Positions 1-64,000 of a stretch of DNA of 64,000 nucleotides are shown here, piece after piece (position 1 is the first letter of the stretch; every line of letters starts with the position of its first letter). This stretch comes from Trebouxia sp. TZW2008 (lineage: Eukaryota; Chlorophyta; Trebouxiophyceae; Trebouxiales; Trebouxiaceae). The translations under genes and the position numbers were made by a program. The stretch covers positions 248,001 through 312,000 of the forward strand of contig BDIU01000160.1 in NCBI GenBank assembly GCA_002118135.1, written 5' to 3'. The notes beneath the pieces are model-generated. The model worked only from the letters and a program-made list of their open reading frames with translations, had not been told where the DNA came from and did not search any database.

Positions 1-1
1 C

Positions 2-377
2 CTGCAAGAGCACGACTTAGGTCATTGTGCTCCATCAACAGTCCGTAGGCTCTTGAATGCCAAGGGTCCAGAGCAAACGGCCGCCCGACCGGCAACCTCG
101 AAGGTCCCGGAAAGCGCTGTTCTGGCGCAGCTGCGAAATTTCCTCCCTCAGCTGCAATCAGCGAATGAAGAGTTGGCGCAACGGGATGACTGTACATCCG
201 CTGTGACAATCGAGGATGCGCAAGACGACCATGCAGTAGAAGAGCAGGAAGAGGAGCTTGCAGCTGCACAGCACGTACAGATGGACATCGCGTGCGGTGT
301 GGTGGATTTGAAGGACCAAGCTGCTTTGAGGGCTGCACAAAATATGCTGCATGGGGCTCAACAAGTTGAGCAGAGTG

Positions 378-418
<41 letters not shown>

Positions 419-643
419 GACAGAGATTCTGACACTGCCGGTGACACTCCTACTGACAGTGACACTGACGATGCCATTTGCAACAAGATCCCCAGTGACA
501 TGTCAGGCTCTGGCAAGACAACGCCACAGAGACACCGCAAAAGGACATGCGATGACAGGGACAAAATTGTGTTTGGGTGTACTGATGATACTGTGCAACC
601 ACAGATCAAGCGACAACACAAGAAGATCATTGAAATGTCATGA
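2..643 (+). CDS. NOPCHAP1-like (C12orf45-type) snoRNP assembly chaperone, 5'-partial
   Basis: The frame is open from the left window edge to TGA at 641-643, so the N-terminus lies outside. What is seen: a segment reading LRNFLPQLQSANEELAQ, then VQMDIACGVVDLKD, a run of about 13 Ser, an Asp/Ser-rich acidic stretch and a Lys/Arg-rich tail. From family knowledge, this order (FLPQ-x-ANE-L helix, V-Q-M-D core, acidic Ser tract, basic end) is that of the small NOPCHAP1/DUF4598 proteins, which help load NOP58 for box C/D snoRNP assembly in the nucleus. The length (about 210 visible residues) fits. The poly-Ser run is a pure AGC repeat and probably varies in length. An AG at 40-41 could be a splice acceptor, so this may be a last exon. 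Function is inferred from short motifs; overall identity is low. Confidence 0.7.
379..417 (+). repeat. (AGC)n microsatellite encoding poly-Ser
   Basis: About 13 perfect AGC triplets lie inside the NOPCHAP1-like coding exon. The same strand also reads as poly-Ala and the opposite as poly-Leu, which explains several overlapping spurious ORFs. Confidence 0.95.
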
Positions 644-1213
644 GGAGTGAGTGTAAGCACGTCAGTATGCCTGCAGCGTCACTGCATCATGCCCAGAGCT
701 TCTGCACGCCTGGATGTTTCTGGCTTTTGTGTCACTCCTTCCAGGCAGCATCAAGCTCGTCAATCTTGTTCATATATCAAGTCAATTGGCATAAGACCAA
801 AATTTGATGATCAACTGCAGTGCAAAGTAGGGGTTTTGCTGAGACTCGTAAGCAAGCAGAGCTGTGTAATATAGAACTTGCACGAGGGCTGCTGCTACTG
901 CAGCACAGCTGGGTTTTCGTGCATGCACTAGCCACTTCGAAAATTAGTAAAATTGTGCATGCCAAGGAACCAGCAGCAAGCCAGCAGGATGACAGCCTTC
1001 CGTAGTGTTTCATGGCTCATGAAAGCAATGAGATCACACCTTTCCGCGTAGAATTTAAATTCGAGTCATGCAACAACTTCCGTCTTGTCCGATTGAACAA
1101 ACGCTCGCCTGACGTCGCGTCTGACGATCGTTCGCGATCGTTCAAGCCTGATCACGTGAAGCGTCACAAGATGTCCGCGAGTTGGACTTGCTGATCAATT
1201 TATCCGTCCAAAG
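644..1213. other. intergenic region
   Basis: There is no convincing coding sequence between the NOPCHAP1-like stop and the sulfotransferase start. A TGTAA at 653-657 and another near 864 could serve as chlorophyte-type polyadenylation signals for the upstream gene. The last 150 bp becomes CpG-rich (several CGATCG and GCGTC words), consistent with the sulfotransferase promoter and 5' UTR. Confidence 0.5.
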
Positions 1214-4200
1214 ATGTCTCTTAAGACTCAGAACTGTTCATGGCGATCTCAGCTTTACACGCTGGCGCTCCTGTGCTTTCTCATACGCATGGGCGCGCAC
1301 GGCCAGCTGCGGCAGCAGGTACACAGCTACACGTTTCACCAGCAGAACGCGATGACAAAGACATGCTGGTTGAGTTGAGACAGTCGTTCTATGTCTGATT
1401 GTCAGCTTGTGAGTCTAGAGACGTGCCATGCTGACCAATCAGGTCTTGTGCAGGCCCCAAGCTTGCAGCAGCAGGAGCAGTCAGCTACAGACCTGCGAGC
1501 TCAAATCAAGCATGACCTTACCAACCCGAACTTGCATCTGCAGCTTGCTACAGTGTTGCACGGGCTTGATCAGCAACATCCAAACGGTGGCAGGCGTATT
1601 CCTGAGGCAGAAAAGGCATACAGGTTGGCACTTGTGTAGATCTGTGAGCAAGATGACGGTGCCACATGGCCCTGCAAACCTACACTGTACAAAGATGACA
1701 GTGCTGCATGCCTCTGCACAAGTACAAAGAGGAGTGCTATATGTCCTCGCAACGAGGCACTACATAGAAGCGTGTTACACTTGTAATGCAAGTACTGACA
1801 GTGATGCATGCTGGATGTTTGGAATGCCTGCACAGGGAAGCAATCCGGCTTACCTCGCCACAGGCTGGTGTGGGATTGTACACAAACCTGGGTGCCTTAC
1901 TGATGGGTTCAGGCCGCATTGCAGATTGTCTCACAGCCCTGCAGACGGGCATTGATCTCGCACATGAATACCAGCAGACTGATTCAGCCCTGGTACGCTG
2001 TTGCTCAGCATCTGCTTGCTGCCTATTGCAGCTCTCAATCGGTGCTCACCCTGCTGCAACTTCTGTCAAGTGCCTTCAAGTCTACCATCTTCAGATTGCA
2101 GCCTGTTTCAACTCTCGGCCCGTGTGACTTCCTGCTCCAACTCCTGTCATGTACCTGCAAGTTCGCTAGCATCAGATTGCTGTCCGTTGAAGCTTGCAAC
2201 CTTTTGGCAGTTTCCTGCTGCAACTTCTGTCAAGTGCCTGCACGTTGTCAGCATCAAACTGCTGCCGCTGTAAGCTGTCCTAGTTTTCCTGAAACATTTT
2301 GCTGCAGATGCTGCTCAAGGCCTGCTACTGTTGTGTATGCCCACAGCTGTTGCAGTCATGTGCAGCTTGCATGCACCAGCTTGTGTGACGATACTGTTTT
2401 GGTGCTTGAGTGCATGTAGAGCTGTTTGATGGGATGCAGTATTCTGGAGCACTATTCAATCTTGGCAAAGCTTTTGGGATGCAAGGGAAACCAGAGCAAG
2501 CGGCAGAAGCATATGCACAGGCCATACAGGTACTGCAGTCTCAGCTCATCTGTCTGCATCACAAGAAAATGAACACTTTGGTATGCGACATACTTCCACA
2601 AAGCATGGCAAGCGCTATTCACGGCGTTCAAGGTTGCAGTGCAACAAGACCAAGACCATCCGTGAAAGGAAATCTCAGCCTAAATCAGTTGCATTGCTTG
2701 ACAACAACATGAGTGCTTGTCTGCACAAGGCAACATGATATCATTGTCCTCAATGTCCGATACAACTGATAGATTTGCTTGCTACTTTGGTTTTTATCAT
2801 CAGGCAGTCATGGCAACAGCTGCAAGGCTGCTGAAGGAATACACATATTGCAGGCATCACGCAGCATGCATGGCAGCACCTACACCAAGTCACTTGCCTC
2901 CCTCAAGACCTTCACTCCTGAACAGATGGCAGAAATGCAGGAAGCGGCATCATACCTTGCCAACAGTCAAGGTCCGCCCTTTGCGTTCCTTACTGCCATT
3001 GATGGTGCTGATCACATGTACGTTGCATGTCATGCCATTTCTGGCCTCCCTCAAGACCTTCACTCCTGATTAGATGGCAGCAATGCAGGATCACACCTTG
3101 CCAACAGTCCAGGTCTGCCCGTTGCCTTTGTCGCTGTCTCTGTCATTGCTGATGCTGATCACATGTACATTGCATTCTCATGTCATGTCATGTCATGCTG
3201 GCCGTCTGCAAGACCTTCACCCCAGCATAGATGGCGAAAAAGCAGGAAGCAGCTTTATATGTTGCCAAGAGTCAAGGTCTGCCCTTCTGCCTCTGTCACT
3301 GCCATTGCTGATGCTGATCACACGTACATCGCATTGTCATGTCATGTAATGTCATGTCATGTCTGGGTTTGATCAAGATCTTCACCTAAGAATAGATGGT
3401 AGAAATATAGGAAGCAGCATCATATCTTGCCAACAGTCAAGGTCTGCCCTTTTGCTTTGTCACTGCCCTTGCTGGTGCTGGCCATACATCCCCTTGTTCT
3501 TTCAACAAACCATGCAGGCCTGACTCTGTGTGCTCCTGAGAATGCACCACTGCCATCGCTTTCTGTCCTGACCCAGAATGACATCTGCACAAACAACCGT
3601 TGTTGTTGATTGACTCCTTTGCGCTTCATCATATCAGACCTGACATGATGACCTGGCTCTTTAGCTGTGCAACTTACAGCACTGACTCGCCGACAAGTGT
3701 GCCATCTGTGCTGCATGACGCGCAGAAGGGCTTCTGCACAGCAGCCTTGTACAGTATAGTGTGAGCTTGTTGACATAACAGGTGACTTGTGCTGAATGAA
3801 GTGCAGAAGGCCTGTTGCATAGCGAGCCTGAGAAGAAGAAGAGAAAGCGACGGTCTAGGCCTGCTGCAGTGGGCGGGGAGGCACATCAGAAGTGGGCTTT
3901 CCTGACAGAGCTGGATGCTGCTGATCAGTCCTGGCTGCACTTTGCCCTGTTCTCTGCTTACCAAGCTCAGAGGTGTGAAAGCATTCTGTACTGCCCTGGC
4001 CGATGCTTATCAAGCTCAAGAGATGTGACACTGCTCTGTATTGCACTATGGTCTGCTCATCAAGCTCAAGAGGCGACTTCAGAGGCGGACATTTTGGCAG
4101 AGCTGGATGCTGCTGATCAGTCATGGCTGCACTTTGCCCTGTTCTCTGCTTACCAAGCCCAGAGGTGCGACAGCATTCTGCATCGCTTTGCTTGCACTGA

Positions 4201-7200
4201 GTCCGTCCTGTTGTCTGTTTACCAAGCTCACAGAGCCAAAATAATCTGTACTGCCCGGTCCTCTACTGAATAAGGTCAAGAGATATGACAGCACTTTGTA
4301 TTGCCCTGTTCTGAGCTGGTTGCTGCTGGTTGGTCGTGGCTACACTTCGCCCTGTTCTCTGCTTGCCAATCTCAGAGGTGTAAAAGCACTCTGTGTTGCC
4401 CTGTCCTCTGCTTATCACGCTGAAGCAGCAAATTGCCATACGTAGCATTCAGTACGCACACATAATGCACAATGCGCTGCTTCTTGAGAGCATGCGCTGT
4501 CGAGATGCAGAGTGAACGGCCTAAACTTGCAGCAGTCACTGCTGTTTTGACAACAGGCCAGCCTTTACTTGCATCAGCAGTGACAGTCTATGCCACCTGG
4601 GTGCACACCCAGTTGCTGCAAGATATTTGGACGCCCCACCAGCTGGAGTCCCTAGTCCGTTGCTGCCATGTGCATTGCGAAGATCTGCGCAAACCCTGTT
4701 GTGTGCGGCCGCAGCTGCCTGTTATGTCAAATTAGGGTGGCTCAACATGTTTCAGCTGAGCATAATGAGTTTCAGTCAAGTTGATGGGGCATGATGTATT
4801 TCAGGCAATTTGACAAGGCGTGGAAGCATCTGGCAGAGGCCAACAGGCTGCAGCACAGCACAGTCAGCTACAGCAAAGACAACGACAATGTGCTGTTTCA
4901 GGTAAGTTGCTTTGCATATCATCACTGCATGCAGTGCAATACATGCTGGGAAGACTGCATGATCACTTTTGCAGCCAGCGCCATGCTGTCACTGTTTGCG
5001 AGCTACACCAGGTGCATTGTTGTATTGGTTGTTCTGCAGAACGTGCTGCAAAAGGTCATGACATCCTTCTATGGTGTACAGAGCATGCACCAAATGCTTA
5101 CAAGTTTTGCATGAATGACTATGAACATGGCTTGCCTTCAGCTTGACTCGTGCATATTGTCAGAGAGCCTGCTGTATGGCCTACAGAAATAGGCTGAGGC
5201 ATACCTGTCACGCAGGGCACAGGTATCAACCAATCAATCAACCAATCAATCAATCAACTGTCAAAGATGGCACACCGGGCTCCTTCTGCTCGCAGAGGCT
5301 CCTGTTTTGCCCAGCAGCATAAACATCCATTGTGATGTCATTTTGTCAGGAGGGATTGTGCTGTGTTAAGCATGTACCACCGCCAATCGCAGCACTGGTG
5401 ATTTGCAGATCATGCATAACACATTTCCACGAGCTGCTGTACCTCAATCCAGTGACCTATATGACTTGCTGCTGGGTGGGGTAGCCTGCTCAGGTCTCAA
5501 GACCCAGCTAGAGCATTCAAAGGCAGTCAATTGTCTGCACTCAATTTGTGCAGACAGCAGCATTGGTGATTTGCAGATCATGCAGCAAATTTTCCCAAGA
5601 GCTGCTGAGGCTCACTGCAAAGGCCCTCATGACTTGCTGCTGAGTGGAACTGAAGGCATGCATATTGTGACGGATGGCACCGCTGATGTGCATATAGTTC
5701 TGCAAGACTGGTGATCTGCAGATCATGCATGATCTCAGTTAGTTTGCAGATTTTGCAGCAAAATAGTCCAGGTGGTATGCAGATCATGCAGCAAATATTC
5801 CCAAGAGCTGCTGAGGCTCAGTCCAGTGACCCCTATGACTTGCTGCTGGGTGGGGCAGCGGGCTACCCCAGCCCTAGCCCCATCTTTGTGGTTGGGGTAC
5901 CGCGCTCAGGCAGCACGCTGGTAGAACACATCCTGTCCAGTCACCCAGAAGCACATGGTGCAGGTAAATGTCCTGAACCATTGATAGTCTAGGCTGCTTG
6001 TAGTTTCTATTTTTCAGGTAGTCTACTTATCAGCTCGACATGTCAGTGACCATGCCTGCTTTCAGCGCTCGCGGTTGGCAGTCAGCAGTTTAGCAGCTCA
6101 TATACAGCTTCAGCTACAGACCAGACCAAATACGTATCACGTTGTAATGAATGTCGACATTTGCACAACCCTGGTGTCAGCGTTATGTTGCAGACATTGC
6201 TACATTAGGAGTCCTATGAGTCGAAACCATAGATAGTCTATATGATTGTTGCTCAATTAGCGGTTGAGAGATTTTGTGTTATGATGCAGGGGAGGACACA
6301 GCCTTTGCGCCACTCATCCCTGATCTGCTGCAGCTCCTGGAGGGCCAAGGCCAAGTCCAGGTCAGTCTCCTTCTGTACACCAGTGTTATCATGTGGATAT
6401 GGTGCTCACATTGGTGTCACATTGGTGCTCACATTGGTGCTCACATCTTTGTCACACTGATGTTACATTGGTGTCACACTGGTGTCACACTGGTGTCACA
6501 TTGGAGTCACCTTATTGCTCACATCTTTGTCACACTGATGTTACATTGGTGTCACACTGGTGTCACGTTGAAGTCACATTGGTGCTTCAACTGCATTCAG
6601 CAGGAGTTGCAAAGCATGCTGGAGGCATGTGCAACCAGCATCTGAGGTCAAGGCAGCAAATCATCTCAGAGACGCTTTCACTAACGCATGGTCAGCGAAC
6701 TGCATGAGTCAGCATCTTGCTTGCTGAACACAATTGATCAAAAGCTGGATGCATGGCCTGTATGCCTTGCTCGCCATGCAAGCATGCCTACCCTCCTGTG
6801 TCACTGAGCAACTTGCCGCCAGACACAATTACACCTTTTGATGCAGCGCGCAACTGACTGCAGCTGCACATGCAGGGCATTCAAGACCTTGGCAGGCGCT
6901 ATGTTAATGAAATGCAGCTCAGACTGCCTTCTGCACGGCCGAAAGCTACACATGTAGTGGACAAGATGCTACGCAATGTGTGCAATTCCGCCCTTAGGCA
7001 AATCCACAGCTTTGGACGTTGCATCCAGCAATTCGCAGTTTCAAATGCAGGGTATTCAAGACCTTGGCAGGCGATATGTCAATATAATGCAGCTCAGACT
7101 GCCATCTTCGAGACCAGCTGCTACACATGTAGTAGACAAGATGCTACGCAATGTGTGGAACGTGGGCTACATTGCCATGATGCTGCCCAATGCTTGCATC

Positions 7201-8861
7201 ATCCAAGTGGTGAGGCATCCGCTGGATACCGCCTTGTCCTGCTATGCTCAGCCCTTTGAGGGACGTGGTACACCATGGGCTTGGGACTTGCAAGGTATGA
7301 TTCAAGATTTGCATCTTGCCCTTGAGGAATGTGACACTATATCCTGACATCCTTGGTCTTGTCAGATGTGCGTCACACTCATGCTCTCCTGGGCATGAGA
7401 CTTGCTAGGTATGGTCAGGCCTTGATGCCTTGAAGCCTCAGGTCACACTGTATGTCCTGCTAGGCCCAGTCCTTTGAGGATTGCGGTACATCTCGGTCGT
7501 GTGACTTGCAAGGCATGCTACTGTGCACCCTTGCACTAGCCTGTTCGTCTGCAAGCTCGGTCACTGCCGCCCTGTGCTGCAGACATTGCAAATGACACAT
7601 TGTTGGTGGACAAGATCACTTGACCTCTGTGCTGCGCAATGTTAGACAATACCCTGCACTCTCTATGCTGAGAATGTTGCAAATGAACCACTGGTTGTCA
7701 TCCAGATCAGCCAAGACTGGGCCATTCTGACTCTGAGCTGCAGACATTGCAGATGGAATCCTGATTTCTTTTTCATTACAGTCTAATTCTGGTGTGCTAG
7801 ACAAACTCAGCAAGTCTAGCTAGCTGCGTACTGGAGCAGCCAACCGTCTCCATCTTAAACCATTTGCATTGAGCATGAAGGGAGGCGCAGTCCTTACACA
7901 CGGTCGTCTGTCAAGTGTCCCTAGATTTCCCCCTAGCCTTTGATGGTTGCAAAGATAAGCCAACAACAGGCTAAAGCCTCTCTGTGCTGCAGACATTGCA
8001 AATGAGATACTGATGGTCGACAAGATCAGCCAACACTGGGCAAAAGTTTTCCCAGGCAAGGTGCTGCAGGTGCCCTATGAAGGCATTGTGGCAAACCTGG
8101 AGGGCACTGCCAGGGGCATGTTGAAGCATTGTGGCCTGCCCTGGGACGAGTCAGTGCTGCAGTTTCATCAGAACCAACGCACTGTGCAGACAGCCAGCTT
8201 GGCACAGGTCAGGCTTTGTTGTAGCTGCTTCAGCCCTGTGTGTTCACTGGGTGCTTGCACCATTGCAACAACTTTGTTAGTCAGCTGCACCGTTGTGTCG
8301 CTTTTGCTGGTCAAATTTGCCTGCGCAACATATTGACTGTGCCCCTCAGAACATGTTTGCTGGACGACTGCACGATCACAGTGTGTTTGCTGGTCACATG
8401 CGGCCTCACAATGCATTTGCTGGCCAAGACCACCATCACAACCTGTCTGCACCAGCACAAGATGTATGTTGATCAGCGTTTTGCCCTTTATGCAATACTC
8501 ACTTTCACGAGCAGCTGCTGATCAGCTGATCCAGCACACATTGGCCTCAAACGGTTGAACAGTTCGAGCACACTACAAGGCCAGGTCAATGCATGTCCAC
8601 CTTGCCACAGATCAGGTGCACGCCTACTGAACACACTCTTCTTGTGGTGTTCCTTGTGAAACAGATGGCTGGCTAGAGCAGGCATTGGCTGCTTTGCAGG
8701 TTCGACAGCGGCTGTACAAGACATCTGTTGGCAAATGGAAGCAGTATGCCAGCCAGATGCAGCCAGCTGCAGACATGCTGCAGTCCCTCATTTCACAATA
8801 CGAGAAACAATATGCAGTATATCTGAAACTTGACACAGAGTCTGCAAGAAATGAGCTGTGA
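1214..8861 (+). CDS. Secreted TPR-containing sulfotransferase (12 exons, 569 aa)
   Basis: Exons: 1214-1318, 1454-1623, 1836-1992, 2422-2529, 2854-2971, 4083-4164, 4805-4901, 5783-5963, 6290-6360, 7051-7294, 7993-8207, 8700-8861. All phases match and the total is 1710 nt. Residues 1-30 look like a signal peptide ([17 protein letters not shown]). TPR helices follow (e.g. [33 protein letters not shown]). The sulfotransferase domain carries the 5'-phosphosulfate loop [15 protein letters not shown] near residue 316 and the 3'-phosphate motif [15 protein letters not shown] near 418. The end [11 protein letters not shown] is typical of bacterial TPR-sulfotransferases. The family transfers sulfate from PAPS; with a signal peptide the likely site is the Golgi or secretory lumen, and the acceptor (glycan or protein) cannot be told. 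At least five introns contain decayed copies of neighbouring exon edges. The acceptors of exons 4 and 8 are the least certain. Confidence 0.86.
2902..3490 (+). repeat. Decayed tandem copies of sulfotransferase exon 5 end
   Basis: The segment starting CTCAAGACCTTCACTCCTGA at 2902 (real exon 5 end plus donor side) recurs at 3050, about 3207 and about 3372, spaced 148-165 bp. Later copies carry in-frame stops (e.g. the GAACAG of the exon becomes GATTAG) and sequence drift. The copies share the downstream 'GCTGATCACATGTACATTGC' block, so exon edge and intron were duplicated together. Confidence 0.9.
3895..4420 (+). repeat. Tandem copies around sulfotransferase exon 6
   Basis: The block encoding [20 protein letters not shown] occurs near 3905 and, as the used exon, near 4099. 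A degraded copy with stops and substitutions lies near 4308. Shorter versions of the 3' half lie between (about 3985-4060, 4190-4240). Spacing is about 195-210 bp. The copy at 4083-4164 alone has splice phases matching its neighbours. Confidence 0.85.
5230..5262 (+). repeat. (CAAT)n-type microsatellite
   Basis: Short CAATCAATCAAC-like run inside sulfotransferase intron 7. A similar run is present near 53815-53832 in the WDR12 gene. Confidence 0.8.
5400..5863 (+). repeat. Three tandem copies of the acceptor side of sulfotransferase exon 8
   Basis: TTGCAGATCATGCA plus about 80 bp of coding-like sequence ending in GACTTGCTGCTGGGTGG occurs at about 5404, 5572 and 5778 (spacing about 168 and 206); a fragment is also present near 5714. 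Only the last copy continues into the PAPS-binding loop, so the first two are upstream echoes with functional-looking acceptors. Confidence 0.9.
6403..6590 (+). repeat. Short-unit minisatellite (CACATTGGTG type)
   Basis: Imperfect 10-12 bp units CACATTGGTGCT, CACACTGGTGT and CACATCTTTGT are repeated in the intron after exon 9 of the sulfotransferase. They include a longer 73-75 bp higher repeat (the 'CTCACATCTTTGTCACACTG' block occurs twice). Confidence 0.85.
6872..7155 (+). repeat. Echo of the acceptor side of sulfotransferase exon 10
   Basis: GCAGGGCATTCAAGACCTTGG and about 110 bp of coding-like sequence at 6872 match the real exon start at 7047-7051, 175 bp downstream. The upstream copy diverges after 'CTACGCAATGTGTG', before the 3'-PAPS motif, so it cannot replace the exon. 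Confidence 0.92.
7575..8030 (+). repeat. Echoes of the acceptor side of sulfotransferase exon 11
   Basis: GCTGCAGACATTGCAAATGA and following bases occur at about 7577, in a shorter form at about 7737, and at the used exon (7987-7993 onward). Another degraded piece (AATGTTGCAAATGAACCACT) is near 7668. Upstream copies hit stops within about 20 codons. Confidence 0.85.
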
Positions 8862-9805
8862 CTGCTAAAGTGTGTTTGCAATTGGCAAGGTTGCCGACGG
8901 TGGTGATAGCTCAGCACTCGGGTGAAGACGTTGGGTGAGAAAGAAAGGAGGAAAGTCTATGGCGTTAGGCATCAAAATGGATGTCTCTGTTTATAGAGGC
9001 AGCCCAGGATATTGAGTGCTGATGCTTCGATCTCTTGGAATCTGCATACTACCCACTGATGACTACAAGGAATATGGCAGCTAGCACTGGATGCAATGTA
9101 TCTTTTCAATGACATCCAGTGGCTGCTGTCATGTCACAAGACAGCAATGCCAGTACATGACATTTTCTAAGGTACTTGGCATTACTGCATTTGCATCAGA
9201 CAATCAGGACGCAAATGAAGTGGTCATGACAGCTTTATCTGTGTTCTGTTTGCTGCCGAATTTACAGACTGTTGAGGCTTGTCATGAACGACATGCAGCT
9301 GGCTAAGAAATGTATGCAGTTGACCACAAAGGCGCTTACAATTGGCTCTTTGTGCTCAATAATAATGGGTCCAACAGCTTTTCAACACAACTGCAATCAG
9401 ACCAATTGCAAGGGACACATGTTTATACCGTACTGGTGTGCTTCAGAAGCACTTAACATCCCTACAACATCTGCTGCTAGAAGACCATAGTGCAACCTGA
9501 CCTTCGGAAGCCGCATTGATGCACCTCAACGATGTCACTAACAGGCTGAAAACTAGCTACAAACGCCTGAAGAAAGCCTCTTGACAATGTCATGGCAAAA
9601 TCGACCTTGTATTCGTACAAACAGCTGACGCAGGGAAAACTCAGCCAGCAAAAATTTCTCACAAAGCCTCTGATGATTCTGACATGTGCAAAACTGCCCT
9701 GTGGTGCCAATGCTGCCTGCTGCATTATCCCCGCTAAAGTGCCAAAACTGACCATTCTGCCAAAACCGACCACCCTGGTTTCAACGCTTGATGGGAAGCT
9801 TGCAA
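8862..9805. other. Convergent intergenic region
   Basis: This lies between the 3' ends of the sulfotransferase and carrier genes. It holds one copy of the dispersed hairpin repeat (family B, about 8935-8995). I see no coding sequence in the rest. Confidence 0.6.
8935..8995 (+). repeat. Dispersed repeat family B (hairpin core)
   Basis: Copy with GGCGTTAGGCATC followed by TCTCTGTTTATAGAGGCAGC and CCAGGA. Related copies lie at about 34060-34130, 43980-44065, 45755-45832 and 55322-55375. In the best copy the core can fold as CCGGGA/GCCTCT - loop - AGAGGC/CCCGG. Confidence 0.7.
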
Positions 9806-12800
9806 TTATTTGACATTCTCTTGACCTGTACTTTGAGCCCAGTAATCCTGTCCCAGGCGCCACAGGACTGTGAACATCAGACCCTGCAGGCCATTGGCCA
9901 GAATCTTTGTCTTGAGGCCTCGGCCGAACAATCCAAGCAGCCCATCCTTTGCTATCACCTCCTGTACTCAGCACAGACCACGGTGAAGGGGCATGGAATA
10001 CAGCATTGTAAACAGCTGCTTCTTCTTGTATATCCAAGGATGATGCAGCAAATTGCATTAGACAGGTGTTCTCCTTTCCCGTGACATGTCCCAGCATGCT
10101 GCTTTGTAACTTGCTGTCACAAGCAGCAATGCAAAGCAAATGCATCTACCATGGATAGCTCTTTGCCTAAACTGAATGATACAAGGTTTTGATCAAGCTT
10201 AACACATCATTGATTCTTTTCAAGCTGCAGTACTCGTGACTGCATGCTATGCATGGACTCACAACATACACTTTGCTAAGGCGTACGCTTTGCAGTTGCA
10301 TCACAGGACATCACCAGACCATCCGCACTTACCCTTACTACTTCAGGGTATGTCATTGGAGTTGTGGCAGTTTGCTTGCTGGTCTTGACCACTCTGACAG
10401 AGTTGGAGCAAGTGTCTGAAATAGCTGAAGCTGAGAAGCCGATGACAGCACTACGCAGAAGGCGCCTTGGCAGATCATCATACTGGGGCAACTTCTCATT
10501 CAAAAAGTTGTACTGCAAAAGCACAAACATTGTGAGTCCCTGTGTATAGCAATTATGTGTACTGTGCCCTGACAAATTATGCACAAGGATATTTTTGTGG
10601 CCAGACGTACCGTCGCTGCGACGCACACCGCTCAAACCAGGAGTCATTTGTGATCAGCTGGGCAGCTTCTGACATATTCGCAACAGCAAAGATAGCCTAT
10701 CAAGGCTCATGCACCTGGCATGGAGACGCCCAAGATAGGCCACACACAGCTAGTGCTTGCACTAGAAGGCATAATCTACCAAAACAAGAACACGTGACTT
10801 GGACCCAGACACGCTTAGCACCTGTGCTAGAATGTAGGGTGTGACTAGTACAGGGGCATGTGACAAGTGCATACCGCAAAGCACTAGGCGTCGTGGCCCA
10901 CAGGTGCTTCAACATTGAGACTGTTGTTATCATTGAGACTGTTGTTCATGAATGCAGACGCGCAATCACTGACAAAAAGGGTTGTAATCAACACAGCAGC
11001 ATATAATGAGTGCATAATGTGATGCTTCGGGCATGACTGCCCACATGTTTCATGATTCACGTGCAAGAGCATATAATCATAGGGGTATGTATAAGTGCGC
11101 ATTATAAGAAACCAGGGATACTGCCCCAGTATAGGTTACATCACTCAGACTGCACGTGCAAGCATGTGTGATCATCATCAATCTGGGTGCATAGTCATCG
11201 TTGTACCGTGAAGAACCAGGGGTAGTGGCCAACAAAGGTGGCTGCAGAGGCTGCCAGGGCGCCGTGATACAGCACAGGAACGCCACCAGTCTTCACCTTG
11301 GCCACCAAGGCTGGGAACCCCTTCTTACCCTCCACCTACACCACAACACACAAAATGCTTTTTGTCCCTGCACGTTTGTGACACCTGTCATAGTCCATTC
11401 ACGGAGATGTTACGGGTCTTCACCTTGGACACCAGGACTGGGAAGCCCTTCTTGCCCTCCACCTGGTCCCCATCACACAGATACTTGTTACTATGTTGTC
11501 TGTTTGCTAGATGTATATCTGTTGGGAAATTGCACCGTACATGCTTGTATCTACCTAACTCATAGATGTCCTTTCTACACCAGAACAGGAATGCCGCCTG
11601 TGTCCAACTGAGACACCGGGGCTGAGAACCCCTTCTTACCCTCTACCTATACTCCAACATACATGTGGGCCCCAAACACAGAAATGTTTTCTAGATCTGC
11701 ATGTTTGTGTGAAAGCAACAGACAAATGTCTACATCATTTGGCGCCATATTGAAACCTCTGCAAGTAGAAGCAGCTTGAGATACCTGTGACAAATTTGCA
11801 AACGATGTCTGTTCAAGCATTTGCTTGCTGGTGAGTCTTTCTGGATTGTTGTGTGAGAGTATGGGGTCTTGAACTATGCTTGCAGCAACCTTAGTCAACA
11901 GCATGCATGCATGCCACACGGACGCTACAAAAAGCTGTGTTTCTGAAGGCTTCATGACTGACATCGGGGCAAGAACCAGATCTAGGCTAGAGCAGTTGTC
12001 TATGGCCTAATTCTGGCATGCACCCCAACATCAGTCACACACGCTTAAGAGACACAGCTTTCTGTAGCGCAAAACATCACCTCAAAAAGGCACTGCATGT
12101 TGTTGATCTGCGTTTATGCATGTGCATGCTGTGTCTCTGTCAATGAGAGCCAGCAGCAAAACACAATACGCTGGAGGGGGGTCGCAAGGTGAACTGCTGC
12201 TGTTGTTGGGAAGCTATCCTGCATACAAGCCTGCATATGTCTCACCACACATGCCAGAACAGAAGCACAGAAGACAAGAAGTCCACTTTGTCAGGCGACA
12301 TCACACATCACACAGGCCCAAGTTACAAGCTGCCAACTGACAAAACCACTGGCAACTCTTGCTGTGCATAACAGGAAAGCATAGGGAGCACATCAGGGTG
12401 TGCATTTGCTGGCATTTGTCCCAAAGTGCATGTTCCGCCATATATGCACACAAGGCCAGGACAGGACCTGGGCCACACACTCCGCACCTGTGCTAGAGTA
12501 TGTACACTGAACTCGAACCCCAACTGACTGTGTAACATGCACATGTCCACAGTCAACTAGTCCATCTACCCTGCTGCATGCGCAAATCTCTAAACTGGTG
12601 CTGTTTGTTCGCCAGCACCTTTGCTAGAGCGTGTACTGGACTATGACTAACATTTATAAACAGAGAGATTCTGAGCATCGCACCTGCATGATTGTCTTGG
12701 TGGCGTCCACAGGCATCAACACGATCCTGAACGTTGCGGCAGCAGCAGAAGCCACCACAGTCTTGAGACCGACATTCAGGTTGGAAGTCATTTCATAGCT

Positions 12801-14717
12801 TTCCAGCAAAGAGAGGGTGCCGGCATTTGCTGCGGTGTCTCCAAACCTGCTCAATGGTCCCTGCATGACAACAAAGCATTTGCTAACAACATGCATATGC
12901 ACAGGTCCACATCTGCTCAATCATCCCTGCACGGCAAGACACATGCAGCTGAGACCAATGTTCAATGGCTAAGTGCATCTGCGGCCTGCCTAATACCTCT
13001 ACATCAGCATGATGCATGTGTAAAGACAACAGAAAAATTGCATGTTAGCAGGTATGCATTGGCTGCAGTGTCTCTAAATCTGCCCAAAGGTCCCTGTGTT
13101 GCTAGAGTACAGGGTCCCAGCACACATGTATGATGCACAGATGCACAGCAGCAGCAAATGTAGACGGCAATAGCTTTGCACTGGGCTGTTTGCATGAGAG
13201 GGTCTGTGCTGAATCTGGCATGGCAGCTTGACATTCAGCGGGGCAGTGGCAAAAGCCCCCGTACCTGAATGAGGGCAGGGGCCAGACCACGGTAGAACCG
13301 CACAACACCACCATCCTTGTACAGAGTCTTAAAAGCGGTGGTCATTGTGCTGCCGTGCCGATACTGGTAGTTGACAGTTGTCCGCAACCACATGAGGGAG
13401 ACCACTTGAATACCCATGGCCGCCATACCTGCCACACACACCTTGATGTCTCTCATGTAATCTATGTACACGTTTGCATGAAATATGCTTGAGCTGTCTG
13501 ACATGTGCAGGTGTACCCAATGGATGCTGTGAGGCCCAGTAACAGATACTGGTAGTTGTGAATTGTCCGCGGCCACATGAGAGAGCACACGTGCATAGCC
13601 ATGGCCGCCATACCTGCCACACAGACCTTGATGTCTTATATTTGAACATGTATTAAGAATCATTACACTATTCCAACATACGTTGCTACGTATGTGTGGC
13701 ACTTGCCAGGCAGGCTTGTTCTTTGTCAGGATAAGGTCTTCTGACGTTCAACTGATGGAAGTCGGACAAAGCGATGTGATTCTAGATCTGCCTAGGTTGA
13801 CCTGGAGGGTTTGACTGTGATGTATCTACAAGTGCACCTGAATCTATGCTTGAGCTATGTGAAATGTGCAGGTGTATTAAAATCATGCAGTAAGGACAAT
13901 ACGCCATTGGAAAGGAGGAATAACATAGCTTATGAACTGCTGCATTGAATGAATCTGGCAGCTTATCCAGATAGCTGAGAGCCAAATTCAATTGCATTGT
14001 GCACACTGCACAGCAGTTTGCTGCCTTTCAAAGCAGCATATGGCAGCAGCAGCCAGATGATAGCTGACATTGTGTCAGCTTGCACAGGGAACATGTCATG
14101 GCGTTGCAGCTGTGAAAGGTTGAGTGCAGCTTATCCAAACCGCAGCCGTGCCTGCCTCGCTTGTGAGCACAGATAAGGACATGTTGAAGCATGGCGAGCG
14201 TGTGCAGATGCGCTGAAATGTATCTCCGATACAGCGACTGCTCGCGACGCCGCTGCTACAGCCCAAAGATTAGATCACCTGGAATTCCGCCTCCCAAAGC
14301 TTTCTTCCCTGCTCGCTGCAGAACAGCTGACAAAGCTTCAGGCTCCTTTGCCTGATACAGGGTGGGGCATGGCAGTGACGCTAGCTCCTGGGGTCGAGCT
14401 GGTTGTGCAGGCGATTCTGCGTGCATGCTTGCGAACGAGGTCGCAACGCCGCCCCTGGCTGCCCTGAGGCTGCGCACAGCCGCATTGTCGAAGGGTGAAG
14501 CAGCGTCTGAGAAACCACGGGGAGCCGATTCGTAAAGTGACGCAGCGCAGGAACTCCAAAACAGTTTTGCAGAGCTGTGTGTCGGCACGGCAGGCAAAAT
14601 TGTCGCAATTTGCGAGCAGCCTATCACGTCAGGGACCCTCATACTGAACAGACCTTGCGCAAGGTCAATGCCGAGCAGCAACGGCTGCTTGAAGCTTTCC
14701 AAGACAGCGCCCGGCAA
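9806..14717 (-). CDS. Mitochondrial carrier (SLC25) family protein (6 exons, up to 414 aa)
   Basis: Exons on the minus strand: 14717-14279, 13428-13265, 12860-12684, 11335-11207, 10512-10333, 9961-9806. Phases match and the total is 1245 nt. Carrier features seen: LGGGIPG / [15 protein letters not shown]; a [28 protein letters not shown] matrix loop; [18 protein letters not shown] (the P-x-D-x-x-K signature); [29 protein letters not shown]; and [17 protein letters not shown] near the end. This is a divergent plant/algal SLC25 subfamily with FGDTAAN and GHYPWF blocks; the substrate is unknown. The N-terminal about 120 residues are low in conservation. Translation might start at the internal ATG 14426-14424, so the exact start is uncertain. 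Introns 1, 2 and 3 contain echoes of the following exon's 5' edge. Confidence 0.9.
10713..12650. repeat. Dispersed repeat family C, local cluster
   Basis: Related words of the type GGACTTGTGCCACACRCA and CTAGCACATGTGCTAGAG occur near 10720-10775, 10795-10850, 12450-12525 and 12607-12645. Other copies lie near 16548-16612, 32753-32812 and 33521-33585, and on the opposite strand near 13685-13720 and 61590-61625. Most are intronic. The element edges cannot be fixed by eye. Confidence 0.5.
11403..11651 (-). repeat. Two echoes of carrier exon 4 acceptor side
   Basis: The reverse-strand exon start (GTGGAGGGTAAGAAGGGGTT at 11335) is echoed with boundaries near 11462 and 11646 (spacing about 127 and 184 bp). 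The copies keep about 40-60 bp of exon and then diverge. Confidence 0.9.
12840..13110 (-). repeat. Echoes of carrier exon 3 acceptor side
   Basis: The real exon begins at 12860 (CAG|GGACCATTGAGCAGG). A short degraded copy has its boundary near 12926. A longer copy has its boundary near 13093 and keeps GGACCTTTGGGCAGATTTAG and GACACTGCAGCCAATGCA. Confidence 0.88.
13365..13640 (-). repeat. Echo of carrier exon 2 acceptor side
   Basis: GGTATGGCGGCCATGG and about 80 bp of exon recur with the boundary at 13613, 185 bp upstream of the used boundary at 13428. The flanking intron words (CATCAAGGTCTGTGTGG type) are duplicated too. Confidence 0.9.
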
Positions 14718-15026
14718 GCCTGCTGCAGAAGCCTTTCGGCGCTGGGGTGTGCAGGATCAGGCTCTGCTCTGAGCTGGCAACGTGACTAAAGCACTGAAGA
14801 TTGTCACGACGCGCACATGGACGCCAAGCTGGCGAATTTTGATCAATCAGCCGCAACGTGGCGTCTCGTGAGGAGCCGGCGCGTTCTCGTGGTCCTTAGT
14901 AAGGACACATAAACGTTTACTCATATCAGTAACACACAGCGTTTAACTCGCTCTTCTTCATCGTTGTTGAGAAGCCTTGAAGAGCCAACTCCTGAGGCGA
15001 CTGATCCGGTCAAATTTGCAGCCCTG
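14718..15026. promoter_or_regulatory. Divergent carrier/formin 5' region
   Basis: About 310 bp separates the two divergent start codons. This stretch and both first exons are CpG-rich (GCGACGC, CTCGCGAAACC, GGAGCCGGCGCG) compared with the surrounding introns. It is inferred to be a shared bidirectional promoter; no TATA box stands out. Confidence 0.4.
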
Positions 15027-18000
15027 ATGTCCCGCTCGGGCAGTTTCTTGGGCTCGTTTGGGCTCGGAGGTGACGATTTCAATGCTGCTCACAGAGCCAC
15101 GCTTGGTCGCGACTCAGGGGACCACACCCCACGACTTCACAGAGCGACCATCTCTCGCGAAACCGGCGACCATACACCACGCCCTGATAGTCCTACGTTC
15201 AAATTCTCTTTGTGGCCCGGGACCGCCAAGCCTGCGCTTGAAGCAAACCCGATCAGACTTCACCCCCGCCTGTTTGTGTCCGTCTTTGGTGAGCCTTTCT
15301 AGCCTGTATGCCTCAGGTCTCAGGCCCTGATGATGCACAGCAGCATACTTATGCTTTTAAGCTCATGCAGAGGATGCTGACTCTGCTTGGGAGGAGGGCC
15401 TCAAGGCAAAGCTGTCTCAGCGGTATGAAGTCCTTAGCTTTCACTACATCGCACACTGCGTGCAGCTTCTACTTGATGGCGCTATTGGCCTCGCAGGTTC
15501 CTCAAGCACCTGCAGCACACAACAACATACTTGCAGAATGGCTGGCATGAGCTCAGCTTCCTGCATTTCAATTTGGGGCCTCACTGGAGGCAACAAGAGG
15601 CACTGAATCTGTTCCAGGCAGTTGCTGAGCTGCCTGATAACACAGGCTGGGAGCGACCTCCTGGCCTTGGCACTTGTGGCCTGGAAGCAATTCACTACGT
15701 CTGCAAAAGAATCCACAAGCAGCTAACATCCAGTGAGGACAAAGGAGTGGTACGTACTGCTCAACGGTAGCCTGCCAATTTATTTGATCTTATGCTGACA
15801 TACATTCAAACTTTGCGTATCGGTGCGCATGATGATACGCTGCTAATGAAACCTTGCGTCAGAGTGCTCAGCTCTTAGCCTGATAAGGCAGTGTGCACAT
15901 CTTTCCACACATGTGCACAACTCAAATTGCTGTTCATCTGATTATGCTTGTGTTCAACCCAACCTGCTCGGTGTCAGATATCACATGCAAATCAGCAGTC
16001 AACACAGGTGTAGTCAAGCAAGCTGCTTCCTTGACTCAAAGTGGACATGGCCATTGCAGGTGTTGCACGTGCATGGCTTTTCAGGGGTAGGATTGCACTG
16101 CGCCTACCTCATTGTGGCATGCTACCTGCTGTACTCTCGCGAGTTTGACACCTTCATCAAGGCATGGGAGTCCTTGCCCAGTCCAGACATACAGCTTGTG
16201 TCCAGTCCAAGTGGCAGTCACGCACCATTACAGAGGTGAGGTTTTAAACAGTCTTTTGGCCTGGCCAGGTTTAGACCATACCCTACATGCATTGGCATGC
16301 GTCAAAAGACTGCTCAATGTGTTGTGTGCCGTATAACAGCAGACCATTCATGGCTGCTTGCCTGTGACATGCAAACGCTTGCAGGAAGTTGTCACGGGAC
16401 CTGAGCGGCATATGCAGTCTTGTGCCTTTTGGTGCGATCAATATGCTGCGAGTGGAACTGCTAAGCACAAGCCTGCAGAGTGGCAAATTTACAGCTAGGT
16501 CACAATGTTATGGTACTTCAAGGCTTGATCTTGACCAAACTCTCAGAAAAGCCAGCCTGGCAACACAGGACTTGAGCCACACCCACCTAGCACCCCTGCT
16601 ACAAAGTGTATTCTGCTGATTTGATAGTTTTGCTTTGATGCCACAGGAGCATCACTCAGGCTCAGCAACGCTATGGAATGTATTTCCAAAGGATGCTATT
16701 CTCAGGCAACTTGCAGCGGCAGCAGACCACCCGGGTGACACTCAGGAAGGTCTTGCTGATATCTCTGGACCGTTTGCTTCTGCACTATCAGGCTCTGCCT
16801 GCTGGCAAAACTAGCAACTCACCTCGGTGGCTGCCGAAGGTGGCAGACAAGCCCACTGAGACCTTCCTGTGTGTCTACGTCAATGGCTTCATTGTGTGGT
16901 GCGGGCAAACAAACATGGAGGTATGCTGCTGGGCATTGATACATGCTTGTCATTGGTACAGGACAGATGGCAGCAGCAGAGACGCCATAAACACAAACCC
17001 GCTATCTGCTTCTGTTGCTGTGTGAAGTGTGAAACAGCCCTGACTTGCATGTAAAAAGCAGCAGTCACCTTGCAAGGTCATGCTGGCTGTTTGAGTACCT
17101 TTTGCTCTACACGAGTCATACACACAGTGAAGCTGCTCTGTTTCACTGCGCTTTGGGCTATGTTGTGCTCATGTATGCTGTGCTTTCGTATGCCTTAGCT
17201 TGCTGTACTCTTTTATTCATGCTGTGCTGCGCTGTGCGGTGCTGGGCTGTGCTGTGCTGTGCTGACAAGTGTCTTGAATTCTCAGGACCTAGGCTCCACT
17301 GGCTTTGTGGTGGACACCCCAATAGATGGCAATGTGACCATTGGCATATGGCTAGGCGGGCACAAGCGGGACAGGGACAAGCCAGCTTTTGCCTATCAGT
17401 TTCACACAGCCATGCTGGATGGAGACCAGGTAAAGCGAACCCAAAGCAGCTGCATAACACTGTTCAAGCATCTACTGCCATGCTGAACAAGCATGCCATC
17501 AGCAAAATCTGTCATCAGCAAAATCTGTTGTGAGCCCTCAAAGGACCACGCCTGCTTACACAAACACCTCATGCCAAACGATAATTCAGGGCTGAGTCCA
17601 AGGCGTCATGCCAGATCATATGTTTGAATTGAAGCAAATTGCGCGACACAGCATTACATTGCATGTCAGATTCAGTTAACACAGATCGATTGCTCTCTTA
17701 CATCACAGGCTACTTACTTTTGGCCAAGTGCAGAAGCCGAGAACACTTGGTGTACTTGTGCTACTGGCCTGCATACCATGCGCCTAGTGCACAAGCTGAC
17801 CATACCTGATATACTGAAGCTGCTATATTGCATCACAGGCCATACACTGTGGGTGAGAAGCTTGACAAAACTGTTCAGAAGCCCCTAACCATGTAGGATA
17901 GCACAGCATCGAACTCGTTGGAGACAGTTGATTGCCTCAGTACGTACCTAGCTGGGCCTGCTGAGCCAGTGTAGCTCACGCTTAGAATGAAATGAAAACG

Positions 18001-21000
18001 AATCAGACCCTTCAAGTTTCTGTTGTGAAATGCAGCCTCTGGATCTGAAGGCCAGGAAGCTGGATTTCCCAACAGACAGCCCTCTGTCTGCAGATGCTGC
18101 CCACCATGAGGATGTGCAGATGCACATCTTCTTCAGTGTGCAGCACATCACACCAGAACAAGGCAAGGCTAACAAGCCAAGGTACTCATTTCCTGCTGTA
18201 CCAGACCATGGCCTGCATGAAAGTACATGCACCAGTCCTTGCTGCTGCAGCACATGACGTTGAACAGGGCTTGGCTAGCAAGCCAAGGTGCTGACCCCTG
18301 ACACCCCTAACAAGCTGTATCATGCGTGACATACACGCACCTATCTCTGTTGCTGCCGATGCTGTTTCTGTCAGCTTAAGGATGTTGTCGGGTCCTTGCT
18401 TGCTGTACTGTGCCACAACCAATATAGCATAGGATGTTGTCGCCAGAGGTGCTCACTGTTTGTTGTGTGCTGTGCAGCACTGCAGAGCCGACGTTGCAGG
18501 AGCTGCAGGACCAGTGGAGGAGTGAAGTAGCAGGCACACCAGCTGAAGGGTAAGCTGCTGCATGAAGTTGTCACAGAGCTCATGATGGATGATGCATCTG
18601 CCATCAACAATGATGTCACATTATAGCCTGCGGCTTTTGGGATGCATGGAAAGCAGGCTGAACATGGCAGCTTGGTGCTTCCATCAGCAACAGAACAGAT
18701 GCATTATGTGTCAGCTTCCACTTTGACTGCTTTGGAACAGGCGTGCCTGTCTTAGCCATTTGTGTCAAATTCCTCCAATGCCTTGACATGGGTCTAGCTA
18801 TGCAAAGGCTGCATAACTTGCACTTGCTGTCTGTGGTGTCTCTGTGCGTTGCAGCTACATGAGCTTGACATTGCTGCAGGTCTCCAGAGCACAGCCTGAT
18901 GGCTGAGATGAAAGCTGCCCACAATGCATTCCTAAAGCCTTCAGACCTGGGTAATGCAGCGCTGTCAGCAGAGGGCGAAGGGTCAGATGCAGCCACAGCT
19001 GTGGCTGCAGCCAGCTTGCCACACCTGGTAGCAGACACTCCAACAGAGCAGCCAGCAAACCTCACACCTGCCCCACCTGCACCCCCTCCTCCAGGCAGTG
19101 CGCCACCTCCGCCACCGCCACCGCCTAGTGCAAAGGGCCCTGCACCACCGCCGCCACCACCCAGTGGCAGAGGCGCCCCGGTGCCGGCCCCACCTCCAAG
19201 TGGTGGGGTCAAGGGGCCGCCACCGCCACCACCTCCTGGTGGCAAAGGCCCTCCACCTCCACCAGGTGAGCTTGCATGATGCAGCTGATGACAGCCATGG
19301 CAGGTCAGAGCATGTGAGCGTCTGAAGCTTCCAGTCAGCACAAGCCTCTGGCCGTGATGTGGCTATCGGAAATGCCTCGCATCACCAAATCAGCGCATCA
19401 GTTCGCTGCTTGATTGAGGCCAATTTGAGCTGTGGTGCAAGCAAGCCAGGCAGCAAGCTGAGCGTGATGCCCTAGGCAGCTCAAGGCGCGCCACAGCCTT
19501 GCTCGCTGCACTGCGTTCACACACACAATTGCAGAGTGCAGAGTTGACTGTTGATGGTGCTCCAAGCAGCAAGCTGGGCATGGCGCCACAAGCAGCCTAT
19601 GGCGCGCCACAGCTCTGGGTGCTGCGTTGAGCGCATACCCAAAGTTGCAGAGTGCACAGCTTGCTGTTGATGGTGCTCCTGGCAAGCCAGGCAGCAAGCT
19701 GTGTACGATGCTCAAAGCAGCCTACAGCGCGCCACAGCTCTGGGTGATGCACAGAGTGCGTACCACAAGTTGCAGAGTTCAGCGCTGACGCTTGACAATA
19801 TGCAGGCAAGCCAGGCAGCGAGCTAGGCTTGATGCCCAAGGCAGCCTACAGCATGTCACAGTCTCAGGTGCTGCACTGAGTTTGTACACACAGTTGCAGA
19901 GTGCAGAGTTGACTGTTTGGTGGTGGTGCAGGCAAGCCTGGTAGCAAGCTGGGCATGGCGCCAAAAGCAGCCTATGGCGCGCCACAGTTCAGAGTGCTGC
20001 ACTGGGTCAAGGCGCCGCGCGGCTCTGGAACCATCTGGAGTGAGGTGCCTGACCCCTTGCCAGCTTTACCCGGGCCCCACAGTGCAGCCCTGGAGAAGCT
20101 GTTTGGGGTGAAGCCTACTTTCAAGGCAGCTGCAGGCAAGACTCAGATTGCATCATGACCAACTTTACAGTCTGTAATGCACAATGCATGCAGACACAGG
20201 TGCTAGCAGACATGCACTCTCAATTTTTCATTTGGTGTTGTTAGGCCTGATGTACAGGTCCAACTCCATGGATGCTATGCTAACGTACAAGCGTCAAACA
20301 GATGCCATACTCCTAAAGGGCATTGGCTCCTGGATTTTGAAGGCTTGGCCCTTTGACACTTGGCCACTCACAGTGTGCACTGCATTAGAAGCCAGGCACG
20401 CCACTGCTGCAGTTCTGTAACTGCATCTTGCAAAGCTGCCTTGTAGCATCAGTAGCTTGCAGAGAGTACTTTGACATGGTTGACAGCACAAGAGCATGCT
20501 ATCAAGGAAATCGTCGTTTGGCTGCAGGGCCCAAGGCCCCAAGAAGCTGACAGAGGTGGTGAAGGTGCTGGACCTGGCACGTGCCAGCAACGCGTCCATC
20601 ATGCTCACACACTTTGCCAATTTAAAAAGAGGAGCTGCATCACTGGGCGGAAGTAATGTCTATGCCTTCTGCTTGCAGGGCCGAAAGCTCCCAAGAAGCT
20701 GACAGAGGTGGTGAAGGTGCTGGACCTGGCTAGGGCCAACAACATGTTTATCTTTCTCACGCAGCTTGCTGAAATCAAGAGCAAAGCTGCAGTATTTGGC
20801 ATCAGCGAAGCCTATGCTGTCTGCTCGCAGGGCCTAAGGCTCCCAAGAAGCTGACAGAGGTGGTGAAGGTGTTGGACCTGGCCCGGGCCAATAACGTGTC
20901 CATCATGCTCACGCAGTTTGCCAGCTTCAAGGGGGGAGCTGCAGAAGTGCGGCATGCTGTCCTGACTGGCAGCAAGCTGGGCTTGGAGCGCCTCAGCTTG

Positions 21001-24000
21001 CTACTGCAGGTCAGTACATGCATGCTTTGAGCACTCAAGAGAGTCTTTGATCCATTGTGATACATATGTGGAATTGCAACATGCTGTGCTTGGTGGCAGC
21101 AAGCTGGACTTGGAGCACCTCAGCTTGCTGTTGCAGGTCAGTGCATTTCTGGCTGGCAAAACAATGACAGGCACCTGCTATGTTCAGCATGGCTTTACTC
21201 ATACAGCATGGTATGACGCTCAACGTCCATGTGGTTGCAGATAGCACCCTCCGATGAGGAGTTGAAGAAGCTGAAGGCGTATGTGGAGCAGCCAGACAAG
21301 TCGCTGGCAGATCTGTCCACGCCAGAGCAGTTCTTGCATGTCATTGGGCAGGTGATGCGCTTGCTAATTGCATGCACTTGGCAGCCTGTCAGGCATACCA
21401 TTGGCAGTATAGCTAACAGCAGCATTCCTTATACAAATCTGCTGCCACTGCTGGCTATCTTCACATGGCTCTTGATATGACTAAAGCTGCTTCATGCACC
21501 AGCACTTGCTCACAATAGCCTTTTGCTGTGAACCTCAGATGGGTGTGTGCAAAGGAATGCCTGCATGGCTGATAGGTATCGTTGATGATGATGTTGATGA
21601 TGATGTGCAGGTGCCGCGTCTTCGCTCCAAGACTGCTGCTCTCATCTTCCGAGAACAGTTTGACAGCTTGCTCAAGGATACATCATCAGCGCTGGATGTC
21701 ATTGGGCATGCAGTGCATCAGGTATATGCGTTGAGTGCCAACAAAACCCGAAGCATGCCTGCCGTGACAGCAACTGAAATGCTGCTTGAGCAAAATGCAG
21801 TGTCACCTGTCTGAATGCACTCTATCTGATGCAACATGCAAGCCCCTTGAATCTCACTGGGCATCTTCTGAGCTCATTTGCCTGTTGTGCTCATGCAGCG
21901 TCAATAGGACCTAAGGCTGCTGCTGAATTTCAAATGCGGCACCATGCTTTGCTGGAAAGTCTGACAACAATGTCATAATTCTTATGTCACAGGTGCGAGA
22001 AGGCCCAAGGCTGCATACGGTGATCCAAGGTGTGTTGACAGTGGGCAATGCTGTCAACATTGGCACCGCGTATGGCAATGCTCAAGGCATCAAGCTGGAC
22101 TCCCTTCTCAAGCTGGCTGATGTCAAGGTGTCAAATGCTCTTTTCTCATGGCAATGTGTGGCGTCAGATGGTTGATTGGCATAAGCATTTCAGGCTGTCA
22201 GCCTTTTGTTGCTGTACAAGAGTGTTGACCATGATGCTTGATGATGCTTGAGAAGCCCATGCACAGCATATATGCAAGACTGCATCACGACACCATCATA
22301 TCATCACGTGCACTTGTTTCCTTCTACACGTAATTTTTGACACGCATTGATGGCACACACCTTTGTCACATTGTCACATGAAGAACTGGAGGCTGAGCTG
22401 AGCACCATGTAGCACTTGCATACGCCTCAGCTCCAGCATCAACCAAAGGAAGCCCTTGCAAAGCCATGCAAGGCATGTGATGCACCTGCATGTCTGCGCA
22501 GGTAGTGACGCCAGCAGGAGCAGTCTCAGCAGCAGCATCAGCAGCAGCAGCAGCAGCTCAATCAAGCAGTCCCACTATACCACAGCCAGCTCCTGTGATC
22601 GACGTGCGCACTTTGCTGGAGTTTGTGGCTTGGCTTGTGGGCACAGCTTTGCTTGATGGGTTTCCAAAGAGCCGAGCGCCGCCAGGTTCTGCCACCAGGG
22701 CGGGTTCTGCCTTCCTGACAGAGGAGCTTAGCCATGTGGGCACTGCTGTGCGCAGAATGCAGGTGTGATGGCATGTACAATGTGCTTGCATGACTTGTCT
22801 GCCTTCATGGCGTGCAGGCGCAATGCTTCACACTTATAGCTTTGCACGCATGGCCACAGATAGATTCCTACTACCTTCTTGGGGCTGCAGACAGCTGTGA
22901 TGTCAGCCCAACAGCAGTTTGTCAGTCTGAACAGCTGTGAAAAGTGTCACAGAGCCTACATCACAGTCATGAAGCTCACTTGTGAAAGGGATCAGCTGCA
23001 GGATTTCCAATGCCTGCGGTCCACAGTCTGAAAGCCTAAGTGAAAAGCATCCTGGTAGGCATATGATGTCCACTATATATTCGCATCATTGATAGTCAGA
23101 GCGACATGTAAACAGCTTAAATGCTGTGCGATGCATGGGGTATCTTGCTGATCATGTGGTATCATGCTGACAGGGTGACATGACTGAGGCTATGAAGACA
23201 ATAGATAGTGGCATGGCAGCAGCAGAGATGGAGCTGCATGCCGTCAACAGAGCATCGCAGCCCCCAGCAAGCGGCGGCACATCCAACTCTGCAGCACCTG
23301 ACCCCAGCGTGACAACATCTGCAGCAGGGCCAGAATCAGACGCTAGAGCCTCTGTCAGCATGCATGCTAGCAGCACAGCAGGTGCAGCAAGCTTTGCCTC
23401 AGCTGTGGACAGCACAACAGCTGGTGGTGTGCAGCAACCAGCTCAGTCACTTGAGCTGCACGCAGAGGCATTGAAAGAAAAGGTGCAAGGGGTATCTGCT
23501 ACACAAGTGCAGATTCATGCAGACAGTTCAGCTGGTCAGCCGCTGTCTCCTTCTACACTTCCTTCTGGCCATAATAGGCTGCCTGCTGCTAGACCCCCGC
23601 CCCCACCCCCGCCCCCCCCAGGTGGGTCCAGGGGTTTGCAGCCTCCGATACCCCCAACCCCTGCCCCAGCTGTTGCCAAGGGACCCCCAGCATCTGCCCC
23701 ACCCCCTCCCCCTCCTCCGCCGCCAGGAGCTAGGGCATCTGCAGCAACTGCCCCTGCTCCTGCCCCTCCCCCTCCGCCAGTCCCTGGGGTCAGGGGGCCA
23801 CCCTCACCGCCCCCTTCCCCAGGCAATGCTTACAGCGCTTTGCTCTCAAGCCCTGCAGACTCAGCATCTCACTCAACCTCTGCTGCGACTGTTGATGTTG
23901 TGACAGTCTCAGGGTCAAGTCAAATGGCCCCTGGTATACCTCAAATGCCTCAAGGGCCCGCTGAAAAGGCCGTGCCGCTCCCACCCACCACCACAATGCC

Positions 24001-24952
24001 ACCTCTGCCACCTTTATTGCCTTTACGCTCAACTTCAAGCCCAACAGCTGTCCTACCTGTCATGTCCAACCGTGTAAGTATGTCTGCAAGCACTGAAGAA
24101 CTAGCAGCCAGTGTCACCAGTCCCAGTCAGTTAGTTGCATCCCAAGCCAGTCCAGGAGATAGCGCTGTAGGAATGTCTGCTGCAAAGTCAGCCCAGGATG
24201 CTACTGCGGCAGCTGTGCAGACTACATCAGTAGTGAGGGACAGCCATGCTGAAAAGGTGATGACAGTTTCAGCCATAGATTCAGCAGCACCAAGCAGCTC
24301 TGCAGAGTCTGCAGCTCCCCAGCATGCTAAAGACGCACAGCCTGGTGATGCAGCACTTATCAGCCAGCAAGCGGGGTCAGGCAATGCAGCTGTGGGCGCT
24401 CAGACAGCAGAGCAGGCTGGTACAGGCAACGCTGCTGCAACAATGTCTCAGGCAGTAGCAGGTCCGCAGGCGTGGGATGCAACTGAGGAGAGCTTTGCCT
24501 TGATGCTGCAGGAGTTCTTGGTAAGTTGCCAAGCTGTTTGACATGTCCTGCATGCTGCCGTGGTATGACAAGTTGGCAGCCTGACATGATCATGCTGCAC
24601 TCAAGTTTGCACGAATGATGCTTGAGGCGTGCAGGAGATAGAGGAGTTGCATCAGATAGTAGGCTACAAAGTTGCCATGTTGTTCAGCAGCTATGTACAT
24701 ATGTCTCTAAGCATCAGCTTGCACTTTTCACACTTAAATACTGCAACCTGCTGTTCAATGCAGGCCACGGCCAGAACACGAAAGGAAGATCTGCATAAAG
24801 CTGTTGCAGAGACAGAGCGTCAGCTGGACGCTTTGCGAAAATGGCTTGGAGAGCCAGCTGATGCAGACCCTGCAGCTGTGCTAACAACCATCTGGACATT
24901 TGCAAATTCGTTTGATCAAGCATACAGGAACGTACAGCGCTTACTACTATAA
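15027..24952 (+). CDS. Formin with N-terminal PTEN-like (pseudo-phosphatase/C2) region, FH1 and interrupted FH2
   Basis: Exons: 15027-15288, 15371-15496 (boundary doubtful), about 15516-15749, 16060-16235, 16647-16920, 17286-17429, 18036-18181, 18478-18549, 18880-19265, 19932-20135, 20831-21009, 21241-21351, 21611-21721, 21993-22127, 22502-22762, 23174-24520, 24635-24658, 24764-24952. The phosphatase-loop position reads VLHVHGFSGVG, without the catalytic Cys and Arg, and is followed by a C2-like part. The poly-Pro FH1 is at 19070-19265. FH2 markers are RVLHWVKAPRGSGTIWSEV, VLDLARANNVSIMLTQF, VLTVGNAVNIGTAYG and ALRKWLGEPADADPA. Formins nucleate and elongate actin filaments; PTEN-formins resemble plant class II. 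Exon 16 inserts about 400 Pro/Ser/Ala-rich residues into FH2. The intron after exon 10 starts with GC. The exon 2/3 junction does not keep frame and may hide an error or an unusual splice. Confidence 0.85.
17220..17268 (+). repeat. GCTGTGCTGTGC-type satellite run
   Basis: Imperfect 5-bp TGCTG/TGTGC units in a formin intron. A purer run of the same type is at 62585-62632 in the GLG1-like gene. Confidence 0.8.
17884..17975 (-). repeat. Dispersed repeat family A
   Basis: On the minus strand it reads GGCTCAGCAGGCCCAGCTAG, GTACGTACTGAGGCAATCAA, CTGTCTCCAACGAGTTCGAT. Similar copies lie near 7812-7856 (partial), 32560-32640, 33872-33945, 42868-42938, 53128-53165 and possibly 61683-61720. Core length is about 90 bp; no clear TIR or poly-A, so the class is open (SINE- or MITE-like). 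Confidence 0.7.
19437..20000 (+). repeat. Five-copy array of the formin FH2 first-exon acceptor edge
   Basis: The exon start GCAAGCCTGGTAGCAAGCTG (19932, the used copy) recurs upstream at about 19806, 19682, 19560 and 19441, evenly spaced by 119-126 bp. Each copy keeps CAGCCTAYRGCGCGCCACAG and a shared intron part (GTTGCAGAGTGCAGAGTTGA). The upstream copies have frameshifts or stops soon after the exon start. Confidence 0.93.
20524..20920 (+). repeat. Three tandem copies of formin exon 11 acceptor edge
   Basis: CAG|GGCCNAARGCYCCMAAGAAG and about 90 bp encoding KKLTEVVKVLDLARA start at 20528, 20679 and 20831, spaced 151 and 152 bp. The first two stay open for tens of codons with well-kept acceptors. 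Only the third continues to a proper end (ERLSLLLQ|gtcagt). A downstream echo of the exon's 3' end with its donor is at about 21068-21145. Confidence 0.93.
22523..22562 (+). repeat. (AGC)n run encoding poly-Ala in formin FH2
   Basis: A GCAGCAGC run gives the SAAASAAAAAA tract at the start of exon 15, replacing the short loop normally found between the FH2 'LADVK' and 'TLLxF' motifs. Confidence 0.8.
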
Positions 24953-25591
24953 TACTACTTGCTGTGACAGTGTCGTGTTAGGACTGCCATTAAGTCTGCT
25001 ATGAAATGTCAGTTTCATGAGCATTTTTGACCACTTTGACATGTACATTCACATTGACAGCCGGACAAATTGAATGGTGTAGTGATGTTTCAAAATCTGT
25101 ACGAACGCAGATGTTGGACTAGAAGAACTTGGTGACGGCCTGCATTGTTTGGCCTTCGTGTATTTGATGAAGAGAAGAGAGAGATTAACTTTACATGCTT
25201 TAGCCAGCCAACAAGGCTGATCACATGTGCCACACTGTGGTAATGACTATATGTCCATGAAATTCAGGCAGTCTATGACATAGTGAAATACCCCCAAATG
25301 ATCATGTTGCGCAAAAAAAGCGCGCATGTTATAACCGCAGCTCTCAAACAAANNATGCTCCACATTCAAACACTAAGTGCCTTTCATCGCCTAAGGCCCC
25401 AGAACCACAAAGTGTACACAACCTACAGGCAGCAATGAACGATACGCGTTTGTTGGGCATCAGAAGTCCCAACAAAGCTGATTAGCAACACCTTACTAAT
25501 GACATGTCACTGCCCAGCTGGACTTCCAGTCAGCAACGCAATGCTGCGATCTTGAAGCACGAAACCGATCCTGACAGACCCTGGCAACAAT
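24953..25591. other. Intergenic region with a 2-base gap
   Basis: There is no coding sequence between the formin stop and the oxidoreductase start. Two undetermined bases (NN) at 25353-25354 mark an assembly gap or masked uncertainty. The last 100 bp are the likely 5' UTR of the oxidoreductase. Confidence 0.6.
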
Positions 25592-28500
25592 ATGTCAAAG
25601 TCTACAGGCATGAAAGCGCTTGTCGTGCGCCAACTTGGCAACCCTGTGCCATCAGCTTCAGAAAAGAAACCGTATGCAGTCATCGCTGATCACCCAACAC
25701 CACAGTATTTGGCCCCCAATGCAGTACGGATCAAAGTTGCCGCCAGCGGCCTCAACTTTGCAGACGCTCTGCAAGTCATGGTCAGCAGCGATCGAAGCAT
25801 CGTGACCTGTACAACCATCGTCAGCAAAACTTGCAACCCTAATCTGGTGTTTGCAGGGCCAGTATCAGGTCAAACCAAAGCTGCCTTTCATACCCGGAGC
25901 AGAAGTCTCAGGAAAGGTCATTGAGATCGGCAAAGATGTCAGAACGGTCAAAGTCGGTGACCTGGTACGCTCTCAAAGCTATCGTGTACACAATGCACTA
26001 GTACCAAGCACATCAAATCAAAAAGGCTGCTGTTGGCTTCTGTAGGTGATTGGTGTCACACAAGGCGGTGCATTTGCTGCAGAAGTGGTCATCAAAGAGG
26101 GAGGCGTTATCAAGCTGCCAAGCCATGTTGACCTTGTTGCCGCAGCTGGGCTCCCTGTCATATTTGGCACTGCTCACCTAGCCATCAAGGAAAGGGCACA
26201 AGTCAAGGCAGGTACACAATGCATCATGCCACTCGCATGCACGTGCTGCCGTCTTGCGTCCAGCACATGTTTTGCGACAATGGCCCTCTATACAATACAA
26301 ATGCTCATTCCTATGTGACAACCCAATTGCAGCACATGTGATCCTGGATCTCATGGCAATGTACAAAAGAAGTCATTGGTGAGAATGCATCCCATGTGCT
26401 TTCTAACGAGATTCTGAACCCTGCTAGGTGCATTGAGAAGCAATGACCTGCCTCCAATTCTGTCCAATTTTGAGCATTTGTCATGCAGGTCAGACCGTGC
26501 TCATCCTGGGTGCTGCTGGCGGGGTGGGCGTAGCAGCAGTACAGATCTGCAAGGTTCTGGGAGCCAAGGTGGTAGCAGTGGCACGGGGAGAGAGCAAGGC
26601 AAAGCTTCTGAGGGACTTGGGCGCAGATGCTGTCATTGACACTTCTGCCCAGCATCAGGTTTGCTGTTGTCCTTGCTGCACTGGCTGTCCTCACTTTCTG
26701 GCACTGCCAGGTCTAGCAGCGCATCAGCTTACTTGCACCATCAGCAGTGCCTATAATCCTGGAGGGGTGGACATTGTGAACATGAGTTGGAAACATGCTC
26801 ATGGCAGGATGTCAGACGTCGGGTCCTTGCTTTCTGAGCCGTGCTATTTGCAGAGATGCAGCTGCCATGTCTTCGTTGCTTCGCACAATCTCCAGTCTGG
26901 AAGCAATGCCATGTCAAATAGCTGGGATGAAACTTTATGCCTGCGTGGTCAACAGTTTGTCTACAAGTCCCTCTGTGTCACATGCTACCCGTAGTCTGGC
27001 CCTCTTGTAAACAGTTGAGATATACAGATGTATGTCACAATGATGCAGCATGTCACGAATCATCGTGATGTTGATGATGATGTTCAGGGGGGTGGGGCAG
27101 GGCCGGCTCGTGCACCAGCCCCAGAGGATGAGGGGTATGGGGCCCTTGGGGGTCCCGGTGCACAGAATCAGGCTCCTGCCCTGAGAGAGCTGATCAAGAA
27201 AGCAGCACCTGACGGTGAGCCAGCTTACTGTGTGCTTCAGTGCAATGTTTGCATGCGCTGGTGCCACTAAATTGTGTTTTGCAATTAAAACACTTCAATT
27301 AAGCAATAACATTTAGCATTGCATGATCATGCTTGTGCTCAATTGGATCATCTTCTTGGGTGCTGCATGCCATGCACTGGCTACACAATTTATGCACGTC
27401 AGCAATACAACAGTAAGTGTACAAAACCAGCATTGCTTGCACTGCTACGATAACAGACTTACACTTTGCACTAAACAGCGGTTACATTTTGCACTAAACA
27501 GCAAATCTTCGTTGAAAGCAACGATTCGTTGTTGACACCAGTATGAGCGTTGCTCATCATGCATACATCATGCCCCTTGGCATGCATCACAGTTTAACGT
27601 TTTTGAGGTATGCGTTTCATTTTCCAATGACTGGACCACAAACTCAGGTCAGCTTTTTCACCAGAGAACAAATGATTGTATGCTGTTCCAATCTGCAGGC
27701 GTGGATGTAATCTTTGACCCTGTTGGTGGCACGCCCTTTGCTGAAGCCCTGAAGACCCTGAAGTGGGGCGGCCAAATAGCAATCATAGGTTTTGCCAGTG
27801 GCCAAATTCCAAAGGTGCCCATTTTCTTTTGCAGCTACAGCATTGTGGCTGCAGTCATTTCTTATCTTGCTTTGCATTGCTTTTGTTTGTGCAGACAATG
27901 TAATGCAGCAGCAGCTCATCAGCATTTCCATCTTATGGCAGCATTTAATGTCAAATGCTTGCAAAGCAGTGCACTACAGAGCGCAAAGTGCTGAGGCGTC
28001 GCAGATTGCAGCTGACATTGCCTTGGTAAGGAACTAACCAATACCAATGAGCTGTGGGTTCCCGCTGCAGCAAGCATAATCTTTTGGAAGCTTGAATAAT
28101 ACAGAACAACACCAATGGCAATCAGCTTTGTAGCGCGCAGCAAACACTGCCATGTTGGAAAATGGACAACACCAGTACCAATGAGCTGTGGCTTTGCAGA
28201 TTGCATGTAACATTGCCTGAGTGAAGGAGTTGACAATGCACGGCATATCCTGAGGTCTGTCAGCATGGAGCAGCATTTGATGCAACTGCTGATAATTGTG
28301 ATGCATCACAAAGACCTATGCCAGAACAAATGTCTTGTGGGTTTGCAGATTGCGGCAAACATTGCCTTGGTCAAAAATTGGACGATACACGGCATCTTTT
28401 GGGGTGCACATCAGGTTGCGCAGCCCCGTGTCTTCAGGCGCACCCTAGAAGAATCTGTGCAGTGGCTTTCAGAGGGCAAAGTCAGGGTGCCTGTTTCCCA

Positions 28501-28760
28501 CAAGTGAGGCAACACTGCTGTTCATTTTGCACCAGCGCTGCATAATGAAGCAACAGGAAAGAAAACGCTATGCTGCTATGCTTGTCAAAGAGAGCCTGTG
28601 TGGGTAAAAACAGCTCGACTTGCATGACAGTGTACAGCTGCTGATGCAGAGCAACAGCAAGGGAGTGAGGGCACAAGGCATGCATACACTTGTTGTGACG
28701 GCTGCTAAACCCTTGTGATTGAGCATGCCTGCAACTGATGTGCTACTGCCACTCGAAGTG

Positions 28761-28798
<38 letters not shown>

Positions 28799-29238
28799 TC
28801 CTCCTGTTGCTGCTGCTGCTCCTCCCTCTGTTGCAGCTGCTGCTGCTGCCGCTGCCGCCTATATTGCTGCCGCCTATGCTGCCGCCGCCTATACCGCTGC
28901 CGTTGGCCCTGCTGATGTTGCTGCTGATGCTAAGAATACCATGCTAAGGTGTCACAGTGACTATGTTCAACACTGCTATGCCAACTATCATAGTGATGTG
29001 ATAGTCAACATTACTGTGACTATCTTATGTCATAGTTGTGTCAATGGCATAGATGCTATCACACTACTAAACTGGCATGCTCTTGTTGTGAGTGCCCTTC
29101 TGAGTTCCAGCTTTTGGCCATGCAATGCGCAGGTTTCCTCTGGAGCAGGCGCCAGAAGCTTTCAAGGCCCTGCTCAGCAGACAGGTCATTGGAAAGATCC
29201 TGCTGGTACCTGACACTGGTGCCCAGTCAAAGCTATGA
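25592..29238 (+). CDS. Zeta-crystallin-like NADPH:quinone oxidoreductase (MDR family, 8 exons, 376 aa)
   Basis: Exons: 25592-25774, 25857-25964, 26046-26211, 26489-26658, 27088-27214, 27699-27814, 28349-28503, 29133-29238. All phases agree and the total is 1131 nt. Domain order is that of medium-chain dehydrogenase/reductases: the N-terminal GroES-like fold (VKPKLPFIPGAEVSGKVIEI, SGLNFADALQ), then the Rossmann nucleotide site LILGAAGGVGVAAVQICKVL, then the catalytic-domain blocks VDVIFDPVGGTPFAEALKTL and GKVRVPVSHKFPLEQAPEAF. There is no structural or catalytic zinc Cys set, as expected for quinone reductases. Exon 5 adds about 30 Gly/Pro/Ala-rich residues before KKAAPDG that the core family does not need. 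I see no targeting peptide, so it is probably cytosolic. Intron 6 holds two echoes of exon 7. Confidence 0.92.
28003..28385 (+). repeat. Three tandem copies of oxidoreductase exon 7 acceptor edge
   Basis: GCAGATTGCRGCWRACATTG CCTTGG-type sequence starts at 28005, 28200 and the used exon 28349 (spacing 195 and 149 bp). The first copies quickly hit stops or diverge. Intron words (ACCAATGAGCTGTGG) are duplicated with them. Confidence 0.9.
28757..28935 (+). repeat. (CTG)n/(GCT)n-rich intronic low-complexity block
   Basis: Pure and interrupted GCT triplets with CTCCTC and GCCGCC interruptions in the last intron of the oxidoreductase. All frames stay open (poly-Leu, poly-Ala, poly-Cys), producing ORF artefacts. 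Confidence 0.9.
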
Positions 29239-29958
29239 CATCGCTCACATCCCCGTCTTCTGTACAGCAGCCTACACTGTTGAGCACTGGTTTGCTGGAC
29301 TACCATAACTCGCCTAGGCTTTCAGATGAATGGCATGTGCCGGTGACACTGCGCACTCTCCTAGCTATACTTGTACATCACTGTTGGACTACATGTAATA
29401 CCAAGTGTAAGCTGCAATGCAGCTTTGTAGATTGTTGCGTGTTTCTGCAGCAACCGACCAGGCAGTCATCGTGGGCTGTCTCCTCAGTTGCTGTCATTGG
29501 CAGATAAGCACATGGTAACAATTCCATTGCCTTGCATGCTAGTGGAGTCTGCAAAATGCAGTCCAACGTTCTTTGCATGGCGATTTGAATTTAGGCCAGC
29601 GACTGCTTTGACCAGCTTGCTGTCAAAGGCTTGAAGCTGCCGTGAGAGCATTTGCTCAAAGGTCCGCAGAGGTTTCAGACTGCATATTGCGTGTCGATGG
29701 CCCAGCATCTGTCGTGTACGTCTTGAGACTGGATGACCAGATGAATGTCCATTCCAAGCCTCGGATCACATAGAGATCTTCACTGCAGCGTCTTTTGTCA
29801 ACCTTGCAAAAGTAGGTCTTTTGATGCGCTCGTACATGCTGACTCTTCGAGGAACATGTAATCATCTGCATCTGTGACGCAGCTTGGTGTCGGCCAGGCA
29901 GCGTCCTGGGATCTGCTGTCGTCAACAATACAGACTCACCTGCAAAAGCTCGAAAGCC
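29239..29958. other. Intergenic region / 5' UTR of the Q-rich gene
   Basis: There is no clear coding sequence. A TGTAA at 29394 is a candidate 3' end signal for the oxidoreductase. The segment from about 29870 is open in the frame of the downstream gene but has no in-frame ATG before 29959. Confidence 0.5.
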
Positions 29959-32900
29959 ATGGAGAACCCTCTTGCGAACGTACACCAGCAAAGCGTTGCT
30001 CCGAAGACCAGTTCAGAGCCACTCGCTGCGGAATGTTCTGCTTTTGTAAGCAACACTGTCAGGGAAGCCTTGGGCAACGTGACCAACCTCAGACCAACAC
30101 AGCTATGCCAAACAGGGGCTGTGCAGCCACCAAGGCCTGACTGGTTAGAGTCCGTATCCGTTCAGGTGGCAGATGCTGTCACACAGAGGCTCTTGACCTG
30201 CTTCAAGGCGGCACATGCGGCCCAGCATGCTTTGCTGCAAGGCCAGCAACAGCTGATCAACCAGCAGATGCTGTCACAACAGCTGCACCAGCAGCTTGTG
30301 CATCAGCACTCCCTCATGCTCCATCACAACGCTGGCCAGCAAGCGCTATCTCAGCCATCTGCAAAATTGCAGGCACCTGCCTTCAGTGCGTCTCTTCCCA
30401 CTGGATCTCACGGCTCACAACTGATGCCTTCAGTCTCAGCTCAAGTATCGCTCCCTGCACCAGCCTCAGCCCTTGAACAGTTTTCACTGCATGCAGCAAA
30501 TTCAGTGACTGCACCCCTGACTGCGCCTGTGACGATACCTGTGACTGCGTCTGTGACAGGGATTGTGTCTCAACCCAGCACTGTACCCCTGAGAGCAGTT
30601 CCTCAGGTTCCTCAGTCGCCAGCACAACAGGCGGTACCTGAAGCATCAGCACAGCCTGCACCTGTGACACTAGCAGCAGCCAGCGGGTTGTCTGCACCCA
30701 TTCTTGCAGGTCCAGCGGCTAACATCAGCACAGTAGCACAGCAGAGCAGCAACCCTATGGCTACAACCAGCGCAGTAGTACAGCAAAGTGGCACCTCTGT
30801 GGCTGATGGTAGCACAGTAGCACAGTAGCACAGCAGAGCAGCAACCTTGTGGCTACAAGCAATGCAGCAGCACAGCATATGGGCGACCTTGCTGCTACAG
30901 CCAACACAGCAGCACAGCAGAGTGACAACCCTGTAGCTACAACCAGCGCAATAGCACAACAGAGGGGAAACCCTGTGGCTACACCCAATGCAGTAACACA
31001 GCAGAGTGGTAACTCTGTGGCTACAACCAACACAGTAGTGCAGCAGACAGGCAACCCTTTGGCTGATGGTAGCACAGCCGCAGAGCAGAGTGGCGTCCCT
31101 GTGACTAGCATCAGCATAGCAGCACAGCAGAGTGGCAGCCCTATTGCTACAGCTGACCCAGCAGCACAGCAGAGTGGTACCCCTGTGGCTAAAGTTAGCA
31201 CAGCAGCACAGCAGCATGGCAACCCTGTGGCTGATGGTGACACAGTAGCACAGCAGAGTGGCAACTCTGTGGCTACAAGCAATGCAGCAGGACAGCAGAG
31301 CGGCAACCCTGTGGGTACGACCAGCACAGTAGCACAGCAGAGGGTGAGGCCGACCCTCATCTCATGACGTTGGGCCAGATTCTGAACCGTGCCTGCAATC
31401 TTTCCAGTCAGGCGTTCAGAAGGTCGCAGTGGGAAAGTATGTACCTAGTTGCTGTTGTCCACAGCCCTGCTCAGCAAGTGTATTTGATGAATGAGTGACA
31501 GAATCGAGGCATGAATGAATCAATCACTGAAAGAATGCCCAAGCGAATGCATGCATTAACCCATGAATGCATGAGTGACCAAATCAATGAATCAGTGCAA
31601 GAATGAATGCAGACCTGCACGCCCTTCAAAGTAGTGCCCTTACAACAAGGCAGCAGCAATTTACATGGGTGAAGGAATGAATGACCAAATGAATGCAGGG
31701 TTGCCCGCCCTCCATCAATCCAAAGCAGTGCGCCCAGGGCGAGGCAGCAGCGATTCACATGAGTGAATAAAGAATTGAGTTAATGGAAGATTGACGAGAT
31801 GAACGAATGCAAGGTTGATCAACTGAGTGCATGAATGAATGCAGGGCAAACGGCCCTTCAGCCACCTGAAGCAGTGTGCCCAAGACCAAGCAGCAGTGAT
31901 TTACATGAATGAATGAAGAATGGAGTGAGTGAGTGACCAAATGAGTGAATGCAGGGATGCCCACCGTCCAGCCACCCAAAGGAGTGTGCCCAGGACAAGG
32001 CAGCAGCAATTTACATGAATGAAGGAAGGAAGGCATAGATGGATGGATGATTGAATGAAGAAATGCATGAAAGAATGATTGAAAGAATAAATGCATGCAT
32101 GACAAGATGAGTGAATGCATTATTGACCAAATGAGTGAAGGACTAAATGCAGGGCTGCCTGCCCTCCAGCCACCCAAAGCAGTGCGCCCAGGACAAGGCA
32201 ACAATGCTTCAAATGATGGTATGATAGAATACCAAGTGAGTGAATGAATAAATGAATGCAGGGCTGCCCACCCTCCAGCCAGCAAAAGCAGTGCGCCCAG
32301 GACAAGGCAGCAGCGTCGCACATGCGCACAGCAAAAGCAGCCTGGAAGGAAAGCTACGTGGACTATCACAGATGGTATGGGGAAGAGAAGGGGTTTGAGG
32401 CTGTTTGGGACCGTGAGTGCTTCAGCAGACTTGAGCCCTATCGGCACGGCGACAGCAGACTGTACCTCTGCCTGCAGGTACTTTGGTTGCGCATTGCAGT
32501 CCTTCATGTCTATTCATTCATTCATTCATTCATTCATATTCATTCATTCATTCATTATAAACGTGGGCTAGGCGGGCTCAGCAGGCCCAACTAGGTACGT
32601 ACAGAAGCAATCAACTGTCTCCAATCAGTTCGATCATGTGCTAACCTAACCCAATTGAAATGGACATGAAGGGCGGAGAGGTCATCGTTGTGTCCGACTT
32701 TACATAGCCGAACATCAGACGTCCGATCTGTGACGCTCAAGGCAATCCTGATTGGCAAGACAGGACTTGTGCCACACGCATCTAGCAGTGTGTGCTAGAG
32801 AGCGTACTATTATCATGTGCATTGTCATTATAATGATTACTCTCATTTTCATTATCAATCACTACCATGATTACTGTTACCATTATTATTATTATTATTG

Positions 32901-33117
32901 TTATTACTATTATTATTGTTATTATCATTCACGTCATCATCATGGTTGTTGTCATTGAAATTATCAATCATGGTCACTATGATTACCACTGTCATTATGA
33001 TTCTATTGTTATTACAATGAGTGCTGCCTGCAGCTCGTTGCCAAGCGCTTCCAGATTATGGAGGGGGTGGCGTTCAGCCTGTGGAAGTCTATGACCAAGA
33101 CAGCTGTACCATACTGA
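29959..33117 (+). CDS. Q-rich minisatellite-encoded protein with a frame break (unknown function)
   Basis: Exons: 29959-31343, 32262-32477, 33034-33117, joined in phase 0. The N-terminal part is helical and Gln/Leu-rich (QHALLQGQQQLINQQMLSQQ), followed by a Pro/Ala/Val region and then about 14 units of a 14-residue repeat (QQSGNPVATTSTVA type, 42 bp). At 30826 the frame ends in TAG because an extra 8 bp (a third TAGCACAG) interrupts the array. Skipping those 8 bp restores an open frame to the donor at 31344. The C-terminal exons read AAWKESYVDYHRWYGEEKGF, RLEPYRHGDSRLYLCLQ, LVAKRFQIMEGVAFSLWKSM and then a stop. I do not recognise the family. Either the extra unit is an allele or sequence error, or the protein ends early. 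Intron 1 holds five echoes of exon 2. Confidence 0.5.
30720..31345 (+). repeat. 42-bp coding minisatellite, about 14 units
   Basis: Units of the form CAGCAGAGTGGCAACCCTGT GGCTACAACCAGCACAGTAG CA (42 bp), each 14 codons. Because the unit is a multiple of three and free of stops on the opposite strand, two long antisense ORFs also appear; these are artefacts. Confidence 0.92.
31605..32330 (+). repeat. Six-copy array of the acceptor edge of Q-rich gene exon 2
   Basis: GAATGCAG|GGCTGCCCACCCTCC and about 60 bp (AAAGCAGTGCGCCCAGGACA) recur at 31613, 31699, 31845, 31955, 32153 and the used exon 32262 (spacing 86, 146, 110, 198, 109). The intron filler between them is built from GAATGAATG-type 4-bp units. 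Confidence 0.92.
32513..32556 (+). repeat. (ATTC)n microsatellite
   Basis: About ten ATTC units just after exon 2 of the Q-rich gene. This is the complement of the GAAT units upstream of that exon. An (ATT)n-like run follows at about 32880-32935. Confidence 0.95.
32560..32640 (+). repeat. Dispersed repeat family A
   Basis: GGCTAGGCGGGCTCAGCAGG, CCCAACTAGGTACGTACAGA, AGCAATCAACTGTCTCCAAT. This copy matches the minus-strand copy at 17884-17975 over most of about 75 bp. Confidence 0.75.
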
Positions 33118-33162
33118 ATTAAGGAGGAACCTGAGCCGTGGAGGCAGGGTCAGCCTAGAGTG

Positions 33163-34509
33163 ATGGGCAATGACACCCTCAGATGCACCTTCCATCTATT
33201 TGCAGCAGTGATCTGTGAAGACCCCACCATTATGAGGCAGAGCTGGTCTGACTATCAGCGCCGCGCTGAGCAGCTTGTGGAACCCGTTTGCAAGGGCAAG
33301 CAGGTGAGACATGAAAAACCCTCCCATCTGTTTGCAGCAGTAATCTGTGAAGACCCCACCATCATGAGGCAAAGCTTGTCTGATTATCGGCGCCGCGCTG
33401 AGCAGCTTGTGTGAGCTTGAGCTGCTCATTTGCAACAGCAAGCAGGTAAGACGTTTGAACACTTGAGGTCACTTTTGTGCAAGCTGACTTTGCATACCCT
33501 GATTTGTGATGCTGTGAAGAAGCCAGCCTGGCAAGACAAGGCTTGTACCACACACACATGGCACATGTGCTGGAAAGAGATTGTCAGCAGGCTAGCTTCT
33601 GAGCATGAACACTATTGGAATGCACGACCATGTGGACCAGCTTCTGCTGGATGCGAGTCAGTGCCAGTCTTATGTCTGGCAACCAGATGCGCACAAAGTG
33701 GCTCTGGCAATAGGTTCTGCCTGACTGTACCACTGCTCAGTACAAAGCTTCACAGCCAGCAAAAGAAAGCTCACAGCTTGGGGCGTGCATGCTAGACATT
33801 CCTCACAAATCAGGGTAGCATGCTCAGCTGGGCAGCCTTGCTCTTCAATCATCATTTTCTTCATCACAAAAGCATGCTAGGCAGGCTCAAGGGCCCAGCT
33901 AGGTACACACAAAAGCAATCAAATGCCTCCGATCAGTGATCAGCATAGCATGTCAGCCTGAGTGACTGTCATGTTCATACAGGGCTCAGAAGGCGTCAAA
34001 GCAGAAGGTCAACAGTCAAGCTCAGCAAGTCAGGTGAGGCTGGCTTGGGCAGCAATGAAAACAAAAGTGCACGTCATCAGCCGTCATAATAGGAGTCTCT
34101 GTGTATAGAGGCAGCCCGGGACTCTCACTGGCTTGATCATGCATTATCTGTGAACCCCACCTGACAGCGACAAATTGCGCGGCCACGCGGCTGTGCCCTG
34201 AGCAACATTGTTGTATGTCAAGCATTGTCATAGCAAAAGTGAAGTGAACGTGTCATCAGTCATGAGGCTGCTTGGGATCAAGCACTATGTTACAGCAAAC
34301 ATGCATGATATGCTGGTTTGCAGTTGACACGCCTTCCTGGACATGATTACCAATGCACAATTAAGGTGTAGTTGACCACAAAGGGAGTTTTGCTGAACTA
34401 TGATTGGGTCTGCAGGCGTGTGCTGTTGATGATCATCTGTCGGTGAGGCCAAGTGCTAGCGGCAACTGCCAAGAGCCACAGCCAGAGGTACAGAGGCTCC
34501 CCTCATGAT
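33163..34509 (+). other. Orphan exon-like segments (possible small gene or extra 3' exons)
   Basis: Segment 33206-33303 reads AVICEDPTIMRQSWSDYQRR, AEQLVEPVCKGKQ, then GTGAG. Segment about 33983-34033 reads GSEGVKAEGQQSSSASQ, then GTGAG. Segment about 34417-34509 reads ACAVDDHLSVRPSASG to a TGA. The last two join the first in phase 0. The first needs an upstream exon ending in phase 1, which I cannot find; an in-frame ATG at 33163 would give a protein of about 95 residues. A broken copy of the first segment lies 132 bp downstream (33338). Function unknown; it may belong to the Q-rich gene through an unseen exon. Confidence 0.3.
33872..34130 (+). repeat. Dispersed repeats: family A (33872-33945) and family B (about 34060-34130)
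   Basis: Family A: GCATGCTAGGCAGGCTCAAG, GGCCCAGCTAGGTACACACA, AAAGCAATCAAATGCCTCCG. Family B: CGTCATCAGCCGTCATAATA, GGAGTCTCTGTGTATAGAGG, CAGCCCGGGA. Both match copies elsewhere in the window. Confidence 0.7.
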
Positions 34510-35631
34510 CAGCTTAGCTTCTTTTTGCATGATGCTGCTTATGCATCTGGGTTGCTACTGTTGGAGGTGTGTTTGTACCCAGATCTTTCGACTGTGAAAT
34601 GTGTTTGCCTGCAGGCCTGCATTGATAACAGTGAATCATGACACAGCTCTGAAGCATCCTGTGTCATCACGATCCAGGACAAGTGATGATACAGGACATC
34701 ATCATGCCTATTATCAGCATGATCCACACTCGTCATTACAGGTGAGGTCAGCAGAAGATCATGGTCGACACTCATCATCATGGGTGAGGTGATGATGCTG
34801 GCACTGGTGTCTTACAGGCAGCAATTCCAATTGGTTTGAGCCACAGCAATGGCTAGTAGCACAATCCAATTGTGGATCAGGATCTGCTGCTGATTGTGTC
34901 ACAGGCAGCATACGTCCTGCCAGGACAGACTGGTTTCACAATGAACAGCGACAATGACCTGTCCTGTGATATGGAAAGCGTCTTGATACATACTTTTGAT
35001 TACCTGGGCATTTGGCTTAAGGTCGTTGTTTCTTTGATGCTTGTATATACTGCTGTGATGTGTTGTTTCAAGCACAACGGGATTTAGTGCTGTAGCTTGC
35101 TAAAGTAGATGAGGATGTGATTGATCAGTGCACATGAAACCCACGACACTGTCAAGAAACAAGAAGCTTCAAATGCGTATGGCTGCCTTGCCAATGCCTG
35201 CTTGAAGGCCGGAAATGCCCAGCACTAATATCTAAGGACTTTGAACTAGACTGCGCACAATGCTAGGGATGATATTGTACTATCAAACTTCAGTCTGGCA
35301 TTGCACAATGCTATGCAAGTCGTACAAGTGCCTCAGTCCTCAGCTTGAGGTTGTAATACAAGTCTGTGCATGCCGACTGGATGTCGCATGTCTAGATCTC
35401 CTTGCAAGCAAGTTACTCTGCTCAAGCACTGCAACCCTCAGCAATTGGCCGTTCTGATTTTACAATGTCAGGTTGGCGGCAACCAGATGCTTGCAGTCAT
35501 AAATTAGTCACGGTCAAAGTCGCCATGCAATATTGCATGCAGCTGATCGGAGCAAACAGCTCCGCCAAACCGATCGCTGCCGTCTAACCAGCAGATCTGT
35601 TACTGCGGTGCTGTTGTGCTTTGCGCGCACA
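34510..35631. other. Intergenic region
   Basis: There is no supported gene between the orphan segments and IPI1. Short direct repeats (ATCATC, GATCATGG) are at 34670-34800. The last 110 bp before the ATG turn CpG-rich and are the likely IPI1 promoter and 5' UTR. Confidence 0.5.
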
Positions 35632-37123
35632 ATGGCCAAGGGCACAAAACGCAAAAAGGCCGGAGTCGGCGTCGACTTTCGAAGAGTCAAAAGCAAAGTC
35701 GGCAAAAAGCTTCCGAAAGCGCAGAATGAGACCGATATGACCTTCAAGTCTAGGTCCATCAACTTGCCTGGACAGAGCGTAGCAGAAGACAAATCTGGCC
35801 TGGCTGTGAGTCAGCGAAAATTGACCACGCAGGTAGAGGCATGCACACAGCAGTACTCAGCATATATGCACATACTTTGCTGGGACAATGCCAGACACAT
35901 GTGCCACACGCCACAGGAACTTCTCAACCAGACCAGCCACTACAGTGAACGCGTGCGAAAGGATGCTCTGACAGGACTACTGCAAGTGTTTCAGCAACAC
36001 CCAGAGGAAATGCGCAAACAGGTCAGGGCAAGCATGCAACATGATTGCATACACAGCGGCATCCACCTGCCCTCCATTGGCAGCTGTTTCCAGTGCAGAT
36101 CAGCAAAGACTTGCCACTTGTAACAGTTGAGTCTTTCTAGCAATCTCCATCCAGAATACACAAAATGCAATATGCCTTCTGTAATTGAGTAATTAATTGA
36201 GAGCATGGATCAATTGAAGTGCAGTGTGCATTGTGGATTGTGCAAAGCGCCAATCCATATACGCGATGAACAAGTATATTACAGTATCAATCACTTGTGC
36301 GGGGAGTATAGTGTTTCACTCAATGTTGCATGCAGACTGGACCCTTGCCTGGCAAGTTGGCTGAGTTCATCAAAGACATGGACACATCATGTTAATGCAT
36401 ACTGTGACATGCAGACCGGACTCCTACTTGGCAAGTTGGCTGAGTGCATTGGAGACACAGACAAAGCAGTCAGGGCAGCGTTGCAGGAGCTGCTGTCCAG
36501 TGTGGTGTTGCCACAGCTCAAAGGCCCTAGTCTTGGTCCCTTTGTGCCCCTTGTCATGGCTCACTTGTTCAGTGCACTGACGTCCATGGTTGACGCTGTG
36601 CGGTGAGTCCTTGGGGTCATCAGTTCCACGATACAAGATGCACGTCGCATTATGGCTGTTACTGTGTGTCAGGTCTTGGTTTTGCACTGATGCTCACGCC
36701 AATATAGTCAGCAAAAAGCAGCTGAAACAAGAGCCCACAAGCTACAGTGGTCAACTTCAAGGCGTAGTCATGTCTCTCAATCTTCACTGTCACTTCAACT
36801 GGCTGCATTAGTAATAGCCTTTTCAGCCAGTACTACTCAAAGCAGTAGGTCGCTACAATTGTCAAGGCTATCTCTCTCTTTTTGCATCCTTTCGACAAGT
36901 ACTGTGAAGGCTTGACAACTTTGAAAACACAGCCCTCTTGATGTGTTTGCAGATCAGGGGCATTGGACTTGTTGGATCTCTTCATGGAGGCTGCTCCTCA
37001 ACAGGTGATGCAGGGCTATCTGGAGCCTGCCCTGCGCCATTTTGTGGAGCTGCTTGCGCCAGCTCGCCGTTCCTCTTCTGTCTCTGCCCATTCAACTTCC
37101 TCAATGCTCAAGGTCTGCTGCTC

Positions 37124-37156
<33 letters not shown>

Positions 37157-37630
37157 CTGCTGGTGCTGCTGCTGCCGTTGATGTTGCCTGTTCCGTATCA
37201 GTGTTGGCATGTCTGTGACATTGCAATTGAAGGCTGCTGCTACTGCTGCTGCTGCTGCCGCCGCTCTGTGGGGCTTCAAGCCCCTGCTCACTGCTCTTCT
37301 TCTGTCTCTGCCCATAGCTGCACAACTTTGTCAATGTGCAAGGTCTGCTGCCGTTGTTGCTGCTGCCACTGTTGCTACTGCTCCTGCTGCTGCTGGTGGT
37401 GATGGTGTTGCTGCTGCTGCTGCTGCTGCCTCTATGTAAGGAGTCTTGGCATATCTGTATGGTTGTGGATGGCTGCTGCTGCTGCTGCTGCTAGCATTCT
37501 CCGTCGTCCTCTTTTGTCTGCCCATTCAACTTCCTCAATGCTCAAGGTCTGCTGCTGCTGCCACTGCTGCTGCAGCTGCTTTTGCTACTGCCTCTGTGCA
37601 TAAAGTCTTACCTTGCCTGTGGCATCATAA

Positions 37631-37670
<40 letters not shown>

Positions 37671-40600
37671 CTGTGCGTCAAATCGTACTCTGCCTGTGGC
37701 ATTGTGAACGGACGCTGTTGCTGCTGCTGCCGCTGCTGCACAAGAAGTCTTGGCATGTCTGTGGCGACGTCAGGACGTGCTGCTTTTGCTGCATATGGGC
37801 TGACAGCAGAGTTGCTCCAAGCACAAGCGTGCTGGTAAGCTAAGAGGTGATGTTGTGATTGCAGCTGATTCATGACACTGGAAGCATCGATTAGTCCACC
37901 AGAGTTGATGGGTTGCTGTGCAATGCAATATCACCTGAACGCACGAGCCTGCCCATTCTGCATGGCATTTGAGATTCACGTCTGTCAAAGATATGGCCCT
38001 CAAATACAGCTTACCTCTTGCAAAGATGTGCCCAGCTTACGTGACTTGTGCAGGTCATCAAGGCTCTTCAACACCTGCTGAGCAAGGCTGCAGTTGCCAG
38101 TGTTGATGAGTCACACCATTCATTATGCAATCAACAGACTGGCAAGCAGCCCAGCCAGCAAAGCCTGTTCCACCATCGCTGCCAGTGGCCTGCCACAGCT
38201 GAGGCTGTGGATGTGAAGACTCTAGTTGAGGCGGCCTGTAGGCTTTCCGAGACGGCACCTGTGACAGCAAACAAAGCTGTCAAGACTGAGAGACGGCATG
38301 CAGTTCTGGACACATTGGCTGACAGGTACAGTAACCTCCCTCTCCAAGGGTTCTTGATATCAGAACATTCTTGACGTAAGGATAATGCAGTTGGTAAATA
38401 TCACTGCATTCTGACTGCAGTGGTACCTCTGTGTAAGGACAATTCAACATAAGGACAAGTTTCTTGGGACCAAAGCTGTCGTTACAAAGCGAAGTCATTG
38501 TAACAAGCTTTGGTTTGCAGAATGAGGTCTGTGCCCATGCTTACCGCATGAACCACTGCCGGCAGGTGCTGAAGCAGCTTGTGCGCATGTGTCGCAACAA
38601 GCATGAACCCTAAAACAAACGTGTCAAATCACCCAAGCAATGATCATTTGGTAAAAACAAATCAATTGTTTGCTTCACGTCTGTTGCACAGGGCTGTGGG
38701 CAAATTGCTGGTACAAGAGCTTTTGAGCTGCTGGGCAGATTGGGCCCCAAGCCATTCAGCCGCAGCCCTTGAGGGCTCGTCAAGATATGTGTACAAACAC
38801 CCAATTGTTGATGGACTTCGACAAAAGCACTCATAAATCCTGTTTCTTGTACAGGCCTGTGGGTGAGGTGTTGGTGCAAGAGCTACTGAGCTGCTGGGCA
38901 GAGTGCGCCCCAGGGCAGCTGGCAGCAGCCCCTGACCTGACAGCTGTCCAGTGTCTGGAGGCGGTCCTGCAGTGCCTGCACCTGCTGCTGCACCACCTGC
39001 CGACCCTCTTCCCCGCAGGTGTGCCCATCTATGTTGATGATTGAGTGTATGTATCATGAATGACCCAAATCATTGCCAGATTGATGATTTGAGTGATTGT
39101 ACCTGGAGGCGCTCATGCAGCGCCCGCACCTGCTGCTGTATCACCTTTCCAGCCTGTTCCCCTCAGGTGTGCCCATTTACATTGTCACTCGTGACCCAGT
39201 GTCATTGAGAGCTCAATGTCGTTGATGAACCCCAATGAAGCGATTATGCCTGGAGGCGTTTCTGCAGTTCCTACACCTGCTGCTGCATCACCTTCCCAGC
39301 CTCTCAGGTATGAACGTCCATGCCTTGAGTTTCAAACATGGCAAAAGTGTCAAAGGTGGTGATGCCTCAGCATGCCAACCAATGCATGTTAAAAGCCTTG
39401 ATTCGACATGACAATGCCCAAACCGCAGTACGTCGAGTAAGCCTCAAGCAGACATCAAACTGCAATACCTTGAGTAAGCCTCAAGCAGACACCCAAACAG
39501 CATGCCATCTTGACCTACTGCATGGGCTTAGACGGTGTATAAAATCCACTGACTGACAAAGTCCTGGCAAAGGTGATGCCACATCTGCCAGCTTCAGCAC
39601 CAGGGCTCAAACCGCCAGCAAACCTGCAAGCCGCCCTTGTGCAGCTTGACCTGGGTCATGAAGCACTGCTTGGCATGTGTGCAGGTGTCCAACCTTCACT
39701 CATCAGTAGAGTGCTGGCAAAGGTGATGCCGCATCTGCCAGCCTCAGCACCAGAGCTCAAACCGCCAGCAAACCTGCAAGCCGCACTTGTGCATCTCGAC
39801 CTGGCTCATCCAGCACTGCATGGCATGTATGCAGGCATATCAGCTTCACTGATTGACACAGTCTTGACAGAGGTTACGCCGCATCTGCCAGCCTCAACAC
39901 CAAGGATTGAACCGCCAGCAAACACTTTCACAGCTACAAGACTAGCCACTTTGGCTTACTGCATGGCATGCATGCAGGCGTGCCACTGATCAATGATGTC
40001 TTGGCAAAAATTGAGCTGCATCTGTCAGCCTCAGCATCAATGTCACAATCCTGATTAACTGCTGCATGGCATGTGTGCAGGTGCACCAACTTCACTGATT
40101 GACAAGGTCTTGGCAAAGGTTACGCCGCATCTGCCAGCCTCAGCACCAGTGGTTAAACCCCCAGCAAACCTGCAAACTGCCCTTGTGCAGCTGAATCTTG
40201 CTGCTGCCAAGCTTCTGGCCAGCTTCCTGCCTGTCAGACAGGGCAGCCAGCAAGAAGAAGAGCAACAGGGTGTTAGTCATCACAGCCAGGAAGAAGAGGA
40301 GGAGCAGGGCTGGAGGGGCAGGCTGCTGGATTACTATGCTGGAGTCATGCAAAAGGGCCAAGTGTTACCTTCAAGGTAAACGCTTGCAGGGTTAGGGTTG
40401 CATTGATCAATGAATGCTCAAGCTACTGTCACAGAACCCCAAATGGGTGTCATACAGACAATGTGAGCGGAAGTCAATGCTAGTTGCAACACTTGCTCAT
40501 CTTGGCTGACATGTGACATAGTGTCTGATGCATGATTTGCAAGCTGGCAAACTTGAGCTCAGGGCCAGGGGCAGAAAGCTGAGCCTCGGGAAAGTTTGAT

Positions 40601-43600
40601 GCGCTTCAGTCAAGCGTGTTTGACTGGCAAATCAAGCTATCGATGCTAATTGTATGTTTGCTGTGACACAGGCAAGCACTGTCAGAAGAGGTGAAGCAGG
40701 CTAGTATGCCACTGGAAGTTTGCAAGGCAGCCTTACAAGGGGTTAAAAGAGTCCTGCCACATGTCACAACCTCCAGAAGAGAAGCCCTACTGGCAGCAGT
40801 CACAGCCCTAAGCAGCAGGTCAGCAGCACGTACAGCAGCTAAGGCGGCCTGCGTTGGCTTTCAGCAGGGCCTGCTAGCCCAGGGGGGTCAGGTCATCTAC
40901 CCCCACCCCATCACTGGGGTTGTGCTGCTGCCAGAGGCATTTCTCATTCAATGGGTGCAGGTGTGCGGTTTGATGCAAACAAAGATGTCTGCATGAAATG
41001 GCAAGCTTTACACTTTCTGCATGCATAGCAGCTAAGGCAGCTTGCATTGGCCTCCAGCAGACCCTGTTAGCCCAGGGGGGTCAAATCATCTAGCCCCACC
41101 CCATGACTGGGATTGTGCTACTGCCAATGGCAATGCTGCTACAGAGGGTGCATGTGACTGAAACACTGTATACAGGGATATTTGCATGCAATAGTATCGC
41201 ATATAACTGCTGCACCCACCACTATACAGAAGTATCAAGGGACTCAGGCAGCAGCAAGCTTGCAAGCCAGCAATCCCACCCTTGCCCTGGTCACTAAGCT
41301 GCATAAAATCTTCTGACCTCTGTCAAATCGTCTAAGTGTCATATGAGGCAAAGTCAGGCCTCATCCCTCCAGCAAGCAGTGACCTGTATCAAGCCTTCTG
41401 ACTCCTGTCAATTGCCTAAGTGACATGTGAGGCAAAGTTGGGCCTCATCCCTCCAGCAAGCAGTGACCTGTATCAAGCCTTCTGACTCCTGTCAAATTGC
41501 ATAAGTGTCATATGAGGCAAAGTCAGGCCTCATCCCCCCACCAAGCATGACCTGCACCCACTGTTCTGACTGTTGTCGATCATCTGTGTGTCCCATGAGG
41601 CAAAGTTGGGCCTCATCCCTCCACCAAGCAGTACGCTGCATTGACTGTTCTGACTCTTGTCAATCATCTGTGTGTCCCATGAGGCAAAGCCAGACTTGCA
41701 GCCAACCCGTGTTGGCCGTAACTAAGCAGATGACAGGTGATTGACAGCTCTCAAATGTCATTCCACCCAAGTCAGGCTTTGCAGCACAGGTGGGAAGGCT
41801 GTTGGGATCTATCAATCACCACTCATCTGCCTAAACATGGAAACATGGGTTAGCTGCGCCTGAAATTGACGTGAAAAGTCACAACTAATGACTGCTCTCT
41901 CAGGGGGTCGTGACAGAAAGCAGTGCTTGAACTGAAAAGGCCATGAGGCTTCGACATCATGAAAATGTCCTAAACAATCTTTAAAAAGATACGAGACAGT
42001 AACGGTGGCGTGCACAGCCTTTGACACATATCTGGGGAGGGTCCCTTGCTACAAGGCTTCAGTAGTTCTTCCTGTTGTCAATTTTGGCCTGCATGCTTTG
42101 CAGGCACTTTGAAGGCTGCTATGCTGTCTACCAGCAGTCATCTGCCTACCCTGCAAGACACAATGGTTGGCTGCCCATTGCAGGCTGCCTGAGACTGCAA
42201 TGCTGTCTATTGTCAGTCATGTGATTATGCATGACAAACATGACTGCTCTTACTTTGCAGGCATTGCCAAGACTTGTGCGTGAGCTAAAGGCAGCAAACC
42301 AGCCATATCACACACAACTGAAAGCTGCATGACCTCATTTAGTTGCAGGCATATGGCGAATGCAAATGCAAATTTGCTGCACTGTGTACGCATATGGCCA
42401 ACATATGTCTGCTGCAATCTGCAGGCTGTTCCAAGACTGCTATGGGAGCTAGGCAGCAGTAAGCCAGCCACATCACACACAGCCCTACAGCTGCTGCACA
42501 GCGCGCTGCGCTTCGCTCCGTCAGGCTCAGCCCTTTCAAATGCCCTGGATGAGCTTCAGCTGCAGCTGTGCCCATTCTATGCTGCTCTTCTGCCCCCCAC
42601 TGCTGCTAAGGGGGCCGGCAGGGGCGTGGCTCAGGAGTCCAATAAGGGATCAAAGGAGGGGTCCAAGGGGGCCGGCAGAGGGACGCCCCAGGGGGTCAAG
42701 GAAGGGCGCAAGGAGGGGCCCAAGGGGGCTGGGAGAGGGCTGGACCAGGGGGTCAAGGAGGGGTCAAAGCTAGGCAAGGCTGTGGTACCTGGACCCTTGG
42801 CTCAGCTGCCTGAAGATTCCCAGGTACCTCTGCTGTTTGCCATTCATCCTATTCATTCATTCTAGAAGTGTCTTAGACAGGCTCAAAAGGCCCAGTACTG
42901 GAGCAGTTGACTGTGTCCAACCAGTTCGTTCCTGTTTACGCCATGGCTGCGCTGTGCAAGGGCTGGCATTGGTGAACTGCGTGTTTGCAGCAGGCACTCC
43001 ATGCAATGATTGCGATAGCTGCAATGAGAAGATAACGGCTGAAGGGTACCTGCTATACTGTAACTACAATTTTCAGGAAGCTACAGCCCCTTGCAGTCCT
43101 TCTCGTCACAGCCTGTGTGCCAGGGTGCATGTTTGCGATGCATACCCTGACGACAGCATTATTCTGCAGGGTCAGCGGATCTGCTGCACAGCCAACCCAC
43201 CATTCGAAAGAACTCACAGCCGCTTTTGTGCCCTGCTGGGCCTCACAAACACACACATCAAACACAGCCCAGTCATTTGCATGTTTGCTGTTTATGTCGC
43301 GACAACAGCACCATTTGAAGGCGGCAGCAGTGGACCTGCTTCACAACTGACCCACCATTCAAGAAATCACAGCCGCACGTGTGCCTTGCTGTGCCTTACA
43401 CCCACATACTAGACACAGCTTGCGCTCAGACTCATAGACAGCCTGTGTGCCAGGCGACATCTCCAACACCGCATGAGCATTTGCATGCTTGCTGAGCACG
43501 CCCTTGTGTGATGGCACTGCTGTTGTTCAGGACTTGGCAGTGGACCTGCTGTACTACTACCCCACCATTCATGAGGCCACAGCCAACACCTGCGCCCTGT

Positions 43601-46028
43601 AGTGCAACACCACACACAGCACAATTGTTTGCATGAATGCTACGCATGCTCTAATGACAGTCGATTTCCCGCAGGACTTGGCAGCGAACCTGCTTTACTA
43701 CTACCCCACTGTTCATGAAGCCACAGCCCGCACTTGCGCCCTGCTGTGCCTCACAGACTCATACTCGACACAGCTTGCGCTCACAGTCATAGACAGCCTG
43801 TGTGCAAAGGGACGTCAGCCTGACAACTCAGCTGTCATTAGCTTCCTTGCAACTGTCGTGCTGGGGCGCATTAGTCAAGCTCAACTGTTAGCGGAAGCAA
43901 GACGGCATGCAGTGCTGGTCACAGCAGTCTGTAGAGCCATGACAAACATAGCCAGCCCAGGTCAGTGTGTTACTGTGAGTTCAAGAATCCCGGGCTGCCT
44001 CTTTAGACAGAGGCTCCCGGTATGACGCCTAACGGCGTAGTTTTATTTTTCTTTCTTTTCTGAGTTCAGAAGCTGTGTGACAATCAGGCAAATAGGGACT
44101 GCATTTGGTCTGCAGTACCGCACTGTCTGTATGGCTGCCTGTGAGAATGTTGATTGCGCTCCCTGCTCCTAGCATTGTTGCAGCATATATAAATTGCCTG
44201 TAAGAGTGTTGTTTGCATTCCCTGCTCCTAGCATCATTGCAGCGTATGTAAAGTGCCTGTGAGATTATTGATGGCATTTCCCTGCTCCTAGCGTCATTGC
44301 AGCATATGTAAACTGCCTGTGAGGTTATTGTTGGCATTGCATTTCCCTGAGCATAGCATCATTGCAGCATATGTAAACTGCCTGTGAGATTGTTGTTGGC
44401 ATTGCAATTGTTGGCAATTCCCTGAGCCTAGCATCATTGCAGCATATACAAATTGCCTGTGAGAATGTTGATATCATTGCAATTCCCTGAGCCTAGCATC
44501 ATTGCAGCATATGTAGTCTGGTACAGCAACGTCAAGTTGCAGCCAGCCCGTTTTGTTATGGCTCCAGCTCTCATGTAATCAAGCTTGCATGCACGCAGCA
44601 GCACAATGATGTTGTTGGACACACATATTGATGATATCATGTATGCTTTGCTCAGGTGACATTCTGCAAAGCTTGACACCAGTCTTGCTTCAGCACGCCA
44701 ACCAATCAGCTGGCCTGCTGGCATGGCATGGCATCATGGCCGTTGCAACAGCTGCTGCTCAGCATTTGAAGACAACACAGTCACAGTCACGGTCACGGTC
44801 ACAGTCACAGTCACAGTCACAGTCACAGTCACAGTCACAGTCACAGTCACAGTCACAGTCACGGTCACGTTCACAGTCACAGCCACAGCCACAGCCACAA
44901 CCACAGCCACAGTCACACTCAATATCACCATCCATCATAGATGCCACTGCAGCTCAACTTGCATCTAGTGACAGACCTCAGAAGCCCCACAACAGCTTGC
45001 TTAAGCAACAAGAAGCCTCAGACTTACAGCAGCATACCGCTATTGCACATCCAGGCGTCTCTCCAGGAAATGCTGACTGCTCACTTGCAAGCCCGGCGCT
45101 CTGGGCTGTTCTGCCTGATGTCATGGTCTACGCCTCTCTGCTTTTTCACCGTCAGAACGCCTCCTTGCCTCTTCACCATCAGGATGCTTCTGTGCTTCTT
45201 CACCACCAGGGCTCAGCCTTGACTGATGCGAACAGCTCAGCGCAGCAGAAGGTATCAGTTCACTCTACTCCTGATCTCAGGCTGGAGCCAGTCATGCGGC
45301 TGCTGAAGACAGACCCAATGCTCATCAGGCCATACATTGGCGCTGTTGTGGCTCACTGCAAGCAGGCATTACAACAGGCAAAGATCACAGACAGCAGTGA
45401 TCAGCAACATCTAGCAGGCAGTCAGCAAGACTTGGTATCATTGTATAGTCAGGATTCCAAGACAGAGCCACCAAGTCATGATGTGGGACGGATCACTGCT
45501 GCTTCTGACGTCAGTGGGAGCATTATTTATACTGCTGAGGCGTTATTGCTGCTGGCGCAGCAGCAGGACTTGGCAGCACACTTGCTGGGCCTACAGCAGC
45601 AGCTCATGGCGGCGAGTAAAAGGCTGAGGTAAGGCTTTGAGACTGTGCAAAGTAGCAGTCCTGACTGTAGACAAGGTGCTTGTGCAGTCAAGCCTGGCGT
45701 GGTGTGTCGAATGCAGTGTTGCTGCATCAGCAATGGCATGCTGCCTGCAGAAGAAAAAAGCAAAGAAAAGTTGATCCCATTAGGCGCCATAGAGGAACCT
45801 CTGTCTGTAGAGGCAGCCCGGGATCCTGCCTGCATGACTGAAACTTTGAGCTTCTGGCCAGTCATATGCATAGGGCTTAAGGTGATGTGTGCTCAGTAGT
45901 GTGTGCAATGTAGGGAGATGGCCAACGCATTGGGCTCTGCAAGCCAAGCAGGGGCTGCTGCCATGCGGAAATGTGACTTGCTGGAAACCGTCATTGCAGG
46001 GCTGGTTGGCAACACTGTGACAGCGTGA
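35632..46028 (+). CDS. IPI1/TEX10-like pre-rRNA processing protein (12 exons, 1148 aa)
   Basis: Exons: 35632-35832, 35917-36021, 36415-36602, 36953-37112, 38054-38325, 38855-39018, 40081-40375, 40672-40960, 42425-42823, 43675-43960, 44656-45628, 45914-46028. All phases agree and the total is 3447 nt. The N-terminus is diagnostic: [60 protein letters not shown], then [20 protein letters not shown] (the IPI1 motif and first HEAT-like repeats). In yeast and mammals this protein works with RIX1/PELP1 and IPI3/WDR18 in ITS2 processing of the 60S precursor in the nucleolus. Helical repeats follow. Species-specific insertions are KGAGRG-containing repeats in exon 9 and a (QS)n tract from a CACAGT hexanucleotide in exon 11. 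Almost every intron carries echoes of neighbouring exon edges. Exon 3-5 joins were chosen for phase; an extra small exon near 37800 cannot be excluded. Confidence 0.87.
36335..36460 (+). repeat. Echo of IPI1 exon 3 acceptor edge
   Basis: TGCAG|ACTGGACCCTTGCCTGG, GCAAGTTGGCTGAG at 36335 precedes the used exon 36415 (ACCGGACTCCTACTTGG) by 80 bp and goes out of frame after about 45 bp. Confidence 0.8.
37060..37830 (+). repeat. Mixed array: echoes of IPI1 exon 4 donor edge and (CTG)n blocks
   Basis: The exon 4 end (TCTGTCTCTGCCCATTCAAC, TTCCTCAATGCTCAAG|GTCT) is echoed near 37282-37345 and 37495-37550. Between and after them (CTG)n runs alternate with a second unit of the type AGTCTTGGCATGTCTGTGGC (37205, 37442, 37605, 37675, 37745). 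The two unit types together fill the intron. Confidence 0.85.
38329..38512 (+). mobile_element. TIR-type MITE inserted at the 5' splice site of an IPI1 intron
   Basis: It shares CATTCTTGACGTAAGGATAA, CACTGCATTCTGACTGCAGT, GGTACCTCTGTGTAAGGACA and AAGTCATTG with the element at 53287-53460. Its left end (CAGTAACCTCC) begins right after the TA of the donor AG|GTACAG, so the donor's TA is the presumed target dinucleotide. The right TIR has decayed and its end is approximate. The pattern (TA target, CAGTRRYCTC ends, about 175-185 bp) suggests a Tc1/mariner- or pogo-like non-autonomous element. Confidence 0.7.
38692..39310 (+). repeat. Echoes of both edges of IPI1 exon 6
   Basis: An acceptor-side copy starts at 38692 (GGCTGTGGGCAAATTGCTGG), 163 bp before the used start 38855. 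Donor-side copies (CACCTGCTGCTGTATCACCT then CTCAG|GTGTGCCC) end at about 39166 and 39307, 148 and 141 bp apart, downstream of the used end 39018. Confidence 0.9.
39540..40180 (+). repeat. Five-copy array of IPI1 exon 7 acceptor edge
   Basis: The block encoding [15 protein letters not shown] with a GTGCAG acceptor occurs with starts near 39536, 39685, 39835, 39978 and the used 40081 (spacing about 149, 150, 143, 103 bp). The first three are open in one frame and alone would encode about 138 residues of repeats. Confidence 0.92.
41025..41150 (+). repeat. Downstream echo of IPI1 exon 8
   Basis: GCAGCTAAGGCAGCTTGCAT, CTGTTAGCCCAGGGGGGTCA, CCCCACCCCATGACTGGGAT copies the 3' half of exon 8 but carries an in-frame TAG. 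Confidence 0.9.
41305..41720 (+). repeat. About 85-bp intronic tandem repeat, five units
   Basis: TTCTGACTCCTGTCAAATTG, CYTAAGTGTCATATGAGGCA, AAGTCAGGCCTCATCCCTCC units start near 41309, 41397, 41481, 41564 and 41650. It is not obviously derived from an exon edge. Confidence 0.9.
42255..42480 (+). repeat. Echo of IPI1 exon 9 acceptor edge
   Basis: TTTGCAG|GCATTGCCAAGACTT, GAGCTAAAGGCAGCAAACCA at 42261 copies the used start at 42425 (164 bp apart) and ends in a stop. Confidence 0.88.
42868..42938 (+). repeat. Dispersed repeat family A (divergent copy)
   Basis: AGACAGGCTCAAAAGGCCCA then GCAGTTGACTGTGTCCAACC and AGTTCGTTC. It matches the family core with more substitutions and lies in an IPI1 intron. 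Confidence 0.6.
43020..43760 (+). repeat. Four to five echoes of IPI1 exon 10 acceptor edge
   Basis: The exon start GACTTGGCAGCGAACCTGCT TTACTACTACCCCACTGTTC (43675) is echoed at 43531 (close copy, stop after CALx), near 43329, near 43168 and, most degraded, near 43030. Spacing is about 140-200 bp. Confidence 0.88.
43980..44065 (-). repeat. Dispersed repeat family B, best-preserved hairpin
   Basis: On the minus strand it reads ACGCCGTTAGGCGTCATACC, GGGAGCCTCTGTCTAAAGAG, GCAGCCCGGGATTCTTG. CCGGG(A)GCCTCT can pair with AGAGGC(AG)CCCGG around a 5-6 nt loop. An A/T-rich AAAGAAAAATAAAA lies on its 5' side. Confidence 0.72.
44140..44520 (+). repeat. 60-75 bp intronic tandem repeat, six units
   Basis: GCCTGTGAGAATGTTGATAT, GCATTTCCCTGCTCCTAGCA, TCATTGCAGCATATGTAAAC units start near 44140, 44199, 44258, 44316, 44377 and 44452. 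The GCAG-containing part resembles an acceptor, but I see no coding edge in it. Confidence 0.9.
44775..44920 (+). repeat. (CACAGT)n hexanucleotide repeat coding (QS)n in IPI1
   Basis: Over 20 hexamers with CACGGT and CACAGC variants. They are in frame in exon 11, giving an alternating Gln-Ser/Arg-Ser tract followed by Gln-Pro dipeptides. Confidence 0.95.
45755..45832 (+). repeat. Dispersed repeat family B
   Basis: AAAGAAAAGTTGATCCCATT, AGGCGCCATAGAGGAACCTC, TGTCTGTAGAGGCAGCCCGG. It is intronic in IPI1, same core as the 43980-44065 copy but opposite strand. Confidence 0.72.
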
Positions 46029-46887
46029 TTGCGTTGTCACAAGCCACAGATGGTCATGCTGCTGCTGCTGTGATATAGGTATGTCTGTGTCTACCCAAAC
46101 TGCCTGGAACAGCTGATTGAAGCATAATCACAAGTGGCTGTGAGGCAAGAGGCTTGTCACCCGCAAGTGCTTTGCGCATCTACTGAGTTTGCAAAGCTGC
46201 ATGACGGACTGTGCATTTGTCATGCACAAGTTACAAATCTGTTTTGAGCGTGTCACCTGTCTGCTCCATTGACCTGGCGGGTTATGAGTGCCAGTAATGT
46301 GCTTGTATGGCACAGACCTTCAATGCACATGTGAGCGGCTTGTTTGTGATAGCAACACAAACAGAGTTATGCGCAGCTTGTCTGGTCTGCTTAGCAAATT
46401 GCCTCAGCTGAGTCTGCAAACTGCATGCAGGTGCTGCAGATAAGCTGCCTTGGGCCAGCTGATGTTCAAAGGTGCACAGATAGTGCTTCTCAAACAAGCT
46501 GTCTTTCTGATTGATGATGAGAGCTGATGGGTGTGAGGAACGACGCTGTGCCAGTCAAGCTTGCGGCAAGCTGTATGTGCTTGCTAGGAGCTAGGCACAT
46601 GCTGACTTACAGTCATATACTTTGGGATTGCTGGCTTATGAAGCTCTGCTCCCTCAGCAGCCAAGCTTACTTAGGCGTGCAATTGATGCACAGTTGTGGA
46701 AGGCAGAATGGTTGGCATATACGGTGATTCTAGCATCTTTCTTGTTGAGCACAAGTTGTGATAAGCAATGAACTGGCACATGTAATAGGTTTGAAGAGAC
46801 ATCTAGCTGATCAGGCAGGCTTTATAAAGCAGGCAAGAAGCAGATTGTAAGCAGCAAATGAAATGACAGCATAAAACCCTGGTCTTG
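46029..46887. other. Convergent intergenic region
   Basis: I find no supported coding sequence between the IPI1 stop and the 3' end of the unknown minus-strand gene; short ORFs here have no recognisable domains. Confidence 0.55.
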
Positions 46888-47699
46888 TTACGCTGATGCC
46901 ATGGTGGCAGTGAAACTCTGAGCTGGAATGGTGGGATGCCTCATGTACTTGGCATTGCCTTCGTTCTGAGTGAGCAACACAATCGCAGCATTTCTGCTTG
47001 CAGCAGTCCAGCTGGTGCCATCTGGAGCAAGTTCTTCAGTCTCACATGTTTCTTGTCCAGGCGGCAATGGTGGAAACCGGATAGCTGCAGCTTTTCTGTC
47101 ATTTGAGACAAAAGTGACATCAAGCGCTGCACCTTTCCCAGAATGAATCTTTTCAAAGCTGTACATGCTGTTGACAAACTGGGCCAACTTGACCCTGTTC
47201 TCGATCAGGGCAGGACTTGACACCTTGCGGGCCTCCTTGATGCCTGTGTACATGCACTGAATACCGCTGATCTTCTCAGCTTTGGTCCTCATTTTGTCAG
47301 CCTTAGCCCAGCACTCATTGTCTGCGGAAACCTTGACGACCTTTTCTGCTGGTTTCGCAGGCTGGCATACAGCAGCAACGGCTGGTGAATGACTGTCATG
47401 CACCCCTCTGTCCCTGCTGACCCCAGAGGAGGCTTGTGCTGTGTGACCTGCAAGCTGATCAGAGCCAGCTAGCAAGTGATCGCAAGATCTGTGGTGAGCA
47501 GAGCACCTTTCAAGCTTTTACCTGGACTTTGCGGATCAGCATCGCTCATGTCGCTATCTCCGATCTCCCTGTCCCCTCGCAGGCTGGCCCTGCCACGTGC
47601 CGCAAACCTTGTGAGATCATCTGATCCATTCCTCTGCCGTCGAGAGCTTCCGTTAATTTGGCGATGCAGTTCTCGAGCAACCTCCTCGTCCGTGCCCAT
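46888..47699 (-). CDS. Unknown 252-residue protein (2 exons)
   Basis: Exons on the minus strand: 47699-47522 and 47468-46888, joined in phase 1 over a 53-bp intron (donor GTAAAAG, acceptor TGCTAG). The N-terminus reads MGTDEEVARELHRQINGSSR, then an Arg-rich and an acidic stretch (DSDMSDADPQSP), suggesting a nuclear protein. The C-terminal half is better ordered: KADKMRTKAEKISGIQCMYT, SPALIENRVKLAQFVNSMYS, AAIRFPPLPPGQETCETEEL. I do not recognise a domain. The reading frame has normal composition and no repeats, so it looks like a real gene. The intron is much shorter than the others in this window and contains no exon echo. Confidence 0.62.
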
Positions 47700-48238
47700 G
47701 GCAATGTTAGCTTCACTAAGATCGTCTCTGTGTTCTCACCCAAGGCGTCTTAGGCTGCAAAGTTTGGACAGTTCAAGAAAACAAAATTGGGAATCAAGTA
47801 TAGCTCCAGCTAGACTTCCAGCAGCAATTTTCAGCATTGCAAAGAAAACTACGGCTAGACTGTTGAACAATCAGCATTTAGCGTGTGCAGTCTTGTCATT
47901 CGTTGGATTTATCCAGGACAACGTACCAAATGGCATGAGACACCTGATCCATATGTGCCTCGAGTGCATTCACTGAGCTGCATGAAGTGTCAGGTAAGCC
48001 CCAAATTGCAATTAATGCCATCAGCAATGAGTCAGATCCTACGCATCGTGCAAGAAAATCACAAACGCCATAATTCTTATTGACACAAGTATAGTCAAGA
48101 AAGCGCTGTAGACACTCAAGGCACATGCAAGCTCAGCTTGTGAGATCTCTGGCTTTGAAGGACACTTTGAGGGTGCAAAGCAAGTAGCACTTTGCTGACT
48201 TTTACAGTGCCCCTGAGACTCTGAGCAACTGAGACAGA
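47700..48238. other. Intergenic region upstream of the unknown gene
   Basis: It lies between the 3' end of WDR12 and the start of the unknown protein (both minus). TTACA at about 48203-48207, i.e. TGTAA on the minus strand about 33 bp after the WDR12 stop, is a candidate poly(A) signal. The part next to the unknown gene (47560-47760) is CpG-richer. Confidence 0.45.
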
Positions 48239-51200
48239 CTACGCAGCAGAATCATATAACAACAGCTTGCAGTCTGCGCCTCCCGTAGCAATGTGCGTTT
48301 GACCACACCAGCCAGCACATAACACCTGCAACAGGCTTTTGTCTGAAAGTGTATGTTGATGACAATCACGCAAGTGAGGATGAGTAGGATGAACACAAGC
48401 GAGCAACGCATCAGCAATCCATGCAACATGTGCAGTCCTGCATTGTCTTTTGTGCTACTTTCAGCATCAGTTTTGACCAGGAACCGGTGCTGCAGCAATT
48501 GCTTTCAAGAGGAGAATTCAAAAGTCTGGACCACTAGGTGTCATGACAGGAGCCTGTGTGAGTACAAGCAGCTCGATTGTACCAAATGCTATATAAAGCC
48601 TGAGCCTGTCTGGCAACGTGCTTGGTAATGGAAAATTTAAGTCAAAGTTGCAAATCATGACCTACCTTTTCTGTATGGCCGTCAAGTGTGTGCAGGGGCA
48701 CAGCTGTTCTGGTGTCCCATAGCTTAGCCGTCTTATCATGAGATGAGGTCAGTAGCTGATGCTCGGACTTTGTAGACCATGCAATGGATGTGATCCAATC
48801 TGTATGAGAGTTGAAAGCTTGTACGCCCTGCAAGGAAGCACCTCTCTATGTTGCTGTCCGTTTCAGCATTCGTTCATTCATTAAAATCGAATTCATGGTC
48901 GTTGGGGTCAGTCGGCAATCGGCCACACTGCATAACTGCAAAATTAGTTGTTCACGCAGTACCAACTATAAGCAGATTTGACAGGAGCCTCCATTGACAG
49001 CAGTCGTAGTTGAAGCAGAGGAGCGGAAGCACTGCTGGCAATGACACATGCAGGCTTTGCTGTAGTGAAAAGTTGGCAATGTAAAGAACATGAGGTTTCT
49101 GAGCAGCATTGCATGTGATTGAGCAGCTGGTATATGTTGTCTCAAGATTTTGGATCCATGACAACGTGTTGATTGAGATAGACCTTCATTCAAACCTTCT
49201 CAAGTTGATCATGTGCACGAGAGTTGCAAAACAAGAGCCATGCTATGCAAGGCTCTGATATGTAGCAGAGTGCGATACCCTTGACTGCATAAGTTGATGC
49301 ACTTCCTGTCATGAGAAGAGCGTGTTGTAACGGGAACCCTGCTAATGACACAGGCAAACATCTGCAGCAATTATAGAGTACAAAGTAGCCTACCATATCC
49401 TCCCTTCTACTCTGTCTGCTGTCCCATAGCCGCCAAGCCTTGTCAGCGCCCCCAAAAGCAACCACAGCTGCATTGTTTGCTGCCGCTGCTATGCAGTAGA
49501 TTGCTTTGTTGCTGTTGTGTGCGTCAGCATTGACCAGCGTTTGTGCATCCCATCTTCTGACCTGTAAGCAGGCACAAGTACAGTGCAATCACAGCTGCAT
49601 TGTTTGCTGCCGCCGCTATGCAGTAAATTGCTTTGTTGCTGTTGTGTAATGACCAGAGTCTGCGCATCCCACTTTCTGACCTGTAGCAGCCCAAAAGACA
49701 ATGAACATGCTAGTGAAATCTGAGGCTTGCAGTGTAGACCTATTGCTTCGGCTTGCAAGGAACAAGACCTTCATCGTGCAGCAATCTGTGTGCAGACATC
49801 TCTGTACAGAGACATTCACGTACGGGTCCAACCTTGTTTGAGTGCGCATCGCGGCTGCAGATTAAGCAGCATATCTCATGATTGACGCGAGCCCACAAGC
49901 AAATACATAAATTTGCATCACTGACCACTGACCATTTGCTATGACAAAGGGTTCTCAATGTTGTGTCATGATTATGTCGTGGGATTTGCCTTTCTAAGCA
50001 GGAGAGAGCATGAGAAAACCCTGTAAATTGAAATGCGTTGTTTAGCTGTTTCAAAACTGTACATCAGACAAGATCCAACAGTCACTGAGTGATCCCAAGA
50101 GCCGCTATAGGTCATGTCTTGATCAGACCAAGTCACATTTGACACACATTGTGACGGACCTTGCATTGCAACACCACGCAATGCCACGCAAGCATGTACA
50201 GCCTTTGACAGAGATCAAAAGCAATTGCAATCAGGTCTCACAGGAACTCACTGAGTGATCCCAACAGCAGCTGCAGGTGATGTCTTGATCAAACCACACC
50301 ATATTCAACATTGTGATGGACCTTGCATTGCAACACCACGCAATGCCACGCAAGCATGAACAGCCCTTGACATGAGATCAAGAGCAGTTGCGAGCAGGTC
50401 TCCCAGAGACTCACCGAGTGGTCCCAAGAGCAGCTGTGAATGACGTCCTGATCAGGCCACGCCATGCCTGACACATACTGAGAGTGACCTTTGTATAAGA
50501 TACCTATATCAGGAGGCCACAAGCAATTGCAAGTAGTTCTGAGACTCACTGAATGGTCCCAAGAGCAGCTGTAGATGATGTCCTGATCAGGCGACTCCAC
50601 ATTCAATACACTTTGTGACTGGCCTCGCATTGCAAGACCACACAATGCCATGCAAGTTTGAACAACATTGACATGAGATCAAAAGCAGTTACAAGCAGGT
50701 CTCGCAGAATCTCACCGAGTGGTCCCAAGAGCAGCTGTAAATGACGTCCTGATCAGGCCACACCACGCCTGACATGCACTGAGAGCGATCTTGCATTGCA
50801 ACACCATGCAATGCCACGCAGCCATGAACAGCCTTTGACAGGAGATCAAAAGCAGTTGCGAGCAGGTTTCGCAGAAGCTCACTGAGTGATCCCAACAGCA
50901 GCTGTAGGTGATGTCTTGATCAGGCCACACATGCAATACACATTGTGACGGACCTTGCATTGCAACACCACGACATGCCACGCAAGCATGAACAGCCTTT
51001 GACAGGAGTTCAAAAGCAGTTGCAAGCAGGTCTCACAGAAGCGCACTGAGTGGTCCCAAGAGCAGCTGTGAATGACGTCCTGGTCAGGCCACGCCACGCC
51101 TGACACATACTGAGAGTGGCCTTTGTATGAGCAACCTATATCAGGAGGCCACAAGCAAGTGCGAGTAGTTCTGAGACTCACTGAATGGTCCCAAGAGCAG

Positions 51201-54200
51201 CTGTAGATGATGTCGTGATCAGGCCACGCCACGCCTGACACGCACTGAGAGCGACGTTGCATTGCAACACCATGCAATGCCATGCAAGCATGAACAGCCC
51301 TTGACATGAGATCAAAAGCAGTTGCGAGCAGGTCTCACAGGAACTCACCGAGTGGTCCCAAGAGCAGCTGTAAATGACATCCTGATCAGGCCACGCCACG
51401 CCTGACACGCACTGAGAGTGACCTTGCATCTGGGCTTTTGCAGCTTCCTGCAGAGGCCCTTCTGCCACTGCAGAGCTTGCGTCTGGCGTTGATGCCAGCT
51501 TGCGCTTCTTGCTAGTGGCTTTGGTTGCTGTAGCAGGGGCCATGGCCGCTTCCTCTGATGCAACAGCCACCTCTTGACCTGCCGTGCAATGGAAACTGTC
51601 AACATGACTGCAGCTTGCAAGCATTCTGTGGGTAGTGCATGAACAGTCATGCCAGCTTGCGCTTCTTGCTGCTGGCCTTGTTGACTGTAGCAGGGCCCAT
51701 GGCCTCTTCCTCTTATGCAACAGCCACCTCCTGACCTGTCAAGCAACAGCCAGGTGTGTGTTCAACTGCAGCTTGCAAGCACTGCATGGATGATGCATGA
51801 ACAGTCCAGTGGAAAGTCCGATTGCCACTGTAGCGCTTGCATCTGATACTGATGCCAGCTTGCACTTCTTGCTACTGGCTTTGTTTGCTGTAGCAGGGGC
51901 CATGCCTGCTTCCTCTGATGCAACAGCCACCTCTTAGTCTGCCAAACAAACAAAAGGGGGGCTGCAACACAACTGCAGCTTGCAAGCATTGCACGGGTGG
52001 TGCAGTAGCAGTCCAGTGGAAAGCTGCTATACCACTGCAGAGCTTGCATCTATTGATGCAAGCTTGCATTTTGTGCCGCTGGCCTTGTTTGCTGTAGCAG
52101 GGGCCATGGCAGCTTCCTCTGATGCAACAGCCGTCTCTTGCCCTGTTGAGCAATCAAGATATCTGGTTCAACTCATTTGCGGAAATCGAAAAGCTTCTCC
52201 TCTTTGGGATGTAGCGGTGTAGGGGCAACAGGAGCATTCCTTCCAGATACTCCCCTATCATGCAGCATGTAGGGTTGCCCAATGAGTCAAAGGCAAATGT
52301 GGGAGGCAGCCCAAAGCAAGAGGTACACAGCACATTCCTACCTGTACGTCAAAGGTGAAGATTGCCATCCCAAGATGCACTGGCAAAGGCACTGCCAGAG
52401 GGGCTCGCTGCAACATCTTCAACAGCAACAGTGTGGCTCGTGTCCTTGCTACAAAACTAGACAGAACAGCACACTACAACAGGTTCAAGTGCACAAGTAA
52501 ACCAATGACATGACTCTCACCTGTGCGCCAAAGCTGCAGGTTGCCGTCCCAAGATGCACTGGCAAAGATGCTGCCAGAGGGGCTGGCTGCAACATCTTCA
52601 ACAGCATCAGTGTGGCCCTTGTACACTGCCAGGCACTTAGCACTCTCAGCCTGGCCAGAAAGTGAAGCTGTTCCCAAAGCTGGCATGGACCACAAGCGAA
52701 TGACATGGTCTTTGCCCGCTGAAAGGGCTAAGGACCCTTGAGAGGAGGGCAGTTGCTGAACAGCGTTTATGCCCTGCTTGTGCGCCTTGGTACTGTGTTT
52801 GAGTTGACCTGCATCTGCAACGCACAAGGAGATCAGCTTGATTGCTGCAGGCAATGCAATGCGTTGACGTCACAACTGCAGCGACTGGTCTGCATTTGCG
52901 GTGCATAGCAAGAACTGGAACCGTTGCAGGCAAAGGGTCGCTTCAAAATGTCGGCTGTATGTCATTGTGTGCTTGCTTGTGATTGGTTCATCAGTTTGAT
53001 GGCAGGCAGAGGGGTGAATGCAAGTCAAAGTTGCTAGGCAGACTTGTCCAGAATGTATTGCATGCATGCTGACCTCAAAGTTTGTCATGCAACTGAGTTT
53101 GCATGTGAGTAAGCTGCTTGCTCCAGTATATACCTAGCTGGGCCTGCTGAGCCTGTCTAGCATGCGTCTAGCATGAAGCTGCACCAGTGTTGCAGGAGAC
53201 AGCTTGGCATATGTATATATTGGCAGGAGCTGGTGAGGTATGACATGCCGTCTACGTCGTAGGCAAGGCAGTGTGTCCTACTCATACAGTAATCTCTCGA
53301 TATAAGGACACTCAATATAAGGACATTCTTGATGTAAGAACAATGCAAATGGGGACCAAGCACTGCATTCTGACTACAGTGGTACTTTTGAGTAAGGACA
53401 ACTTGAGATAAAGACATTTGTCTCGATAACCAACGCAGTCATTATATCAAGAGACCACTCTATCAGCAAATTGCGCGATGCGCACATGGCGCTCTGAGCC
53501 AAACTAAGGCAAAATATGACTAGGAAGGTTGCCTGTCTGTCTCAGCCCAGTGAGGCCCAGAAAAGCATCAGACATTCATGCTGCACAAAGTTTCACTGGC
53601 AATGTGATTGTCCTGCAAGCTCAAGCAGTCTCACCAGTCCATGTGCGCAAAATGCCGTCATAAGATCCAGTCAAAATGCTGTGGCCGCGGCTGCCATCTA
53701 CAGCGCTGATCCTGCATATGCAAATGATTTTACATCACATGTTTCTTTGATCGTTTCCATGACATGAGCTGAAGAGCTGCAGAGTCGCAAATTGCAAGGC
53801 AAAGCAGCTTTCAATCAATCAATCAATCAACTCTACTGTCCTTGGGACCCAACAGGGGGGTCAACAGACAACAGCAAAAATGAAACAATGCAAATCACAC
53901 ACAAACGCTTTGTATTGTAACAGCTTTTCATACCAGTCGTCATGAGGCAGTTGTCTTTTCTTCTGAGGTGGGACCACAGCTTTGAAATACTCAATTTGAA
54001 GCACAGATTCCTGCACAGGTACACTTATGTGAGCACAGTATTGGTAAAATGCACTGGAGCTGCAGATTGTTGAGCGGCTTGGCTAGGCTTACTGTTGAAA
54101 CATTGTGGGCAAGCAGAAACTTGTCAAGGGGCTGGCGCAGAAACTCCCCAAGAACCAAGAAATCAAATGGCTGAACAGGGTCTGTAGCAAAGAAACAACA

Positions 54201-54497
54201 GTTTGATTTTTGCCAGAGCATTGGTCAACACAAGTGATCAGACTGGCACAGTAAAAGTGCAGCAAGTTATTGACTTGGTACCTAAGCCTAGCATGGTATT
54301 GACGACTTGTGACAATCCCAATCGGGTCAGCTTGGCCGGCACACTCTGCGGCACATGAATCGTTGATGGCTAATCGAGCACCCCAAGGGTCGTCTGTAAA
54401 GCGCAAATAAGCGCACCAATGCATCCTCTGGTACTTTGAGTCTGTCGGGTAATTTCGTCACGAGTTGCACAGATATTTGTGTCTCCTCTAGGTCCAT
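48239..54497 (-). CDS. WDR12: Ribosome biogenesis protein WDR12/YTM1 (10 exons, 442 aa)
   Basis: Minus-strand exons: 54497-54417, 54345-54282, 54181-54093, 54010-53934, 53711-53635, 52814-52521, 51578-51349, 49561-49394, 48827-48666, 48325-48239. Phases agree throughout and the total is 1329 nt, close to the usual 420-460 residues. The N-terminal NLE domain is clear (ISVQLVTKLPDRLKVPEDAL, SVPAKLTRLGLSQVVNTMLG, PFDFLVLGEFLRQPLDKFLL, IEYFKAVVPPQKKRQLPHDD). WD40 blades follow (GSYDGILRTW, SGSIFASASWDGNLQLW, WPDQDVIYSCSWDHS, AFGGADKAWRLWDSR, LLTSSHDKTAKLWDT, GGADCKLLLYDSAA). The protein forms the PeBoW complex with PES1 and BOP1 for 60S maturation; the NLE domain is the MDN1/Rea1 contact. Exon 7 adds a KKRKLAS basic stretch that may act as an NLS. 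Introns 6-8 are packed with exon-edge echoes, including a higher-order array. Confidence 0.94.
49561..49760 (-). repeat. Echo of WDR12 exon 8 acceptor edge
   Basis: CAG|GTCAGAAAGTGGGATGCG, CAGACTCTGGTCATTACACA has its boundary at 49680, 119 bp before the used boundary at 49561. It keeps AACAGCAACAAAGCAATTTA CTGCATAGCGGCGGCAGC and then runs into the real acceptor. Confidence 0.92.
50086..51435 (-). repeat. Higher-order repeat array of the WDR12 WD-blade exon end (nine copies)
   Basis: The end of exon 7 plus its donor (coding ...SCSWDHS|GTGAG) is present with exon/intron boundaries at 51349 (used), 51182, 51047, 50883, 50716, 50550, 50415, 50252 and 50086. Steps are 167, 135, 164, 167, 166, 135, 163, 166 bp. 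The pattern repeats every four copies: 51349/50716, 51182/50550, 51047/50415, 50883/50252 and 50716/50086 are each 630-633 bp apart, and the paired copies share private variants. Examples are CCTATATCAGGAGGCCACAA beside the 135-bp copies, and ACATTGTGACGGACC-type sequence in 50883, 50252 and 50086. Confidence 0.93.
51460..52150 (-). repeat. Echoes of WDR12 exon 7 acceptor edge
   Basis: The exon 7 start (GTTGCATCAGAGGAAGCGGC CATGGCCCCTGCTACAGCAA) is echoed with boundaries near 51737, 51935 and 52142. The second half (AGAAGCGCAAGCTGGCATCA-like) is also copied. Together with the array above, both edges of exon 7 are duplicated on their own sides. Confidence 0.9.
52340..52470 (-). repeat. Echo of WDR12 exon 6 donor edge
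   Basis: GCATCTTGGGATGGCAATCT TCACCTTTGACGTACAG copies the exon 6 end (used end 52521), displaced by about 180 bp into intron 6. The CTCTGGCAGTGCCTTTGCCA block is also kept. Confidence 0.85.
53128..53165 (-). repeat. Dispersed repeat family A fragment
   Basis: On the minus strand: GCTAGACAGGCTCAGCAGGC, CCAGCTAGGTATATAC. It is a short fragment of the family core in a WDR12 intron. Confidence 0.65.
53287..53460. mobile_element. MITE with terminal inverted repeats and TA target duplication
   Basis: The left end CAGTAATCTCTCGATATAAG and the reverse complement of the right end GAGTGGTCTCTTGATATAAT match over most of about 23 bp. The element is flanked by TA at 53285-53286 and 53461-53462. It contains no ORF. 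It shares several internal blocks with 38329-38512. It sits in WDR12 intron 5. TA target and end sequence point to a Tc1/mariner- or pogo-like parent not present here. Confidence 0.85.
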
Positions 54498-54784
54498 TGC
54501 GCTGCTTACGATCTCGACTGATACGTCTTTGATCGCGCGTCGGTGAGCGTACCGCAACGTCGCTGATGGCCAGGCAGGAAGCGTTATACCGGTCGGCGCT
54601 GAAACGCTCGCATATAACGCTTCGACGCCGTTTAAACCGTTGCCTGCGCAGCTTCGTGCTTTCAGACGAGGTCAGACTGCGTGGATCGGCTCACATCATA
54701 TGCAGGATCCTCCGTTCCTTGCATTCGTTCTGAGTCCGGCAGAGAGACGCTTGAACATCAGTTGTTTGTCAACGATATTTCGCT
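54498..54784. promoter_or_regulatory. Divergent WDR12/YbaK-protein promoter region
   Basis: 287 bp lie between divergent ATGs. The region is CpG-dense (GATCGCGCGTCGG, CGTACCGCAACGTCG, ACGCTTCGACGCCG), unlike the flanking introns. It contains GCATATAACG and GTTTAAACCG, possible AT-rich core elements. A shared promoter is inferred from spacing and composition only. Confidence 0.45.
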
Positions 54785-56026
54785 ATGAGCGTGACAGACA
54801 GACTGACTGATCTGCAGAACAGCTTCTCCGCCATTGATAAGCGGCTGAGAGCGCTAGAGCGGTCCCTCGACCAGCTAGAAAGGGCACAATTGCTGCATCT
54901 CAGGCAGGAAAGCGTTTTTGCCCGACTTGCCAAGCTTGAAGCGTCGAGAACTGAGGTAGGCTAGCGGCGCAACCGGATCTGTTGCAACCTCAGTGCTTAC
55001 CGCTGTCACTCCTGACAGGCCCCTGTCAGCAACACTGAGACAAGACTCGGGCATGAGCTCAAGCATCGAGGCATCACAAGCTATCGTTTTCAAAAGGTGC
55101 CTAACACTTACTACACTGAACAACTAGAGTGGCGGCGAAATTGCCTGCAAGCACCAAGCGTTCGACACCTTTGCAAGAGCCTGGTGTTTGAGAATCCTAA
55201 GCTTCCAGACAATGGAGACAGCCAGTCTTTCCGCCATTACCTTGTCATTGTGCAAGTAAGCACATTGTTACTCATATGCATACATGTTGCAAATGAGTAG
55301 CATTTGCTTGCATGGGCGGGCTGCTTCGAGTCACAGAGGCTCCCCTTATGACGTCTAAAGGCGTACACTGTCCTTTCATTGCATGGGCAGCCTGCATCAT
55401 GTGACCGTGATGCATTTGAGGCCGTTACGCTGAAGGCACTGACAAGACCGATGCACACACTTTCCTTTCCGCAAGAGCAGCCTGCATCATGCAATGCATT
55501 CATCTGAGGCATGTCAGGCCAAGCAAGGTACTGACAACACTGATGCACATCCTTCCGCTAATGTATTGTCATCGCGCCAGAACGCACATTGCTGTATATG
55601 CCCACTGCAAACAAGTGCCGTTTGCTTGCATGCGCAGTTTGCAGCATGCAACTCTGTTCCATCATATGCATGTGGGGCCGTTACTTTGAAGATGCTGACA
55701 CCATTGCTGCACAGTATGCAGCCAAGCTTCATGGGGAAAAGGTCAAGCGCTTTCTGCATAAGCAGAATGGAAAACTGGGGATTCAATATTTCCGGCCAAG
55801 GCAGGCGCCTCCTGAGACTTCTGAACAGCTAACAGGGTATGCAAGCGGCTCTGTCACACCCGTAGGATTGCAGAACAAATTGCCCATACTGATGTCAGAT
55901 GCAATAGCGCATTTGCAGCCTGCTTTCTTTTGGATGGGGGGAGGCGAGGAGTTTTTGAAGCTTGGCTTAAACATTCACGACTTCATCACAGCGTACAAAC
56001 CGTTCATTGTGGACTGCACATACTGA
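54785..56026 (+). CDS. YbaK/aminoacyl-tRNA-deacylase-like protein with N-terminal coiled coil (3 exons, 239 aa)
   Basis: Exons: 54785-54955, 55019-55255, 55715-56026, all phase 0 (720 nt). Residues 1-57 are a heptad-rich coiled coil (LTDLQNSFSAIDKRLRALER). The rest matches YbaK/ProX-type domains as found in plant proteins: YRFQKVPNTYYTEQLEWRRN, APSVRHLCKSLVFENPKL, YAAKLHGEKVKRFLHKQNGK, EQLTGYASGSVTPVGLQNKL (the TGYxxGxVxPxG signature), and FFWMGGGEEFLKLGLNIHDF near the end. YbaK-fold proteins hydrolyse mischarged aminoacyl-tRNAs; the plant-type subfamily with the coiled coil is poorly characterised, so the tRNA substrate is unknown. No targeting peptide is visible. It shares a short divergent promoter region with WDR12. 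Confidence 0.88.
55322..55375 (-). repeat. Dispersed repeat family B fragment
   Basis: On the minus strand: GTACGCCTTTAGACGTCATA AGGGGAGCCTCTGTGACTCG. It matches the left part of the family core in intron 2 of the YbaK gene. Confidence 0.6.
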
Positions 56027-56548
56027 GTGTTGGTCCTCTCTTCTTGTGATTTGAAGGCACATTGTTGGGCTGCTCAACATTTCAGCTGCTTGCAACGTGC
56101 AAAGTTTTGCTCGTTGAGCCAAGAACAGAATTTCTCCGTCGCAAAGATAATGCATTGAAGTTAATGAACTGCACTGCATCATGACTTCCATACCTATCAA
56201 TCAGGCACAACATGTCAAATCAAGGCGTTCTAGATTTGCACAGAGCACTTCTTTGAGCACAGGCATCTGCCGCGGAGCGACACAAGATACAGCGTGTTTA
56301 GTCACAGAGTCAGGTTTTAGATTGTGCATGGTCTGGTGAAAAAGGGAGATGTGCAAGACGCAAGGACCTTTGACAAAATTGGGCTAGATATGACTTTGCT
56401 GATGTCTGACCCTTCAAAGACAGCAGCGCCTGCTCAAAGTTTTTGTGCAGAGTCCAGCTGCGCTACGCAAGCTCTGCATGTCATACCAATGCTTCGCACA
56501 TATGTAAATATGATTGCTGTTGCACTGATAGGCACATTGACTGCTTTG
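56027..56548. other. Convergent intergenic region
   Basis: It lies between the YbaK stop and the stop of the lipoyl-fold gene. ORFs here are short and have no recognisable domain; I see nothing else to support. Confidence 0.5.
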
Positions 56549-57186
56549 TTACATACAGCTGCCAGTGGGTTCCACTTTTCTTTCCTTGAGATAGGATTGC
56601 CATGTAGCAAAACGGTATGATGTGTTTTTGCTGCTGTATTCATTTAGGTTTGCAGGAAGCTGGAGCTTCGCAACCTTGGGAACATCTTCCTCACTTTCAC
56701 AAAGAAGACCAATCGGTGTCCCCACAGGCAAAGACTTAGCACCAGGATCTACCAGCTGTTTTGCAAGGAAAGCGTCTTCAACAGTTTCAATTTGCATCCC
56801 TACCTTGCCTGTTGAGCATCAGCACCAAAACCTTACTGACAAAACCAGAATCTGCAGGGCTCGGTGATGCACTGCTTCGATTGCCAACCTGCAAAGTCTC
56901 CTACACGGTAGGCTTCCTCTGTCAGGGACTCTGTTTCTAGCTCGAAGAGTAAGTCATATGGTTCGACTTGGTCGCCAACTTTTTTGTGCCACCCAAGCAA
57001 CGAGCCCTCTGTCATTGTAGGCGACAACATGGGCATCGCGACAACAATCGCTTTGCTGTCAGCAGCTTCATCGAACAAAACACTGCTGTTGCGATAGGCA
57101 CGCGCAGGAAGAAGTGTGACGCAGGCGCTGCGAGAGATGAATGACCGCCGAGTCGCAGCGGCCAAGAAGCTCAGGCAACACCGCAT
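56549..57186 (-). CDS. Lipoyl-domain-like mitochondrial protein lacking the lipoyl lysine (2 exons)
   Basis: Minus-strand exons: 57186-56889 and 56799-56549, phase 1 (549 nt, 182 aa). The first about 40 residues are Arg/Ser/Ala-rich (MRCCLSFLAAATRRSFISRS), a likely mitochondrial presequence. The lipoyl fold follows: MPMLSPTMTEGSLLGWHKKV, GDQVEPYDLLFELETESL, then EDAFLAKQLVDPGAKSLPVG TPIGLLCE. In E2 subunits the hairpin reads ETDKA with the modified Lys; here it reads ETESL with a roughly 12-residue insertion (TEEAYRVGDFAG), so lipoylation at that site looks impossible. The protein ends shortly after, with no E3-binding or catalytic acyltransferase domain. It could be a scaffold or accessory subunit of a 2-oxoacid dehydrogenase or another complex. 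An upstream in-frame extension to 57246 exists, but ATG 57186 starts the presequence. Confidence 0.78.
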
Positions 57187-57810
57187 CAACACCGCAGAGG
57201 TTGGCGCATAGTCAGCTTGCTGGGCAAGCACTGCCAGTGCAAGCACGTTTCGCAGAGTTGCGTGCCTCTATTAACGTTGCTTCGTCTTCGATTTGAACGG
57301 CGAGTTTTGAAGTTTCGTCGAGATTTAGGGTTGGCGATTTCAACTAGGTTCTTGAGGATTGTTTCAAGTTCTGGACAAATTGTGACAAAAGTAGGGGTCA
57401 ATGTGGGGCACCAGCAGGGGTCAGTGTCCAATTGGCGGAGTGTAGTCATGGAAGGGGGGAACAGGTGCAGTTGACGCTACCGAGCAAGTTGCTGCAAGCG
57501 CGAGCGCAGCGTCGTTTCAACGTCGGCTCCAGCTTTTTAGATTGCCAATTCCTGTTTGCGATCACTCTCAACTGCCCAATCGGTCACGACGACTCTACTC
57601 TTTGACCTGTAAACGACCGCGCACTTTGTGAACCAGGTAGCTGGCTGTAGGTTAAACAACCCAGAGTAGACTTTGTGGGCTGCCGTTGCTGCGACGCACT
57701 AGTCCCAGCGCGTGTAGCAACGCTGCCTCAGGCGCGTTTCGAGCTTTCGACTCGGTTGAGAGATCTTTGCAGCCTGACCTATCGAGACAGCGCGTATTGG
57801 TCGCTGGCCT
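57187..57810. promoter_or_regulatory. Divergent lipoyl-fold/GLG1-like 5' region
   Basis: 624 bp between divergent start codons, CpG-rich throughout (CGAGCGCAGCGTCG, CGGTCACGACGAC). No coding sequence is supported. It probably contains both promoters and 5' UTRs. Confidence 0.4.
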
Positions 57811-60800
57811 ATGAGATTCAAATTACGGCACACATTGCTGCTGCTGTGCGTGCTTTTAGCACGAGGAGCAGCTGCGCAAGCTCAGGCCGGCGGGTCCAGT
57901 GTTGTTGACAGCATAGCTGATTCCGATGAAGACTTTGGTGACGCTCTAGCTGGTACAGCCTCCACAGCCACTGATGCTGTTGGGCGTGCTGCTTCCAACA
58001 CAGCCCGTGCTGCTTCAGCAGCAGCAGATAGCATTGCCAGCCACACCACAGCTGCAGTCTCAGCATCCGCAAGTAAGCTCAAGCTGATGTTAGCTGAAGA
58101 AAGCTCGGCAGGTGTCTGTGATGCTGTTGTTGCGCAGCACTAGATTAACATTGACTTTTCGTGCAGATGACGAGCCCGTGCTGGAGGGCAGTGCGCTGGA
58201 TGCGGCTGTGAACAATAATGCAGATGCACAGGCTGAAAAGTTTGACCCAGACACAAAGGTTGTTGCTCAAATCATAGACCAGGAGCCTGCTGCTGAGCTA
58301 GCAAATGGCGATGCTGATCTGTCCACAACAGGTCAGACAGTGCCAGCCCTGAGCTCTATGACAAAACACGTCCTCAATACACAAGGGTTGCTGTCAGATG
58401 AGTTTTACATGCTGTCAAATAAGTTTTGTATGCTGGCACAGCTTGATCAGTGCTTGTGCAGTTAAGAACGCTTTCGATGGCTGTGTCATGCACTCATGTC
58501 GCCAAGAGCAGTGCTGCATGTGCATGCAAGGTCTAAATCTTGATCAAGTACAGGTTTTCAGAAGTCAACATTGACAACTTCTACATGGCATCTAGATGAC
58601 ACCTTTGAGTGAAACCAGGTGTTTGTGAAGATGACATTGACCGATTCTGCCTGGATGTCATGCCTGGGCTTGGGCGCCTTGCAATTTGCCTGTCAGATCA
58701 GCTGAAGGAGCAAGAAAAACAGGATTTCACTGGCACAAACGTCAGCAGGGTCTGCAGCCAGGAGTTGGACAAGTTCAGACAGAACCAGACAGACAACATC
58801 AACCTGGACTTGCCTCTTGGTAAGATCATTGCACCACACCATACTCAACTCTCTATGCTTTGTCCCTTGTCAAGCTGGGTGCAACAAGGTGGTTGCAACA
58901 AAGTGAGTGATCTGAAATCAAAAGAAGTGTTCCTCTGCCACGCTGCGTGTACATCATTGTTACAGCAGTACCTGGCCCATCAAAGGCAAGTGACAACATG
59001 TTGAGGTGTGTTGCAAAAGAGACAGTGCGGTGAGATTGGACGGACTGGTGCTGACACTCTTGCTGTTTGCTGCAGCTCAAGCATGCAATGACGATGTACA
59101 GAAGTTGTGTGGCAGATTGGCGGCAGGTGAATCAGCCCTCAGCTGCCTCAGGTAATCTTGCAACCTACTCAAGTCATGCCTGCATCTCATGCATCTGGCT
59201 GTGGGTCCATGCTATGACATCAGTTGTGGGCACTGTTTGCAATCGTCTACTGTAGATTGATACAGATCAACAGGAACACCACCTGTCTGAAGCAGCACAC
59301 GGCCTGCTTGCTTTTCCTGAAGCTAGTGTGGGTCATGCTACAAGGCTGTGGCTGAATACATAGAGAGCGTAGCCTGACTGTAGTGTGTGATGCCTGCCAA
59401 AGCATTGGATGCCATCATGCTCTGTGTTGTCATACCTGTAGTGCGTACTCATTGCAGCTGAGGCAGTGCAGACCCAAACCAAAGTGCTCATCTTGACACA
59501 TCATGAGCACAAGCTTGCAGAGGCTGCTGTATCATCATCATTGTTTTTCACGTTTTACATACTGTTAGTGCAAGGGTACATACTGGTAGCATTCTGGGGT
59601 ACATATGACTGGCATACTGTGGTACATACTTATAGCGACAAGGCAGCTATTGATGTCCACATACTGGTGACGTTCTGGGATACATACAACTGGCATACTG
59701 TGGTGCATACTGGTAGCGACAAGGCAGCTATTGATGGTCAATTGGTGACACTGCAGGAAGCACAAAGACGATGTCTCAGGAGACTGTTCAGCTGAGATCT
59801 TCAGGCGGCAGGAGAATGCAGCTGATGACTTCAGACTGGACAAGGAGCTATATGCTGCATGCGAGGTGTGTCTGCTGATGCCATTGACTTTGAAGCTAAC
59901 TTGGCCAGCTCTATGCTGCATGGTTTATTGTAGTACAACAACAGGGGCTGCCATTGGAGAAATAGCACATTGTGCCCTTGTGGGCAGTGTGTTTTGGATG
60001 GTTTTGCGCAAACACCCTGATGGTCAGAGCTGAGGACACTGCATTGCTAGGCATGCATGCCTGTGTGGAATGCCCTATTGTTGTACTCCTGTGAGGTTTG
60101 CTGTTACGACTGTCTTCCACATACATGCCAGGATGTCCACGAGACCAAAGAGATTGCAGAGCTGACAAAGCAGCTGTCTCCTCGCACTCAACCCAAGCAA
60201 TCAGGCTGCCAGACATTGCAGTGATGTCTACAGCAGGCAGCAAGCTTCATCTTGGCAATCTGCGTTGACTATATGCGTTTACAATATGCAGAATCTGCAG
60301 CTGCTTTGTTCCAACGCAGATGTTAGGTGTGTTCCCCTTGTTTGCAGGCAGATGCACAGACAGTAGGTAGAGCTGTGGATCCTCTTGGAGGCAACATTCA
60401 GGAGTACGTCAGGTCTCAGCGGCTGTTGCTCAGCTACGACTGCCCTGTTCACCATGCAAATGCACAGGCGGCGCACAGTCTTTACCGCAAACCTATTTTT
60501 TAGGTTTCCTCCCTGTGCAGGCAGATGCCGAGACAGTATGCAGTGCTGTGGACCCGCCTGGCAGCTGTTCAGGCAGACTGTATTGGTCTTCTTCTCACCG
60601 CATCGCCTCCTTTGTACAGGCGGGCGCTCAAACGGTGTGCAGTGCTGTGGACCCACATCGGGGCAAGGTGCAGGAGTGCCTCAGGGCTCAGCGGCCCTCT
60701 TTGAGCTACAAGCTGTGTTTGCACTCATCATTATCACTACCATCACCATCATCATTCCCTTTGTGCAGGCGGATGCCCAGACAGTCTGCAGTGCTGTGGA

Positions 60801-63800
60801 TCCACATGGCGGCAAGGTGCAAGAGTGCCTCAGGTCTCAGCGGCCCTCGCTGAGCTACGACTGCCAGGTGCAGCTGTTCAGACAGGAGGAAGAAGACAGC
60901 CAGGACCTGCGCCTCAGCATCCGCCTCTTCCACAAGTGCTTCAATGATAAGATTCAGGTCTGCAGTAGAATGTACACATACCAAGAGCATCTTTTGAATG
61001 ACTTTGTGCATGCCAGCTCTCACCTCAACGGCCTCATAGCATGAAAGTAGCGTCCCACTATTCTGTTATATTGCATCAGGCCTTCAGTACTGTGTGAATG
61101 ACGCAACATCACTTGCACCTTTGCTTGATCAGTCTGTAATTGTGACATGCATAAAGACAAGCAGCATCGCAACAAAGCTGACCCTCATATGATGATCACA
61201 GCGCTGTGCTTATGATAATAGCATTCTGATGCTCGTGCTCATGCTATGATGTTCATGTCGCTGATTTGCATTTGGATTGCAGTTCTGTGGCGATGTGCCA
61301 CCAGGCAATGCGAGAGCTAAGGAATGCCTAGAGCAGCACCGAAATGAAGCAAACTTCAGCAGGGATTGCAGAGAGGAGTTGGAGGGCATGATTGAAGCCC
61401 GCTCACGTGACTTCAGGCTAGATCCACAGTTGAAGCGGCAGTGTGCAAAGGACATTGAGATGCTGTGCCCCTTGACGTCATTTGAGGTTGCAGACCTTCC
61501 TGACGACCATGCAGAGGTCATCACGTGCCTGCAGGACTTCAGGTGATAATAATAATAATAATAAAAAATGATTACATGTTCCAGCATCTGCTGCTAGGTA
61601 TGTGTGGCACAAGTCCAATCTTCCATACACTTCAGGTGATATGTCTGGCTTGTCCAGCGACAGTTGCTTGGTGACTCTACATACCTGGCAAGGCCTTTGA
61701 GCCTGATTAGCATGCGTTTGATAGATAGCTAGACAGATAGATGTGACACGCTGTCATGCATTTGCTGCTTCCACTATGTTGGATTGAGCATCAGCCATGA
61801 CTACTGTGTGCACACCAAACTCAGCCAAGCACAGACACAATCACTTTGCATTCATCAGTCACTTTTCAAAAGTTGTATTGAGCCTCTGCAACAGCAGTAG
61901 GATCAGGTGCTGTCTGTCATTTGCTTTGTCCCAGATGATTGTTGGGAATGCATGCACCAGCTCTTCTGGGAGTACTTGACAGCATATTCACTTTCATTGA
62001 CAAACTTTCAGACGCATGTCTGCTGTGCAAGCCATGCATGACTGCCCATCCCCAATTGCTGTGGGCTTCAGGACCTCAAACTTTATGCCATTCCAAACCT
62101 GACAATTCATAACAATTACGTGCATAACCTGCTGCTACATATGTGTGTTGCAGGGATGAGATAGCCAACCCTCAGTGCAAAGCCAGGGTCACCAAGACCA
62201 AGGAGCTTGCAGCGTCAGACATTCGCTTTGACATTCCCTTAGCAGAGGCCTGCTATGAAGACCGACGGCAGTTCTGTGCTGGCATCGCACCAGGCTCAGC
62301 TAGAGTCATCAGATGCCTACAAGACAGGTGCATTCACCAACTGCTTCATCCTTGTTCAGCGCTTGCTGCACACTGAACCTGATGCCTGTAAGATAGGTGC
62401 GCCTACCGAATGCATTTCCTCTTGCTGACTATTTGCTGCACATCAAAGCTTGATGGCAACATTGCCAGTGTCGCGCTGACATCAGTCTCAGCCAGGGTCA
62501 TCTGATGCCAGCAGCCCACCAGTTGCATTTGACTTGATACCCGTTTTTTGTTATCACAACTATTGAGGGCAGCTTGTTCTTGGATGCTATGCTGTGCTGT
62601 GCTGTGCTGTGCTGTGCCGTGCTGTGCTGTGACAGATTATTATAGCCAGGTTCATGAGATGCTGCAAGACAGCTGCACCTGCCAGCCTGCACAGAAATGT
62701 GTGCGCCCTGGCTGCTTCTGTTCACAGACGCCCCTGTTGTGATGCCCGACAGCATGAAATTCCTTTGATTGTGCAGCCGGCGGGATTTACGGCCAGATTG
62801 CTCAGCGCAGCTGTTTGACGAGGAGGTCAACATGGCTGAGTCCATTGACTTCCAGATTCCCATGAAGGCGGCATGCCTGCGAGAAATTGGCACCTTCTGC
62901 AAGAACACGCCACATGGTCATGCACGAGTCATCAGGCAAGTTCTCTGTTTTGTATTGATACATTGTTGATATTGTCTGTTGACCTCCCTTCTGGGTCCCA
63001 AAGACAGTAAAAAAGACCACATGACCAGAACAATAGAGCGTGTTGATGCTTTTAATTGGAGCTTGCCGCGGCCTGAGTCAGCAGATGGTACTTGCAGATG
63101 CAGAGCACTATGAGAATTTATGCAAATGCTGAGGACGGCCCTGCTTGATCTTGAGGGCTGCATGTATGAGTATGAGCAAACAGCAAACATGGCCTGATCT
63201 GTACTAGCTCAGGCACCTCAACAAAAAGTTTTTCAAGACTGAAAAGTTGCAAGTGCTGTTGTGGTTGTGGTTCACCTTTGTGGTATGCTGCATGGGCATT
63301 GACTTACCTGCACAGTTTTTGTTCTGTATGACAACTGCTGGGGTTTGAGGCAAAGCATTGCTTCGCACAGGCCATCTTCACTAGTCACATGCGACTTGCA
63401 TCAAGAGTGTACTCAGCTTTGCTGATCATGTTGCCTTTGCAGCCACAGCATGCGAGAGCATATGTAGTTACATGCTCTCGTATGCTGCATACAATGTGTT
63501 GTTTGCTAGTTCATCAGCATGTAAAGCAGCGCAGCAGAAAGTGTCACGGCGAAATGTACTACAGGCTTGGTTGCTGCAGACGCTACATGCTCTCGCATGC
63601 TGCATACAATTTGCATACAACTTGTTGTGGGCTAGTTCATCAGCATGTAAAGCAGCCCAGCAAATAGTGTCACTGCAAAATGTGGTACAGGCTTGGTTGA
63701 TGCAGACGCTACATGCGCTGAAAGGCATGCTGCCCACAACTTGTGTTTGGTCAGTTCATCAGCATGTGACCAGCCCAGCTTGTATTGCTTTCAACTAGGC

Positions 63801-63919
63801 TTGACAACGATGCAATGCTGGTGTAGGTGTCTACAGGACAATATGCAGGCCAATAACTTCAGCCAGAGCTGCCAGAGTGAGGTGCAGAAGTATGAGGAGA
63901 CTGCTTCAACAGACTCCAG
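57811..63919 (+). CDS. GLG1-like Cys-rich Golgi protein, 3'-partial
   Basis: Exons: 57811-58072, 58167-58331, 58619-58819, 59076-59151, 59757-59865, 60769-60957, 61283-61542, 62154-62327, 62777-62935, 63827-63919 and on past the window, all phases matching. A signal peptide (FKLRHTLLLLCVLLARGAAA) precedes an Ala/Ser/Thr-rich and acidic linker. Repeated Cys-rich GLG1 modules follow: VCEDDIDRFCLDVMPGLGRL, ACNDDVQKLC...ALSCLR, VCSAVDPHGGKVQECLRSQR, FCGDVPPGNARAKECLEQHR, QFCAGIAPGSARVIRCLQD, TFCKNTPHGHARVIRCLQDN. GLG1 (MG-160/ESL-1) is a Golgi membrane protein binding secreted ligands in animals; the algal role is unknown. The membrane anchor would be downstream of the window. The intron after 62935 has a GC donor (AG|GCAAGT). 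Exon 6 has three upstream echoes. Confidence 0.89.
59570..59745 (+). repeat. About 86-bp intronic tandem duplication
   Basis: CATACTGGTAGCATTCTGGG, ACTGGCATACTGTGGTACAT, CGACAAGGCAGCTATTGATG occurs twice, 86 bp apart, just upstream of GLG1-like exon 5. Parts of the unit also repeat internally. Confidence 0.92.
60348..60870 (+). repeat. Four tandem copies of GLG1-like exon 6 acceptor edge
   Basis: TGCAG|GCGGATGCCCAGACAG and the following 25-95 bp start at 60348, 60521, 60620 and the used 60769 (spacing 173, 99, 149). The third copy keeps VCSAVDPH-GKVQECLRAQRPSLSY almost intact; the first has a changed Cys codon and the second is short. Confidence 0.93.
61543..61566 (+). repeat. (ATA)n microsatellite
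   Basis: Short AATAATAATA run at the start of the intron after GLG1-like exon 7. Confidence 0.85.
62585..62632 (+). repeat. (TGTGC)n-type microsatellite
   Basis: About nine 5-bp units (GCTGT/GCCGT) in a GLG1-like intron. Confidence 0.9.
63455..63790 (+). repeat. About 120-bp intronic tandem repeat, three units
   Basis: ACATGCTCTCGTATGCTGCA, TAGTTCATCAGCATGTAAAG, CAGCGCAGCAGAAAGTGTCA, GTACAGGCTTGGTTGCTGCA units start near 63469, 63588 and 63709. It lies in the GC-AG intron just before the last visible exon; the third unit is truncated. Confidence 0.92.
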
Positions 63920-64000
63920 GTACGACAGCTTCTTGTAGTTGACAAATTCACTGGGTATTAAGTCCCTTTATCATCACTATTTCATGATTGTTACATGTTA

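Follow-up and report, generated by a model that had tools for sequence, protein, structure and literature searches.

A tandem duplication across an intron-exon boundary has been described in a potato RdRp gene (PMC4974935). As presented in that account, it was one recent event which gave a new spliced intron, whereas in Trebouxia dozens of older, often multi-copy sets are located inside introns. Local tandem duplication that is tolerated because splicing removes the surplus is also the basis of the tandem genomic duplication model of intron gain (Rogers; Hellsten; Gao and Lynch, as outlined in PMC3443670 and PMC4974935). In the model as outlined there, an exon segment with AGGT provides both splice sites, whereas the Trebouxia junctions pre-exist.

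Short tandem duplications from break repair, with insertions of 10-1000 bp, are known from rice (Vaughn and Bennetzen, as cited in PMC7407515), and CST/Pol alpha fill-in yields tandem duplications from break repair in mammalian cells (PMC8355091). Both are local and direct, as in Trebouxia, and hence candidates for the presumed molecular cause, but the accounts given in these sources mention no tie to exon edges. For introns in tandem repeats with dual-specific splice sites, repeat expansion concealed by splicing is outlined in PMC10809524, similar to the situation reported here. The Trebouxia copies differ from these in being partial, decayed and located inside introns. Introners insert their own copies across the genome. 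They resemble the Trebouxia sequences as a mass change in intron content, but they are dispersed genome-wide, whereas the latter are local.

Among the titles and abstract openings covered by our literature search, a genome-wide pattern of exon-edge copies was not found, and potato RdRp was the single case. The original prediction that no named class of this kind exists is fair for the genome-wide pattern, but not for the individual event. The Trebouxia genome papers PMC12712428, PMC11523091 and PMC11126685 contain the word "intron" 1, 0 and 1 times, respectively.

Local direct repeats

The window, i.e. the whole stretch of 64,000 nucleotides from Trebouxia sp. TZW2008 that was analysed, contains 100 direct HSPs spaced less than 2.5 kb apart when compared with itself by BLAST. 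These form 22 clusters and cover 13,229 of 64,000 bases. Only one inverted HSP was detected at less than 2 kb, and a single Markov-simulated control sequence gave no local repeats in the equivalent self-comparison. Within the window, 4 of 104 direct HSPs are more than 5 kb apart. The copies are thus close, direct and head-to-tail, with inverted copies almost absent, as is characteristic of local tandem duplication. Repeats of this kind were found in 14 of 16 further genome stretches. A 401-bp piece matched only itself, its neighbours and one simple repeat elsewhere in the genome. Identity is 70-87% in 266 of 297 HSPs, and just 12 of the 297 are young, with identities of at least 90%.

Exon-edge copies in curated introns

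The main counts were taken from seven hand-curated genes with 56 exons and 49 introns, since the automatic gene finder misplaces some edges, e.g. the WDR12 donor at 51349. The curation omits approximately 13.5-15.5, 28.5-35.5, 41-48.6, 53-58 and 63-64 kb, which are home to several intron-only arrays. In these genes the predicted copies of neighbouring exon edges, termed echoes here, are real (Table 1). The acceptor edge of the downstream exon is echoed in 15 of the 49 introns (13 spanning the acceptor by flag, 2 just short of the cut) and the donor edge of the upstream exon in 9 (6 and 3, respectively). Doubtful cases are an acceptor match of 41 nt ahead of exon 3807, the donor set within the CTG-rich region 37113-38053 and a weak donor match at 18182-18477. 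With two doubtful sets excluded, the 17 echo-bearing introns have a median length of 709 nt versus 357.5 nt for the other 32. Repeats are present in just 3 of 32 curated introns without edge echoes, and internal repeats alone in 2 of 49.

Table 1. Exons with edge echoes in the window
Feature	Position	Strand	Echoes and remarks
Predicted exon, TPR/sulfotransferase gene	2854..2971	+	three downstream donor-edge echoes 3041-3151, 3198-3315, 3363-3480; no homology confirmation of exon
Predicted exon	3807..3972	+	downstream donor-edge echoes ~4070-4212, ~4313-4425
Sulfotransferase exon (Pfam Sulfotransfer_3)	5783..5963	+	acceptor-edge echoes 5397-5490, 5565-5658
Sulfotransferase exon	7051..7294	+	acceptor-edge echo 6860-6985; donor-edge echo 7453-7517
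Exon	7993..8207	+	acceptor-edge echoes 7566-7618, 7659-7722, 7731-7765
Exon, carrier-like gene by eye	11207..11335	-	acceptor-edge echoes 11416-11479, 11581-11663
Exon	12684..12860	-	acceptor-edge echoes 12906-12937, 13056-13096
Exon	13265..13428	-	single acceptor-edge echo near 13545-13636
Formin gene exon	19932..20107	+	four acceptor-edge echoes, 19432-19931, spacing 116-126; donor end uncertain (GGG/GTGA)
FH2 exon	20831..21009	+	two acceptor-edge echoes (20523-20792), one donor-edge echo (21071-21146)
Last modelled exon, zinc-type dehydrogenase/quinone oxidoreductase-like gene	28349..28503	+	acceptor-edge echoes 28172-28246, 28001-28027
Exon	36415..36602	+	single acceptor-edge echo 36329-36384
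Exon	38855..39018	+	acceptor-edge echo 38684-38772; donor-edge echoes 39103-39175, 39247-39304
Exon	40081..40375	+	four acceptor-edge echoes 39534-39646, 39666-39796, 39816-39923, 39959-40042; array also in relative P0121
WDR12 exon	49394..49561	-	single acceptor-edge echo 49585-49689
WDR12 exon	51349..51578	-	three acceptor-edge echoes (51640-52160), eight donor-edge echoes (50080-51265)
WDR12 exon	52521..52814	-	single donor-edge echo 52340-52443
Exon, gene with Golgi GLG1-type Cys-rich repeats	60769..60957	+	acceptor-edge echoes 60332-60444, 60514-60565, 60609-60709

The FH2 exon, joined to the next two exons, gives one FH2 match (profile positions 66-190); a search of the single exon against solved structures found nothing. 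Pfam ADH_zinc_N matches exon 26489-26658 of the dehydrogenase-like gene and Cys_rich_FGFR exon 61283-61542 of the gene with GLG1-type repeats, and two exons tried from the carrier-like gene had no Pfam match.

In the orientation test, which admitted partners on both sides up to 2.5 kb, all 26 acceptor-spanning partners are located upstream and all 18 donor-spanning partners downstream, i.e. 44 of 44 on the intron side, in agreement with the original prediction. The range of 1 to 8 copies per edge was also recovered, the maximum being on the donor side of WDR12 exon 51578-51349. Neighbouring copies are approximately 66-249 nt apart. Spacings of "often 145-170" hold loosely (19 of 48 hand-tabulated values), and the proposed link to nucleosome size is not supported by a distribution that is broad and not sharply nucleosomal. 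The copied exonic portion, given as 40-110 bases, has to be corrected to about 21-116 nt in the curated sets. Besides edge echoes, introns contain arrays with no exon part, e.g. 2016-2276, 41292-41693, 44135-44515 and 59578-59736. A hand tally of the window, which omits coding repeats at 30.7-31.3 kb, the 33188 set, the 40826 set and other low-complexity clusters, gave approximately 17 acceptor, 9 donor and 8 intron-only sets. The set at 33188-33452, outside the curated genes, may represent a whole-exon copy.

In the sets examined, no copy comprised a whole exon with an open frame, as it would in classical exon duplication or mutually exclusive exons; extents are partial, and stops and frameshifts occur. 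The duplicated unit holds intron as well as exon sequence. Since the intronic flanks at acceptors are overall also homologous, the tandem duplications cross existing junctions. Relative to unrelated acceptors, the flanks of real exon and nearest acceptor echo had z values from 0.0 to 7.0 in 15 of 15 sets (Stouffer 9.8). Between acceptor echoes, z was below 0 in 5 of 17 pairs, with a Stouffer value of 9.8 that is driven by few strong arrays. Flank homology is a mixture, evident in part of the units, and it is weaker for donors, where the first echoes of 7 sets gave -1.8 to 5.9 (median 0.7, Stouffer 3.2).

Decay of the copies

Stops, gaps and mismatches were counted with a narrow flank, avoiding self-alignment of echoes. 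An in-frame stop lies inside the aligned part of 13 of 50 echoes, and 11 of 12 alignment gaps between exon and echo shift the frame. Mismatches per codon position amount to 0.146/0.117/0.242 between exon and echo and to 0.203/0.180/0.271 between echoes. Thus, echo-echo divergence exceeds exon-echo divergence, and the third-position excess is retained. Judged from these alignments, the decay looks mostly neutral.

Acceptor alignments end within 20 nt of the acceptor in 25 of 32 cases. In simulations run at the identity between exon and echo, alignments extended into the intron by a median of 55-64 nt, which fell to 29-44 nt only with many more indels. When 32 acceptor and 18 donor echoes were profiled, the identity of acceptor echoes dropped sharply about 17 nt upstream of AG. 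The drop first pointed to an RNA intermediate with its end at the branch site, an idea that was set aside because gapped comparison with unrelated acceptors reveals homologous flanks overall. Where linkers are clearly homologous (formin 19932 and WDR12 51578 arrays), their identity equals that of the exonic halves. Among nine alignments with at least 89% identity there is one clean duplication of 56 bp, overlapping by 4 bases; fresh break points are unreadable, since young copies are few.

WDR12 and comparison with relatives

The WDR12 model is a partial gene of 309 residues, the 5' exons being outside the model. Spliced from one copy per set, its product aligned over query residues 27-308 of 309, and with full coverage to Trebouxia proteins. 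One WDR12 intron has 1,787 nt here versus 300 nt for the matching intron of relative P0040, which is read in one open frame and in which no copy of an exon edge exceeds shuffled controls. When the donor-echo array of WDR12 was translated and searched against proteins, no relative was found. The 150-nt array before the exon at 40081 is shared with relative P0121, and its tandem unit corresponds to 50 residues in a protein predicted from the contigs of this relative.

Origin of the echoes

The echoes are likely to have been left by numerous local tandem duplications of small size, with a unit of about 70-220 bp. A duplication spanning an acceptor would place intron end and exon start twice in a row. 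Since an intact protein needs the last acceptor, the first copy would turn into intron. After a donor-spanning duplication, the spare copy would stay downstream for the same reason. Selection would consequently impose the intron-side placement, as use of any acceptor but the last, or any donor but the first, would damage the protein. The spare copies would afterwards decay neutrally, and the exonic half would remain recognisable longest, since selection preserves the exon sequence with which it is paired. Arrays and long introns would result from repeated duplication. Most probably, the molecular cause was end joining of staggered or paired nicks with fill-in, or replication slippage, and the events are presumably mostly old rather than ongoing. 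Splicing hides the surplus copies, and it looks as if no new machinery is needed. Some observations speak against local duplication followed by decay: divergence in the flanks seems greater than expected from the exonic halves, flank homology is weaker between echoes and at donors, young copies are few, and the third-position excess persists in mismatches between echoes.

Such duplications would provide a route for intron lengthening, together with a genome-wide build-up of spare splice sites and partial exons in a lichen photobiont. Through their decay, the exon halves may date duplications against their conserved partner, and with sister strains the origin of intron sequence becomes directly testable. 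Gene predictors require caution, as echoes resemble exons.

Local duplication may in addition have been anchored at junctions, as originally proposed. Exon-intron boundaries, acceptors above all, would then be hot spots owing to chromatin, transcription-coupled breaks or an RNA intermediate, which we regard as unlikely. In its favour, predicted exons are touched by 41 of 60 repeat families outside the window and, within it, by 21 of 36, whereas 24% and 25% are expected for a random unit per family. When whole families were shifted, the 41 outside exceeded a mean of 28.5 and were equalled in 1 of 500 trials, but the 21 inside compare with 19.1 and were equalled in 155 of 500, and two-copy families in the window (7 of 16) match the 6.8 under shifts. 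In this shift test the excess is hence confined to the stretches outside the window. Acceptor families outnumber donor families (20 versus 12 in the loci outside, p 0.22; 12 versus 3 in the window, p 0.035), as is also the case in the curated introns. The scarcity of repeats in introns without edge echoes, their near absence between genes (0 of 10 intergenic stretches in the window, 1 of 11 in the loci outside) and the identity drop upstream of AG point in the same direction.

The null models for this edge excess disagree with each other. Under uniform placement with a neutral divergence of 0.20, three or fewer intron-only of 27 would be rare (0.0023). However, uniform placement predicts intron-only shares of 38%, 17% and 9% at neutral divergences of 0.20, 0.24 and 0.28, to be compared with approximately 8 of 34 in the hand tally. 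Combined with easier detection of edge copies, it comes close to the observed share once neutral divergence per lineage reaches about 0.2 or higher. Moreover, the gene models were built within this analysis, and the curated genes do not cover parts of the window where intron-only arrays are frequent. If hot spots existed, introns would grow from their own ends; growth of Trebouxia introns by a junction-linked process, e.g. splicing-tied breaks, exon chromatin or an intermediate with its end close to the branch site some 17 nt before the AG, is doubtful.

Concerted evolution is less probable still. Here the echoes would be old, and short gene conversion from the constrained exon would refresh the exonic halves while the linkers decay. 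This would account for exonic halves less diverged than the flanks predict, but not for an echo-echo divergence above the exon-echo value, nor for clearly homologous linkers that match the identity of the exonic halves. In addition, an identity of about 80% over about 90 nt would make a poor substrate for gene conversion.

Functional decoy acceptors or poison exons under selection are very unlikely, and for decoys or poison exons as originally proposed positive evidence was not obtained. By the scoring used, 23 of 29 acceptor echoes retain AG, with a one-base start offset at exon 60769 accounting for three of the six misses, and 16 of 17 donor echoes retain GT; the third-position excess between echoes would fit as well. 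At 14% divergence, however, a dinucleotide retention of about 74% is expected, and the observed values are inflated, being taken from aligned cases. Echoes commonly contain stops and frameshifts, and the WDR12 intron of the relative is devoid of such copies.

Intron gain through tandem duplication of an AGGT-bearing exon segment (Rogers model) is highly improbable: CAG/G is common to the acceptor and donor consensus of the genome, but acceptor units carry intron sequence overall, and a copy of the spliced exon-exon seam occurs in 0 of the 49 curated introns, compared with one-sided copies in 14 and 9, so that this origin was rejected for these introns. An assembly artefact can practically be dismissed despite an assembly in 527 contigs, given that most HSPs are only 70-87% identical and that the 50-residue tandem unit recurs in the protein predicted from the contigs of the relative.

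Exon-edge copies and their orientation

Introns in the window and in most of the stretches sampled elsewhere in the genome are grown by local tandem duplications straddling exon edges, a real and unusual feature. A small gene finder trained on reading-frame seeds recovered the splice consensus CAG/GTRAG (donor) and TGCAG/G (acceptor), and scored exon candidates were curated into seven genes (56 exons, 49 introns). As originally predicted, introns contain diverged copies ("echoes") of the adjacent exon edges: 15 of the 49 carry copies of the downstream exon's start and nine carry copies of the upstream exon's end (alignments ending just short of the edge included), while two hold internal repeats alone. 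Median intron length is 709 nt with edge copies (n = 17, two doubtful sets excluded) versus 357.5 nt (n = 32). The extreme is the WDR12 exon 51578-51349: three copies of its acceptor edge lie upstream, and the 1,787-nt intron downstream contains eight copies of its donor edge.

The predicted orientation was also recovered. With partners permitted on either side of the exon, the partner lies upstream in 26/26 acceptor-spanning and downstream in 18/18 donor-spanning matches. If a segment spanning an acceptor were duplicated, the last acceptor alone would restore the old mRNA and leave the spare copy upstream; duplication across a donor would be the mirror case. From this geometry, the orientation rule should therefore need no special mechanism.

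A sequence search confirmed the predicted WDR12 gene. Of its 309-residue spliced product, residues 27-308 match the WDR12 of a solved structure; over its whole length the product is 78% and 71% identical to two Trebouxia proteins (C0004 and C0010) and 79% to a metagenome protein, which puts the genome within Trebouxia or close to it. The sulfotransferase, dehydrogenase and Cys-rich repeat exons have Pfam support. FH2 and WD40 exons taken singly fall under the Pfam curated cut-offs, and three formin exons joined without echoes give one FH2 match (profile positions 66-190, 75.3 bits).

Features of the window
Position	Strand	Feature	Remarks
51578-51349	-	WDR12 exon	echo-bearing
19932-20107	+	formin exon	echo-bearing
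40081-40375	+	exon	echo-bearing
35.6-41 kb		gene, IPI1/TEX10-like by eye	no Pfam support (three exons tried across this and the carrier-like gene)
9.8-13.4 kb		gene, carrier-like by eye	no Pfam support (three exons tried across this and the IPI1/TEX10-like gene)
33188-33452	+	132-bp repeat	may hold two near-complete copies of predicted exon 33206-33303; uncurated
30726-31342	+	open frame, ~14 diverged 42-bp repeats	probably a coding minisatellite, differing from the intron arrays
6400-6586		11-bp minisatellite (TGGTGTCACAT)	within the intron preceding the 7051 exon
37035-37739, 22512-22557, 28762-28855		CTG/CAG runs	in and beside predicted exons

Local repeats in the window and the genome

The assembly comprises 68.5 Mb in 527 contigs. 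Self-comparison of the window (C155:248001-312000) gave 100 direct HSPs spaced <2.5 kb, in 22 clusters covering 13,229 bases, and one inverted HSP <2 kb apart; the control, one Markov sequence with the window's dinucleotide make-up, gave none. Many of the same arrays were also reported by Tandem Repeats Finder. Elsewhere, 16 of 20 requested stretches existed (153 kb in total); local direct repeats occur in 14 of them and occupy as much as 37% of a stretch; a single local inverted repeat was found there. Two 10-kb stretches (L010, L020) have predicted exons and no local repeats. Since 266 of all 297 HSPs are 70-87% identical and just 12 reach 90% or more, the duplications are mostly old, unless young ones were lost in assembly. 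The scarcity of duplications at 90% or more in L008-L023 and the window reflects either an old burst or assembly loss of young tandem copies.

Decay of the copies

Stops had been expected in the spare copies, and they were found in frame in 13 of 50 aligned echoes; 11 of 12 gaps in echo-exon alignments are frameshifting. GT is kept in 16/17 aligned donor echoes and AG was scored as kept in 23/29 acceptor echoes, three misses being due to the 60770 exon start lying one base off. Echo-exon mismatch at codon positions 1, 2 and 3 (0.146, 0.117 and 0.242) fits neutral echo decay plus synonymous change in the exon. Echo-echo mismatch (0.203, 0.180 and 0.271) also shows a third-position excess, which copies of differing age could produce and to which weak constraint might contribute.

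If the units are tandem duplications, the intron flanks must match as well. Ungapped identity of the window's acceptor echoes to the real acceptor drops sharply to near background ~17 nt upstream of the AG, a drop exceeding the prediction of simple neutral duplication. Gapped alignment, with unrelated acceptors as control, gave z of 0.0 to 7.0 for the nearest copy in 15/15 acceptor sets (Stouffer 9.8); among echo-echo pairs 5/17 were below 0, the Stouffer value again being 9.8 owing to strong arrays. Donor flanks gave -1.8 to 5.9 in seven sets (Stouffer 3.2) for the nearest copy and a Stouffer value of 17.8 for echo pairs. In two arrays, formin-19932 and WDR12-51578, the final linkers share 79-86% identity. 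Because flank scores and linkers show homology, the duplicated units, as judged by alignment, include intron sequence. However, acceptor alignments reach at most 20 nt into the intron in 25 of 32 cases, which simulations matched to the exonic half fail to reproduce; thus, in many sets the exonic half looks younger than the flanking intron. Candidate explanations are short intronic parts of the units, more intron indels and conversion from the exon.

Placement relative to junctions

Tests of the anchoring of duplication at junctions, as originally proposed, give differing answers. Families (sets of local repeat copies) touching a predicted exon number 41/60 outside and 21/36 inside, with random-unit expectations of 24% and 25%. 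Whole-family shifts gave 28.5 outside (41 reached in 1/500) and 19.1 inside (21 reached in 155/500); for two-copy families, 19/32 compares with 12.4 outside (reached in 7/500) and 7/16 with 6.8 inside. Uniform placement can come close to the low intron-only share. When nearly every duplication can be detected, simulated uniform duplication yields an intron-only share of ~50%; among detected cases this share falls to 38%, 17% and 9% at a per-lineage divergence of 0.20, 0.24 and 0.28, since matches between intron copies decay sooner. The hand tally in the window is ~8/34. At those divergences, however, simulated acceptor matches are ~75% identical, below most real ones. Anchoring at junctions is thus possible but unproven, and the boldest reading, junction-linked duplication, seems unlikely. 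Repeats are rare in the intergenic stretches, which are few.

Known cases and relatives

The original prediction knew of no named class, and literature searches found no description of such events at this scale. The kind of event itself is known, in the part of the literature seen, from a single case in potato RdRp (PMC4974935), whereas here it occurs in the window and most sampled stretches.

Relatives' DNA was viewed through predicted algal proteins that read through introns. In one of them, P0040, the two WDR12 exons that here flank the 1,787-nt intron are separated by a stretch of 100 codons (300 nt). This stretch and eight flanks (32-72 codons) from P0058, P0060, P0063 and P0065 were compared with three-frame translations of the WDR12 exon edges, and all scored within shuffled controls; one of the nine was reached by just 2/100 shuffles, and the gene's own echoes score far higher (97-146). 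The translated WDR12 donor-echo array, used as a protein query, matched no relative. P0121, from another related alga, carries the unit repeated here at 39534-40080 twice, as 50-residue copies arranged head to tail. Judging from these predicted proteins, that array is common to this genome and the P0121 relative; the WDR12 arrays appear to be lineage-specific.
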